DNA from: Sphagnum magellanicum
Taxonomy: Eukaryota > Streptophyta > Sphagnopsida > Sphagnales > Sphagnaceae
Assembly: GCA_021904315.1 (NCBI GenBank)
Contig: CM038923.1
Location: 9,182,038-9,246,037, forward strand
Direction of reading: 5' to 3'
DNA length: 64,000 bases
This document shows positions 1-64,000 of this stretch, piece by piece. Both the position numbers and the translations under genes were made by a program. The notes beneath the pieces were generated by a model. The model searched no databases and was not told the origin of the DNA. It saw only the letters and a list, made by a program, of their open reading frames with translations. Numbering within the stretch: position 1 is the stretch's first letter; the number at the start of each line of letters is the position of its first letter.

Positions 1-3000
1 TTGGTACCACGTACCATCAGTAAAACGGATTATGGATACAACAAGTACCAACTGACTCATTCCCCTAAAGGCAGAATGACATTAAAATTCATGCTTTAGA
101 TTTCAGAACCTTGGGGTGGGGGGTCTAAAAGTTAAGCTATGTCGCAAGTATAGCTCCTTATGTCATATTTGGTTGACAAACTTCGTATCATCATTCTTCT
201 TGCTCTTTCATGGCCCGCAAATAAGAACCATAGAAGATATTGGTTCTAGCAAATTTCTTCATTTGATGCCACTAAGAGAAACTAGACATAACCACACCTA
301 ATCATAACCCACCTTCATGACACAATGACCTTCATCTTCTTTGGGGAACTTCATGGAACATTTCTTATTTTAATTGTTGAAAGTTTGAACTTGCAAGGAC
401 AAAACAATTACAAAGTGAGCCTGCTTGTTATAGTGTGGAATTAGCTAGGTGGGTGGGGTGGTAAATTTTTAGTTGAGAAATTGGATGTAACTATTTCAAC
501 TTTTTAGGATTTTCATTCAAGTTGAAACATTTTGAATAACTTATTCTTGAACATTCCATGGTGTTGGAAATATTGGGGATGGAAATTCAAGTTGATGTTA
601 AAGGTGTTAGTTTAGTTGCTAAATTAGTCTCACTTAGTTAGGAATAAATTGGGCTAACTAAGTTGATTAGTTTTATTTTGAACTAGTTCAAATGTGAATA
701 GAATTTGAGATATTTCTCCATGGGATATAATCTTAAGTTGTGTGATGTCAAAGGACTTTTGGTGATTTGAGATTTCAAAGCATAGTTTTTTACTTTGCAG
801 TTTTCTTATGTTTACACAAATGTTATTGTTTTTTTTCATTATGTTTTGGGTTTGGATTCTTGCGTTGTTATAGGTGAGTCACATTTTGATTTAAATGTGG
901 TGTATAATTTAAGGTATTTTTATTTTATGTGTTGTATGTGTGATGACAACGATAATTGTAGGTGTCGACATAACAGCATAGGACATTGAATGAAAGAATA
1001 TTTGATAGAAATGGAAAAACCATTGGTATGTTGGAGGACTGAATGAGTGGTGTTCTTGAGAAGTGTAGAAGTCTTGGATAATTAGGCATCTCATTGTATA
1101 ATGGCCTTGTTGTTTATATGAATTCAAACCAATGTTTGGAGAGTATTAGTTTTTGTACATATTGATTGTTATTGATAGTGGACCTTTTGAACAATTTCAT
1201 AAAAACTTCATATTGGTATTACATCTTTCAAAAAACTTCCATACAAACTTTGTATTTGTATTGGATTTTTTAAAAACTTTCATACCAACTTGCTTGTGGT
1301 ATTAGGCTTTGAAGTTATTCTTTGGTTAAAATGAGATAGGTATATTTTTAATATTGAAATTGATATAATCATGGTATGAAATTGGTATTACCTCATGTCC
1401 TTACTAAGTAGGTATTGGTACAAGGCTAATTTCATTTCATGTCCCAACTAACATGCATGCATTGTGTTGTGACCTTAGCCTTGGGTTCAAGATTGAGGTT
1501 AAAGTATGAGAAGGAAATCGGGTTGGAAGAATATTTTAAGATTTAGACACATTCACATGTGCAAGAATGAATTCATCCCAACACTCCCATTTTCAAATTG
1601 AAATCCCATGGTGTTTTGAATATTTGAAACAAGGTTTGAAGGATCAAAAGTTGTCTTTGAATTATGCACTTTTTGGAAAGGTTTTGAAAACAAGATATCC
1701 AAAGATAGCTCACATTTCCAATTTTGAGATCTAAAGCACAAGATATGACCATTCTTATTCAAACTAGCAAGCCATTTAAACAACCAATAAATGGGTTCAA
1801 ATGACTTCCAAATGGAATGTGTAATATGACATTGGAAAGGTCTTTTCTCTGGTTACAACTTTGCCCTTGAAAATACCTAAATTGAAATTCATATGTAAGA
1901 ATTATGATCCCACAAAAAAAAAAGACTCATAATTTAATAATTAAAAAAAAACTTAAGATTCCCATTTTGGAATCCTTGCAATTTATAGCACTTCAATTTA
2001 ATCCTCACCATCATTTATAAAATATATAATTAAAAGAAGACAATGGTAACATTTTTTAAAGTTTAGGTTGTGTTGAATCATGTGAGTGTTTGTTCCTCGT
2101 GATTTAGTCCATGCACCATTTTGATTCTAATTTGCACTAATTGCCTTCTCTCAATTTGTGCAAACTAACTTCACCTTGAAATAACATGTGTAAACATGAC
2201 CTAATCACATCCGAAAACTTTCATCCTTTTTTTTTCTCTAGGGACCTAAGGTTTGAATTTTATTACAAAATTGGAGAACATGTTTTTTTACCTATATACC
2301 ATTTTATAAACTTAAGGGTGAAATTAGGATCAATGTTTTATCTGAAGCAAATTTTTGACATTTTTCAACAAAGAAATTAGATTTTTTAACTTTAATGTAA
2401 ATTCAACTAGTTTTGTTAAATTATTTGCGAAATTTCACCAAATTTTGATACCAAAAAAATGAAAAAAAAATACTAACTAAGATGAGATTGGTATTGCCTT
2501 AGGTTACACAAGTTTAGTTGATTATTTGATACGAAGACCAATATTAAATTATATATATTAACAACCTAGTACCAACATTAGTCCAAATTAGTGTTGACCA
2601 ATGTTGACCAATTATTGAAAAATTGATTGTTTATTAACAAGGGTTCAAATGTTGATTATTATTAACATTGTCAAGTATTGCTTCCAAAACATTAGTTTCA
2701 TGTAATTTATTATTAGTGGTTTGAATCCAATTTAGTGTGAATGAGGTTTTGATTTTTCTAGTTTGGGTGGGGTGGGGGGGTTGTGGGGGGAGGGTTATCC
2801 CATGACATGGTTTTAGAATCTCATTTTTTTGGTTTTAAAATTTCAAAACACACAACAAAAATAGGCATGTGTTTTTTGTCTTTTTTGAACTTGAATTTTC
2901 ATGGTTTGTATATGAGTTTTCTTAAAACACAAAAGATGTGATATAGTTGATAGTGCTAGGTTAAAATTTTAAAATTTTGCACTAAATAAAAAGTTGGAAG

Positions 3001-4302
3001 AAAAAGGTGATGTAACAAAAGCATAGTTGCAACAAGACATTGATCTTAGGGAAGGAATTTTTGTTTTTTTCCTTGTTCTCAATGTGTTTTCATCACATTC
3101 TTAAAAGGCTCCCCAAGTTCCCATGTTGTTCTCCCAAGATGTTCCATATAACACCTCAATTTTATCCCATATGGTTTGTCAAAGGTTCAACTCCCATGTA
3201 TATAAACTAAAAAGGTGGGTAGCAAGCAAGCACATATTTTTCTATTTTACAATATGGGGTCAAAAGAGGTGCTTATATTGGGGAGTAGTCAATGTTCCAA
3301 AAAAGTGGATGTTGATCTAATCATCATGATTCCTTCCCCAAAAGATTTTTTAAAAAATATGTAAAGGCACCCATGAACTAATTAATATGAATCACACTAT
3401 TAACACGCACACAATCTTGAATGAAAGCGAAAAGGACATCACACTAACATGACATAAATGTGGATCACATTGAATGTGATAATCGGTGTACACTAATCCA
3501 AGCTCAAATAGTGGGTACTAAGGGTGGAACTGTTAACATGGGGTGAACAACATCCTTCAAAATGTGAAACCAAATGAATTCGTTGGAACATCAAGGAGGG
3601 TTTTTATTTTTCCCAATTTTGTGATGTAGCCAAAATGACGAAGATTCGCAAGAAGATTTAGCCAAATTTAAATATAGATTAGGTATGAAAATAAAAGAAA
3701 TTTCAAGACTCCTTTACATTTTTGCCTACATGTTAGAACCCTATAGATAAATCTCAAGATTTTTCAAAACAATTATCAAAATCTTTCTACTAGGAAGGGA
3801 AAAAAAGTCATTTTGAAAATAAATTTGGCTAAATTTACCCAAAAATAAATAAAAGGAAAAAGAGGGACTTGGATATGGCAGACATGGAGAGTTCCCAAAT
3901 AGCTTACATCCATCCAAGACACCTAGGCTTTTTTGTCTCTTGTTGCTTTCTTGGAAGCTATGGGGGATCGACCACTTTAATAAGACTTTGGCACTAATTG
4001 CAAGTAACAAATTAGTAAGGAAAATATTCAAAACCTTGACCTTTACATGATTTGAGTGCAAGTGCACCCATAATTGTGCTACAATCTGCAAGACTTGCAC
4101 CCAATTGTACATATTTTGAAATTTGAATATGTTTCATGTAAACTCTAAAGGTTCTTTGACCATTCATGAATTCCTTCTTCCTTGTATTCATTGATTTTGG
4201 GTATATGTTTATCTATCTATATGGAATATAATCCTTGATGCCTCGTCATCATCATCATCACCACCATTGGGTGAGTGAGATTGATTCACCAATTGATCTA
4301 AT
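1..4302. repeat. Duplicated non-coding block A, unit 1
   Basis: This block matches 36,691-40,795 closely along its whole length, starting at the first base of the window, so the duplication may extend further left. Unit 2 lacks about 205 bp that are present here at about 1,612-1,817. I see no recognisable gene. Open frames are short, AT-driven and not preserved as protein between the two copies. The longest, 3,741-4,112 on the minus strand, has many amino-acid changes in its unit 2 counterpart (40,224-40,598) and resembles no family I know. Confidence 0.85.
2766..2802 (+). other. G-rich tract with G-quadruplex potential
   Basis: Several runs of three or more G lie within about 37 bases on the plus strand, which satisfies the simple G-quadruplex pattern. 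The counterpart at 39,258-39,292 has a longer G run, so the tract varies in length between the duplicated units. No gene lies beside it and any function is unknown. Confidence 0.45.
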
Positions 4303-7300
4303 TTGTAAGTTAAAACTTGAACTTAACATATGTGTGATTACATGACATAAAAGACTATAGAAAGCTTTAATAGGTTGCATGTCTAAATTCAACTATTACG
4401 TCACGTGAAAAAGTTCGAAAATGATGAAAACCTATCAATTATCAATAAAACAAAAAACCCAACAAAGGGGGAGTAAAAGGTACAAGATGGAAGGACCTAA
4501 ATCCTACAAAATTAAAAAAAATTTAAAGAGGGCAAATCACAAGGGGAACAAGAAGAAATCAAGTACTTGAACCCTCACCCCGAATTGGGAGAAACATATC
4601 AAATAAGGAGAGGGGAGGAACACCTAAAAGAATGCCTAGCCTACATGAACCTTCAACTATAATAACAACACACTTCAAAATAAAGGTTGTCTACGCTCAG
4701 TATAATGCCACTAGCACCCTCTACATGTAAAATGAAGGCAAAACTTTCATAACATAGAAAATATGTTACTTTTAAGTCCTAAGGTTCCATTCCCCTTCCT
4801 TCCTAAGGTAGTCTCATTTTTCATACCTAGATTTTGTGAGAAGTTTTGCCATTGTTTTTTCCACAATGACCCTTGATGAAAGATGATAACTCAAATGCAC
4901 TAATGTAGCCTATGTTATTGGCCTGAATGTGAATTAGTCACCCATTTTTTCCTTCCAAAACTATTTTTTTGTAATTTAATTCAATTTCAAACAAAAAAAA
5001 CTATTCAACATTCAACATTTTTCACAAATGCCATGGGACTTTCACAAATCCAAATGCCTTCATTAAATCCTATAGATTGAAAATTTTCTAACAATACCAA
5101 GAGTGTGCCCAAATTCCATTATAATTTTTTGATTTAAAGTCATTTTCAATGATTTTTATTTTATTTCAATAACTTCTTCACTATAAGTTGAAACATTATG
5201 ACACCAACTTGATACACCCTAATTCATTGAAAACTTTCCAACGACATTGAAAACATGACAAGATGCACCATGGTTTGGGAAATTTTCAATGTGACAAACA
5301 AATCAAGTAAACTACTTTCTTTCATAGATAAATATTGGAGGTTTTCAAAGACCATAAGTGAAGAAAAAACTTAATAAAAATCATCATTCTAATATTTGAT
5401 TTTTAGTGTGTAGTCAAAAATATTTTTAAATGATTAAAGTTTTGTATTTCATATTTGGTTCTAACCAAATTTGGCTAAATCCTCTTAAGGATGATAATTT
5501 TTACAAACAATTTTTTTTAAAAAGGAACAATAACCATCACCTATGTGATATATATTGGCACCTTCACTTTAGGGTGAAATCTTTTATTATAGAAATTCCA
5601 CATATGCATCATACACCAAATTTTAGATGAAATATAGCCAATATATGCATTGTTGGGGCATTTGGGCCAATAAACCAGGTTTGACTTGGTAAATGATCAC
5701 ATGATTCAATAGTTGAAATGAGTGCATTCATTGCTCCATGTGCAAGCGTTTAAAAATTATCACTAGTTTGTTGAAGCATACTCACATGTGACATTGGAGA
5801 GCTTGTTATGATTTCTTGTGTTTTTGTCAATTGGAATGAATGTTTTACCTATTGATGAATGTGGTAAGAGTTTATGAAACATGACCCTACCATTCTCTTT
5901 TCTACCATGAATTTTTGTGTTTTGTTTGGGAAAGATGTTGGTCAAGTCTTGTAGAACCTTGGAAACAAATGGTGAAACATCTTTAATGCCAAAACTTTCT
6001 ATTGTATTTCCAATGATGTTTCTTACTTTCCCTACAAATACAATGATAAAAAATGGATTGATTTTTCTTCAATATAAGACATAATATTGGTAGTCTAGGA
6101 TCCACACTTTTGAAATAGGATTGAAAAATGAAACATAAGACTTAATTAAACTCAATATATGGAAGATTGGGTTTCATAAAACAAAAGTGGAGTTGTAGCC
6201 CAAGAATCCAATTCCTAACACAAGATTGCATGTCTTAATGAAGAATTGAGGTTTCTAAATCATGGATCCAATTTTCTAAAAACTATTAGGTAATAGATGT
6301 TCCTACAAAATCAAGGACTCATATTCCCAACTCAAAATGATTTAATTCATTTCCTTTCAAAATTTCCTATATTTCAAAAAATTATAAGGTCTTGTACTAA
6401 GACTTATTAAGGATTCTAAATTCTTGAAACCACACCTTGGTTCCTAAAAAAGCTAGTGGTTTGACACATCTTGTGACAAAAATTATGAAGGTGCACTAAT
6501 TGATCTTGACCATGTGTATGTATGAAATTCATTAAGGATGATATTGAAAAGGAAATTAAGATTCAATGAACTAGACAAATTCATGTTCATGAGGATTAAG
6601 GACTAAAAGAGAACAATGGAAAATTGATTCTTGAAGACCATAGATCTTGAAACAAAACACACAAATGAATGGAAATAAATAACATAAACATGTAGACAAC
6701 AAAATGTATTCAAAAGCATGTTTCACATGTTTGAAAGTGAAATGTTGGGTGTTTGCATCGGAAGTGATCGTACCATATTCACTTTTATTTTCATGCCCAC
6801 CCTTCCTTGAACATCCTTGGAATCTAGCTTTAAACCCGAAGTTGTGCACCAATTTGTAGTAAAGATGGCGTCACAAAAAGGAACAACAGAATGGGACAAA
6901 GTTGTATGTATTCTCTTATACACCAAAGGTGATAGGTATGCTGAAAAAAGGTTGTCAATAAATTATTGCAACTAAATCACAATCCACAAAGATGGGATGT
7001 GGGGTAGTTGCAAGATAGGGCGGCTCATTTTTTCATCACATTTAATTTTCTACATATTGTATTTTATTCAAATGTCATAAACATATGGTGAAATCATCAA
7101 TGTGACAAATTAAAATTGCCAATTTGAATAAGAGTATGCACATAATGATGAAATTAAAAAAAAAACACCAAACATATAATCATGAAATTTCATTAAATTA
7201 TTATAATTATAGTAATTAATTTTGATTAAAATCATTTTATTATAATTTATTATAATTTTTATTATTGTGTAAAATATTAAAACTAATGTAAAATTAATGT

Positions 7301-8400
7301 TGTAATAATAAGTATTCACTTTCAATAAAATATCATAACTTCTACATACAATAATTTACTATAATTGAATTATTTTAATTACAATAAGTACATTAATTAT
7401 TCAAATTATAATAAAATCACCATATAAAATTTAAATTTAAATTTAAATTATCAATTATCAATATTATTACGAAGTGTAATTACATATTATATAAATTTGA
7501 AATAAATTTTTAGCATTGTAAAAAAGTTTAATAAATAAAGGTGAATTTTTATGTTGGAAAAATAATTATTCTATGTAAATAGATAATTATAAACAATAGA
7601 TATATTAATTTTTACAACAATGATGATAATTACATTAATTAATCGAATTACATTATGATGAGTGTAAAAAGATTAAATATGGGTTTTAATTATAAATTTT
7701 AAGTTTTAAATAATTTGCTTATTTATAATTATTTATAACTTTTTTTGGGAATTAATTTAATTACAATAATTCTATGATAATTATTGTACTTGTTTTTTAG
7801 ACACCTATGGATGATTGATGTATTGCCACCTTTACATATACCGATATACAATAATAGTTTTCTCAAACCATGCCTAACTAATCCACAAAAATAATACACA
7901 TATATACCATTATGAATGTGGAGTACATAACGTATACATAAGGTTTACTAACATAATTGTTAGTTACCATAACATAAAACACATGATTTACCTTATGCAA
8001 AATTAGTAATATACATAACTTAATGTCTAAATAAGTATTAATTACTAGTTTTTCGTCACTTTTGCAATTAATGGGCCAAAGAAAGGCCTTCTAAAATGAA
8101 AATAATGTGAAAAGTCATTCCATTGGAAGATTGAAAAACCTATAAATAGTTGCAACATAGTCATAAAATGTGACCAAAAATTGTGTGATGTGATTTTCCA
8201 TCACAAATGTAACCAATGTAAAGAACAATTGGTCCCATGTAATCACAAATAATTTGGTTATGTTTTAGCCTTTTTCTACTAGTGATAATGCTTCTATTGA
8301 CGAAAAAGTCCTTTCTTTTTTTGGGCATCAAACTATCCTTGTCCATTTTATTTTTTTTATGCATTGAAGTATAGAAAAAATTAGTTTTATTATATTTTTT
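4303..8400. repeat. Duplicated non-coding block B, copy 1
   Basis: This block is homologous to 45,796-49,880 over its full length and to 14,922-16,890 over its first 2 kb. In every copy it lies directly downstream of an HNL LRR exon (the LRR genes run on the minus strand towards it). At 4,303 the sequence leaves block A abruptly, while unit 2 continues instead into block E at 40,796, so 4,303 is a rearrangement junction. No gene is recognisable. The open frames at 6,571-6,852 and 8,161-8,364 (minus) have no known domain. Confidence 0.8.
7100..7800. other. Very AT-rich block
   Basis: About 700 bp are almost entirely A and T, with many short ATTA/TAAT palindromes and a run of alternating AAATTT near 7,430. 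The equivalent stretch at about 48,570-49,280 is equally AT-rich. It was lost from the third copy, B', whose deletion removes the sequence equivalent to about 6,265-8,385. It could be a decayed transposon interior or a matrix-attachment-type region; the sequence does not decide. Confidence 0.5.
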
Positions 8401-8759
8401 TCAATGCCAAATTTCTTTCAATAGGGAGCTCGGGTCACATCTGATGTGAATAATGTTTCCTTGGAAGTTGAGTCATTTCTGCCCACTATCTATCATGGAA
8501 CCTAAGATTTGAATGTTTATGAGAAATCATCAATTAACTTGATAGTTTTCAAAATCTACCTATTGGGGTCTTTCAAAGATAACGAACATATCGTCATCAC
8601 TATGGTTTTCTTGGCCTTCAAAATTTCAATAAATATTTGTTTCTTAAAACTAAAACCATGCATACCAATGTTTGTAGAACATGGCACAATGGTTGTTGTC
8701 ATGTTTACTAAGTAACATTTGCAATTGAGGTGTTGATATAATATGTAAAAATGCCTAAC

Positions 8760-10912
8760 ATTCATTTTTTGCCTTTCAACTTTCCATTCAAACCAAGCTT
8801 TTGGAGTGCATTCAATTGACCAATAGATGAAGGTAATTCTTTTAAGTTGCAACACCCACTCAAATAAAGCTTTTGGAGTGCATTCAATTGGCCAATAGAT
8901 GAAGGTAGTTCTTTCAAGTTGCAACACTCGTATAAAGAAAGCTCTTGGAGTGCATTCAATTGGCCAATAGATGAAGGTAGTTCTTTCAAGTTGCAACACT
9001 CTGACAAAGAAAGCTCTTGGAGTGCATTCCATTGGCCAATAGATGAAGGTAATAATTCTTTCAAATTAGAACACTCCCACAAAGAAAGCTCTTGGAGTCC
9101 ATTCAATTGGCCAATAGATGAAAGTAGTTCTTTCAAGTTGGAACACTCCCACAAATAAAGCTCTTGGAGTCCATTCAATTCGCCAATATGAAGGTAGTTA
9201 TTTCAAGTTGGACCACACTCCCATAAAGAAAGCTCTTAGAGTGCATTCAATTAGCCAATAGATGAAGGTAGTTTTTTCAAGTTGGAACATTTCTACAAAT
9301 AAAACTTTTGGATTGTATTCAATTGGCCAATAGATGAAGGTAGTTCTTTCAAGTTGGAACACCTATATAAAGAAAGCTTTTGGAGTGCATTCAATTGGCC
9401 AATAGATGAAGGTAATTCTTTCAAGTTGGAACACCCGTATAAAGAAAGCTTTTGGAGTGCATTCAATTGGCCAATAGATGAAGGTAGTTCTTTCAAGTTG
9501 GAACACTCTGACAAATCAAGCTCTTGGAGTGCATTCAATTAGCCAATAGATGAAGGTACTTCTTTCAAGTTGGAACACTCTGACAAATCAAGCTCTTGGA
9601 ATGCATTCAAATAACCAATAGATGAAGGTAGTTCTTTTAAGTTGAAACACCTGTATAAATAAAATTGTTTGAGTGCATTCAATTGGCCCATAGATGAAGA
9701 TAGTTCTTTCAAGTTGGAACACCCGTATAAATGAAACTCTTGGAATGCATTCAATTGGCCAATAGATGAAGGTAATTCTTTCAAGTTGGAACACTTTAAC
9801 AAAGAAAGCTGTTGGAGTGCATTCAATTGGCCAATAGATGAAGGTAGTTCTTTCAAGTTGGAACACCTACCCAAATCAAGCTCTTGGAGTGCATTCAATT
9901 GGCCAATAGATGAAGGTAGTTCTTTCAAGTTGGAACACCTACCCAAATCAAGCTCTTGGAATGCATTCAATTGGCCAATAGATGAAGGTAGTTCTTTCAA
10001 GTTGGAACATTTTGACAAATAAAGCTCTTGGAGTGCATTCAATTGGCCAATAGATGAAGGTAGTTCTTTCAAGTTAGAACACCCGTATAAAGAAAGCCTT
10101 TAGAGTGCATTCAATTGGCCAATAGATGAAGGTAGTTCTTTCAAGTTGGAACACATCAACAAAGAAAGTTGTTGGAGTGCATTCAATTGGCCAATAGATG
10201 AAGGCAATTCTTTCAAGTTGGAGCATTCCGACAAATAAAGCTTTTGGAGTGCATTCAATTAGCCAATTGATGAAGGTAATTCTTTCAAGTTGGAACACCC
10301 GTATAAAAAAAGCTCTTGGAGTGCATTCAATTGGCCAATAGATGAAGGTAGTTCTTTCAAGTTGGAACCCCTATATAAAAAAAGCTTTTGGAGTGCATTC
10401 AATTGGCCAATAGATGAAGGTAGTTCTTTCAACTTGTAACACTCCCACAAAGAAAGCTCTTGGAGTGCATTCAAATTGCCAATAGATGAAGGTAGTTTTT
10501 CCAAGCTGGAACACCCATTCAAATTAAGCTTTTGGAGTGCATTCAATTGGCCAATAGATGAAGGTAGTTTTTTCAAGTTAGAACATCCATTCAAATCAAG
10601 CTCTTGGAGTGCATTCAATTGGCCAATAGATGAAGGTATTTTTTCCAAACTTACGCATTTCGTCAAATCAAGTACTTTTAATTATAAATAATAAAACAAA
10701 TTACTTGGCAACTTTCGAATCTTGCATTTTTTGAAGCACAACCACTTAACATTATTCAAATTTTGCCTTTGGATGCACATTTTCACAATAGTTGGTGAGG
10801 CTTCTGTTAGGTCAATCAACCTAAGGTTGTGAAATCCCTTTGAACCAATTTGGGACAATGGAAGCAAATTGACACATTTTTTCAATGAAATGCCTTCTAA
10901 ATTTTCCACCAC
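8760..10912 (-). pseudogene. Solo LRR exon of an HNL gene (third, truncated copy)
   Basis: The minus strand from 10,912 repeats the last exon of HNL1 and HNL2, including the same acceptor (GATAG before GTGGTGG), the opening VVENLEGISLKKC and about 26 LRR units built on CSNLKELPSSIGQLNA. No hydrolase or NB-ARC exon lies upstream. Homology to the preceding intron stops at about 11,003, where block C begins. The frame is closed by a TAA at 10,682-10,684 (Gln codon in HNL1), by TAA at 10,259-10,261 and 10,100-10,102, and by others further on. The array ends with KLKGKK and a TGA near 8,761. It is a dead fragment left by duplication or deletion, although it could still exchange sequence with the full genes. 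Confidence 0.85.
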
Positions 10913-11362
10913 CTATCACATGAAATGAAAACAAAAGGATTATCAATATATAAAAACATTTCATCCTAATGCAATTTTTTTTATTAAAAACATGTATTTA
11001 TAAAGCATGAAACAAAATTTATCATGAACCAAATTTATATAGATCATGAGTCATAGGACTAAAAGGAATATTATGCCTACTTTTAGGTGTAAGAACCTTC
11101 CCACTTTTGAGTAGTATGCATAGTATCCTTCCGATTTTGGAGGAGGGAAATTGACGGGATATAAGGTGCCTTCCAAATGCATTACAAAGTTTCTCGGAGT
11201 ACTTTATATAAATGTAAATGTCAAGTTTTACAAAACCACTAGGGTATGGAAAGAGGGTGGTAAACTCCTCATGAATGTATATGCAAGAGGTGACAAAATC
11301 CCCATCAAATATATAAATGCAAAGAAATGCCAAGTTTTGTGATAGGAAATAGGTCTCATGCA

Positions 11363-11378
11363 TAGGTAGGTAGGTAGG
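11363..11378 (+). repeat. TAGG microsatellite
   Basis: Four TAGG units occur here and about seven at the equivalent site 42,234-42,261, so the tract changed length after the duplication. It lies 60 bp before a hairpin whose arms carry the same TAGG/CCTA motif. Confidence 0.8.
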
Positions 11379-11437
11379 AAAATAGTAACTATTAAGTAAG
11401 TATATGGTTTAATTATACATATGTAAAGGTTTTTTTA

Positions 11438-11485
11438 CTACCTACCTACTAACAACCTACTTATGGGTTGTTAGTAGGTAGGTAG
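11438..11485. repeat. Perfect 19-bp inverted repeat (hairpin)
   Basis: The arm at 11,438-11,456 is exactly complementary to 11,467-11,485, with a 10-base loop between them. T-rich and A-rich flanks could extend the stem. The unit 2 counterpart (42,322-42,369) keeps 18 of 19 pairs. It could be a terminator-like stem, the core of a fold-back element or simply a repeat-derived palindrome. Confidence 0.85.
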
Positions 11486-12502
11486 GAAAGAAAAAACAAT
11501 TTAGGTAACCACCATGGTTAGTAAGGAAACTAAATCCCAACAAAAAATTGTTTCCTAACCACTTATCATTCATCCTTCATGGTGCACTCCTGGGTGTTGG
11601 TTCACTACGGCCAGGAAGGCAAGGAAGCACCAAACATGAACAACCACAGAAGGTGCAAGTTTTCAATTAATTGAGTCCATTATAATTGTTTTCTTTTAGT
11701 GATGCAAGAACAATGGCATTCCACATTGTTACTACTAATGCAATCTTCATTGTGGAAGAAGATGATGTTTTCATTTGGGAAGGATTGATCATCGTTAGAT
11801 CAATCTGTCATCCCACATGAATTGCATCCTATTTTTTTTTTCCTTTGTCAACTATATTTAGCTCCAATGTTGCAAGGAAAAGGATGAAAATGATAAGCTT
11901 ATCCACAAGCTTGCCTAAATCTTTTATGCAAAAAGAGTTCATGACCAAAATAACCTTTAGAACCTATCTTTCAAGAATTCTCTCTTCTTCTTGGATCTAC
12001 AATAAAGAGGGCCCAAGGTTTGATTTGAACATTAGAATTTAGACAAGAAATATGGAGGAGCAAGTTTTGAATGGGGCTTTAAAAGCCCTAAAGAGAGGCT
12101 AATGCATTGTAATTTTAGACTTAGAATCTAGGGAGGCCAAAACTGACCTTTTCTTCCCAACGGCTTCTCTCTCTCCTCTTTCTCTCATAACTCTTAGGAC
12201 TAAAGCAGGAGGGGAGATGTACATTTTTGTGGCTCATGAGATCGCTTCTACATGTGGTTTCCCCTTCATTGGAGAGGTATCCACTACCCACCCACAACTC
12301 TTCTTCTTTTATTTCTAGCAAACTCCCATCATTTCCACTTTATGAGCTTCTTGTAAAAACATTTAGAAGCTTGGTTTCTACCATAATTTTCAGAATAGTT
12401 CTCCAACTAAGGTTCTTATGGCTTTGTTCAGCTTGTCCAGTGAGGATTTGTTATGACAACATTGATGTAGTTATGTACCCAACTTATAGACACTGAGGTT
12501 TT

Positions 12503-13285
12503 GGGAATAAATGTGTCAAACTTAAAAATCTATAAATAAGCTTACAAAGCACAAAACAATAATGCGAGATCAGTATCCATCCATGTTAACCGTAAACCTT
12601 AATCAGTTGATCTTGTATTATGTCAATGCTTGAAAAATAAACCCTAGCCAAACATTACTTTGAGGATTTTAGTCACTGATTCCAACCAATTGTGGCAAAC
12701 AAGGAAAACAAAAAACAAATATTTGGAAGTTGGAAATTATGACCCCCTTGGGTAACATTAACTTAAACAAGATATTCAAAAAAATTGCACATAAGTTCAT
12801 GAAATAAAGTTATGGACAAACATTTCAACAAGTTAAAAGGTGTTCTGCTTTGACAAGTATTAAGCATTACGAATTTAACGAAGAAGTATCCAATATTGCA
12901 GCACATGGGAAAGGAGAAGAAGGAGATGTGCCAAGGCTCATGTTTAATGGGATTTTTGCTTGATCACAAGAGCTTGAAAATTGGTGCTTTTGATGTGGAG
13001 AGAAGTTTCACATGTTGTCGGCTTGTAGAGCTTTGTGAAGAAGTTGTGAACTTCAAAAATGAAATTGACAAAAAAGAAGAAGCTAGGATGTTTGGTGAGG
13101 AGTTTCATATCCTAGGCCACATTTTTTTGTGCATTGAACATGCGCTTGGTCTACAAATGCAGAATGGACACATTGAACTTTCGGTGGCTCTTACAAAATT
13201 GGCAAGCATTGTTCCTATTCTAGTATGTAAAAATCTTTTCTATAAAACCTTAAGCATGTGACAATTGTTACGTTAGCATATTATT
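12503..13285. other. Segment inverted between the two duplicated units
   Basis: The flanks (ending at 12,502 and resuming at about 13,286) are colinear with 43,385 and 44,163 in unit 2, but the about 780 bp in between are reverse-complemented. For example, the open frame reading plus at 12,905-13,261 reads minus at 43,408-43,800. No long inverted repeats flank the segment. Which orientation is ancestral cannot be told from two copies. Confidence 0.85.
12902..13222 (+). other. Exon-like open frame inside the inverted segment
   Basis: An acceptor-like CAATATTGCAG precedes 12,902, and a donor-like GTATGT follows 13,222. Between them is an open frame of about 107 codons with an ATG at 12,905, running on to a stop at 13,261. 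The product would be soluble and Cys-containing, with an acidic/basic segment around EEVVNFKNEIDKKEEAR. I recognise no domain. The unit 2 copy keeps the frame open with few changes. It could be one exon of an unrecognised gene, a gene fragment captured by a mobile element, or a chance frame. Confidence 0.3.
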
Positions 13286-14921
13286 GTTTTTGATATCACA
13301 ACAATGTTGTTTGGTTGTTTCATGGGCTTGCTGATGGTGTTTATTGATTTCAATTTCTTTTGAATTGAATATGACAAATGGGGTCATTTCATAATGAGCT
13401 TGGTCGGGCCTTTTCACATTCCATAGGAGCTTATAATTTGATCTAAATTGTACTGGTTTACAAATGTCATTTAAACGTAAAAATGTTTTAGGATCTTAAA
13501 CTTAATCAAATGTGGAGGATGCAATGAAGAATACTTTTATGTGTTTGTTAGTGGATACACCATTGGAATCAACAATAACAATAATTGTTCAAGTATGTTG
13601 AATGCTGGTAGTTGTGCAAGATTTTCTTCATGTGGGTGAATGAAATTCTGTATGGTTTGCTTTCAAGTTGGGTGTGTCATGTTATGCAAGGATGGTGACA
13701 ATTTTGGAGCACCACCACTAAAGGTAGCCAGAGCTTGGGCATAAGGAAAAAATATTCCTTTCTTAACTGGGTTAAATATTATCAAGGCTCTTCAAGGTGG
13801 AATGAGATCCTAACCATTTAAAAGTCCCAAAAACATCAACTACTTATATTGGGTTGTCAGAATTATGTATAGAAATAGAGGCGAATGATTTATTCATTTG
13901 AAGTATGGGCTGAAAATCATGGAGTTGAATTTTTGAAAATGCCTTCTTAATGTGGGTGGTGAATTTGTGTCGATGATTTATTGGAATTACTATGTTTGAA
14001 GTTTGAATTACCTAATCACGGTAATGATTTCAAAGTTTAGGAGAAACAAAATCTAACAGGATCTTGTCAAGATGTCTAATGATATTCACAAGGGACCTTC
14101 ATCAAATAATTTATCGAAAAGAAGATTACAATAGTTGCTTATTATTATAACCATCAATAGAATATTATTTTGGGCAACCATTGTAACCATGACCTGTAAT
14201 GAAGTATTATGATTGTGAGTTGAATACATTAACTAATGCATTCATTGAGTGGTTGTCATAGAGGCCTTGAGGGGCCAAAAACATCCCCACTTGCCCACAA
14301 TGTTACTTGAATTTTTGTCATTAAATTGGAGTTATATGATTGTTGGTAGATGTTATATCAAGTGGATTAGAAAGTTGGTCCATCAAAAATGAAGGTTGAA
14401 AATGGTGATGAAGACATTTTTTTGGTGAAAATAAAAAAACTTAACCGATGATTCATTGGTGCAGTAGAAGGTTGACAAATCTCTTCCTGTTTGTGATGAT
14501 CTTCTTGCATCCAAAGGTCACAATCATAGAATGTTATTAACCTTTCTAATGACCTCAAATCCCTTTGCTACAATGAAGAAAAAAAGTCTTTCCCATGTCA
14601 TACCCAATCATTACTAATGCAAAATTGAATTTGTTTATATGTTTTTAACTTGCAGTGCTTGATGTGATGTCAAATTGATGATCATTATGTTAGATTTTGA
14701 TTGATGATCTTATATGTTACATTTTAATTGATGATCATCCTAGTGACTTTCCATACACTAATGACATTTCATAATTGAGAATCTCTTTGGATTTATGATA
14801 ACCTTGCTTTTCCTCCAAAGGACCTTATAAATATGTCACAATAAACTTTGTCTTTGCTTTGGATACACAATGCCCTTTACTTTCCAAGACTTGAGAAAAT
14901 AGTAATAATGGTTCCATCTTT

Positions 14922-16890
14922 TGTAAGTTGAAACTTGAACTTAACATATGTGTGATTACATGACATAAAAGACTATAGAAAGCTTTAATAGGTTGCATGT
15001 CTAAGTTCAACTATTACGTCACGTGAAAAAGTTCGAAAATGATGAAAACCTATCAATTATCAATAAAACAAAAAACCCAACAAAGGGGGAGTAAAAGGTA
15101 CAAGATGGAAGGACCTAAATCCTGCAAAATTAAGAAAATTTTAAAGAGGGCAGATCACAAGGGGAACAAGGAGAAATCAAATACTTGAACCCTCCCCCCC
15201 CCAATTGGGAGAAACATATCAAATAAGGAGTGCGGAGGAACACCTAAAAGAATGCCTAGCCTACATGAACCTTCAACTATAATAACAACACACCTCAAAA
15301 TAAAGGTTGTCTACGCTCAATATAATGCCACTAACACCCTCTACATGTAAAATAAAGGCAAAACTTTCAGAACATAGAACATATGTTACTTTTAAGTCCT
15401 AAGGTTCCATTCCCCTTCCTCAGGTAGTTTCATTTTTCATACCTAGATTTTGTGAAAAGTTCTACCATTTTTTTTTCCACAATGACCCTTGATGAAAGAT
15501 TATAACTCATGAAATGCACTAATGTAGCCTATGTCATTGGCTTAAATGTGAATTAGTCACCCATTTTTTCCTTCCAAAACTATTTTTTTGTAATTTAATT
15601 GAATTTCAAACAAAAAAAACTATTCAACATTCAATATTTTTCACGAATGTCATTGGACTTTCGCAAATCCAAATGCCTTCATTAAATCCTATAAATTGAA
15701 AATTTTCTAACAATACCAAGAGTGTGCCCAAATTCCATTATAATTTTTTTTATTTAAAGTCATTTTCAATGATTTTTATTTTATTTCAATAACTTCTTCA
15801 CTATAAGTTGAAACATTATGAAACTAACTTGATACACGCTAATTCATTGAAAACTTTCCAATGACATCGAAAACGTGACAAGATGCACCATGGTTTGGGA
15901 AATTTCAATGTGACAAACAAATCAAGTAAACTACCTTCTTTCATAGATAAATATTGGAGGTTTTCAAAGACCATAAGTGAAGAAAAAACTTAATAAAAAT
16001 CATCATTCTAATATTTGATTTTTAGTGTGTAGTCAAAAATATTTTTAAATGATTAAAGATTTGTATTTCATATTTGGTTCTAACCAAATTTGGCGAAATC
16101 CTCTTAAGGATGATAATTTTTACAAACAAAAATTCTTAAAAAGGAACAATAACCATCACCTATGTGATATATATTGGCACCTTCACTTTAGGGTGAAATC
16201 TTTTATTATAGAAATTCCACATATGCATCATACACCAAATTTTAGATGAAATATAGCCAATATATGCATTGTTGGGGCATTTGGGCCAATAAACTAGGTT
16301 TGACTTGGTAAATGATCACATGATTCAATAGTTGAAATGGGTGCGTTCATTGTTCCATGTGCAAGTGTTTAAAAATTATCACTAGTTTGTTGAAGCATAT
16401 TCACATGTGACATTGGAGAGCTTGTCATGATTTCTTGTGTTTTTGTTAATTGGAATGAATGTTTTACCTCTTGATGAATGTGGTAAGAGATCATGAAACA
16501 TGACACTACCATTCTCTTTTCTACCATGAATTTTTGTGTTTTATTTTGGCAAGATGTTGGTCAAGTCTTGTAGAACCTTGGAAACAAATGGTGAAACATC
16601 TTTAATGCCAAAACTTTCTCTTGTATTTCCAATGATGTTTCTTAATTTCCCTACAAATACAATGAAAAAAAATGGATTGAATTTTCTTCAATATAAGACA
16701 TAATATTGTTAATCTAGGATCCACACTTTTGAAATAGGATTGAAAAATGAAATATAAGACTTAATTAAGCTCAATATATGGAAGATTGGGTTTCATAAAA
16801 CAAAAATGGAGTTGTAACCCAAGAATCCAATTCCTAACACAAGATTACATGTCTTAATGAAGAATTGAGGTTTCTAAATTATGGATCCAT
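14922..16890. repeat. Block B', truncated copy of block B beside HNL1
   Basis: From 14,922 the sequence repeats 4,303 onwards and 45,796 onwards. At about 16,885 it jumps to the sequence equivalent to 8,385, so about 2.1 kb, including the AT-rich block, are missing. A T-rich run marks the deletion joint. The LRR exon of HNL1 follows directly. No gene is present. Confidence 0.85.
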
Positions 16891-17018
16891 TTTTTTTTAA
16901 TATATTTTTTCAATGTCAAATTTCTTTCAATAGGGAGCTTGGGTCACATCTTGATGTGAATAATATTTCCTTGGAAGCTGAGTCATTTCTGCCCAACATC
17001 TATCATGGAACCTAGGAT

Positions 17019-17225
17019 TTGAATGTTTTTGAGAAATCATCAATTAACTCGATAGTTTTCAAAATCTACCTATTGGGTTCTTTCAAAGATAACGAACATA
17101 TCATCATCACTATGGTTTTCTTAGCTTTCAAAATTTCAATAAATATTTGTTTTTTAAAACTAGAACCATGCATACCAATGTTTGTAGAACATGGCTCAAT
17201 GGTTGTAGTCATGTTTACTAAGTAA
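17019..17225. repeat. 3' flank of the LRR exons, present in all three copies
   Basis: About 380 bp immediately downstream of the LRR stop are conserved in all three loci (near 8,400-8,760, 16,905-17,280 and 49,880-50,250). Open frames exist in them on both strands (for example 17,019-17,225 plus), but these fit the same short divergence time as the surrounding DNA. The stretch is best read as 3' untranslated or flanking sequence; I recognise no domain. Confidence 0.4.
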
Positions 17226-17277
17226 CATTTGCAATTGAGGTTTTGACATAATATGTAAAAGTGCCTAACATTCATTT

Positions 17278-19708
17278 TTTGCCTTTCAACTTTGCATTCA
17301 AACCAAGCTTTTGGAGTGCATTCAATTGTCCAAGAGATGAAGGTAGTTCTTTTAGGTTGGAACACTCGTTTAAAAAAAGCTTTTGGAGTGCATTCAATTG
17401 ATCAATAGATGAAGGTAGTTCTTTCAAGTTGGATCACTCGTATAAATAAAGCTTTTGGAGTGCATTCAATTGACCAATAGATGAAGGTAGTTCTTTCAAG
17501 TTGGAACACCCGTATAAATAATGCTCTTGGAGTGCATTCAATTGGCCAATAGACGAAGGTAGTTCTTTCAACTTGGAACACTCCGACAAAGTAAGCTCTT
17601 GAAGTTCATTCAATTGGCCAATAGATGAAGGTAGTTCTTTCAAGTTGGAACACTTCGACAAAGAAAGCTCTTGGAGTGCATTTAATTGGCCAATAGATGA
17701 AGGTAGTTTTTTCAAATTGGAACACTCCCACAAAAGAAAGCTCTTGGAATGCATTCAATTAACCAATACATGAAGGTAGTTCTTTCAAGTTAGAACACTC
17801 CCACAAATCAAGCTTTTGGAGTGCATTCAATTGGCCAATAGATGAAGGTAGTTCTTTCAAGTTGCAACACCTACTCAAATAAAGCTCTTGGAGTGCATTC
17901 AATTGGCCAATAGATGAAGGTAGTTCTTTCAAGTTGGAACACATGTATAAATCGAGCTCTTAGAGTGCATTCTATTGGCCAATAGATGAAGATAGTTCTT
18001 TCAAGTTGCAACACCCACTCAAATAAAGCTTTTGGAGTGCATTCAATTGGCCAATAGATAAAGGTAGTTCTTGCAAGTTGGAACACTCCCGCAAATAAAA
18101 CTCTTGGAGTGCATTCAATTGGCCAATAGATGAAAGTAGTTCTTGCAAGTTGGAACACTCCCGCAAATAAAACTCTTGGAGTGCATTCAATTGGCCAATA
18201 GATGAAGGTAATTCTTTCAAGTTTAAACACCCATATAAATCAAGTTCTTTGAGTGCATTCAATTGGCCAATACATGAAGGTAGTTCTTTCAAATTGGATC
18301 ACTTGTATAAATAAAGCTTTTGGCGTGCATTCAATTGACAAATAAATGAAGGTAGTTCTTTCAAGATGACCCACCTATATAAATCAAGCTCTTCGAGTGC
18401 ATTCAATTGGCCAATACATGAAGGTAGTTCTTTCAAGTTGGAACAATTCCGCAAATGAAGCTCTTGGAGTGCATTCAATTGGCCAATAGATGAAGGTAGT
18501 TCTTTCAAGTTGCAACACCCACTCAAATAAAGCATTTGGAGTGCATTCAGTTGGCCAATAGATGAAGGTAGTTCTTTCAAGTTGGAACACCCGTATAAAT
18601 CAAGCTCTTGGAGTGCATTCAATTGGCCAATAGATGAAGGTAGTTCTTGCAAGTTGGAACACTCCCGCAAATAAAACTTTTGGAGTGCATTTAATTGGCC
18701 AATAGATGAAGGTAGTTCTTTCAAGTTGGAACACTCCCACAAATCAAGCTTTTGGAGTGCATTCAATTGGCCAATAGATGAAGGTAGTTCTTTCAAGTTG
18801 GAACAACCGAATAAAGAAAGTTCTCGGAGTGCATTCATTTGGCCAAAAGATGAAGGTAGTTCTTGCAAGTTGGAACACTCCCGCAAACAAAACTTTTGGA
18901 GTGCATTCAATTGGCCAATAGATGAAGGTAGTTCTTTCAAGTTGAAACACTCTGACAAATCAAGCTTTTGGAGTGCATTCAATTGGCCAATAGATGAAGG
19001 TAGTTCTTTCAAGTTAGAACACCCGTATAAAGAAAGCCTTTAGAGTGCATTCAATTGGCCAATAGATGAAGGTAGTTCTTTCAAATTGGAACACCCGTAT
19101 AAAAAAAGCCTTTGGAGTGCATTCAATTGGCCAATAGATGAAGGTAGTTCTTTCAAGTTGGAACACGCGAATAAAGAAAGCTCTTGGAGTGCATTCAATT
19201 GGCCAATAGATGAAGGTAATTCTTTCAAGTTGTAACACCTACCCAAATGAAGCTTTTGGAGTGCATTTAATTGGCCAATAGATGAAGGTAGTTATTTTAA
19301 GTTGGAACACCCGTATAAATTAAACTCTTGGAGTGCATTCAATTGGCCAATAGATGAAGGTAGTTTTTTCAAGCTAAAACAACCATTCAAATCAAGCTCT
19401 TGGAGTGCATTCAATTGGGCAATAGATGAAGGTATTTTTTCCAAACTTAAGCATTCCGTCAAATCAAGTACTTTTAATTGTAAACAATAAAACAAATTAC
19501 TTGGCAACTTTCGAATCTTGCATTTTTTGAAACACAACCATTTAACATTATTCAAATTTCTCTTTTGGATGCACATTTTCACAATAGTTGGTGAGGCTTC
19601 TGTTAGGTCCATCAACCTAAGGTTGTGAAATCCCTTTGAGCCAATTTGGGACAATGGAAGCAAATTGACACATTTTTTCAATGAAATGCCTTCTAAATTT
19701 TCCACCAC
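17278..19708 (-). pseudogene. HNL1 LRR exon: 72-bp repeat array with many stops
   Basis: After a degenerate start (VVENLEGISLKKC, then WLCFKKCKIRKLPSN) come about 30 nearly identical 24-residue repeats around LxxLxLxxCSNLKELPSSIGQ. The frame is broken at 19,292 (Glu position), 19,040 (Gln), 18,299 (Cys), 17,972 (Leu), about 17,943 and 17,759 (Gln), and 17,434 (Cys), and there is a 1-base insertion near 17,735. Between the stops the longest open stretch is 18,299-19,012, 237 codons. The array ends with GLNAKLKGKK and TGA at about 17,278. Against HNL2 it is about 362 bp longer, close to five repeat units. The near-identity at DNA level implies recent expansion or exchange among units. Confidence 0.85.
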
Positions 19709-22700
19709 CTATCACATGAAATGAAAACAAAAGGATTATCAATATATAAAAATATTTCATCCTAATGCAAATTTTTTTATTAAAAACATGTATTTATAAA
19801 ATCAATATTGAAAGGTAAAACATTTGATTTTGGACATAAAAGAAAATCATAAGAACTCAAAAAAAATTTATAAGATTGAAATAGTATGGTGACAACCTCA
19901 TCATTTCGTAAAAGGAAATTTGACTTATTTGATTTCCATATAAAGCGATTCATGATTGGAAATTCCATTACAATACTTTGACCCATGTCTCGTAATTGTT
20001 CATGGATGTACAAGATTCCACCTTCTGCCCTTTGAATTAAAGATCTATGTTGTAAATTTTGTAATCCAGATTTTGGGTGTAAATAATCTCCATTCCACGC
20101 TCGACAAATTGTACTTATTTTCAAACCACCCAAAAAACAAGCCATATCCAAAAACATGTTTTGATGTTCCTTATCCAAGTATTCATAAGAAATTTTCAAT
20201 TTACTCCAAAGCTCTTCATTATCGTTGCCCCCGGTGAAACTTTGCCCGCTTTTCAATTTGTTCAATGCATCTTCCCAAATTTCCAATTCTTTGGTATCGC
20301 ACAAAAAAGAACCCAATACTTTAATACTTAAAGGTAGCCCCCCGCAGGTTTTTATAATCTTCATACATATATCTTTGAAATCCTTCGTGAGAACATGATT
20401 TGCATTTCCGAATGCATGGAACATAAAGAGTTCCCTTGCTTGCTCTTCCTCCAAAAATTTCATGGCCATTTTTCCATCCTCGCTTACATGAGATTTCAGA
20501 TTTTGCCAATTTCGACAATTCACAAGTACTTTGCTTTTAGAAGTTGTATTCCTGGCACACTTACTAATGAGAAATTGCAAGGATGTAAGGTTCTCCGCCT
20601 TACCAACATCATCCACCACCACCAACACTTTTTTGGATTCCATACATTGGCTAATTTGGTCAAGGTCTTTTTGATACACATTTTCATGCTTGCATAACCT
20701 TTTGCCACACAAATCATGTAGGAGCTGTTTTATGACATCATTGATATTGTCCTTTGATTTCACATCCTCCAAAAAACTAGACTTGTCATATTGGTTGTGA
20801 AACAAATGATAGAATTTTTTGCACAAAGTGGTTTTCCCAATCCCACCCATTCCAACCAAACCAACAATAGATTCCTTTTGTAACAAGACGTTTATGTCTT
20901 TTGCTTTGCCAATCAACGCCACTTCATGACATGGCAAAGGTGGAAGTAATACATTTTTCTGTCAAAATTCACAAAATATAGGTCATTTATATGTTATCTT
21001 TCTTATTTGATAACCAATATATATGACATTGCATGTGCAATACACATCAAGTGTGCTATGACTTAATGTGTATTAAATTACATGAACAAATTTGAAATCA
21101 AGACTTAGATTTGATGTTTTTACCTCCATACATATTTTCAAACATTTTAATAATAAATAATAACTTGGATGATCTTTGTTTGGTGGCTTGCAAATTGTCA
21201 AGTGATTAGCATCCTCAATTTTGTAATGGTTGTTGTTTGACAATTGAATAGCTGAGGCAAATGGCACTAAAATTCCCTGCATGTTCAAAAGATTAAATTA
21301 ATGGAACTCATTGACGTGTTTGTTCACTTATGCTTTAATTTATAAGTAACATAATAATTTCAAATGGTGGTGGAAACTATAGCTTAATAATTATTGATGT
21401 TTGAATAAAAATGAAATATTTTGTGTAAAAGTAATTTCTTTCAACCCTTTGGCAAGCAAATTATATAAATACATCACAAAGTTATTGGTTTTTAATCTCA
21501 TTAAATTTACGTGTTTTAATTATGTTATGATTTTCTTCAGAAATACTTATATGGAATTGATTTGATGAAGGGAAATTTAAAACCTATTTCTTGCTGTTTG
21601 AAATCAATCAAATTTCCTTTCCATCAATAGTAATTCATGAACCAAAGGTCATAAAACACATGACCTGTTCACCAAATTAATATATTTAAAAGTATCGAGT
21701 ACATGATCACACACAAATTGTGACAATACAAAAAATGTTCAAATAATGAACCTAGTTGGATAATTTTCAATGTCGTGAAATGAAAATCTTACCCAATTCT
21801 CATCAAGTGGTAATCCTTCACCAAATGCATAAATGTTGAGGTCTTCTTGAAAGGCATTTTTAAAATCCGTTGAAAGGTGTGCCATTTGTGAGTTGAAAGA
21901 TTCTAAATTTTTCAAAAAACCAAATTGGGTTGCATACTTGCTCAATGTGTTGATTTGTCGATGGTGCCAAGTGAAATAATTTGATAAATATTGGGAACCA
22001 CCAGCATGTGGTACACCATAAAATACTACACCTTTAACATTGTTCAAAAATGTCTTACAACATTTGTGTACTTCATCATCTAAATCATTTCTTGGCCTTT
22101 GATTTACATGTTTACAAGCTTCAACCACCAAGCTTTTGAGTACAAGACCTCCAAAACTGTAAGCAACTAATGCCACCGGTCCATCCCAAAGGTATCGATA
22201 ACTATAAAATATTCAACAATGCACCAAAATTCCATTATCAACATTATATTAACATGTACAAATTTATCTTGTTATACTTGGGGCAATTTTCCAATTCACA
22301 CAAGACATAAACCATAAGTTCATAATTGATTTGCTTGTCATTTATTGTTTACCATTTATTGACTCCATAAATCTACCTAAAAACTATGACAACCATGTTT
22401 TGGTAAAACAATTATCATGTACAAGTATGTAGGTGTTTACATTCTTTTGTTAATGTACAATTCATCTTTTCTGCGTTACCTTGGAAATATAGTTGAAATA
22501 AAAATATATATATGCCCTTTTTTTGAAATTATGTTTTTGCAATGAAATGGATGGAAATTTTCTATAGGTGTATTAATATAATATAATTCAATTCAATTAC
22601 ATTACCAAAGATAAAACTTCAAAAAACACGAATTAAAATTTGCCATCTAAAACCAAACTAGTTGTACCTTGAGCTTATAATATGAACATAAACTTTGCTA

Positions 22701-23225
22701 CTATCTTCAAATAAGAACAGTTCCATTGAAACCCCATTTTATGTTCTTTTACATAAATCTCACAATTCAAATAAATGGAAACTTGTTAGTGTGTGTCACA
22801 ATTTTAATACACATGAACAATTAACTTGAGCAAAACATTAAAAAAATCTAAAGATGTAAACAATTATCATTAATGTACACAAGGGGAAATAATTATTATG
22901 TCCATAAATAGAGGAGATTGTCACACCTTGAATTTGTAACCAAGCTTTGAATGAGGTTTTTGCCAATTCCAATCACATCATCGTGAACACTTGCCACAAT
23001 TTTAGAATCATAGGACAATGATAAAATTCGAACATTATTGTTCAAGTCTTCGGGTAGCCACTTTTCTGGCCAGCATACGCACTCTTTTCTATTCTTGGTG
23101 GGGTATGTTGTCCATGTTTCTTTCCATTCATCATTTGTGCCAAGAGCAATCCCATGGAAAAAAATGATGGTCAAGTTTGGATTATTGGAATTGCAAGTGG
23201 GATTTAAATCATGCACTAGATATTT
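17278..23225 (-). CDS. HNL1: alpha/beta-hydrolase-NB-ARC-LRR receptor, truncated in the LRR
   Basis: Five exons on the minus strand join in one frame: 23,225-22,927, 22,201-21,793, 21,276-21,124, 20,958-19,897 and from 19,708. All four introns have GT-AG ends and matching phases. The first four exons encode 641 residues (hydrolase about 1-287, NB-ARC from about 288). The LRR exon adds 138 residues and stops at TAA 19,292-19,294; LRR coding remnants continue to about 17,278. Proteins of this class are predicted intracellular immune receptors, with the NB-ARC as an ATP/ADP switch and the LRR as sensor or autoinhibitory region. The start codon is not settled: an upstream exon is expected but none joins in phase. 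Of the three loci this is the one most likely to make a protein, though with few LRRs. It may be a pseudogene. Confidence 0.8.
19709..19896 (-). other. HNL1 intron between NB-ARC and LRR exons
   Basis: This is a short phase-0 intron (188 bp) with donor GTTGTC and acceptor GATAG. The part nearest the LRR exon is retained at the solo LRR locus up to about 11,003 (equivalent to about 19,800 here), so the break that made the solo copy fell inside this intron. Confidence 0.85.
19897..20958 (-). CDS. HNL1 NB-ARC exon
   Basis: This single exon of 354 codons lies between the acceptor TTTTGACAG and the donor GATGAG|GTTGTC. It shows the P-loop GMGGIGKTT (about 20,853-20,827), kinase-2 VLVVVDDVG, an RNBS-B-like SKVLVNCRNW, GLPL as CGGLPLSIKVLG, an RNBS-D-like ACFLGG and an MHD-position motif reading YIHEQLRDMG. 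The kinase-2 motif ends without Trp, as in TIR-type NLRs, and the downstream LRDMGQSIV also resembles TNLs, although no TIR is present. The MHD Asp is replaced by Glu in both full copies. The protein would bind and hydrolyse ATP in the cytosol or nucleus. The exon has no frameshift or stop. Confidence 0.9.
21124..23225 (-). CDS. HNL1 hydrolase-domain exons (SERAC1-like alpha/beta fold)
   Basis: Three exons form the N-terminal hydrolase. The first (23,225-22,927) has the beta-strand and oxyanion-loop sequence LTIIFFHGIALG, then CWPEKWLPEDL and RILSLSYDS. The second (22,201-21,793) has the nucleophile elbow VAYSFGG, with Ala in place of the first Gly of GxSxG, followed by VKGVVFYGVPHAG, typical of SERAC1-like proteins. 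The third (21,276-21,124) has DANHLTICKPPNKDHPSY, where the His is the likely catalytic one. Serine and histidine are therefore both present, so the fold may be an active serine hydrolase; no substrate is known for the class. A phase-1-type split codon (Ser) joins exons one and two. All three exons are open in this copy, unlike in HNL2. Confidence 0.8.
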
Positions 23226-23979
23226 CTGCAAACAAAATGAAAAAGAGTCAACACAATTCTTCAAACACCTCTTGAAAATTATTTGACTATACATTAAATA
23301 GAGAAATAGACTATACAAATTATAATAGTTAGATAAAGGCAATAAGTAATTGAAAATATTAAGTTCAACAAGAAGATAATAATAGATGAATTGGAGAATA
23401 CCAAATCTATCTTGCAGGACTAACAAATGAAGATCAATCACATGTGTCATAGACCTCAAAGTTTCAAAACAAAGTTAAATAAGTAAATATCGTTACATAG
23501 GAGGTGGAACGTATGCCAATCAATAAAGGTTAATGCTAAGAATTGGATTCTTTCAAGTTTGGGTTGATTAACTCAACCATCTAGTTTGGTTCATTTGTAT
23601 TTCATGACATTTCCCCCAACATTTGGGTCACTAAGGCCTCCAACTCCTAAGGAATTGGGACACAAACCCAATAAGAATGTCCAAGAACATTTTATTAATT
23701 TTCTTTAGGTTGTTGGATCAAGACTACACATTGAACTTAACTCATAAATCTATAATGAAAGTTCCAATCTTTACAAGTTCAATATATTCTTCGTTAATGC
23801 CAAGTGAGAAATTTCCCTTTCACCAATTCTACTTGTTATATAGCAACTGAGTCGGCAGCCTAATGTAAGAGGCTATAACGATGACTCCATATCCTATTGT
23901 GTTTATCTAAACAAACAAACTGGAAAGTAGGCAAAGTGAAAATGTATGACAAGGAAGCTTGTACATGATTGACAACATT

Positions 23980-24100
23980 CAAGTACCCTAGTGGCTAAAG
24001 GTTACGGTTGCAAAGCTGCTGGTTGGGAGTTCAAATCTGAACTAGACCTCCTTCTCCTGATGCTTTGTGAGGACAATAAACTATTATGGTTGTAATGGTC
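23980..24100 (+). mobile_element. tRNA-derived SINE-like element in the 5' region of HNL1
   Basis: An A-box-like TAGTGGCTAAAGG at 23,989-24,001 is followed, with usual spacing, by a B-box-like GGAGTTCAAATCT at 24,026-24,038, both on the plus strand and so antisense to HNL1. This is the internal Pol III promoter layout of a tRNA or a tRNA-derived SINE, but the flanks do not fold as a tRNA. The same element sits at the same place in unit 2, so it predates the duplication. Confidence 0.5.
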
Positions 24101-24176
24101 AAGGAAAATTATCAACGCGCAAACAAAATTCAAAAAAGCAAAGAAAATCAAACTTCAACATGTAACTTGGAAAAGC

Positions 24177-24536
24177 TCAAGAAACAAATGTGCAAAGAAA
24201 GCTCATGATAAGATGAAGAAGAAGCACCACATTGCTGTGCCATCCAGAGCTTGAAGGAGCATTTTCAGCAGGGACCAAAGGTGTCTCAGTAGCAGCAGGC
24301 ATCCGCACAATGTCTTTACTAGGGAAAAGCCAAGAAAAAACTATGCCAAGAAAGCTCATAATAAAATTAAGAAGAAGCGCCACATTGCTCTGCCACCCAG
24401 AGCTTGAAGGAGCATTTTCAGCGGGGACCAAAGGTGTCTCAATCACAGCAGGGATCCCCACAACATCTCTCTGTCTTTTTGGTGGCTCTTGTGAAAGATC
24501 AACTCCTTTTCCCTTGAGGCCATATGAATTTGCCAT
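24177..24536 (-). CDS. Small membrane-protein frame upstream of HNL1, internally duplicated
   Basis: The frame from ATG at 24,536 gives 119 residues: a basic start (MANSYGLKGKG, then PPKRQRDVVG) and two copies of a 51-residue module with ETPLVPAENAPSSSGW followed by a hydrophobic segment ending IMSFL. The two modules are a 153-bp tandem duplication in frame, with starts at about 24,248 and 24,401 on the plus strand. Unit 2 has only one module. The frame ends in TGA where the first module has Trp. It lies on the HNL strand about 0.95 kb before the first hydrolase exon, so it may be the first exon of HNL1 giving an N-terminal membrane anchor. However, I find no good donor in the needed phase, so it could also be an independent small gene. 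No known family. Confidence 0.45.
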   Translation of the reverse strand: MANSYGLKGKGVDLSQEPPKRQRDVVGIPAVIETPLVPAENAPSSSGWQSNVALLLNFIMSFLGIVFSWLFPSKDIVRMPAATETPLVPAENAPSSSGWHSNVVLLLHLIMSFLCTFVS

Positions 24537-24740
24537 ATTTTGCACTACTGAAATTCCTTTTGCTCACTGCTCTCATGAATATTTTTTTCTCGAGCTTTTG
24601 CTCTCAGAAAACCTGCTACAAATCCTTTGCCATCCCAAAAGCATACACAGGGTATGATGGGTGTCCCTCACATCACAGATTCCCGCAAGCTAAGTTGATC
24701 TTTCCGCTAGATCTCCCCAAAAACATCAACCCCTTTCCTC

Positions 24741-25636
24741 TTCACGATGTCCCTGGAATTCCCACTCTCTTCTCTTACTCCTTTTTCGACTTTCCTCACA
24801 GATGTTTATTCTTCTTCATTTTCTTCTCCCCCAGAAACTTCTAGAAGGGTTTTTCCGTGACTTTTCAGACTGTAGCATACGCGCTTTACCGATTTCTTGG
24901 CCACTGAATAATTCATTACTTTCTTTTCTGGAACACATGTCTGTATTTTCTACTCATAATTGAGGATGGAATATGCAACGTCACCTTGAGACTTGTCCAA
25001 CACGCTTTACTTTTTCCCTCTGGCCTCCTCCATTCTTATCATCATGACTTTTGTTCACATCCACACACCGACCTCTCCTTTACCAATAAAACTATAGCCA
25101 AAAAAAAAAACTAAGTCATAAATTTAAAAAGTGCTAAAATCAAATGCTTTTTGAGATTCTCAATAGCCAGAATCCAACCAAATTCAAAGAAAAATCGTGA
25201 GATTTCCATACATGGTTTTCCAGTAGGTAGCCAAAAATAAAACAAACATGTTTAAAATTTTCTATTGCCATATTTAGCTCATAGCCAAATCCGACTAAAT
25301 CTTCCTACCGATGATAGCCACTTGGGCTATATCTCAAAACTGACCCAAAAAATATTGATCCACACGTTTCCTGCTGTTTGCCGATTTCACTCAGTGCATT
25401 ATTGAAGCGTTCTGCCAGAGCTCATGTTGCAGCCAATGCATGATTAATTGGGCCTTGGGCGAACCGGCCAGGGTGAATTCACACCCATATTGGGATCATG
25501 GTAAAAACCTCCAAAACCCATTCAAATGGCCATATTAGGCCTCAAAAATTATAGATTTGGACTTTGGGACTCCGATTTAGTCTAGGGAAACGAAATTTAT
25601 AAATATCTAGAATATTTATGAGCAATTTAAATGGGC
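24741..25636. other. Sequence present in unit 1 but deleted from unit 2 (upstream of HNL1)
   Basis: Unit 2 runs from the equivalent of 24,740 straight to 25,637 (joint at about 57,182). The missing about 0.9 kb lies immediately upstream of the small frame and HNL1, so the two HNL copies have different 5' regions and possibly different promoters. I see no gene here. Confidence 0.8.
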
Positions 25637-26686
25637 TTCGCGGGGTCAATTTGCCTTGGTCAGGTGAACATGGCCTATATTAGAACCATGGTGAAAATCC
25701 CAAAGCTTTTGGGGGCAGCTTCAAAACATTATAGACACATGTAGCGTCCTTAGACAAAATCAGGGTCTCTGAATCTACAACCCGAAACCCTAAACCTATA
25801 CCCAAAAGGCCTCACTCAGGAAGGTGAGTGTACCAGTGTAGGTGCTGGTGCGCCCTGGCCAGTGGCTATGATTGGAGGAGCCTGGGAGGAAAATGAAAAA
25901 TTACATGGATGGTCAGAGCTAATAAATCCGGAGTGGAAAAACAAAAGAAATTCTCTACAGAGCAGTGATTTTTCTTGGTGAATTTTCGCACTGTGGCTAC
26001 AAATTTTTTTTGAAGAAATTGGGAAAATTCGTTTTAATAGTCTGAGTTTGAGAGAAAAATGCTCAAAAAATGGAAAAAATAGACAATGTTTACAAACTGC
26101 AAAATTGAGAAAAAAAGAAAAAGAAAAAGAAAACACTGTTTCAGAGGTATATATATATATGTCTGCACTCTAAATAAATGATGGAAAAACATGTTGTAAA
26201 ACTAACGGCAACATTAGACGAGGGTCCAAGGTCCAGGGATCAATGAAATCAAGCAATCTTATTGGTCGAAAGCTTTAAATTGGACCCAAGGCCTTTAGAT
26301 GAGGGTCCAAAACCAAAAAGTGGTAAATTGAGGCTAATATGGCACCAGTTTTGGAAGGAAAATCAATTAATTTAAACAAAAAGACAGTGCTAAAAGGAGA
26401 GCCCCTGATTTGGAGAACCAAGAATCAGGCTATGGACCAAGGTACACTCCAACTCAAAGGATTCTATTTGCTTCACATGAGTCCAAATTGGTTCCTAGGA
26501 AATTGGACCCTCAACCTTGGTCTAAAGTGGGCCTGCCTAATGGTGTTTTACTGCGAGACCCTTTTGACTCCTTATGTGGAGAACCACAATCAGCACAATT
26601 GACATCTGGTGCAAAGTGCAAACATGTTGGATCCAAGATCTGAGGCATTAGCCTAGTGAAAGCCATCAACTTTTTTCTCATTTTTG
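25637..26686. repeat. Right end of duplicated unit 1
   Basis: This stretch matches 57,183-58,230 and stops matching after the shared CTCATTTTT at about 26,686. It includes a purine-rich run (26,110-26,130), a TA dinucleotide run near 26,150 and two copies of GAGGGTCCAAG about 80 bp apart. No gene is visible; the open frames at 25,816-26,643 do not persist between the copies. Confidence 0.75.
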
Positions 26687-26888
26687 GTTTTGTGACCTGC
26701 TTTGTGTTATGGTGCTCACAACCAAGTCTGTTGTTTGTGAAGGAATTGGGGAAACCTGTATTTAATGGCCAGGCTGAACCTGCTCCTACACTAATACATT
26801 CACCTTCTTGAATGAGCCCTTTCCCCCATAATAACTCCAAGACGCATCAAAGAAATGTTAAATTTGAACTCAGAGACCCTGATTTAGT

Positions 26889-27239
26889 CTAAGGCCCGCT
26901 TTACCCTACGAGTCAGGGCTGAAAAAACTTGGAGCCGAGTTTGAGCATTTTTGGCTTTTTGTCTGGCCCCAAGTTACTAATAAATGCTACAACATTGGCC
27001 ACAAGGGTTGCAAATTGGCTTCCCAAATTTGATGGTGTCCTTTTTTTCAGCCTTGGGGCCAATATCATAAAGTTCAGCATTTACTAGTAACTTGGGGCAG
27101 ATTGAAAAGATTTTGCCTATTTCAGCCTTGACTCCTAGTGTAATTTAGCCCTTGGGGCTGATTTCAACTATTGCACCAATAGGTATGCATGATTTGAGTT
27201 GAACATCCGCCTCGACTCCTAGTGTAAAGTGGGCCTAAG
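26889..27239. mobile_element. MITE-like element with imperfect terminal inverted repeats
   Basis: The left end 26,889-26,917 and the right end 27,211-27,239 are inverted copies matching at about 23 of 29 bases. Inside is a second inverted pair, 26,967-26,988 against 27,076-27,097, matching at 21 of 22. There is no coding potential. The size of about 350 bp fits a non-autonomous DNA transposon or a fold-back element. Target-site duplications are not clear. Confidence 0.55.
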
Positions 27240-27564
27240 AGCAGCTCCACAGGTGCTGGGTATATGGCTCTGGACAGTAAATTTTGGTTCCGCACAATGG
27301 GTTTGGCCTGGACATTTTCCCTGAGAATAATACCAAGGCAGGCAAAAGGCTCAGCAAAGGACAATACCTGCTGTTGACTGTTGGATAGACTCTTAGACAG
27401 GTGGTTGGTCCAAGTGGGTTGCTAGTAGCTATTATTGGTTACTGATCATTTGCAGTGTCAGTTTTAGTGTGTGGTTGAGAAAAATAAAAAGAAACTAATC
27501 CTGGTTTCGAGAAATATTGTGTTCCATTGCCATATACTCAGAGCACGTCTGGAGCTGCTCTGAA
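27237..27564. mobile_element. Second MITE-like element (GAGCAGCTCCA ends)
   Basis: The left end GAGCAGCTCCACAGG and the right end, read in reverse complement as GAGCAGCTCCAGACG, form terminal inverted repeats; the similarity continues inward through TATATGGC for about 45 bp. The length is about 325 bp and no coding frame is present. The element abuts the right end of the preceding one, so one may have inserted at the edge of the other. The superfamily cannot be assigned without a clear target-site duplication. Confidence 0.6.
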
Positions 27565-29039
27565 AGATGATTTTAGCTACAACAAAAGGTGTGTTTGAAT
27601 GTCAAGCAATTTCACTAGATTTTAAATGAATTCACTAGTTTAACAAAATTGAGACTAGTTGAAAAATAATGAATTCATTGGTCTAATGAATGGGGAATAA
27701 TGAATTACACCCACCTTTTGTAATAATTAAAAACAAACACAAAATGTTTTTGTAACTTAGTACCAATATAGATGCTGGTTTGGCCAAGGCATAATTATAC
27801 CAGGTACAGATACTATGCTGGGTCCCATGGCCTTGCGATGAGTGGCCACAGCAGGGAAGGGTGTGCCCTGTGAATAGTGAAACAGGGGGTGTTCCAGTAC
27901 TGTGTTTTCCCGACTTTAGGAATAACTTTAATATCACAAGTTAGAGTGGGGTAATGCCATCCAAGTGAGGCATTCTCCCTGAAATAGGCCTGCCCTGGCT
28001 TTGGCCAGTGTGTGTTCTTTGGGGTCAGACCTTGCTCTGAGAGCGTTCTGATGTACAGCACTGGCAGAAAAATAATTTTCATTTCTTTTCATATGATACT
28101 CAGCACAAATGGCAGGATACCCACCAGGTATGAAGGGGTAAAAAATTGATATGCCCACTTGGTAATGAGAAATTCTGCTAGATAATGTGTCCTCCAGATA
28201 CACTAGAAATTTTCTGCTGGTACTTTATGTTTATTAGAGTTAACACCCCAGGAGTGGGTGATTACTGATATAAGGACCCTCCTGAGGTGGAGCCATGGGT
28301 GTTCTTATTTCAGTTATGCCCCTGCTCTGTGGGTGTTGCCCAATGTAAAGCACGTCCAAAATTTAAAAAACAGGGGTGACCATTTGTAAAATGAAATGAC
28401 ATGCCCACCATACTGTTATATGACAAGTGTTACATTTTAAGAAATGCTCATCCCGTTATAATGTACCCTCCAAAACAGCATTGAACTTAATGTCCACATG
28501 TTCTAACATGTTTCAATTTCCGCACAGAGTTGATATCTCCTCTTGATGCCCCTTGGAACTCTAAACCTCAATCATAAAAATTGCAGATCACAAGTCACAA
28601 ATGGTGAATCCCAAGTACACAAGTTCAGAATCACAATAGGACACAGATTACACAAACAGTCTGTCAATCTAGGGTGGCAAAACCTGAAGTTGTACAGATT
28701 TAGAAGTTGTTGCAGTAATAGTGTCAAAACAAAAATAGATGTAGTTGCATTTACCACTGTCTAAGATTGTTTTTCATCATAGCATTCACTGCAAAATGCT
28801 TCACGATAATTAGATGAGCTAGGAGAAATTGATAATATCTTCTACCCTGCAATGACACACCTTTTCATTGTCCAGTTCAGAAGATGACCATGGTTTGCTT
28901 ATCGTCACTCACAGAACAGAAAAAAAGCATGCCTTAGTGACCAACTCAGCAATTTTCTTGTTCAGATGCTTTACAGTCACAAAACTTAAGCAATTTTGAA
29001 GGAAGATTGCTCGAGAGCCAGATTGTTGCTTCTAAGGGT
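27565..29039. other. Spacer with no recognised gene
   Basis: Nothing I can support as a gene lies here. The overlapping minus frames at 27,683-28,203 have no known domain. The part next to 29,039 should hold the 3' untranslated region of the APD-like gene, which ends at 29,040. Confidence 0.5.
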
Positions 29040-31749
29040 TTATGAGTCATAAATCCTACGGACAGCAAGCACATTTTCCTGGCAAATGGGACAACTTGCA
29101 ATGTCTCCATTTTGTATCCTGCAATTCAAGCGATTATGGTTTCATCGTCAACCCACAAGCTCGAAACAGAAAACTTATAGAGAAACAAAACTGTCCTTGT
29201 GCTACAGCCGTGGTCCAGATTATTTCTGATCACAATACACAACATGCACTGCTGAGCCATGGGCAATTGCAGCTGGACAACTACCCATGTCCTAGCTGCT
29301 TAAAACCCCACCAGCAAACAACTAGAACATCTGCAAAAGGAATCATTTATTGCCATTGGATGATGGGTAAGTACCTCATGCCACAGCAGTAACATGTGCA
29401 GCCATGGCCACAAGGTTCAAAGAAACTGTCCTTAGGTGCATCCAAGCACACAGTGCACAGATGCTCCAAAGATCGCTCTCCATGTTCCCCTTGAAAGTTT
29501 TCAGATCCTAAAGCTGGTGAAAAGTCAGCAGACTGGCTCTCTCTTGCCAAAATTTCAAGGCTTTCATTTCCTTCTACAGAGGTGAGAGGAACCACCTCTT
29601 GTTGACTTGTGGAAACTTGCCTGCCTTGTTTACGTAGCTCCAGACCTAATAGTCCAAGCCTATTACACCTGCAACCTCAACCCAGTTGAAATCAAATTAC
29701 TTGCTTCAAACGTCTCCAATGGGGAAATTTCAGGATTGCCATCAAAATATCATAGAAGGACTTGAATCAATAAAAACTGAGTAGTGCAAACCATAGCATT
29801 TCCCTCAGGTCCAGGATGGGAAAAACAACGTACTCCACAATATGAAGTAGGTAATCCAGTGTGGTATATATGAGACTTTCACCTTCGAAACATCAGCACC
29901 ATGCTGTATACACAACCACAATAGTGTGAATCAACACAAAATACACATAGTTCATTCCTGTAGATGACCCCAACTCCAAGGCTTTAGTAGTGGCAGGCTG
30001 GTCACAGCATATCAAAAATTCACAGATATAGGCTACCAGAATAAGAATGCCCTTACTCATAAATGCAGTTTTACATCCTGTTATGCAGAAATCGATGATT
30101 GGACAGACCACCCAATAAGGAAAGCTTCAAACAACTGCGAGACATACTCGTTATTCGGGTGGAAACATTATATTTGTTCATCAAAAACTCAGATATGGAC
30201 TCGGTTCAAATACCTGCTTCTTGTCAGGCGCAGATATTAGCACCCGCTTGGATTTGGACAATGACAGAGGCACCCCGCAAATGTTCCCATTCACCAGTGA
30301 ACATTTAGATTCTGCATCTGGAACAGAATAAATCATGCAATGCATCTTCAAGCAGAAGGAAATCTGGCACAAAAATAACCACAATATTGATGAGCTAAGT
30401 ACAGATCAGGGTTTCTCTTGTTCTGAAAAATACCCCAGCCAGCAGGTATGCCTCTCCTCTGTCAACCAGCATCTCAATCGAGACTTGTATGCAACATTGC
30501 AAAGCAGATCACATGAGTTAACTCTCATGTAGACTTGTTCACACTCATGTAAACTTGTATGCGAAATGAATAGGTAGTTGAACCATCCACCTTCATTTCA
30601 TGAGCATTCGAGTTCCCAAAAGCAACATAGTAGTCATCAAATTCTGTCACTGTGAAATTTAATGAACCTCTTCTGCATGTTGCATAGAGAGAATAGGCAT
30701 GTAAGCACAGAAGTTTGATGAAAGACTCCCAACACACCAAACCTGAGCTCCAGTCGGTGATACAAAGATTGGCAATCAGCTGAACAAACATATACAACTT
30801 CATCCCATGTGCTCTAGGAGACTTCCTGAATGAATGTCTTGCCATAAATCCATTTCCATGCTGATACTAATTGAGCATTACTTGGATACTTTGTCCATTC
30901 CTGATCTTCCCCTGCAACAGTAAACCAAATGGCATTCATTTGTCAATAATAGATGACATGAATTTTTCACAGGAGATATACCTTATCATCGGAGTTCTCC
31001 GCAGCGGCATCTACAATTTGACTATCAACCAGCGCTGTGCATGGGTACCATGACCGAATGCTCTGCCTTCAAACAAACTCAAAGAAGATAATAGCCTTTT
31101 CACCTCTGACAATTGCCAGCACCAGGCTATCTTCCTGACAGTATTTCACATTGTATATGAGAGTAAAAGATGAGCCTTTCTTCAGCCAGAATCCATATCA
31201 CTGCAGATAATTTGAAAGAACTACCACATCAGATTCTGCTTAAAATCAGATGGATGCAAAGTGATTTCAATTGCCCACCATCATATAAGAAAAGCAGGAG
31301 AGTCCAACACAAAATCCAAACAGAAACTATGGCAGAGAGATACATGCCTGGTGGAACTGTGGATTGACTGTCACATCAAATTTTTCATCTGAAATGAATG
31401 GATGACCATAACCTGGATGCTTTGCAAATGAAGTCACAACTGGACCAGGCTTTCCAAGATTCTGAACCTGAACTCTCACACACAAAAAAGCACCATACTG
31501 ATGATCATACTCAGCACGATGGTCCAACATTATGAACCCCCAGCAATTGAACCATTTCCAAACCACAACTCTGAGCACAAAACAGATGCAAACATGGCAC
31601 ATGTGCATTGGATTCATAAGCAATTAGCAAATGCTCACCAACCTGGATCTCCTTCACCAACAAAGGACTAGCCTTCAGGACCCGCAAATAAAATAATCCC
31701 ATCTCCAAGACTTGAGATCCATACAGGCTGATAAGCATCCATAGCGACA
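29040..31749 (-). CDS. APD-type RING-HC E3 ubiquitin ligase gene (5' end not found)
   Basis: Nine exons can be placed on the minus strand: 31,749-31,643, 31,467-31,348, 31,200-31,104, 30,911-30,823, 30,672-30,545, 30,317-30,214, about 30,134-29,969, 29,668-29,375 and 29,118-29,040. Together they follow plant APD1-4 ligases in order: the lumenal region (SPLLVKEIQ, GPVVTSFAK, KKGSSFTLIYNVK, DDYYVAFGNSNAHE, SKCSLVNG), a membrane helix (ILILVAYICEFLICC), then a C-terminal RING with LCTVCLDAP, CGHGCTCYCC and SCPICQENV. The two RING exons join in phase and the protein ends RRIYDS. APD proteins are endomembrane ubiquitin ligases, known in Arabidopsis from pollen development. Oddities: the third exon begins with TGA where the family has Trp, the second intron would need a GC donor, and the phase before the fifth and seventh exons does not fit cleanly. 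It may be a young pseudogene. The N-terminal exon was not found. Confidence 0.75.
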
Positions 31750-32858
31750 CTGCAGACTCACAGTGGGTGCAATATTCATCCATAAAAATGGAGATCTACA
31801 AGCAGCTGAAAGAACAGCAATGATATGACAACAGGACTGAAATGGATGATGTGAAAGGTGTGGAAATTATCTTTCCCATTCTTTGAAGTACAACTTTCAG
31901 CTAGCAAGCAAAATCAATCCAGGAACACGTTTGAACCAGCATTGTAGGGTTCTTCCTTTTAAAGAGAACCTGCGGTCCCGGTTTCTCTGGGTGTGGGTTT
32001 GAATCTAGTTCTTTCAATTTCTAAAGCCCATGGTCCTGGTTCTGGCACATTTTTTTACAAATTCAAGAACCTCTAGGCCTGGTTCCATGCACATACTTCA
32101 CATTCCTGAATGCCAGATTTTATAAGTTTTACAACAAACTAAAACAGGGGTCTGTAGAGGTACAGAGTTCAACAACTCCATCAAAATTAATACTTCATTA
32201 TAAAGTTCGGCCTACTTGCCAATTTTTAAAAAAAGAATTGACTTGCCCACCTAAACAACCTGAACATGTATTCAACAGTGGTGTCGTTTTCAGTTCCATA
32301 TCTTGTAAAAAGGCTAGTTCCTTGGTCCCATTCTTGTGCCAGTTCCAAGAAAAGGGTGGCAGGTCCAGTCCAAGGCACAAGAACCTGAACCCCAGAATCT
32401 AACACTACAAACCGGGTACTGTCACAAGACTGGTTTCAACCGTTAAATATTTGGTCTAAACCGAAGCACCAAAACAAGAACAAAGCTTCCAAGAATTTAC
32501 AGGTATCATCAAGTTTTCTACAGTCGATGGATGCTTCCATGGTATGTATTCCAGTCAAAAGCACATTGAGACCTTGATATTGAAGTGTTGCAAAATTATG
32601 TCGAGGAATCAATCTGTTGGGAACTAAGCACGGTACATCAGAAACTTCTTTCACATGTTTGTTCCTGAATGTAGCACATTGTTTTACTGTGCTAGATGAT
32701 GATGATCTCGGCTGCCATGTGCAGTCTTGTGTGGCGTCCTGTTTTAGGTTTAGGGTACAACAGTTGTGGAGTGATTTTGGAGGGAATTGTGTGGAACTTC
32801 GCAGATTGTGCAAAGTTCACAGTTTGATGTGGAATGACCTACCTCAGTTGGAACAAAA
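31750..32858. other. Spacer between the APD-like and TMEM62-like loci
   Basis: The two loci diverge from this stretch. It should contain the N-terminal exons of both, which I could not identify. The minus frame at 32,436-32,813 is 125 codons long and has no known domain. Short repeats of CCTGGTTC-type motifs occur at about 31,960-32,100 and 32,320-32,400. Confidence 0.4.
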
Positions 32859-32885
32859 GTGCTGGTAATTTGCGAACATGACCAG

Positions 32886-35324
32886 ATCTCATTTGTTGGG
32901 GTGCGTTGGAAGGGAGGGGACGGGCGAAAGCACCTCTTTGTGGGCATTGATGATGCCATGCAGATTGGGCTGCGGGCCCCATCAAATGTTTTCGGGCACC
33001 GACAGACCATGAGCCTTGTGGACATGGACCAACAACTCAGCCAAAGGGACCATGATAATTCTCCCCCCGTCACAAAAATTGTGTTTGGCCGGCCATTTTC
33101 CTATGTCATTCACAACCTCCAACAGAGACAGGGAAACACCCAGACGGAATTTTTACAAAGCACAACATTTCGGGATACGTCTGTGGCCGCTTGCACACAA
33201 AATTGGGGAAGCATCTTTATAAGCATCACAGGTACTGCACCTTGTTGTATAGACAGTCTTTTCTTCAGAGCTCTTTTGCTTAATTGATTACATTAACTTG
33301 GAACTTTCCGTCCTAAGATTTCAGTGTCAAGATCTAGGAACTGTGTGTGTTGAATGACACCATTGGATTTGAACCAGTGTCGCCTGGTTATTTGCTTCAT
33401 TGTAATAACCGCCAAGTAGGTTATTGTTTATGCAATTTTTTGGGGACCACACAGGTTATCAATATCAGTATCAACATTCTTTTGGGTGCCAGGTAGGTTA
33501 TCAAAAAATTGGATAATAACCGATGGTTATGCATAAGGGTAGGCTATCAAATAATTGGTTGAGAACTGCTGGTTAACCTGCTGGTTATACACCAGTTATA
33601 GGGCTTTTGAAAAAAAAATTAATTGATTGATTTTTTTTCCTTTAAATATTTTTTTTGGTAGTGTTTAAAGATTGATAACTTACCTGGATGATATTCAGGT
33701 CATCCAGGTAGGTTGTAAAAATTTGAAAATTCAACACCAGGCAGTTATCAACAAAAATCAATAACTGACTTGATAACCAGGTCAGAACTCAATAACGAGT
33801 CAACCCTGGTTTGAACCTGTTTCTCTTGTTGGAAGCTCTGAGTTCTAGATCCACTTCTAAGTGCTGACAATTTAGTCACGAGGAATGTTCTTCAGTCAAG
33901 AAAAGTATGCAGATGAATTGTTGTCATTTTGGCAGGCTCGTGTTTCCAGAATATAAGCAAGTGAGTGAATTCTGGGAGTGGGAAATGGGGGATTGGCGGG
34001 TGAGCTGAATGATGCGTATAATAGCCACAGATAACGGTCACACCTCACTTGTGGATGTGGAATTGATACCACCCAAAGAAAAGTCAGAGCAGGAGTTTGT
34101 GATGCCAACTATTATACTTCCAACTTTCCCACTCAATTCGTTAACCATGCTTCAAGGTTCAGTCAAAATCTTGCCCTTGGACCACATACAGCTGCTCATA
34201 TTCTTGAACACACCTCCCATCTGGGTGAAGGCAAGAATTATTGATGCTAAATCTCTTGACTTAACTGTAGTTGAGGAGATTTCAATGCGGCTCGTCGATT
34301 ACAACTCTGGCATTAGGGGTGAGAGTGGGCCTTATTACTATGATGCTGTTTGGAACAGTGCAGAATATGCTGATGATTCTCCCACTCGGTATTGGTTGGA
34401 GATCATTTTGGAAGAGAACGACAAGGGCATTACAGTCAGTGAGCCACGTCCGTTTTCTGTAACTGGACACCTGGGAAATTTTAGACTCGCATGGCTAGGG
34501 TACCTTGGCATGGGCTTCCAGTGGGAGAAACTCTATCCATTCTTGCTGTGGGGAATGGTTGCATTTGTGTTCTCAATGTGGATTGTACCAAAGGTGTTCA
34601 GATTTCAGTTAGAAAAGGCTGGTTTATGTGACGAGCGGGTTATGACAGTTTTAAGGCCCGCATCTGATTTCAGAACCATGATATTCAAATTGATCAAAGT
34701 TCCATTTTGGGTGGTTTTTGAGAATGCCCGCAACACTTGTATTTGGGCATGTTCATTAGCATATGTGATGTGTGTGACGTTTCTGCCATGGTTTTCTGGT
34801 CGGGTACTTGTGGATGATTTTCCTATTGGTCACATGTCTGTTTGGGATTGGTGGGTGAAGCCTTCAAATGTAACTTCTGTAAATCAAATTTCAGGATTAG
34901 GAGTGCCAGACATCATGGGAATAGTTCTTCCTCACATCTACACTGTGCTTTTCCCTTTGATCTTGATGGTCTCTGCTCTTTCAGCTGAGAGAGCTGCATG
35001 CAGATACCACCTTGGAATGGCTAGAAAATGCCACCGACAAGTGGATTGAAATTGTCCGAATGGCTCCTGGTATTTCCTACCAGTGAAGCATACAGAGGGG
35101 ATGCAAGTGTGGGATCATCATCGAAGGAGATGATGTCAGTTCCAGCATCAAAGTCGGGGGTTGTTTTGAAGGAGAGGTGTGAACCGCAGGCAGAGGGGGA
35201 ACTTGAGACTTTACTTCTCAATAGGAAAATGGAACACCAGAATGAATATCGCAGCCTTTGTAACCGGCTCATTCGGAAAGGGCTGTTTGTTGGGTGCTTG
35301 GCCATTACATTTCTTCACTGGCGG
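32886..35324 (+). pseudogene. TMEM62-like calcineurin-type metallophosphoesterase, disrupted
   Basis: An exon ending at 33,231 encodes HLFVGIDDAMQIGLRAP, then KIVFG/HFPMSF and GYVCGRLHTKLGKHLYKHH, the GH(F/L)-type metal-binding part of the phosphoesterase fold. A second block from the acceptor at 33,935/33,936 encodes EFWEWEMGDW and then the family's C-terminal region, with three hydrophobic stretches (around FLLWGMVAFVFSMWIVP, WACSLAYVMCVTFLPW and YTVLFPLILMVSAL). It ends at a donor after FLHWR at 35,324. The first exon changes frame twice (an extra CCGG near 33,105; again near 33,150). TGA at 34,006-34,008 interrupts the second block just before MMRIIA, and the frame shifts again near 35,045. 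Homologues are membrane proteins with an N-terminal phosphoesterase domain. The N-terminal metal-ligand exons are missing. The locus is decayed unless the assembly has errors here. Confidence 0.75.
33360..33830. repeat. GGTTAT/ATAACC-rich stretch within the TMEM62-like intron
   Basis: GGTTAT or its complement recurs many times in about 470 bp without a fixed period. The stretch also includes an 11-bp perfect inverted repeat with an 8-base loop (33,681-33,691 against 33,700-33,710). It looks like an expanded degenerate satellite or the remains of a mobile element. Confidence 0.5.
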
Positions 35325-35790
35325 GTAAGGTTTCCGTCAACTGCCTTTAATAAAACTTATTCTCTTCATGGATGGTGATTGCAGTCCTGATGGTCTAGTG
35401 TTTTCGGTATTGGTTCTAATTTTCCCTGGGGGCAATGTGTCGGGGCACAGCTATTATCAAGTCTTACGAGAGCTTATGCGTCAACAGTACTTGTGATGAC
35501 ACGCATCTTTGCGTTGACTGTTCCAGCATTGATTGCTTTTTCTCTCATCCAAACATCTCCAATCCGCCCAATATCCGTGGCAGCTCATGAAAACTGAAGT
35601 GTCAGAAAGTGTTCACTTGTGGCTTCAGTGGGTGATTCCTCCTCAGATATCAACTCAAACCCTTTCGTCTTGGAGAGAGCTTTGCAAAGAACAATATTGT
35701 TAACTATTGTTCCATTTTGAGATTTCCTGGAATCTAAATTGCCTGACAGCCCACTTCATTGACATTGAAGATGTCCCAAAAATGAAATGA

Positions 35791-35905
35791 GGTGCCAGTG
35801 GTTGTGGACTAGCTAGTAAGGTGGAGACACACGTTTGGGATGAACTCTGAAGTTAAACATCCTAGGCTGAGACTAGTTTTGGGATCAGAGACGTCCCAAG
35901 ATAGC
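35791..35905 (+). rRNA. 5S-rRNA-like sequence (pseudogene or 5S-derived element)
   Basis: About 115 bp align along the length of plant 5S rRNA. The best part is the internal promoter region: GAACTCTGAAGTTAAACATC against the usual GAACTCCGAAGTTAAGCGTG, then GAGACTAGTTTTGGGAT in place of GAGAGTAGTACTAGGAT, and GACGTCCCAAG near the end. The 5' third is much more diverged. With this many changes it is not a working 5S gene. It may be a dispersed 5S pseudogene or part of a 5S-carrying element such as a Cassandra-type TRIM or a SINE3-like element; I see no matching second long terminal repeat. Confidence 0.55.
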
Positions 35906-36051
35906 GGCCCTGCAAAGACAACCCATTTTTGAAATGGAGGCAATATGGCCCCAAGCGCATGTCCAAGAGGCTGCTAGTCAGGCACCAACACCACACAATT
36001 TTGAGGTACTGTTGTAGACGGCAAATTCTTCTGTCAGATTTTCCATGGACG

Positions 36052-36070
36052 AGTTTAGGGTTTAGGGTTT
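36052..36070 (+). repeat. Short TTTAGGG telomere-like motif
   Basis: About two and a half units of the plant telomeric TTTAGGG repeat occur here. This is too short to be an interstitial telomere; it is equivalent to a telo-box and may be chance. Confidence 0.4.
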
Positions 36071-36690
36071 CTGTATTGTAAGAAATTGACCATCAAACTG
36101 ATTTTGTCAACTCTGCCAAAACTAGATGATTTAATAGTCAAGGAGGCCAATTGCCAACCAAACCTGTACATTTTTCTATTCAAGGCTATTGTAACCCATT
36201 AAAGTCGAGAGTATACAGCATTAAGGGTTTACGGTTTGGGATTACTTGTCTCATATGGAAGCATCAGTGCAGCAGTTGATGCCTACTCTCAAATTGAATT
36301 ATGTGTGCATTTCCTAGAAAGCAGGGGTTAAGAAGTGTGGGTTCCAAATATCTTTGTTTGGCCATATTGGGTACTCATTATGAGGATTTGAGGTTCTTAA
36401 GTCGTGTTTCCTGGAGTCACCTAATGACAACTTTGAACTACCCTATCACAATGTTTTGAAAATTCATAATTAATTAATTAGTTAATTCGAAAAATAAGAT
36501 TCAACTTGGATTGAATTTTGAAACGACTTGTTTTTCAAAGGAAAAATAAGTGCATGAGAAGCCAGACCTTGTCTTAGATTTCAAGGGTTTATGATGCTCC
36601 TATCTTTTTGTGTAGATTTTTGTGATTTGAACCAATTCTCTAATTATCTACACATGATTCAAGTTATCCATAACATACATGGTAGCATCT

Positions 36691-39600
36691 TGGTACCACG
36701 TACCATCAGTAAAACGGATTATGGATACAACAAGTACCAACTGACTCATTCCCCTAAAGGCAGAATGGCATTAAAATTCATTCTTTAGATTTTTGAACCT
36801 TGGGGTGGGGGGTCTAAAAGTTAAGCTTTGTCGCAAGTATAGCTCCTTATGTCATATTTGGTTGGCAAACTTCGTATCATCATTCTTCTTGCTCTTTCAT
36901 GGCCCGCAAATAAGAACCATAGAAAATATTGGTTCTAGCAAATTTCTTCATTTGATGCCACTAAGAGAAACTAGACATAACCACACCTAGTCATGACTCA
37001 CCTTCGTGACACAATGACCATCTTCTTTGGGGAACTTCATGCAACATTTCTTCTCTTAATTGTTGAAAGTTTGAACTTGCAAGGGCAAAACAATTACAAA
37101 GTGAGCCTGCTTGTTATAGTGTGGAATTGGCTAGGTGGGTGGGGTGGTAAATTTTCAGTTGAAAAATTGGATGTAAATGTTTCAACTTTTTAGGGTTTTC
37201 ATTCAAGTTGAAACATTTCGAATAACTTATTCTTGAACATTCCACAGTGTTGGAAATATTGGGGATGGAAATTCAAGTTGATGTTAGAGGTGTTAGTTTA
37301 GTTGCTGAATTAGTCTCACTTAGTTAAGAATAAACTGGGCTAACTAAGTTGATTAGTTTTATTTTGAACTAGTTCAAATGTGAATAGAGTTTGAGATATT
37401 TCTCCATAGGATATAGTCTTAAGTTGTGTGATGTCAAAGGACTTTTGTTGATTTGAGATTTCAAAGCATAGTTTTTTACTTTGCAGTTTTTTTATGTTTA
37501 CACAAATGTTATTGTTTTTTTCATTATGTTTTGGGTTTGGATTCTTGCGTAGTTATAGGTGAGTCACATTTTGATTTAAATATGGTGTATAATTTAAGGT
37601 ATCTTTATGTTATGTGTTATATGTGTGATGACAACAATAATTGTAGGTGCCGACATAATAGCATAGGACATTGAATGAAAGAGTATTTGATAGAAATGGA
37701 AAAACCATTGGTGTGTTGAAGGAACGAATGAGTGGTGTTCTTGAAAAGTGTAGAAGTCTTGGATAATTAGGCATCTCATTGTATAATGGCCTTGTTGCTT
37801 ATATGAAATTCAAACCAATGTATCATTATATGGAAAGTATCATTTTTTGTACATATTGATTGTTATTGATATTGGATCATTTCATACAAACTTCATATTG
37901 GTATTAGATCTTTCAAAAAAATTCCATACAAACTTGGTATTTGTATTGGATTTTTGAAAAAATTTCATACCAACTTGCTTGTGGTATTAGGCTTTGAAGT
38001 TATTCTTTGGTTAAAATGAGATAGGTATATTTTTAATATTGAAATTGATATAATCATGGTATGAAATTGGTATTACGTCATGTCCTTACTAAGTAGGTAT
38101 TGGTACAAGGCTAGTTTCATTTCATGTCCCAACTAACATGCATGCATTGTGTTGTGACCTTAACCTTGGGTTCATGATTAAGGTTAAGTATGAGAAGGAA
38201 ATCGGGTTGGAAGAATATTTTAAGATTTAGACACATTCACATGTGCAAGAATGAATTCATCCCAACACTCCCATTTTAAAATTGAAATCCCATGGTGAAT
38301 GTATAATATGACATTGGAAAGGTTTTTCTCTGGTTACAACTTTGCCCTTGAAAATCCCCAAATTGAAATTCATATGTAAGAATTATGATCCCACAAAAGA
38401 AGAAGACTCATAATTTAATAATTCAAAAAAAACTTAAGATTCCCATTTTGGAATCCTTGCAATTTATAACACTTCAATTTAATCCTCACCATCATTTATA
38501 AAAAATATAGTTAAAAGAAGACAATGGTAATGTTTTTTAAAGTTTAGGTTGTGTTGAATCACGTGAGTGTTTGTTTCTTGTGATTTAGTCCATGCACCAT
38601 TTTGATTCTAATTTGCACTAATTGCTTTCTCTCAATTTGTGCAAGCCAACTTCACCTTGAAATAACATTTGTAAACATGTCCTAGTCCCATCCAAAAACT
38701 CTCCTCCTTTTTTTTTCTCTAGGGAGCTAAGGAATGCACCTTGGGTTTGAATTTTATTACAAAATTGGAGAACATGTTTTTTTATCTATATACCATTTTA
38801 TAAACTTAAAGGTGAAATTAAGATCAATGTTTTATCTGAAGCAAATTTTTGACATTTTTTAACAAAGAAATTAGATTTTTTAACTTTAATGTAAATTCAA
38901 CTAATTTTGTTAAATTATTTGTTAAATTTCACCAAATTTTGATACCAAAAAAATGAAAAAAAAAAAAACTATGATGAGATTGGTATTGCCTTACGTTACA
39001 CAAGTTTAGTTGATTATTTGATACGAAGACCAATATTAAATTATATATACTAACAACCTAGTACCAACATTAGTCCAAATTAATGTTGACCAATGTTGAC
39101 CAATTATTGAAAAATCAATTTGTTATTAACAAGGGTTCAAATGTTGATTATTATTAACATTGTCAAGTATTGCTTCCAAGACAATAGTTTCATGTAATTT
39201 ATTATTAGTGGTTTGAATCCAATTTAGTGTGAATGAGGTTTTGATTTTTCTAGTTTCGGTGGGGTGGGGGGGGGGGTTGTGGGGGGAGGGTTATCCCATG
39301 ACATGGTTTTAGAATCTCATTTTTTTTGTTTTGAAATTTCAAAACACACAACAAAAATAGGCATGTGTTTTTTGTCTTTTTTGAACTTGAATTCTCATGG
39401 ATTGTAGATGAGTTTTCTTAAAACACAAAAGATGTGATATAGTTGATAGTGCTAGGTTAAAATTTTAAAATTTTGCACTAAATAAAAAGTTGCAAGAAAA
39501 AGGTGATGTAATGAAAGCATAGTTGCAACAAGACATTGATCTTAGGGAAGGAATTTTTGTTTTTTTCCTTGTTTTCAATGTGTTCTCATCACATTCTTAA

Positions 39601-40795
39601 AAGGCTCCCCAAGTTCCCATGTTTTTCTCCCAAGATGTTCCATATAACACCTCAATTTTATCCCATATGGTTTGTCGAAGGTTCAACTCCCATGTATATA
39701 AACTAAAAAGGTGGGTAGCAAGCAAGCACATATTTTACTATTTTACAATAGGGGGTCAAAAGAGGTGCTTATATTGGGGAGTAGTCAATGGTCCAAAAAA
39801 ATGGATGTTGATCTAATCATCATGATTCCTTCCCCAAAATATTTTTAAAAAAATATGTAAAGGCACCCATGAACTAATTAATATGAATCACACTATTAAC
39901 ATGCACACAATTTTGAATGAGAACGAAGCAAGGACATCACACTAACATGACATAAATGTGGATCACATTGAATGTGATAATCGGTGTACACTAATCCAAG
40001 CTCAAATAGTGGGTACTAGGGGTGGAACTACTAACATGGGGTGAACAACATACTTCAGAATGTGAAACCAAATGAATTCGTTGGAACATCAAGGAGGGCT
40101 TTTGTTTTTCCTAATTTTGTGATGTAGCCAAAATGACGAAGATTTGCAAGAAGATTTAACCAAATTTAAATATAGATTAGGTATGAAAGTAAAAGAAATT
40201 TCAAGACTCCTTTACATTTTTGCCTACATGTTAGAACCCAATAAATAAATCTCAAGATTTTTCAAAACAATTATCAAAATCTTTTTACTAGAAGGCGAAA
40301 AAAAGTCATTTTGAAAATAAATTTGGCTAAATTTAGCCAAAAATAAATAAAAGGAAAAAGAGGGACTTGGATATGGCAGACATGGAGAGTTCCCAAATAG
40401 CTTACATCCATCCAAAACACCTGGGCCTTTTTGTCTCTTGTTGCTTTCTTGGAAGCTATGGGGGACCGACCACTTTAATAAGACTTTGGCACTAATTGCA
40501 AGTAACAAACTAGTAAGGAAAACATTCAAGACCTTGACCTCTACATGATCTGAGTGTAAGTGCACCCATAATTGTGTTACAATCTGCAAGACTTGCACCT
40601 AATTGTACATATTTTGAAATTTGAACATGTTTCATGTAAACTCTAAAGGTTCTTTGAGCATTCATGAATTCCTTTTTCCTTGTATTCATTGATTTTGGGT
40701 ATATGTCTATTTATCTATATGGAATCTAATCTTTGATGCCTCGTCATCATCATCACCACCACCATCATGTGAGTGAGATTGATTCACCAATAGAT
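36691..40795. repeat. Duplicated non-coding block A2, unit 2
   Basis: Unit 2 begins with a near-exact repeat of the first bases of the window. The match to 1-4,302 holds to 40,795, with about 205 bp missing at about 38,297. The base before 36,691 is unique spacer only as far as this window shows. No gene is recognisable. Confidence 0.9.
39258..39292 (+). other. G-rich tract, unit 2 copy
   Basis: This is the counterpart of 2,766-2,802 with a longer uninterrupted G run, still fitting the simple G-quadruplex pattern. Confidence 0.45.
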
Positions 40796-41873
40796 CTAAT
40801 TGGGTGTCAGGATGAAGTCCTGATTTTTTTTCATTTTTGTTTCCATCATTCTTTTTTTCACGTGCAGTTCTTGAGCTAAAGTTTGAATGTTTGTTTTGCT
40901 CTATTTCATTCAAAGAAAGAAGCCAAGGGTCAAGATTCTTCTGGGTGGGTGAATTCACTTCTTTAAATTCTCATGTAGTTTGTGAATCTTGACCTACCCT
41001 GCAAAAAATGCAATCTTGTCAAAAATTGCTCATTAGACAGATTTATTTGGGTTTTGTTTAATTTTTTTTGTAAAACCAAGTACCCATGTGTTTTTTGTGT
41101 TGTTAAGAAGTTTAATTTAGGGGTGTCCCTTAGCTTTTTCTAAGTTCAATCACCTTAGACATACATGATTTCTTTCACAATTAATTTTTCAAGCTCATAA
41201 TTAAGCCACTGAGCCAAATGATTTGCTTATCTTTGCATGTTAGGGCTAAGTGAATGATGAAGTCATTGTCCATGATTCAAGGTACATAAATATTGCAAAA
41301 GATTCCTACACAACAATGGGAAGATATTTTCCTCCCAACCTTACTATCTCAAGAAATATTATCAACTACCACATTTGAAGGCAGTAAGAAAATTCATCAA
41401 GACATCATTTTGTTCAACTATGAAATTAGTCTACCCCTACTTAATTGTGCACCAAAACTACCATTGCAGTGAAATTTAGTACATTCATAGCACACAACGA
41501 AATATGGTTAGGTTAAATAACAAGTTAACTCGCCTATAAGTTTAACAACTTGCTTACATTTTCAACCTATTAGCTCACATGTTCCTAAATTTGGGTAACA
41601 CCTTCCATTTGGGGTAGATCCCAATTTGATTAAGAAGGGGACTTTCCACTTTTGAAAGGTCCCTAGAATTTGAAAAGTTGTTAAAGTGATGAGTTTGGAT
41701 AAAGTTTTAAATTTAATTTGTTCTTTTCAAAATTTCCCCATTCCAAGTTTCCTATGTAAAATAAAGCCCTAGGATAGGTACATTCTCAAAATAAGGAGTC
41801 TAGGATGAGACAATAGCCAAGTCCAACCCCCCATTTTGGGAATGTCCCCCACCCATGGGCTTTACCTACCATA
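40796..41873. other. Block E, found only in unit 2
   Basis: This kilobase joins block A2 to block C2 and has no counterpart in unit 1, where blocks B and the solo LRR exon occupy the same place. Its right end overlaps the start of a dispersed repeat (about 41,769). I see no gene. Confidence 0.8.
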
Positions 41874-42213
41874 AAGCATGAAGCAAAATTTATCACGAAC
41901 CAAATTTATATAGATCATGAGTCGTAGGACTAAAAGGGATATTACGCCTACTTTTAGGTGTAAGAACCTTCCCACTTTTGAGTAGTATGCATAGTATCCC
42001 TCCCATTTTGGAGGAGGGAAATTGATGGGATATAAGGTGCCTTCCAAATGCATTACAAATTTTCTCGGAGTACTTTATGTAAATGTAAATGTCAAGTCTT
42101 ACAAAACCACTAGGGTATGGAAAGAGGGTGGTAAACTCCTTATGAATGTATATGCAAGAGGTGACAAAATCCCCATCAAATATATAAATGCAAAGAAATA
42201 CCAAGTTTTGTGA
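41769..42213 (+). repeat. Dispersed structured repeat, copy in block C2
   Basis: This copy shares with 59,800-60,112 (inverted) and 60,595-60,965 (direct) a series of landmarks: ATTCTCAAAATAAGG with a matching inverted ATTTTGGGAAT about 50 bp on, then ATAAAGCATGA and GGAGGGAAATTGATGG before AAGGTGCCTTCC. It has no coding frame. Unit 1 keeps only the right part (11,005-11,342), so its junction at 11,004 lies inside the element. Confidence 0.65.
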
Positions 42214-42321
42214 TAGGAAATAGGTCACATGCATAGGTAGGTAGGTAGGTAGGTAGGTAGGAAAATAGTAACTATTAAGTAAGTATATGGTTTATTTATA
42301 CATATGTAAAGGTTTTTTTTA

Positions 42322-42369
42322 CTACCTACCTACTAACAACCTACTTATGGGTTGTTAGTAGGTAGGTAA
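42322..42369. repeat. Inverted repeat (hairpin), unit 2 copy
   Basis: The arms at 42,322-42,340 and 42,351-42,369 pair at 18 of 19 positions, with a 10-base loop. One arm has lost a pair relative to the perfect unit 1 copy. Confidence 0.8.
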
Positions 42370-43407
42370 GAAAAAAAAACAATTTAGGTAACCACCATGG
42401 TTAGTAAGGAAACTAAATCCCAACAAAAAATTGTTTCCTAACAACTTATCATTCATCCTTCATGGTGCACTCGTGGGTGTTGGTTCACTACGGCCAGGAA
42501 GGCAAGGAAACACCAAACATGAACAACCACAGAAGGTGCAAGTTTTCAATTAATTAAATACATTATAATTATTTTCTTTTAGTGATGCAATAACAATGGC
42601 ATTCCACATTGTTACTACTAATGCAATCTTCATTTGGGAAGAAGATGATGATTTTCATTTGGGAAGGATTGATCATCGTTAGGTCAAAATGTCATCCCAC
42701 ATGAATTGCATCCTATTTTTTTTTCCTTTGTCAACAATATTTAGCTCCAATGCTACAAGGAAAAGGATGAAAATGATAAGGTTATCCACAAGCTTGCCTA
42801 AATCTTTTGTGCAAGAAGAGTTCATGACCAAAATAACCTTTAGAACCTATCTCTCAAGAATTCTCTCTTCTTCTTGGATCTCCAATAAAGAGGGCCCAAG
42901 GTTTGATTTGAACATTAGAATTTAGACAAGAAATATGGAGGAGCAAGTTTTGAATGGGGCTTTAAAAGCCCTAAAGAGAGGCTAATGCATTGTAATTTTA
43001 GACTTAGAATCGAGGGAGGCCAAAACTAACCTTTTCTTCCCAACGGCTTTTCTCTCTCCTCTTTCTCTCATAACTCTTAGGACTAAAGCAGGAGGGGAGA
43101 TGTACATTTTTGTGGCTCATGAGATCGCTTCTACATGTGGTTTCCCCTTCATTGGAAAGGTATCCACTACCCACCCACAACTCTTCTTCTTTTATTTCTA
43201 GCAAACTCCCATCATTTCCACTTTATGAGCTTCTTGTAGAAACATTTAGAAGCTTGGTTTCTACCATAATTTTCAGAATAGTTCTCCAACTAAGGTTCTT
43301 ATAACTTTGTTCAGCTTGTCTAGTGAGGATTTGTTATGACAACATTGATGTAGTTATGTACCCAACTTATAGACACTGAGGTTTTAAATATGCCAACTTA
43401 ACAGTTG

Positions 43408-43800
43408 TCACATGCTTAAGGTTTTATAGAAAAGATTTTTACGTACTAGAATAGGAACAATGCTTGCCAATTTTGTAAAAGCCACCGAAAGTTCAATGTG
43501 TCCATTCTGCATTTGTAGACCAAGCGCATGTTCAGTGCACAAAAAAATGTGGCCTAGGGTATGAAACTCCTCCCCAAACATCCTAGCTTCTTCTACTTTG
43601 TCAATTTCATTTTTGAAGTTCACAACCTCTTCACAAAGCTCTACAAGCCGACAACATGTGAAACTTCTCTCCACATCAAAAGCACCAATTTTCAAGCTCT
43701 TGTGATCAAGCAAAAATCCCATTAAACATGAGCCTTGGCACATCTCCTTCTTCTCCTTTCCCATGTGCTGCAATATTGGATACTTCTCCGTTAAATTCAT
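43408..43800 (-). other. Exon-like open frame in the inverted segment, unit 2
   Basis: This is the minus-strand counterpart of 12,902-13,222. The frame is open for 130 codons here, starting MNLTEKYPILQHMGKEKK, with the acceptor-like and donor-like boundaries preserved (donor GTACGT). Differences from unit 1 are scattered substitutions with no frameshift. No domain recognised. Confidence 0.3.
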
Positions 43801-45795
43801 AATGCTTAATACTTGTCAAAGCAGAACACCTTTTAACTTGTTGAAATGTTTGTCCATAGCTTTATTTCATGAACATATGTGCAATTTTTTTGAGTATCTT
43901 GTTTAAGTTAATGTCACCCAAGGGGGTCATAATTTCCAACTTCCAAATATTTGTTTCTTGTTTTCCTTGTTTGCCACAATTGGTTGGAATCAATGACTAA
44001 AATCCTCAAAGTAATACTTGGCTAGGGTTTTTTTTTCAAGCATTGACATAATACAAGATCAGTTGATTAAGGTTTAAGGTTAACATGGATGGATACTGAT
44101 CTCGCATTATTGTTTTGTGCTTTGTAAGCTTATTTATAGATTTTAAAGTTTGACACATTTATTTTCGATATCACAACAATGTTGTTTGGTTGCTTCATGG
44201 GCTTGCTGACGGTGTTTATTGATTTCAATTTCTTTTGAATTGAATATGACAAATGGGGTCATTTCATAATGAACTTGGTTGGGCCTTTTCACATTCCATA
44301 AGAGCTTACAATTTGATCTAAATTGTACTGATTTACAAATGTCATTTAAACATAAAAATGTTTTAGGATCTTAAACTTAATCGAATGTGGAGGATGCAAT
44401 GAAGAATAACTTTTATGTGTTTGTTAGTGGACACACCATTGGAATCAACAATAACAACAATTGTTCAAGTTTGTTGAATGCTGGTAGTTGTGCAAGATTT
44501 TCTTCATGTGGGTGAATGAAATTCTGTATGGTTTGTTTTCAAGTTGGGTGTGTCATGTTATGCAAGGATGGTGACAATTTTGGAGCACCACCACTAAAGG
44601 CAGCCAGAGCTTGGGCATTAGAAAAAAATATTCCTTTCTTAATTAGGCTAAATATTATCAAGGCTCTTCAAGGTGGAGCGAGATCCTAACCATCTAAAAG
44701 TCCCAAAAAATCAACTACTTATATTGGGTTGTCATAATTATGTATAGAAATAGAGGTGAATAATTTATTCATTTGAATTATGGGCTGAGAATCATGGAGC
44801 CGAATTTTTGAAAATGCTTTTTTAATGTGTGTGGTGAATTTGTGTGGATGATTTATTGGAACTACAATGTTTGAAGTTTGAATTACCTAATCATGGCAAT
44901 GATTTCAAAATTTAGGAAAAACAAAATCTAACAGGATTTTGTCAAGATGTCTAATGATATTCACAAGGGACCTTCATCAAATAATTTACCGAAAAGAAGA
45001 TTACACTAGTTGTTTATTATTATAACCATCAATAGAATATTATTTTGGGCAACCATTGTAACCATGATTTGTAATGAAGTATTCTGATTGTGAGTTGAAT
45101 ACATTAGCAAATGCATTCATTGAGTGGTTGTCATAGAGGCCTTCAGGGGCCAAAAACATCCCCACTTGCCCACAATGTTACTTGAATTTTTGTCATTAAA
45201 TTGGAGTTATATGATTGTTGGTAGATGTTATATCACGTGGATTAGAAAGTTGGTCCATAAAAAATGAAGGTTGAAAATGGTGATGAAGACATTTTTTTGG
45301 TGAAAATAAAAAAACTTAACCGATGATTCTTTGGTGCAGTAGAGGGTTGGCAAATCTCTTCATGTTTGTGATGATCTTCTTGCATCCAAAGGTCACAATC
45401 ATAGAATGTTATTAACCTTTCTAATGACCTCAAATCCCTTTGCTACAGTGAAGAAAAAAAGTCTTTTCCATGTCATACCCAATCATTACTAATGCAAAAT
45501 TGAATTTGTTTATATGTTTTTAACTTGTAATGCTTGATGCAATTTCAAATTGATGATCATTATGTTAGATTTTGATTGATGATCTTATATGTTGCATTTT
45601 AATTGATGATCATCCTAGTGACTTTCCACACACTAATGACATTTCATAATTGAGTATCTCTTTGGATTTATGATAACCTTGTTTTTCCTCCAAAGGACCT
45701 GATAAATATGTCACAATAAACTTTGTCTTTGCTTTGGATACACAATGCCCTTACTTTCCAAGACTTGAGAAAAAAGTAATAATGGTTCCATCTTT

Positions 45796-48700
45796 TGTAA
45801 GTTGAAACTTGAACTTAACATATGTGTGATTACATGACATAAAAGACTATAGAAAGCTTTAATAGGTTGCATGTCTAAGTTCAACTATTACGTCACGTGA
45901 AAAAGTTCGAAAATGATGAAAACCTATTAATTATCAATAAAACAAAAAACCCAACAAAGGGGGAGTAAAAGGTACAAGATGGAAGGACCCAAATCCTGCA
46001 AAATTAAAAAAAATTTAAAGAGGGCAGATCGCAAGGGGAACAAGGAGAAATCAAGTACTCGAACCCTCCCCCCCAATTGGGAGAAACATATCAAATAAGG
46101 AGTGCGGAGGAACACCTAAAAGAATGCCTAGCCTACATGAACCTTCAACTATAATAACAACACACCTCAAAATAAAAGTTGTCTACGCTCAGTATAATGC
46201 CACTAACACCCTCTACATGTAAAATGAAGGCAAAACTTGCATAACATAGAACATATGTTACTTTTAAGTCCTAAGGTTTCCCCTTCCTAAGGTAGTTTCA
46301 TTTTTCATACCTAGATTTTGTGAGAAGTTCTACCATTGTTTTTTCCACAGTGACCCTTGATGAAAGATTATAACTCATGAAATGCACTAATGTAGCCTAT
46401 GTCATTGGCTTGAATGTGAATTAGTCACCCATTTTTTCCTTCCAAAACTATTTTTTTGTAATTTAATTGAAATTCAAACAAAAAAAATTATTCAACATTC
46501 AATATTTTTCACAAATGCCATCAGACTTTCGCAAATCCAAATGCCTTCATTAAATCCTATAAATTGAAAATTTTCTAACAATACCAAGAGTGTGCCCAAA
46601 TTCCATTATAATATTTTTATTTAAAGTCATTTTCAATGATTTTTATTTCTTTTCAATAACTTCTTCACTATAAGTTGAAACATTATGAAACCAACTTGAT
46701 ACACCCTAATTCATTGAAAACTTTCCAACGACATCGAAAACGTGACAAGATGCACCATGGTTTGGGAAATTTCAATGTGACAAACAAATCAAGTAAACTA
46801 CCTTCTTTCATAGATAAATATTGGAGGTTTTCAAAGACCATAAGTGAAGAAAAAACTTAATAAAAATCATCATTCTAAGATTTGATTTTTAGTGTGTAGT
46901 CAAAAATATTTTTAAATGATTAAAGATTTGTATTTCATATTTGGTTCTAACCAAATTTGGCTAAATCCTTTTAAGGATGATATTTTTACAAACAAAAATT
47001 CTTAAAAAGGAACAATAACCATCACCTATGTGATATATATTGGCACCTTCACTTTAGGGTGAAATCTTTTATTATAGAAATTCCACATATGCATCATACA
47101 CCAAATTTCAGATGAAATATAGCCAATATATGCATTGTTGGGGCATTTGGGCCAATAAACTAGGTTTGACTTGGTAAATGATCACATGATTCAATAGTTG
47201 AAATGGGTGCGTTCATTGCTCCATGTGCAAGTGTTTAAAATTTATCACTAGTTTGTTGAAGCATATTCACATGTGACATTGGAGAGCTTGTTATGATTTC
47301 TTGTGTTTTTGTCAATTGGAATGAATGTTTTACCTATTGATGAATGTGGTAAGAGTTCATGAAACATGACCCTACCATTCTCTTTTCTACCATGAATTTT
47401 TGTGTTTTATTTTGGCAAGATGTTGGTCAAGTCTTGTAGAACCTTGGAAACAAATGGTGAAACATCTTTAATGCCAAAACTTTCTATTGTATTTCCAATG
47501 ATGTTTCTTACTTTCCCTACAAATACAATGATAAAAAATGGATTGAATTTTCTTCAATATAAGACATAATATTGTTAATCTAGGATCCACACTTTTGAAA
47601 TAGGATTGAAAAATTAAATATAAGACTTAATTAAGCTCAATATATGGAAGATTGGGTTTCATAAAACAAAAATGGAGTTGTAACCCAAGAATCCAATTCC
47701 TAACACAAGATTGCATGTCTTAATGAAGAATTGAGGTTTCTAAATCATGGATCCAATTTTCTAAAAACTATTAGGTAATAAATGTTCCTACAAAATCAAG
47801 GACTCGTATTCCCAACTCAAAATGATTTAATTCATTTCCTTGCAAAATTTCCTATATTTTAGAAAATTATAAAGTCTTGTACTAAGACTTATTAAGGATT
47901 CTAAATTCTTGAAACCACACCTTGGTTCCTAAAAAAAATAGTGGTTTGACACATCTTGTGACAAAAATTATGAAGGTGCACTAATTGATCTTGACCATGT
48001 GTATGTATGAAATTCATTAAGGATGATATTAAAAAGGAAATTAAGATTCAATGAACTAGACAAATTCATGTTCATGAAGATTAAGGATTAAAAGAGAACA
48101 ATGGAAAATTGATTCTTGAAGACCATAAATCTTGAAACAAAACACACAAATGAATGGAAATAAATAACATAAACATGTAGACAACAAAATGTATTCAAAA
48201 GTATGTTTCACATGTTTGAAAATGAAATGTTGAGTGTTTCCATGGGAAGTGATCGTACCATATTCACTTTTATTTTCATGCCCACCCTTCCTTGAACATC
48301 CTTGGAATCTAGCTTTAAACCCGAAGTTGTGCACCAATTTGTAGTAAGATGGCGTCACAAAAAGGAACAACACAATGGGACAAAGTTGTATGTATTCTCT
48401 TATACACCAAAGGTGATAGGTATGTTCAAAAAAGGTTGTCAATAAATTATTGCAACTAAATCACAATCCACAAAGATGGGATGTGGGGTAGTTGCAAGAT
48501 AGGGTGGCTCATTTTCATCACATTGAATTTTCTACATATTGTATTCTATTCAAATGTCATAAACATATGGTGAAATCAACAATGTGACAAATTAAAATTG
48601 CCAATTTGAATAAGAGTATGCACATAATAATGAAATTCAAAAGAATACACCAAACATACAATCATGAACTTTCATTAAATTATTATAGTTATAGTAATTA

Positions 48701-49880
48701 ATTTTGATTAAAATCATTTTACTACAATTTTTTATTATTTTTATTACTGTGTAAAATATTAAAACTAATGTAAAATTAATGTTGTACTAATAACTATTCA
48801 CTTTTCAATAAAATATCATAACTTTTACATACAATAAATTATTATAATTGGATTATTTTAATTACAATAAGTACATTAATTATTCAAGTTATAATAAAAT
48901 CACCATATAAATTTTAATTTTTAATTTTAATTATAAATTTTCAATATTATTACGAAGTGTAATTACATATTATATAAATTTGAAATAAATTTTTAGCATT
49001 GTAAAAAAAATTAATAATAAAGGTGAATTTTTATTTTGGAAAAATAATTATTCCCTATAAATAGATAATTATAAACAATAGATATATTAAATTTTACAAC
49101 AATGATGATAATTACATTAGTTAATCGAATTACATTATGATGAGTGTAAAAAGATTAAATATGGGTTTTAATTATAAATTTTAATTTTTAAATAATTTGA
49201 TTATTTATAATTATTTATAACTTTTTTTGGGAATTAATTTAATTACAATAATTCTATGATAATTATTGTACTTGTTTTCTAGACACCTATGGATGATTGA
49301 CGTATTGCCACCTTTACATATACCGATATACAATAATAGTTTTCTCAAACCATCCCTAACTAATCCACAAAAAAATACATATATATACCATTATGAATGT
49401 GGAGTACATAATGTATACATAAGGTTTACTATACATAATTGTTAGTTACCATAACATAAAACACATGATTTACCCTATGCAAAATTAGTAATATACATAA
49501 CTTAATGTCTAAATAAGTATTAATTACTAGTTTTTGGTCACTTTTGCAATTAATGGGCCAAATAAAGGCCTTCTAAAAATAATGTGAAAAGTCATTCCAT
49601 TGGAAGAATGAAAAACCTATAAATAGTTGCAACATAGTCATAAAATGTGACCAAAAAATGTGTGATGTGATTTTCCATCACAATTGTAACCAATGTAAAG
49701 AACAATTGGTCCCATGTAATCACAAATAATTTGGTTACGTTTTAGCCTTTTTCTACTAGTGACAATGCTTCTATTGACGAAAAAGTCCTTTCTTTTTTTG
49801 GGCATCAAATTATCCTTGTCCGTATATATATTTTTATGCATTGAAGTATAGAGAAAATTAGTTTTATTATATATTTTTTC
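45796..49880. repeat. Duplicated non-coding block B2, downstream of HNL2
   Basis: This is the full-length counterpart of 4,303-8,400, including the AT-rich stretch (about 48,570-49,280). It ends where the 3' flank of the HNL2 LRR exon begins. No gene is recognisable. Confidence 0.85.
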
Positions 49881-50254
49881 AATGCCAAATTTCTTTCAAT
49901 AGGGAGCTCAGGTCACATCTTGATGTGAATAATATTTCCTTGGAAGCTGAATCATTGATGTCCACCATCTATCATGGAACTTAGGATTTGAATGTTTCTG
50001 AGAAATCATCAATTAACTTGATAGTTTTCAAAATCTACCTATTGGGTTCTTTCAAAGATAACGAACATATCGTCATCACTATGGTTTTCTTAGCTTTCAA
50101 AATTTCAATAAATATTTGTTTCTTAAAACTAGATACATGCATACCAATGTTTGTAGAACATGGCACAATGGTTGTAGTCATGTTTACTAAGTAACATTTG
50201 TAATTGAGGTGTTGACATAATATGTAAAATTGCCTAACATTCGTTTTTTGCCTT

Positions 50255-52315
50255 TCAACTTTCCATTCAAACCAAGCTTTTGGAGTGCATTCAATTGACC
50301 AAAAGATGAAGGTAGTTTTTTTAGGTTGGAACACTCATTTAAAAAAAGCTTTTGGAGTGCATTCAAGTGGCCAATAGATGAAGGTAGTTCTTTCAAATTG
50401 CAACACCCACTCAAATAAAGCTTTTGGAGTGCATTCAATTAACCAATAGATGAAGGTACTTCTTTCAAGTTGGAAACTTCGATAAAGAAAACTTTTGGAG
50501 TGCATTCAATTGGCCAATAGATGAAGGTAGTTCTTTCAAGTTGGAACACTCCGACAAAGTAAGCTCTTGGAGTGCATTCAATTGGCCAATAGATGAAGGT
50601 AGTTCTTTCAAGTTGCAACACGCACTCAAATAAAGCTTTTGGAGTGCATTCAGTTGCCCAATAGATGAAGGTAGTTTTTTCAAGTTGGAACACCTGTATA
50701 AATCAAGCTCTTGGAGTGCATTCAATTGGCCAATAGATGAAGGTAGTTCCTTCAAGTTGCAACACCCACTCAAATAAAGCTTTTGGAGTGCCTTCAATTG
50801 GCCAATAGATGAAGGAAGTTCTTGCAAGTTGGAACACTCCCGCAAATAAAACTCTTGGAGTGCATTCAATTGGCCAATAAATGAAGGTAGTTCTTTTAAG
50901 TTGGAGCACCCGTATAAATAAAGCTCTTGGAGTGCATTCAATTGGCCAATAGATGAAGGTAGTTTTTTCAAGTTGGAACACCCATTCAAATAAAGCTTTT
51001 GGAGTGCATTCAATTGGTCAATAGATGAAGGTAGTTCTTTCAAGTTAGAACACCCGTATAAATAAAGCTCTTGGAGTGCATTCAATTGGCCAATAGATGA
51101 AGGTAGTTCTTTCAAGTTGGAACACCCACTCAAATCAAACTGTTGGAGTGCATTCAATTGGCCAATAGATGAAGGTAGTTTTTTCAAGTTGGAACACCCG
51201 TATAAAGAAAGCTTTTGGAATGCATTCAATTGCCCAATAGATGAAGGTAGTTCTTTCAAGTTGGAACACCCGTATAAAGAAAGCTCTTGGAGTGCATTCA
51301 ATTGGCCAATAGATGAAGGTAGTTCTTTCAAGTTAGAACACCCGTATAAATAAAGCTTTTGGAGTGCATTCAATTGGCCAATAGATGAAGGTAGTTCTTT
51401 CAAGTTGGAACACTCCAACAAATCAAGCTCTTAGAGTGCATTCAATTGGCCAATAGATGAAGGTAATTCTTTCAAGTTGGAACACTTTGACAAATCAAGC
51501 TCTTGGAGTGCATTCAATTGGCCAATAGATGAAGGTAGTTCTTTCAAGTTGGAACACCCATCCAAATCAAGTTTTTGGAGTGCATTCAATTGGCCAATAG
51601 ATGAAGATAGTTCTTTCAAGTTAGAACACCCATATAAATTGAGCTCTTGGAGTGCATTCAATTGGCCAATAGATGAAGGTAGTTCTTTCAACTTGGAACA
51701 CCCATTCAAATCAAGTTCTTGTAGTGCATTCAATTGGCCAATAGATGAAGGTAGCTCTTTCAAGTTGGAACATTTCCACAAATCAAGCTTTTGGAGTGTA
51801 TTGAATTGGCCAATAGATGAAGGTAGTTCTTTCAACTTGGAACACCCACTCAAATCAAGCTGTTGGAGTGCATTCAATTGGCCAATAGATGAAGGTAGTT
51901 TTTTCAAGTTGGAACACCCATTCAAATTAAGCTCTTCAAGTGCATTCAATTGGCCAATAGATGAAGGTAGTTTTTTCAAGTCAGAACATCCATTCAAATC
52001 AAGCTCTTGGAGTGCATTCAATTGGCCAATAGATGAATGTATTTTTTCCAAACTTACGCATTTCGTCAAATCAAGTACTTTTAATTATAAACAATAAAAC
52101 AAATTACTTGGTAACTTTTGAATCTTGCATTTTTTGAAACACAACCACTTAACATTATTCAAATTTTGCCTTTGGATGCACATTTTCACAATAGTTGGTG
52201 AGGCTTCTGTTAGGTCAACCAACCTAAGGTTGTGAAATCCCTTTGAGCCAAGTTGGGACAATGGAGGCAAATTGACACATTTTGTTAATGAAATGCCTTC
52301 TAAATTTTCCACCAC
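50255..52315 (-). pseudogene. HNL2 LRR exon: 72-bp repeat array
   Basis: About 25 units follow the same opening as in HNL1. The stops at 52,085 (Gln codon) and 51,431 (Gln codon), a 1-base deletion near 50,475 and a TAA near 50,437 divide the array into long open stretches of 212 and 318 codons (51,431-52,069 and 50,465-51,421). At the end CGA replaces the TGA found in the other two copies, so the frame runs on to TAA at 50,187-50,189, adding about 20 residues after KLKGKK. Confidence 0.85.
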
Positions 52316-52502
52316 CTATCACATGAAATGAAAACAAAAGGATTATCAATATAAAAGAACATTTCATCCTAATGCTTATGTTTTTAAGAAGAACATGTAT
52401 TTATAAAATCGATATTGAAAGGTAAAACATTTGAAATTGCACATTAAAAAAATCATAAAAAATCAAAAACAATTTATAGGATTGAAATAGTATGGTGACA
52501 AC

Positions 52503-53564
52503 CTCATCTTTTTGTAAAAGGAAATTCGACTTATTTGATTTCCATATAAGGCGATTCATAATTGGAAGTTCCATTGCAATACTTTGACCCATGTCTCGTA
52601 ATTGTTCATGGATGTACAAGATTCCACCTTCTGCCCTTTGGATTAAAGATCTATGTTGTAAATTTTGTAATCCAGATTTTGGGTGTAAATAATCTCCACT
52701 CCACGCTCGACAAATTGTACTTATTTTCAAACCACCCAAAAAACAAGCAATATCCAAAAACATGTTTTGATGTTGCTTATCTAAGTATTCATAAGAAATT
52801 TTCAATTTACTCCAAAGTTCTTCATTATCATTGCCCCCGGTGAAACTTTGCCCGCTTTTCAATTTGTTCAATGCATCTTCCCAAATTTCCAATTCTTTGG
52901 TATCGCACAAAAAAGAACCCAATACTTTAAGACTTAAAGGTAGCCCCCCACAAGATTCTATAATCTTCATACATATATATTTGAAATCCTTTGTGAGAAC
53001 ATGATTTGCATTACCGAATGCATGGAACATAAAAAGTTCCCTTGCTTGCTCTTCCTTCAAAAATTTCATGACCACTTTTCCATCCTCACTTACATGAGAT
53101 TTCAGATTTTGCCAATTTCGACAATTCACAAGTACTTTGCTTTTAGAAGTTGTATTCCTGGCACACTTACTAATGAGAAATTGCAAGGATGTAAGGTTCT
53201 CCGCTTTACCAACATCATCCACCACCACCAACACTTTCTTGGATTCCATACATTGCCTAATTTGGTCAAGGTCTTTTTGATTCACATTTTCATCCTTGCA
53301 TAACCTTCTGCCACACAAATCATGTAGGAGTTGTTTTATGACATCATTGATATTGTCCTTTGATTTCACATCCTCCAAAAAACTAGATTTGTCATATTGG
53401 TTGTGGAACAAATGATAGAATTTTTTGCACAAAGTGGTCTTCCCAATCCCACCCATTCCAACCAAACCAACAATAGATTCCTTTTGTAACAAGATATCTA
53501 TGTTTTTTGCTTTGTCAATCAACGCCACTTCATGACATGGCAAAGGTGGAAGCAATATATTTTT
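52503..53564 (-). CDS. HNL2 NB-ARC exon (open)
   Basis: All 354 codons are open. The P-loop GMGGIGKTT, VLVVVDDVG, CGGLPLSLKVLG, ACFLGG and YIHEQLRDMG motifs are kept as in HNL1. Changes from HNL1 are mostly substitutions outside the motifs (for example DKAKN for GKAKD near the start, and KEEQARE for EEEQARE). The exon is flanked by inactivated exons, so its open state may reflect recent loss rather than function. Confidence 0.85.
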
Positions 53565-53729
53565 CTGTCGAAATTCACAAAATATAGGTCATTTATATGT
53601 TATATTTTTAATTTGATAACCAATATATATGACATTGCATATGCGATACACATCAAGTGTGCTATGACCTAATGTGTGTCAAATTACATGAACATATATG
53701 AAATCAAGACTTAGATGTGATGTTTTTAC

Positions 53730-55820
53730 CTTTGTACATATTTTCAAACATTTTAACAATAAATAATAACTTGGATGATCTTTGTTTGGTGGCTTGCAAA
53801 TTGTCAAGTGATTAGCATCTTCAATTTTGTAATGGTTGTTGTTTGATAACTGAATAGCTGAGGCAAATGGCACTAAAATTCCCTGCATGTGCAAAAGATT
53901 AAATTAATGGAACTCATTGATTTGTTTGTTCACTTATGCTTTAACTTATAAGTAACATAATAATTTCAAATGGTGGTGGAAACTATAGCTTAATAACTAT
54001 TGATGTTTGAATAAGAATGAAATATTTTGTGTAAAAATAATTTCTTTCAACCCTTTGGCAAGCAAATTATATAAATACATCACAAAGTTGTTGGTTTTTA
54101 ATTTCATTAATCTTACATGTTTTAATTATGTTATGATTTTCCTTACAAATATTTATATGGAATTGATTTGATGAAGGGAAATTTAAAACCTATTTCTTAT
54201 TGTTTGAAATCAATCAAATTTCCTTTCCATCAATAGTAATTCATGAAACAAAGTTCATAAAACACATGACCCATTCACCAGATTAATATATTTAAAAGTA
54301 TTGAGTACATGATCACACATAAATTTTGACAATACAAAAAATGTTCAACTAATGAACCTAGTTGGATAACTTCAATGTCGTGAAATGAAAATCTTACCCA
54401 ATTTTCATGGAGTGGTAATCCTTCGCCAAATGCATAAATGTTGAGGTCTTCTTGAAGGGCATTTTTAAAATCCGTTGAAAGGTGCTCCATTTGTGAGTTG
54501 AAGGATTCTAAATTTTTCAAAAAACCAGATTGGGTTGCATACTTGCTCAATGTGTTGATTTGTTGATGTTGCCAAGTGAAATAATTTGATAAATATTGGG
54601 AACCACCAGCATGTGGTACACCATAAAATACTCCACCTTTAACATTGTTCAAAAATGTCTTACAACATTTGTGTACTTCATCATCTAAATCATTTCTTGG
54701 CCTTTGATTTACATGTTTATGAGTTTCAACCACCAAGCTTTGGAGTACAAGACCTCCGAAACTGTAAGCAACTAATGCCACCGGTCCATCCCAAAGGCAT
54801 TGATAACTACAAAATATTCATCAATGCACCAAAATTCCATTATCAACATTGTTTTAACATGTACAAATTTATCCTATTATAGTTGGGGCAATTTTCCAAT
54901 TCACACATGACATAAGCCATAAGTTCGTAGTTGATTTGCTTGTCATTTATCATTTATTGACTCCATCAATCTACCTAAAAAATGTGACAACCATGTTTTG
55001 GTAAAATAATTATCATGTACAATTATGTAGGTGTTTACATTCTTTTGTTAATGTACAATTCATCTTTTTTGTGTTACCTTGGAAATACCCTTTAAATAAA
55101 AATAAAAATATGCCTTTTTTTTGAAATTATGTTTTTGCAATGAAATGGATGCAAATTTTCTACACATGTATTAATATAATATAATTCAATTCAATTGCAT
55201 TACCAAAGATAAAGCTTCAAAAAACGGGAATTAAAAATTGCCATCTAAAATCAAACTAGTTGTACCATGAACTTATAATATGGACATAGACTTTGATATT
55301 ATCTTTAAACAAGAACAATTGCATTTAAACCCCATTTTATGTTCTTCTACATGAATTTAACAATTCAAATAAATAGAAACTTGTTGGTGTGTATCACAAT
55401 ATTAATACACATGAACAATTAACTTGAGCAAAACATTAAAAAAAATCTAAAGATGTAAACAATTATCATTAATGTACACAAGGGAAGTAATTATTGTGTC
55501 CATAAATAGAAGAGATTGTCACACCTTGAATTTGTAACCAAGCTTTGAACGAGGTTTTTGCCAATTCCAATCACATCGTTGTGAACAGTTGTCACAATGT
55601 TAGAATCATAGGACAATGATAAAATTCAAACATTATTGTTCAAGTCTTCGGGTAGCCACTTTTCTGGCCAACATACGCACTTTTCTCTATTGGTGGGGCA
55701 TGTTGTCCATGTTTCTTTCCATTCATCATTTGTGCCAAAAGCAATCCCATGGAAAAAAATGATGGTCAAGTTTGGATTATTGGAATTGCAAGTGGGATTT
55801 AAATCATGCACTACATATTT
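53730..55820 (-). pseudogene. HNL2 hydrolase exons, first one with a stop
   Basis: The first exon keeps FFHGIAFG and CWPEKWLPEDL but ends early at TGA 55,626-55,628. The second keeps the nucleophile elbow VAYSFGG and FYGVPHAG, with VKGG in place of VKGV just before. The third keeps DANHLTICKPP. Splice sites match those of HNL1. Confidence 0.85.
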
Positions 55821-56569
55821 CTGCAAACAAAATGAAAAAGAGTTGACACAATTCTTCAAACACTTCTTGAAAATTATTTGACTATACATTAAATTAAAAA
55901 AATGCACTATACAAATTATAGTAGTTAGATAAAGGCAATAAGTAATTGAAAATATTAAGTTTAACAAGAGGACAATAATACATGCATTGGAGAATACCAA
56001 ATCTATCTTGCATGACTAACAAATGAAGATCAATCACATGTGTCATAGATCTCAAAGTTTCAAAACAAAGTTCAATAAGTAAATATTGTTACATAGGAGG
56101 TGGAACGTATGGCAATCAATAAAGGTTGATGCTAAAAATTGGATTCTTTCAAGTTTGGGTTGATTGACTTAGCCATCTAGTTTGGTTCATTTGTATTTCA
56201 TGACATTTTCCTCAACATTTGGGCACTAAGGCCTCAAACTCCTAAGGAATTAGGACACAAACCCAATAAAAATGTCCAAGAACATTTTAATAATTTTCTT
56301 TAGGTTGTTGGATCAAGACTACACATTGAACTTAACTCATAAATCTATAATGAAAGTTCCAATCTTTACAAGTTCAATACATTTTTCGTTAATGCCAATT
56401 GAAAAATTTACCTTTCACCAATTCTACTTGTTATATAGCAACTCAGTCGGCAGCCTACTGTAAGAAGCTATAATGATGACTCCATTTCCTATTGTTTTTA
56501 TCTAAACAAACAAACTGGAAAGTAGGCAAAGTGAAAATGTATGACAAGGAAGCTTGTAAATGATTGATG

Positions 56570-56700
56570 ACATTCAAGTATCCTAGTGGCTAAAGGTTAT
56601 GGTTGTGAAACTGCTGGTTGGGAGTTCAAATCTGAAGTAGACCTCCTTCTCTTGATGCTTTGTGAGGACAATAAGCTATCATGGTTGTAATGGTCAAAGA
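56570..56700 (+). mobile_element. SINE-like element in the 5' region of HNL2
   Basis: This is the orthologous position to 23,980-24,100. The A box lies at about 56,584-56,596 and the B box at about 56,621-56,633, both preserved. It was inherited through the duplication and is not a new insertion. Confidence 0.5.
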
Positions 56701-56771
56701 AAATTGTCAACACCCAAAAAAATTTAAAAAAGCAAAGAAAAATCAAACTTCAACATGTAACTTGGAAAAGC

Positions 56772-56978
56772 TCAGGAAACAACTGTGCAAAGAAAGCTCA
56801 TGATAAGATGAAGAAGAAGCACCACATTGCTGTGCCATCCAGAGCTTGAAGGAGCATTTTCAGCAGGGACGAAAGGTGTCTCAATCACAGCAGGGATCCC
56901 CACAACATCTCTCTGTCTTTTTGGTGGCTCTTGTGAAAGATCAACTCCTTTTCCCTTGAGGCCATATGAATTTGCCAT
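56772..56978 (-). CDS. Small membrane-protein frame upstream of HNL2, single module
   Basis: This 68-residue counterpart of 24,177-24,536 has the same basic start and one ETPFVPAENAPSSSGW module followed by a hydrophobic tail, and ends at the equivalent TGA. With only one module it is either the ancestral state or a contraction. Its role as a first exon or as a separate gene is equally unsettled here. Confidence 0.4.
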   Translation of the reverse strand: MANSYGLKGKGVDLSQEPPKRQRDVVGIPAVIETPFVPAENAPSSSGWHSNVVLLLHLIMSFLCTVVS

Positions 56979-57182
56979 ATTTTGCACTACTGAAATTCCT
57001 TTTGCTCACTGCTCTCATGAATACTTTTCTCTTAAGCTTTTGCTCTCAGAAAACCTGCTACAAATCCTTTGCCATCCCAAAAGCATACACAGGGTATGAT
57101 GGGTGTCCCTCACATCACAGATTCCCGCAAGCTAAGTTGATCTTTCCACTAGATCTCCCCAAAAAAATCAACCCCTTTCCTC

Positions 57183-58230
57183 AATTTGCGGGGTCAATTT
57201 GCCTTGGTCAGGTGAACCTGGCCTATATTAGAACCATGGTGAAAATCCCAAAGTTTTTTGGGGGCAGCTTCAAAACATTATAGATACATGTAGCGTCCTT
57301 AGACAAAATCAGGGTCTCTGAATCTACAACCGGAAACCCTAAACCTAAACCCAAGAGGCCTCACTCAGGAAGGTGAGTGTACCAGTGTAGGTGCTGGTTC
57401 GCCCTGGCCAGTGGCTATGATTGGAGGAGCCTGGGAGGAAAATGAAAAATTACATGGATGGTCATAGCAAATAAATCTGGAGTGGAAAAGAAAACAAAAG
57501 AAATTCTCAACAGAGCAGTGATTTTTCTTGGTGAATTTTCGCACTGTGGCTACAAATTTTTTTTGAAGAAATTGGGAAAATTCGTTTTAATAGACTGAGT
57601 TGGAGAGAAAAATGCTCCAAAAATGAAAAAAAATGGACAATGTTTACAAACTGCAAAATTGAGAAAAAAAGAAAAAGAAAAAGAAAACACTGGTTCAGAG
57701 GTATATATATGTGTGCACTCTAAATAAATGATGGAAAAACATGTTGTGAAACTAACGGCGACATTAGACGAGGGTCCAAGGTCCAGGGACCAATGAATTC
57801 AAGCAATATTATTGGTCGAAAGCTTTAAATTGGTCCCAAGGCCTTTAGATGAGGGTCCAAGACCAAAAAGTGGCAAATTGAGGCTAATATGACATCTGTT
57901 TTGGAGGGAAAATCAATTGGTTGGGACCAAAAGACAGTGCTAAAAGGAAAGTTCTTGATTTGGAGAGCCAAGAATCAGGCTAGGGACCCAGGTACACTCC
58001 AATTGAAGGATTCAATTTGCTTCACATGAGTCCAAATTGGTTCCTAGGAAATTGGACCCTGGACCCTGGTCTAAAGTGGGCCTAATGGTGTTTTGGTGCA
58101 AGACCCTTTTGACTCCTTATGCGGAGAACCACAATCAGCATGATTCACATCTGGTGCAAAGTGCACACATGTTGGATCCGAGATCTGAGGCATTAGCCTC
58201 GGGAAAGCCAGTAACTTTTTGCTCATTTTT
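57183..58230. repeat. Right end of duplicated unit 2
   Basis: This matches 25,637-26,686 to the shared CTCATTTTT at 58,230, after which the two units have unrelated sequence. No gene. Confidence 0.8.
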
Positions 58231-58544
58231 AGTGGAGGTAGACCTGAGGCTTCAAAACTCAATCTAAATTTTCAGGGCGCCACGTGGCATCAATTTTTTA
58301 TTGTTCTACAATGTATGGTGATAGGCCAGGATATCCTATAGTTGATTTTGGTGGATGGAAAAGAGGTGTTGGGCCAAATTGAATGGAAAATGAGGATATT
58401 TGTTGCCTTGAGTGATGCTGACTTTAACCCTTAATATTATTGTGAATTGAAAGGCTAACATCAGCCCCATCATGTCAGTCTTCCAGCCAAGAATCATGCA
58501 ATGCATGACTTTGTACGGGGGAAAAACAAAAGCCCCACAAGTTG

Positions 58545-59300
58545 TATTCCCACATGTCGTAAATGTCCACAAGTGGGGACAGACTAAGCCCAGTGTAAAT
58601 AAGGCTGAGAATCCCAAAATGAAGGCTGGCCATGGCAAGCGGTGGAAAATCTTGCCAATATTACAAAGACCTGGTAAGTTAAGCCTGATGCCATAGGCTT
58701 TCCAGGAATAAGGGCTCAGAATAAAGGCCTGCACGGGGTCGAGCTATTGGGGTAAAGCTCACGGCAAAGAAAATACACATTTTTGCCGACAAGTCCCAAA
58801 AGTCTACAACTGGGGGATAGCCCCATGGGCCCAAGGTAGACATGAGGGTGAGAATCCAAAAGCCTTGAAATAAGGCAGGCAGAGACAAGGGGGGAAATTT
58901 TTGCCAACAAGTCCCAAAAGTCTACATCTGCGGGATACCCCCATGAGCCCAAGGTAGATATGAGGGTGAGAATACAAAAGGCTTGAAATAAGGCACACAA
59001 AGACAAGGGGGGGAATCTTGCCAATATTAGAAAGACCTGGCCAGTAAATCCTGATGCCAAGGGCTTTACAGGGAGAAGGGCCCACATGAGGTAGAGCAAT
59101 TATGTTTAAGTCCTTTGCTATGAGAACATTATAACCTACCAACACAGTTTATTCCAACAAGTCCCAAAAGTCCACAACTGGGGGATAGGCCCAGCCCATG
59201 CTAGATGGGGTTGAGAATCCAAAAGCCTTGCGAGCAAGGCAGGCCAAGACACTGGGGAAAATCGTGCCAGTATTAGAAAGACGTGTCAGTAAAGCCCCTC
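58545..59300. repeat. Degenerate tandem repeats of about 120 bp
   Basis: Three clear copies begin with GCCAACAAGTCCCAAAAGTC or a close variant, at about 58,787, 58,905 and 59,153. Each contains a CTGGGGGATAG-type motif and ends with AAGGCAGGC-type and GACAAGGGG-type motifs. A weaker copy lies at about 58,545. AAAGACCTGG plus AAGCCTGATGCCA separates some of them. The long overlapping minus frames over this stretch come from the repeat and carry no known domain. Confidence 0.7.
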
Positions 59301-59799
59301 AGGTTACCGAGTTTACCAAAATAGGAACCCAAATGAGGTTTGGGTAATCTCAGAAGGTTGTGTTTTAATTTTTAACTCAATAGGTACGGTGTTCTTATGA
59401 AGAGCTAGTAGTCGAGGCCAAAAATAGTGGCAGCGAATTTTATAAGAATAAATTTTTCATGCAACCAATGAGAAGTTTCCTCATGGATTGTAGGAGCCTC
59501 CTATTCTCTTTGGGTGGGGGTGGTTGTTTCAACTTGTGTTTGGTGTGAAGAGTCGATGTTCATTGTTCACTTTCCCTTTGGACGATTTGAATTGTCTGTA
59601 ATTTAATATTAATAGTTTGTTACATATGTAATTATTTAAAGATTAACATTTATAATTTATTAAGTGATGAATTTTTATAATTTAATAATGATTTGATGAA
59701 TCATCATTAATTAACCATTATTTCAATTAATGTGCATGACTCAAAATTAATGAGGCAACAATGCAACAAGGTACTGATATAAGTTTTTATTATGGTTTT
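59301..59799. other. Spacer with no recognised gene
   Basis: AT-rich sequence, especially 59,600-59,760. I see no gene, RNA or repeat landmark. Confidence 0.5.
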
Positions 59800-60112
59800 G
59801 ATTCATAATCAATACACTTGTGTAAAGCAAGTGTATATTGTCTATGTGGAAGGCACCTTAAATCCATCAATTTCCCTCCTAGAAATTGGGAGGGAAATTG
59901 TAAGTGTAAGAACTCTCCCACTATGGAATTGTAGGCATAAGAATTCTACCATTCATACATATCGTGATCTACATAGGCTTGGTACATGATAAATTTCGTC
60001 TCATGCTTTATGATAGGTAAAGCCCATGGGTGGGGGACATTCTCAAAATGTGAGGTTGGACTTGGTTATCGCCTTGTCCTAGGCCCCTTATTTTGAGAAT
60101 GCCCCCCACCCT
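59800..60112 (-). repeat. Dispersed structured repeat, inverted copy
   Basis: Read on the minus strand this follows 41,769-42,060, sharing AAGGTGCCTTCC, GGAGGGAAATT and ATAAAGCATGA. Its outer end carries a 12-bp inverted repeat, CATTCTCAAAAT against ATTTTGAGAATG, about 40 bp apart (60,040-60,102). It abuts the DUF247-like fragment. Confidence 0.65.
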
Positions 60113-60322
60113 ATGGCTGTACCTTACACAGAATACCTTCAACTCATTGGAGACCTTATCAAGAGCCCAGAAGATGTAAAACTCCTAATCGATTTTGGTG
60201 TGATGAAAAAATGTTCTGGAAATTCACAAAACACTTTTAAAATGTGGAATAGGTTAAGCAGAGTTAACAAACCATATCCCTCTCATGGAGAAAACCAAGA
60301 GATTATGTGTATCCAAACTTAA
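60113..60322 (+). pseudogene. DUF247/UPF0481-like C-terminal fragment
   Basis: The frame reads YTEYLQLIGDLIKSPEDVKL, then LLIDFGVMKKCSG and FKMWNRLSRVN. This follows the C-terminal pattern of plant DUF247 (UPF0481) proteins: a conserved Leu-Ile, then EDVxLL, Gly-Ile/Val and a final (F/W)N-x-L. Only about 60 of the usual 400 or more residues are present. The upstream side is cut off by a dispersed repeat and no other piece is seen downstream, so this is a gene remnant. DUF247 proteins are plant membrane-associated proteins mostly of unknown role. Confidence 0.45.
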
Positions 60323-60594
60323 TGTACTACCTATAGGGCCCCTTCCACCTACGAATGCAGTGAGATTGCAAGGGGCAAGCTGCCATTCCTCCAGGGGGTA
60401 AAGTGCTCTAGTAGGGCTTGTTCCAGAGCCGTTCCCAACGTTGACAGACATCACAAGCATGTTCTCTCCACTATCAGTTCACATTACAACTGAAGCACAG
60501 AAGCTGGCTGTCTGTTCCCACATAGGAAGAAACATGAAAGGTGCCTGCATTGGACACCCAAACCCCTTACGTTTACAGTTGAGCCCCAATGTCA

Positions 60595-60965
60595 GGCATA
60601 CTCAAAATAAGGGCCTATGATGACAAGGTACAGCCCTTATTTTGAAAATCCACCTCCCACCCCTCCCCCCTACCCCCACAACTTTGTGTGCCTTACCCAC
60701 CATAAAGCACGAGGTGAACATTATCATAAGCCTAAACATACATAGGTAATGAACAAAGTAGGAGTAAGATGGATCTTTCACTTACTCTTTAGGAGTGGTA
60801 GGGACCTTACCACATGTGAGTAGGCCTAAGATCCTTTGTGTTTTTTAATAGTAGGTGTAATATCCTTCCTCTTCTAAAGGAGGGATATTCGCAAATATAA
60901 AGCGCCCTCCATGTCCAATAGAAAATTTGTGTGAGTGCTTTATGCAAGAATATATGGAAAAACTA
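60595..60965 (+). repeat. Dispersed structured repeat, direct copy
   Basis: This diverged copy in the orientation of 41,769-42,213 has CATACTCAAAATAAGGG paired with CCCTTATTTTGAAAATC, then ATAAAGCACGAGG, GGAGGGATATTC and GCGCCCTCCA. With 59,800-60,112 it forms an inverted pair about 480 bp apart. It includes a C-rich run at 60,655-60,680. Confidence 0.6.
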
Positions 60966-61205
60966 GGTTTGATAATTGATGCTAAGTTCAAAAAAGTTCA
61001 ATAGATTCTGGAGGGTTGTGTACTCAGCACCAGTGGGTATGCTCTTAGGGTGTCCATGGGAGGTGGGGTCAATCCGATAAAGCCGACAGTTTTGGCTTTA
61101 CTGTACATAAAATTCAGGTGGGATTATTATTATATTATTAATTTTTAGTTTTTTTTCCTCCCTCAGGATGCCCTCCAGGGATCATGGAAAAAACCGACAA
61201 AATGG

Positions 61206-61241
61206 AAAGAAGGGGGGGGGGAGGAAGAGGGTGGGGGAGGA
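61206..61241 (+). other. G-rich tract
   Basis: Runs of G separated by A and T satisfy the simple G-quadruplex pattern on the plus strand. No adjacent gene is recognised. Confidence 0.45.
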
Positions 61242-62410
61242 GGTCTTTTTAAGAACCGAATGGCCACTCCAAAAGTGGAGTGAAAAGTCTTCCCAGATAC
61301 ACCACAAATATATCTAGGGTTTTAAATAGCAAAATATATCACTGACTGAATTGTGCAGTGTGAAACTCCCCCAACATGCCTGAATTTTCTTAACATGCGG
61401 CAGCCCTGAACACACAATTTGCAGAATTGGCGGGATGTGACCACCCTATGGACGATATATTTCTGCGCTTACCAAATCCCATCAAGCAGAGACACCCATG
61501 CTCAGAACCTCCGAGGTGCATATATAACCCAGCGTTCTCCTCTACCTCTCACAATCTTTTATGGAAGCAATAGCAAAAAGGCTATTCCAATCTGGATAGG
61601 TGGTTCTACGCAAGGAATCTCCACCTATTTCAAAGCCTTCCAAGCCAAGCAACATGTAGGCTCCCAGTTACATTTTATGTGACATTTGCATTTGAATTTC
61701 TATTAGCATGCCAATAAAAAACAATTTACATTTATCCTTTTCATGGAGCAAGTGTACTTTTGGCTAAGTGTCATGTTAAAACTGAAATTGGTGGCTAATT
61801 TCAACATGACCACAAAAAATTACTGTGTAGTTGATTGTATTCATAATATCATATTTATAGGTTTATTCTTTTTGGTGAATGGATGAACAAGAGCATTTTC
61901 ATTTATTCTACATGTATATGCATAGACATGAAATTATGTCACAATTCACATGTCTTTTTTTCTTTTTCTATTTGTTGATAATAAATGAATTATCTCTCAC
62001 TAAAGAATCCTCCATAATTCGAAAAGAAGGGCCCTTTAAACTTTTACCACAAAATTTAAGTATCTTATATGGTAATGATTAAATATCTACGGTCATTCCC
62101 AATACTTGTTCCCATTGACCCTAGGTTACCAAAGGCCCAAGAAAAAAACCATGCAAGGTGTAGGACATGACATTAACATAACTTGTAAAATGTCTAGCGC
62201 CATGTCCAAGGGAATCTTATGAGATTTGACCTGAGGCCAAAGCGAATATTTCCTGTCTTGGGACCTAGGACAGAGAATATTCTACTCTAAACCTCTAGCC
62301 CGAGGCCACTCCGTTCATGGCCTTCTTGGAATTCGGAAAATGCCCACTGCCTCAGTCATTCCACTACACCAAAAGCTCCTTGGGGGCACAGTGAAGGCCA
62401 TTATACATCA
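61242..62410. other. Spacer with no recognised gene
   Basis: The plus frame 61,419-61,682 (87 codons) matches no family I know. Nothing else is supported. Confidence 0.4.
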
Positions 62411-62415
62411 CCCTA

Positions 62416-62810
62416 CTGACTTTGCTAATGTTCAGTGAGATGTCCTATGCAACTTTGTCGTTCCGCACTTTACAGGACAAAAGAAATATATATATGTGTG
62501 TGTTTTGTCCTGCTGTTCACATGCAAGTTTAAACCCATGACCAGTGCTTTATTTGAACAAGTCCAAAGAGACCGAAGGGTGGTGTTTGATCCAGCAAAAG
62601 ATACACCAAGTCCAGAATCCTGAAAACTCCCATAGACCCACCCCTACAGACTTTGCTGTGTTCAGTGAATGTCCTATGGAAATTTTTCGTTCTGCACTTT
62701 ACAAGACATTGTGTATATATTTGTCCTGCTGTTTAACATGCAAGTTTGAACCCATGACCTGTGCTTTATTTGATCAAGTCCAAAGAGACCTAAAGGTGGT
62801 GTTTGAGGGT
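62416..62810 (+). repeat. Tandem duplication of about 230 bp
   Basis: The segment starting at 62,416 (GACTTTGCT...GTTCAGTGA) is repeated from 62,646, including CGTTC(C/T)GCACTTTACA, TGTCCTGCTGTT and GTGCTTTATTTGA. The second copy is somewhat shorter through small deletions. Frames over it are not conserved between the two copies. Confidence 0.75.
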
Positions 62811-64000
62811 CCTGTGTGGGATGCAACACTGATACTTGCAAAGTTTGTACGGGGTTTGAAGTGACCTGCAAGTTGACACTTCAAACCAAAAAACCGTAGG
62901 TCCATGTGGTTGCAGGGATCCAACTGTAGGGAGCCTATTGTGAACCGCATTTTCAGTGAAGTTCTAAGAGAATTGTGGGGGCCAATTTTGCCTTTCTTGG
63001 AAATGAGGAAAGTTTTGGAACATTGAGGTGAAGCATGTCCAACTTTAATGTATAGCGGCCTTATGAAGTTGGGGGCCCATGTCAAGCCCATCACCTTGGT
63101 TTTGCAGCCCACAATCTTACACTCCATCTTCTTTTTTATATCATTGAAAATTCAGCAACAATAGTAAGGGTTGAAAATGTTTTTTCATTCCATTTTGTGT
63201 TCAAACCCAATTTGGTGCAATTTTGTAACACTTTTTTCTTTGGTTAAAAAAGAAAGGAATGTTCAACTTCAATTGAAACCAAGAAAGAAAGAAAATATTC
63301 TAAAACAAACGCATTATAAAGCAAAGGTGTTTTGAAATTGACAAGTTACAATATCATAATATTTTAACGACTTCAAATAAAAATATATTATTTTAAAAAA
63401 AATGTTAAAATTGTGCAGTTTTGTGTGAATAATTTATTTATTTGTCACTTGTTTTAATCCTATTTCGAAACTCTAGCACATCCTTCTATCTTTGAAGTGC
63501 TACTAGTCAAGGAGTGTACTTCAACTGCTTATTCTTCTGTTGTTTTCACATTTGTATTCGCATTTGAAACTATCCAAAAGTTGATGATGCATGAATTATA
63601 GTCACTTTCTCTAGCACCTTTACAATATTTTCTAGATTTCCACTTGAGTTTGAATCAAGCAAAATAAAATCTCCCAAAGTAAGAGGGCTCTAAGCAACTC
63701 GTCCAACCTCTCTTCCATGTGCAATTAAAATACATGTTATAATTGAACATATTGTCAATTTCATACACAAACAATAATTTTCATATTACCAAACAATGTA
63801 AATTTTATTTTACACAACTCCATTTACAACACTTAACACATGTGCATAGGCACAATTTGCCCCTAAAAGAAGTGAAAAATAGGTGGTGGAAATGCTCAAC
63901 AATTAAAAATGTTAACTATAATAAGCAATTGCCCATTGCCAAATACAAAAATGAATGGGTAGAATATTTTGGCACAAGGGAATTTTGAAGCCCTTTCCAT
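62811..64000. other. Right end of window, no recognised gene
   Basis: The part near 63,050-63,125 weakly resembles 58,450-58,510 (CATGTCAAGCCCATC-type wording), suggesting another dispersed repeat. The plus frame 63,743-63,988 reaches nearly the window edge and has no known domain. Confidence 0.4.

Follow-up and report, generated by a model that had tools for sequence, protein, structure and literature searches.

Do the hydrolase, NB-ARC and LRR exons that stand next to one another in a peat moss genome form single receptor genes, do these genes still work, and how did the hydrolase come to be part of them? We analysed a window of 64,000 nucleotides from Sphagnum magellanicum (contig CM038923.1), in which two loci on the minus strand encode an alpha/beta-hydrolase, a TNL-type NB-ARC and an array of 24-residue LRR units, with the exons in that order at both, as a sequence-only reading had claimed (Table 1). 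Both are likely, in our view, to be HNL (Hyd-NLR) receptor genes of this moss and paralogues of each other, with the hydrolase mechanism set out below. The class is already known, and the window genes add members to it rather than a class of their own.

Table 1. Positions of the features in the window.
Feature	Positions	Strand	Remarks
Locus 1 exon 0	24342..24536	-	65 codons, beginning with ATG; 15-residue hydrophobic segment at the end; putative donor GTTTTT, phase 0
Locus 1 exon 1	22927..23225	-	hydrolase part 1; begins at the conserved TTTGCAG acceptor
Locus 1 exon 2	21793..22201	-	hydrolase part 2; Ser elbow AYSFGG and FGEG
Locus 1 exon 3	21124..21276	-	hydrolase end; conserved His in EDANHLTICKP
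Locus 1 exon 4	19897..20958	-	NB-ARC and Roq1-type winged helix
Locus 1 exon 5 to first in-frame stop	19292..19708	-	138 codons; TAA 19292-19294
Locus 1 LRR array	17228..19544	-	72-base (24-residue) units; more stops and a frame change within
Locus 2 exon 0	56784..56978	-	65 codons; putative donor GTTGTT
Locus 2 exon 1	55525..55820	-	in-frame TGA 55626-55628
Locus 2 exon 2	54398..54806	-	homologous to locus 1 exon 2
Locus 2 exon 3	53730..53882	-	homologous to locus 1 exon 3
Locus 2 exon 4	52503..53564	-	NB-ARC
Locus 2 exon 5 and LRR array	50263..52315	-	first stop TAA 52085-52087, then more stops and a frame change
Third copy	8385..11004	-	LRR exon only, plus its acceptor and roughly half of intron 4

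The identification as HNL was borne out by domain matches and phase-0 introns. The NB-ARC profile matched locus 1 at 113.2 bits and locus 2 at 112.7 bits (cut-off 23.5). The hydrolase profile, Pfam DUF676 (cut-off 20.3 bits), matched a relative at 25.0 bits, but locus 1 reached only 16.9 bits. Neither a TIR nor a kinase was among the Pfam matches of the scanned exons, as had been claimed, so the N-terminal TIR by which a TNL would be recognised was not found there. The best solved relative of the window NB-ARC is Roq1 (127.6 bits, vs 40.0 bits for RPP13-like protein 4, ZAR1); judged by these nearest solved structures, the NBS is predicted to belong to the TNL/PNL/HNL superclass and not to CNL.

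To place the introns we used 20 fetched loci, including the window's own two; one (L033) has no exons 3 and 4, leaving 19, whose conservation counts are non-independent because the loci are close paralogues. The four junctions proposed for locus 1 are all GT..AG, with phases 2, 0, 0 and 0, and have homologous sites in 19/20 fetched loci with few exceptions. Intron 1 has GT and AG in all 19; intron 2 has donor GT in 16 and GC in 3, with acceptor AG in 18; introns 3 (the hydrolase/NB-ARC junction) and 4 each have GT in 18 and AG in 19, the acceptor of intron 4 being placed by the best match to the start of locus 1 exon 5. All four introns are GT..AG in 13/19 loci, or in 16/19 if GC is allowed. 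Phase-0 introns thus lie within the hydrolase, before the NBS and after the NBS, which is the intron pattern of HNL genes, and two further introns are present, one of phase 2 in the hydrolase and one at the 5' end. The latter is a fifth intron that, together with exon 0, lay outside the span of the sequence-only reading, which also overlooked the third, LRR-only copy and a second hydrolase-bearing receptor class. Of 118 places with exon 0, 106 are followed by a hydrolase, 46 are less than 60% identical and 32 have no stop-free piece. Its region in locus 1 contains an in-frame 51-codon repeat (24165-24468). A start codon at MYSQ (23294) was rejected, the ATG being missing in 8/19 loci and a stop preceding the acceptor in 2/19.

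The order of exon 0, three hydrolase exons, NB-ARC and LRR recurs across a large gene family, with more than 100 relatives of the window genes in the Sphagnum genome. For 121/150 hydrolase matches an NB-ARC follows on the same strand in the next 3 kb, at odds, for this genome, with the claim of a rare class, and 107 of 116 window-type NB-ARC matches have an upstream hydrolase. Among the listed matches, none formed an opposite-strand or reversed pair, and those without a partner were 29/150 hydrolase matches, 39/125 scored Pfam NB-ARC matches and 20/47 second-type stretches. The linkage would be the same if hydrolase and NB-ARC-LRR were two separate adjacent genes copied jointly: flanking DNA was duplicated together with the HNL genes, so that a fixed order by itself is no proof of one transcript, and a conserved neighbour pair would yield an equal count. 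The splice signals at the hydrolase/NB-ARC junction given above speak against this, as do the same phase-0 junction in a divergent locus of the genome (L007) and, in the accessible part of the report on Marchantia polymorpha HNL genes, the recovery by 5' RACE of N-terminal domains for nine genes (Xue et al. 2012, PMC3352924). We regard two separate genes as very improbable.

If hydrolase and NB-ARC-LRR form one receptor gene, the next question is what the hydrolase does. It is conserved: 18/19 loci retain Ser115 (residues counted from the exon 1 acceptor), the exception (L043) also having a broken NB-ARC, and all 19 retain Glu228 and His261. The median dN over the 171 pairs of the 19 loci is 0.058 in the hydrolase, 0.084 in the NB-ARC and 0.12 in introns 1 and 2, and the pooled dN/dS is 0.38 for the hydrolase and 0.50 for the NB-ARC (two broken rows included). 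Both domains are under purifying selection. The P-loop GMGGIGKTTL is likewise kept in 18/19 loci.

Plant EDS1 is a non-catalytic signalling scaffold, and the moss hydrolase could be one too, rather than an enzyme. Its Ser elbow reads AYSFGG in 16/19 loci, vs the canonical GxSxG, and we found no activity data for the HNL hydrolase family and no known substrate in the literature. The structural searches gave no catalytic template: the hydrolase alignment, searched against the PDB as a profile, returned only chance-level matches (best E 0.21), and a single-sequence fold prediction of exon 2 had a mean pLDDT of 45.5. However, the one gene without the Ser is decayed, Glu228 and His261 are invariant, and L007, from a second clade, has a GHSFGG elbow and a similar His motif (EDANHMEVCKP). 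We therefore think a scaffold rather unlikely and favour a serine hydrolase.

With NCBIfam, 2/8 members showed hydrolase matches, two in all and both weak (best E 0.0044); with PHROGs no match fell below E 0.098. Two bacterial genome scans with the hydrolase alignments recovered no relative, a result that says little because the search patterns lay off the Ser elbow. The PADLOC bacterial defence candidate PDLC02918 (DUF626_VIII) matches 8/8 of the moss hydrolases given (best E 8.1e-10) and none of 14 control genomes; in locus 1 the match is weak (29.2 bits, residues 44-275), and its 47 genome-scan matches are exons other than window-type ones. This likeness may reflect only the shared hydrolase fold.

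We propose that the LRR array would recognise a non-self or modified-self ligand, upon which the TNL-type NB-ARC would exchange nucleotide and cluster the protein. Clustering would then activate the N-terminal Ser-His serine hydrolase, possibly at a membrane via the hydrophobic end of exon 0, and the hydrolase product or a lipid change may start defence or cell death. The hydrophobic 5' exon alters the choice of constructs worth testing. In the accessible part of a 2024 study, N. benthamiana responded to two Marchantia hydrolase domains with HR-like reactions and with ion leakage (PMC11218826).

Variation among the LRR units is highest where exposure is expected, with N/S of 2.02 at positions 14, 16, 18 and 19 vs 0.43 at the remaining 20. 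This is a crude count over 282 units of 17 loci, and conversion may have homogenised the repeats. A 300-base reference from locus 1 recurs at 29 positions of its array, spaced by 72 bases and once by 73. In the relative L035, exon 5 matched LRR families only (Pfam), and its last 480 residues had no PDB match below E 0.12.

Neither window copy is intact. Locus 2 stops already in the hydrolase and again after 76 codons of exon 5, and as assembled it is a pseudogene. The third copy, a lone LRR exon, has an early stop identical to that of locus 2. In locus 1 the TAA after 138 codons of exon 5, with further stops behind it, reduces the predicted LRR domain to a stub. Exon 5 frames of at least 500 codons occur in 10/19 loci, the two window loci not among them. 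Relatives that look intact include those at C7:4.24 Mb, C18:17.75 Mb and C2:7.91 Mb. Given these stops, the functionality of both window copies is only putative, and the copies look past the functional receptor stage. On balance we lean towards both being dead relics without present function, with receptors only among relatives elsewhere. Against this, exons 1-4 of locus 1 form an open hydrolase-NB-ARC frame and its four introns are all GT..AG, NLRs that are truncated can still be active in angiosperms, and stops within a 72-base array could be long-read assembly errors. The view that the locus illustrates how such genes expand and decay holds. The view that it is a duplicated locus holds for the existence of two copies, but the pair did not arise by simple tandem duplication, since locus 1 clusters with a C15 copy (support 100/99) and not with locus 2.

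How do these genes compare with known ones? In the accessible text of PMC3352924, Marchantia HNL genes have the same N-terminal alpha/beta-hydrolase, NBS and LRR, and phase-0 introns within the hydrolase and at the hydrolase/NBS and NBS/LRR boundaries (matched by description, not by exact position); unlike them, the window genes have an extra phase-2 hydrolase intron and a 5' exon, and come from a moss, a group that yielded no HNL in that paper. The class was indeed described from liverworts, as the sequence-only reading stated, but is also published for Sphagnum and Ceratodon mosses. Bryophyte Hyd-NLRs of the same architecture and plant group appear in the accessible parts of PMC11218826 and a 2023 review (PMC10952240), where we did not find exon 0, the two-clade intron comparison or the dispersal with flanks. 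Another review, in the portion available, holds that mosses lack canonical NLRs; the passage concerned mentions orthologues of RPM1, RPS4 and other angiosperm genes (PMC11850516). Fungal NLRs with sesB-like lipases resemble the window genes by description, with a lipase domain, as in human SERAC1, N-terminal to the nucleotide-binding domain; their C-terminal repeats are ankyrin, WD-40 or TPR instead (PMC4986451, 2014, available in part). The putative SERAC1 link of the window hydrolase rests on that paper, which refers to Xue et al. for a bryophyte NLR that carries a sesB-related hydrolase.

The origin of the fusion is illuminated by the second-clade locus L007, which carries a window-related hydrolase on a CNL-type NB-ARC in the same genome. 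According to the accessible part of PMC11218826, most bryophyte hydrolase-NLRs are close to bryophyte TIR-NLRs, and a minor Sphagnum subclade lies inside the CC/RPW8 lineage. L007 shares with the window genes two hydrolase introns at the same place and phase and a phase-0 hydrolase/NB-ARC junction; its NB-ARC and LRR are on one exon, whereas the window genes have the LRR on a separate exon. One ancient fusion behind the hydrolase-NLRs of both types, after which the NB-ARC merely diverged, would explain the shared introns. Yet the hydrolases are 47% identical and the NB-ARCs only 27% (one second-clade locus read), and the NB-ARC of L007 scores 276 bits with that of L006, an NLR in this genome that has no hydrolase match, vs 63 bits with that of the window, which itself is closest to Roq1. 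A single fusion thus seems improbable. The contrast in identity, combined with the two shared intron places, points to exon-cassette exchange. From the one second-clade locus read, we rather favour the view that the hydrolase is an exon cassette, with its own introns and a phase-0 3' boundary, that was joined to TNL-type and CC-NLR-type chassis; on this view intron-mediated shuffling would allow the effector domains of plant NLRs to be swapped, and the fused genes would have spread over many chromosomes in large dispersed units. The large family in this one genome makes a natural comparison: it holds decayed and apparently intact copies, nearly all of the 19 loci read retain Ser, Glu and His, and a related enzyme is found on two chassis. 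If both chassis signal via the same Ser-dependent step, the output would be set by the enzyme and not by the switch.

Two loci on the minus strand of the window carry three hydrolase exons, followed by one exon for the NB-ARC and one for the LRR. The sequence-only reading had proposed four junctions for this hydrolase-NB-ARC-LRR (HNL) gene, and these are borne out, with GT..AG at all of them and phases 2, 0, 0 and 0; they are common to both loci, which align at 92% over 6.65 kb. All four exons were found in 19 of the 20 loci fetched from the same genome (the window's own two counted), the remaining locus, L033, having exons 1-2 only. Splice sites are near-invariant across the 19 loci, the exceptions being a GC donor 2 in three, acceptor 2 in L045, donor 3 in L031 (which may be out of frame through a shifted donor) and donor 4 in L043. 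In the alignment, with counting started at the exon 1 acceptor, 17 of the 19 loci keep exons 1-4 open; those of locus 2 and L043 are broken.

The association of the two domains holds across the genome (438,994,042 bases, 31 contigs). The search with hydrolase exon 2 gave 150 scored matches of 335 candidates, and that with the NB-ARC exon at least 116, both counts being lower bounds. An NB-ARC lies on the same strand less than 3 kb downstream for 108 of the 150 hydrolase matches, and 107 of the 116 NB-ARC matches have an upstream hydrolase; within these two lists there are no opposite-strand or reverse-order pairs. Adding the Pfam NB-ARC list raises the paired hydrolase matches to 121/150. Among 125 scored Pfam NB-ARC matches, 59 have an upstream hydrolase of window type, 27 one of the second type described below, and 39 none.

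Selection was estimated over the 171 pairs among the 19 loci, a set that takes in both broken rows, one of which has a frameshift in the NB-ARC. Pooled dN/dS comes to 0.38 for the hydrolase and 0.50 for the NB-ARC (medians 0.39 and 0.44); median dN is 0.058 and 0.084, respectively, compared with about 0.12 in introns 1 and 2. Ser115, counted from the exon 1 acceptor, is present in 18/19 loci and lost in L043 alone, which also has a broken NB-ARC; Glu228 and His261 are present in 19/19. LRR variability was counted on 282 units taken from 17 of the 19 loci. Positions 14, 16, 18 and 19, expected to be exposed on the LxxLxLxxC strand, show a mean entropy of 2.52 bits and a crude N/S ratio of 2.02, compared with 0.54 bits and 0.43 at the remaining positions. 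This variability would suit a recognition surface, to be read with caution because the repeats exchange sequence. In L035, an HNL on another contig, the frame runs on past the LRRs; Pfam gives LRR families only for this region, no PDB match falls below E 0.12, and it is possibly an integrated domain.

The sequence-only reading ended its feature at 55820, exactly the exon 1 acceptor boundary in locus 2, and overlooked a 5' exon. The sequence starting MYSQ, upstream of that boundary, is probably non-coding: its ATG is missing in 8/19 loci, stops occur in 2/19 and the GCAG acceptor is invariant. An open frame containing MANSYGLKGKGVDLSQ lies on the gene's own strand, some 1.1 kb before exon 1. 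Its protein matches 138 genome stretches, grouped as 118 places, 106 of which precede a same-strand hydrolase exon 2 by 1.15-2.67 kb; three have an opposite-strand hydrolase within 5 kb. This exon 0 is present for 107 of 150 hydrolase matches. Identity is below 60% at 46 of the 118 places, and the piece is stop-free at 86, the stop in the remaining 32 possibly falling past the donor. From these positions and frames we take exon 0 to be a coding exon, which may end at a phase-0 donor after 195 bases in both window loci. It terminates in a hydrophobic stretch of 15 residues (mean hydropathy 1.97 and 2.06), the best 19-residue window scoring only 1.26 and 1.35, values that do not demonstrate a full transmembrane helix; this end is a possible membrane anchor. 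Locus 1 has an in-frame duplication of 51 codons of this part.

A related hydrolase also occurs with a different receptor. The window NB-ARC best matches Roq1 (127.6 bits) and has a Roq1-type winged helix; other scores are 71.2 bits for 7crb (presumably the TNL RPP1), 67.8 each for ADR2 and an RPW8-domain protein, 64.5 for MLA13 and 40.0 for RPP13-like protein 4 (presumably ZAR1). The PADLOC model PDLC02918, a bacterial candidate defence model, matches 8/8 moss hydrolases tested (best E 8.1e-10), including residues 44-275 of that of locus 1 (exons 1-3). Searched against the genome it gave 47 stretches, none overlapping the 150 hydrolase exon 2 matches, and 27 have an NB-ARC downstream. In one such locus, L007, the hydrolase has GHSFGG and shares 47% identity with that of the window across exons 2-3. 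Its two phase-0 introns match those of the window in position, one within the hydrolase and one ahead of the NB-ARC, and exon 2 seems to start one base ahead of a codon, as in the window, exon 1 being outside the fetched stretch. The L007 NB-ARC, on one exon with the LRR, scores 120.4 bits with NRC1, 114.9 with RPP13-like protein 4, 113.8 with MLA13 and 62.7 with Roq1, and Pfam gives the winged helix WH_DRP; by these matches it is of CNL type. Against L006, from this same genome, its score is 276 bits, and against the window NB-ARC 63 bits. L006, which has no upstream hydrolase in the matched lists and whose upstream frame starts MVEP, resembling the CC-MAEPL type described in PMC11218826, is in our reading a CC-NLR. 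The hydrolase identity and shared introns, set against the unlike NB-ARCs, thus suggest a related hydrolase cassette on two receptor chassis. PMC11218826 places some Sphagnum hydrolase-NLRs inside the CC/RPW8 lineage and suggests independent acquisition; the shared introns make it probable that one and the same exon module took part in both clades, the second being represented by one locus. The passages of PMC3352924, PMC11218826 and PMC10952240 that were covered hold no such intron comparison.

Coordinates of the window, its duplicated segments and individual features
Feature	Position	Paired position	Strand
Window	G000:C17:9182038-9246037		
Nested duplication	1-1613	36690-38297	
Nested duplication	1815-4303	38297-40801	
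Nested duplication	4302-10574	45794-52048	
Nested duplication	13284-16894	44159-47760	
Nested duplication	17659-24310	50268-56905	
Nested duplication, further match	4302-6275	14920-16894	
Third copy, LRR exon	8,385-11,004		-
DHBP_synthase fragment	12854-13261		+
DHBP_synthase fragment	43408-43815		-
TMEM62-like frame	34009-35049		+
L007, hydrolase joined to CNL-type NB-ARC-LRR	about L007:1-3180 (C9:2.12 Mb)		-
L035, frame past LRRs	L035:1857-3299 (C4:26.5 Mb)		-

The copies in the window are in different states. In locus 1, exons 1-4 are open and a TAA lies 138 codons into exon 5 (19292-19294), with seven further stops across 2,460 bases of that frame. Locus 2 has a TGA in the hydrolase (55626-55628), where the other 18 rows have an Arg codon, and a TAA 76 codons into exon 5. 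A third copy comprises just the LRR exon, the acceptor in front of it and a piece of intron 4; it shares its early stop with locus 2, so this stop is probably older than the duplication. In a tree of the 19 loci, locus 1 groups with a copy at C15:13.45 Mb (support 100/99), whereas locus 2 joins two copies at C17:8.1 Mb with lower support (84/83), so that the pair are not mutual nearest kin among the loci compared. The two duplicated blocks also hold oppositely oriented DHBP_synthase fragments (30.9 and 27.3 bits, cut-off 26.4), and between the two HNL loci is a frame carrying the Ig-like and C-terminal domains of TMEM62.

Flanking DNA recurs beside HNL genes elsewhere. Among the 40 best-scoring candidates searched for each flank, the 3' flank (13400-16800) occurs at no fewer than 39 places, the window's own counted, of which 31 have a hydrolase exon within 20 kb, ordered and oriented as expected, with no wrong-orientation neighbour among the 39. 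The 5' flank (23300-26500) occurs at 40 places or more, counted from 43 of 130 rows; 38 adjoin a hydrolase as expected and one has a neighbour in the wrong orientation. The places span 14 contigs for either flank, and identity of the flanks beside HNL genes (13400-16800 and 23300-27813) is mostly 82-96%. This arrangement indicates that flanking DNA travels along with the HNL gene. Sequence up to 31.4 kb is repeated close to HNLs in a few cases, in varying order and orientation. Several matches to 26400-31400 stop at two shared points, near 27630 and 27813.

Beyond the observed linkage, structure, conservation and LRR variability, we infer a mechanism in which the LRR would sense a ligand, the NB-ARC would drive clustering and the Ser-hydrolase would give the output. 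The best outside support comes from Marchantia, two of whose hydrolase domains elicited HR-like responses and ion leakage in N. benthamiana (PMC11218826); the same paper describes EDS1 as absent from seed-free plants. A survey of fungal NLRs (PMC4986451) equates the related sesB-like domain with the lipase domain found in human SERAC1 and describes it as a phospholipid esterase. The window genes are ordinary, well-placed members of a known receptor class, to which three points worth following are added: exon 0, the cassette shared between chassis, and the dispersal of flanking DNA along with the gene.
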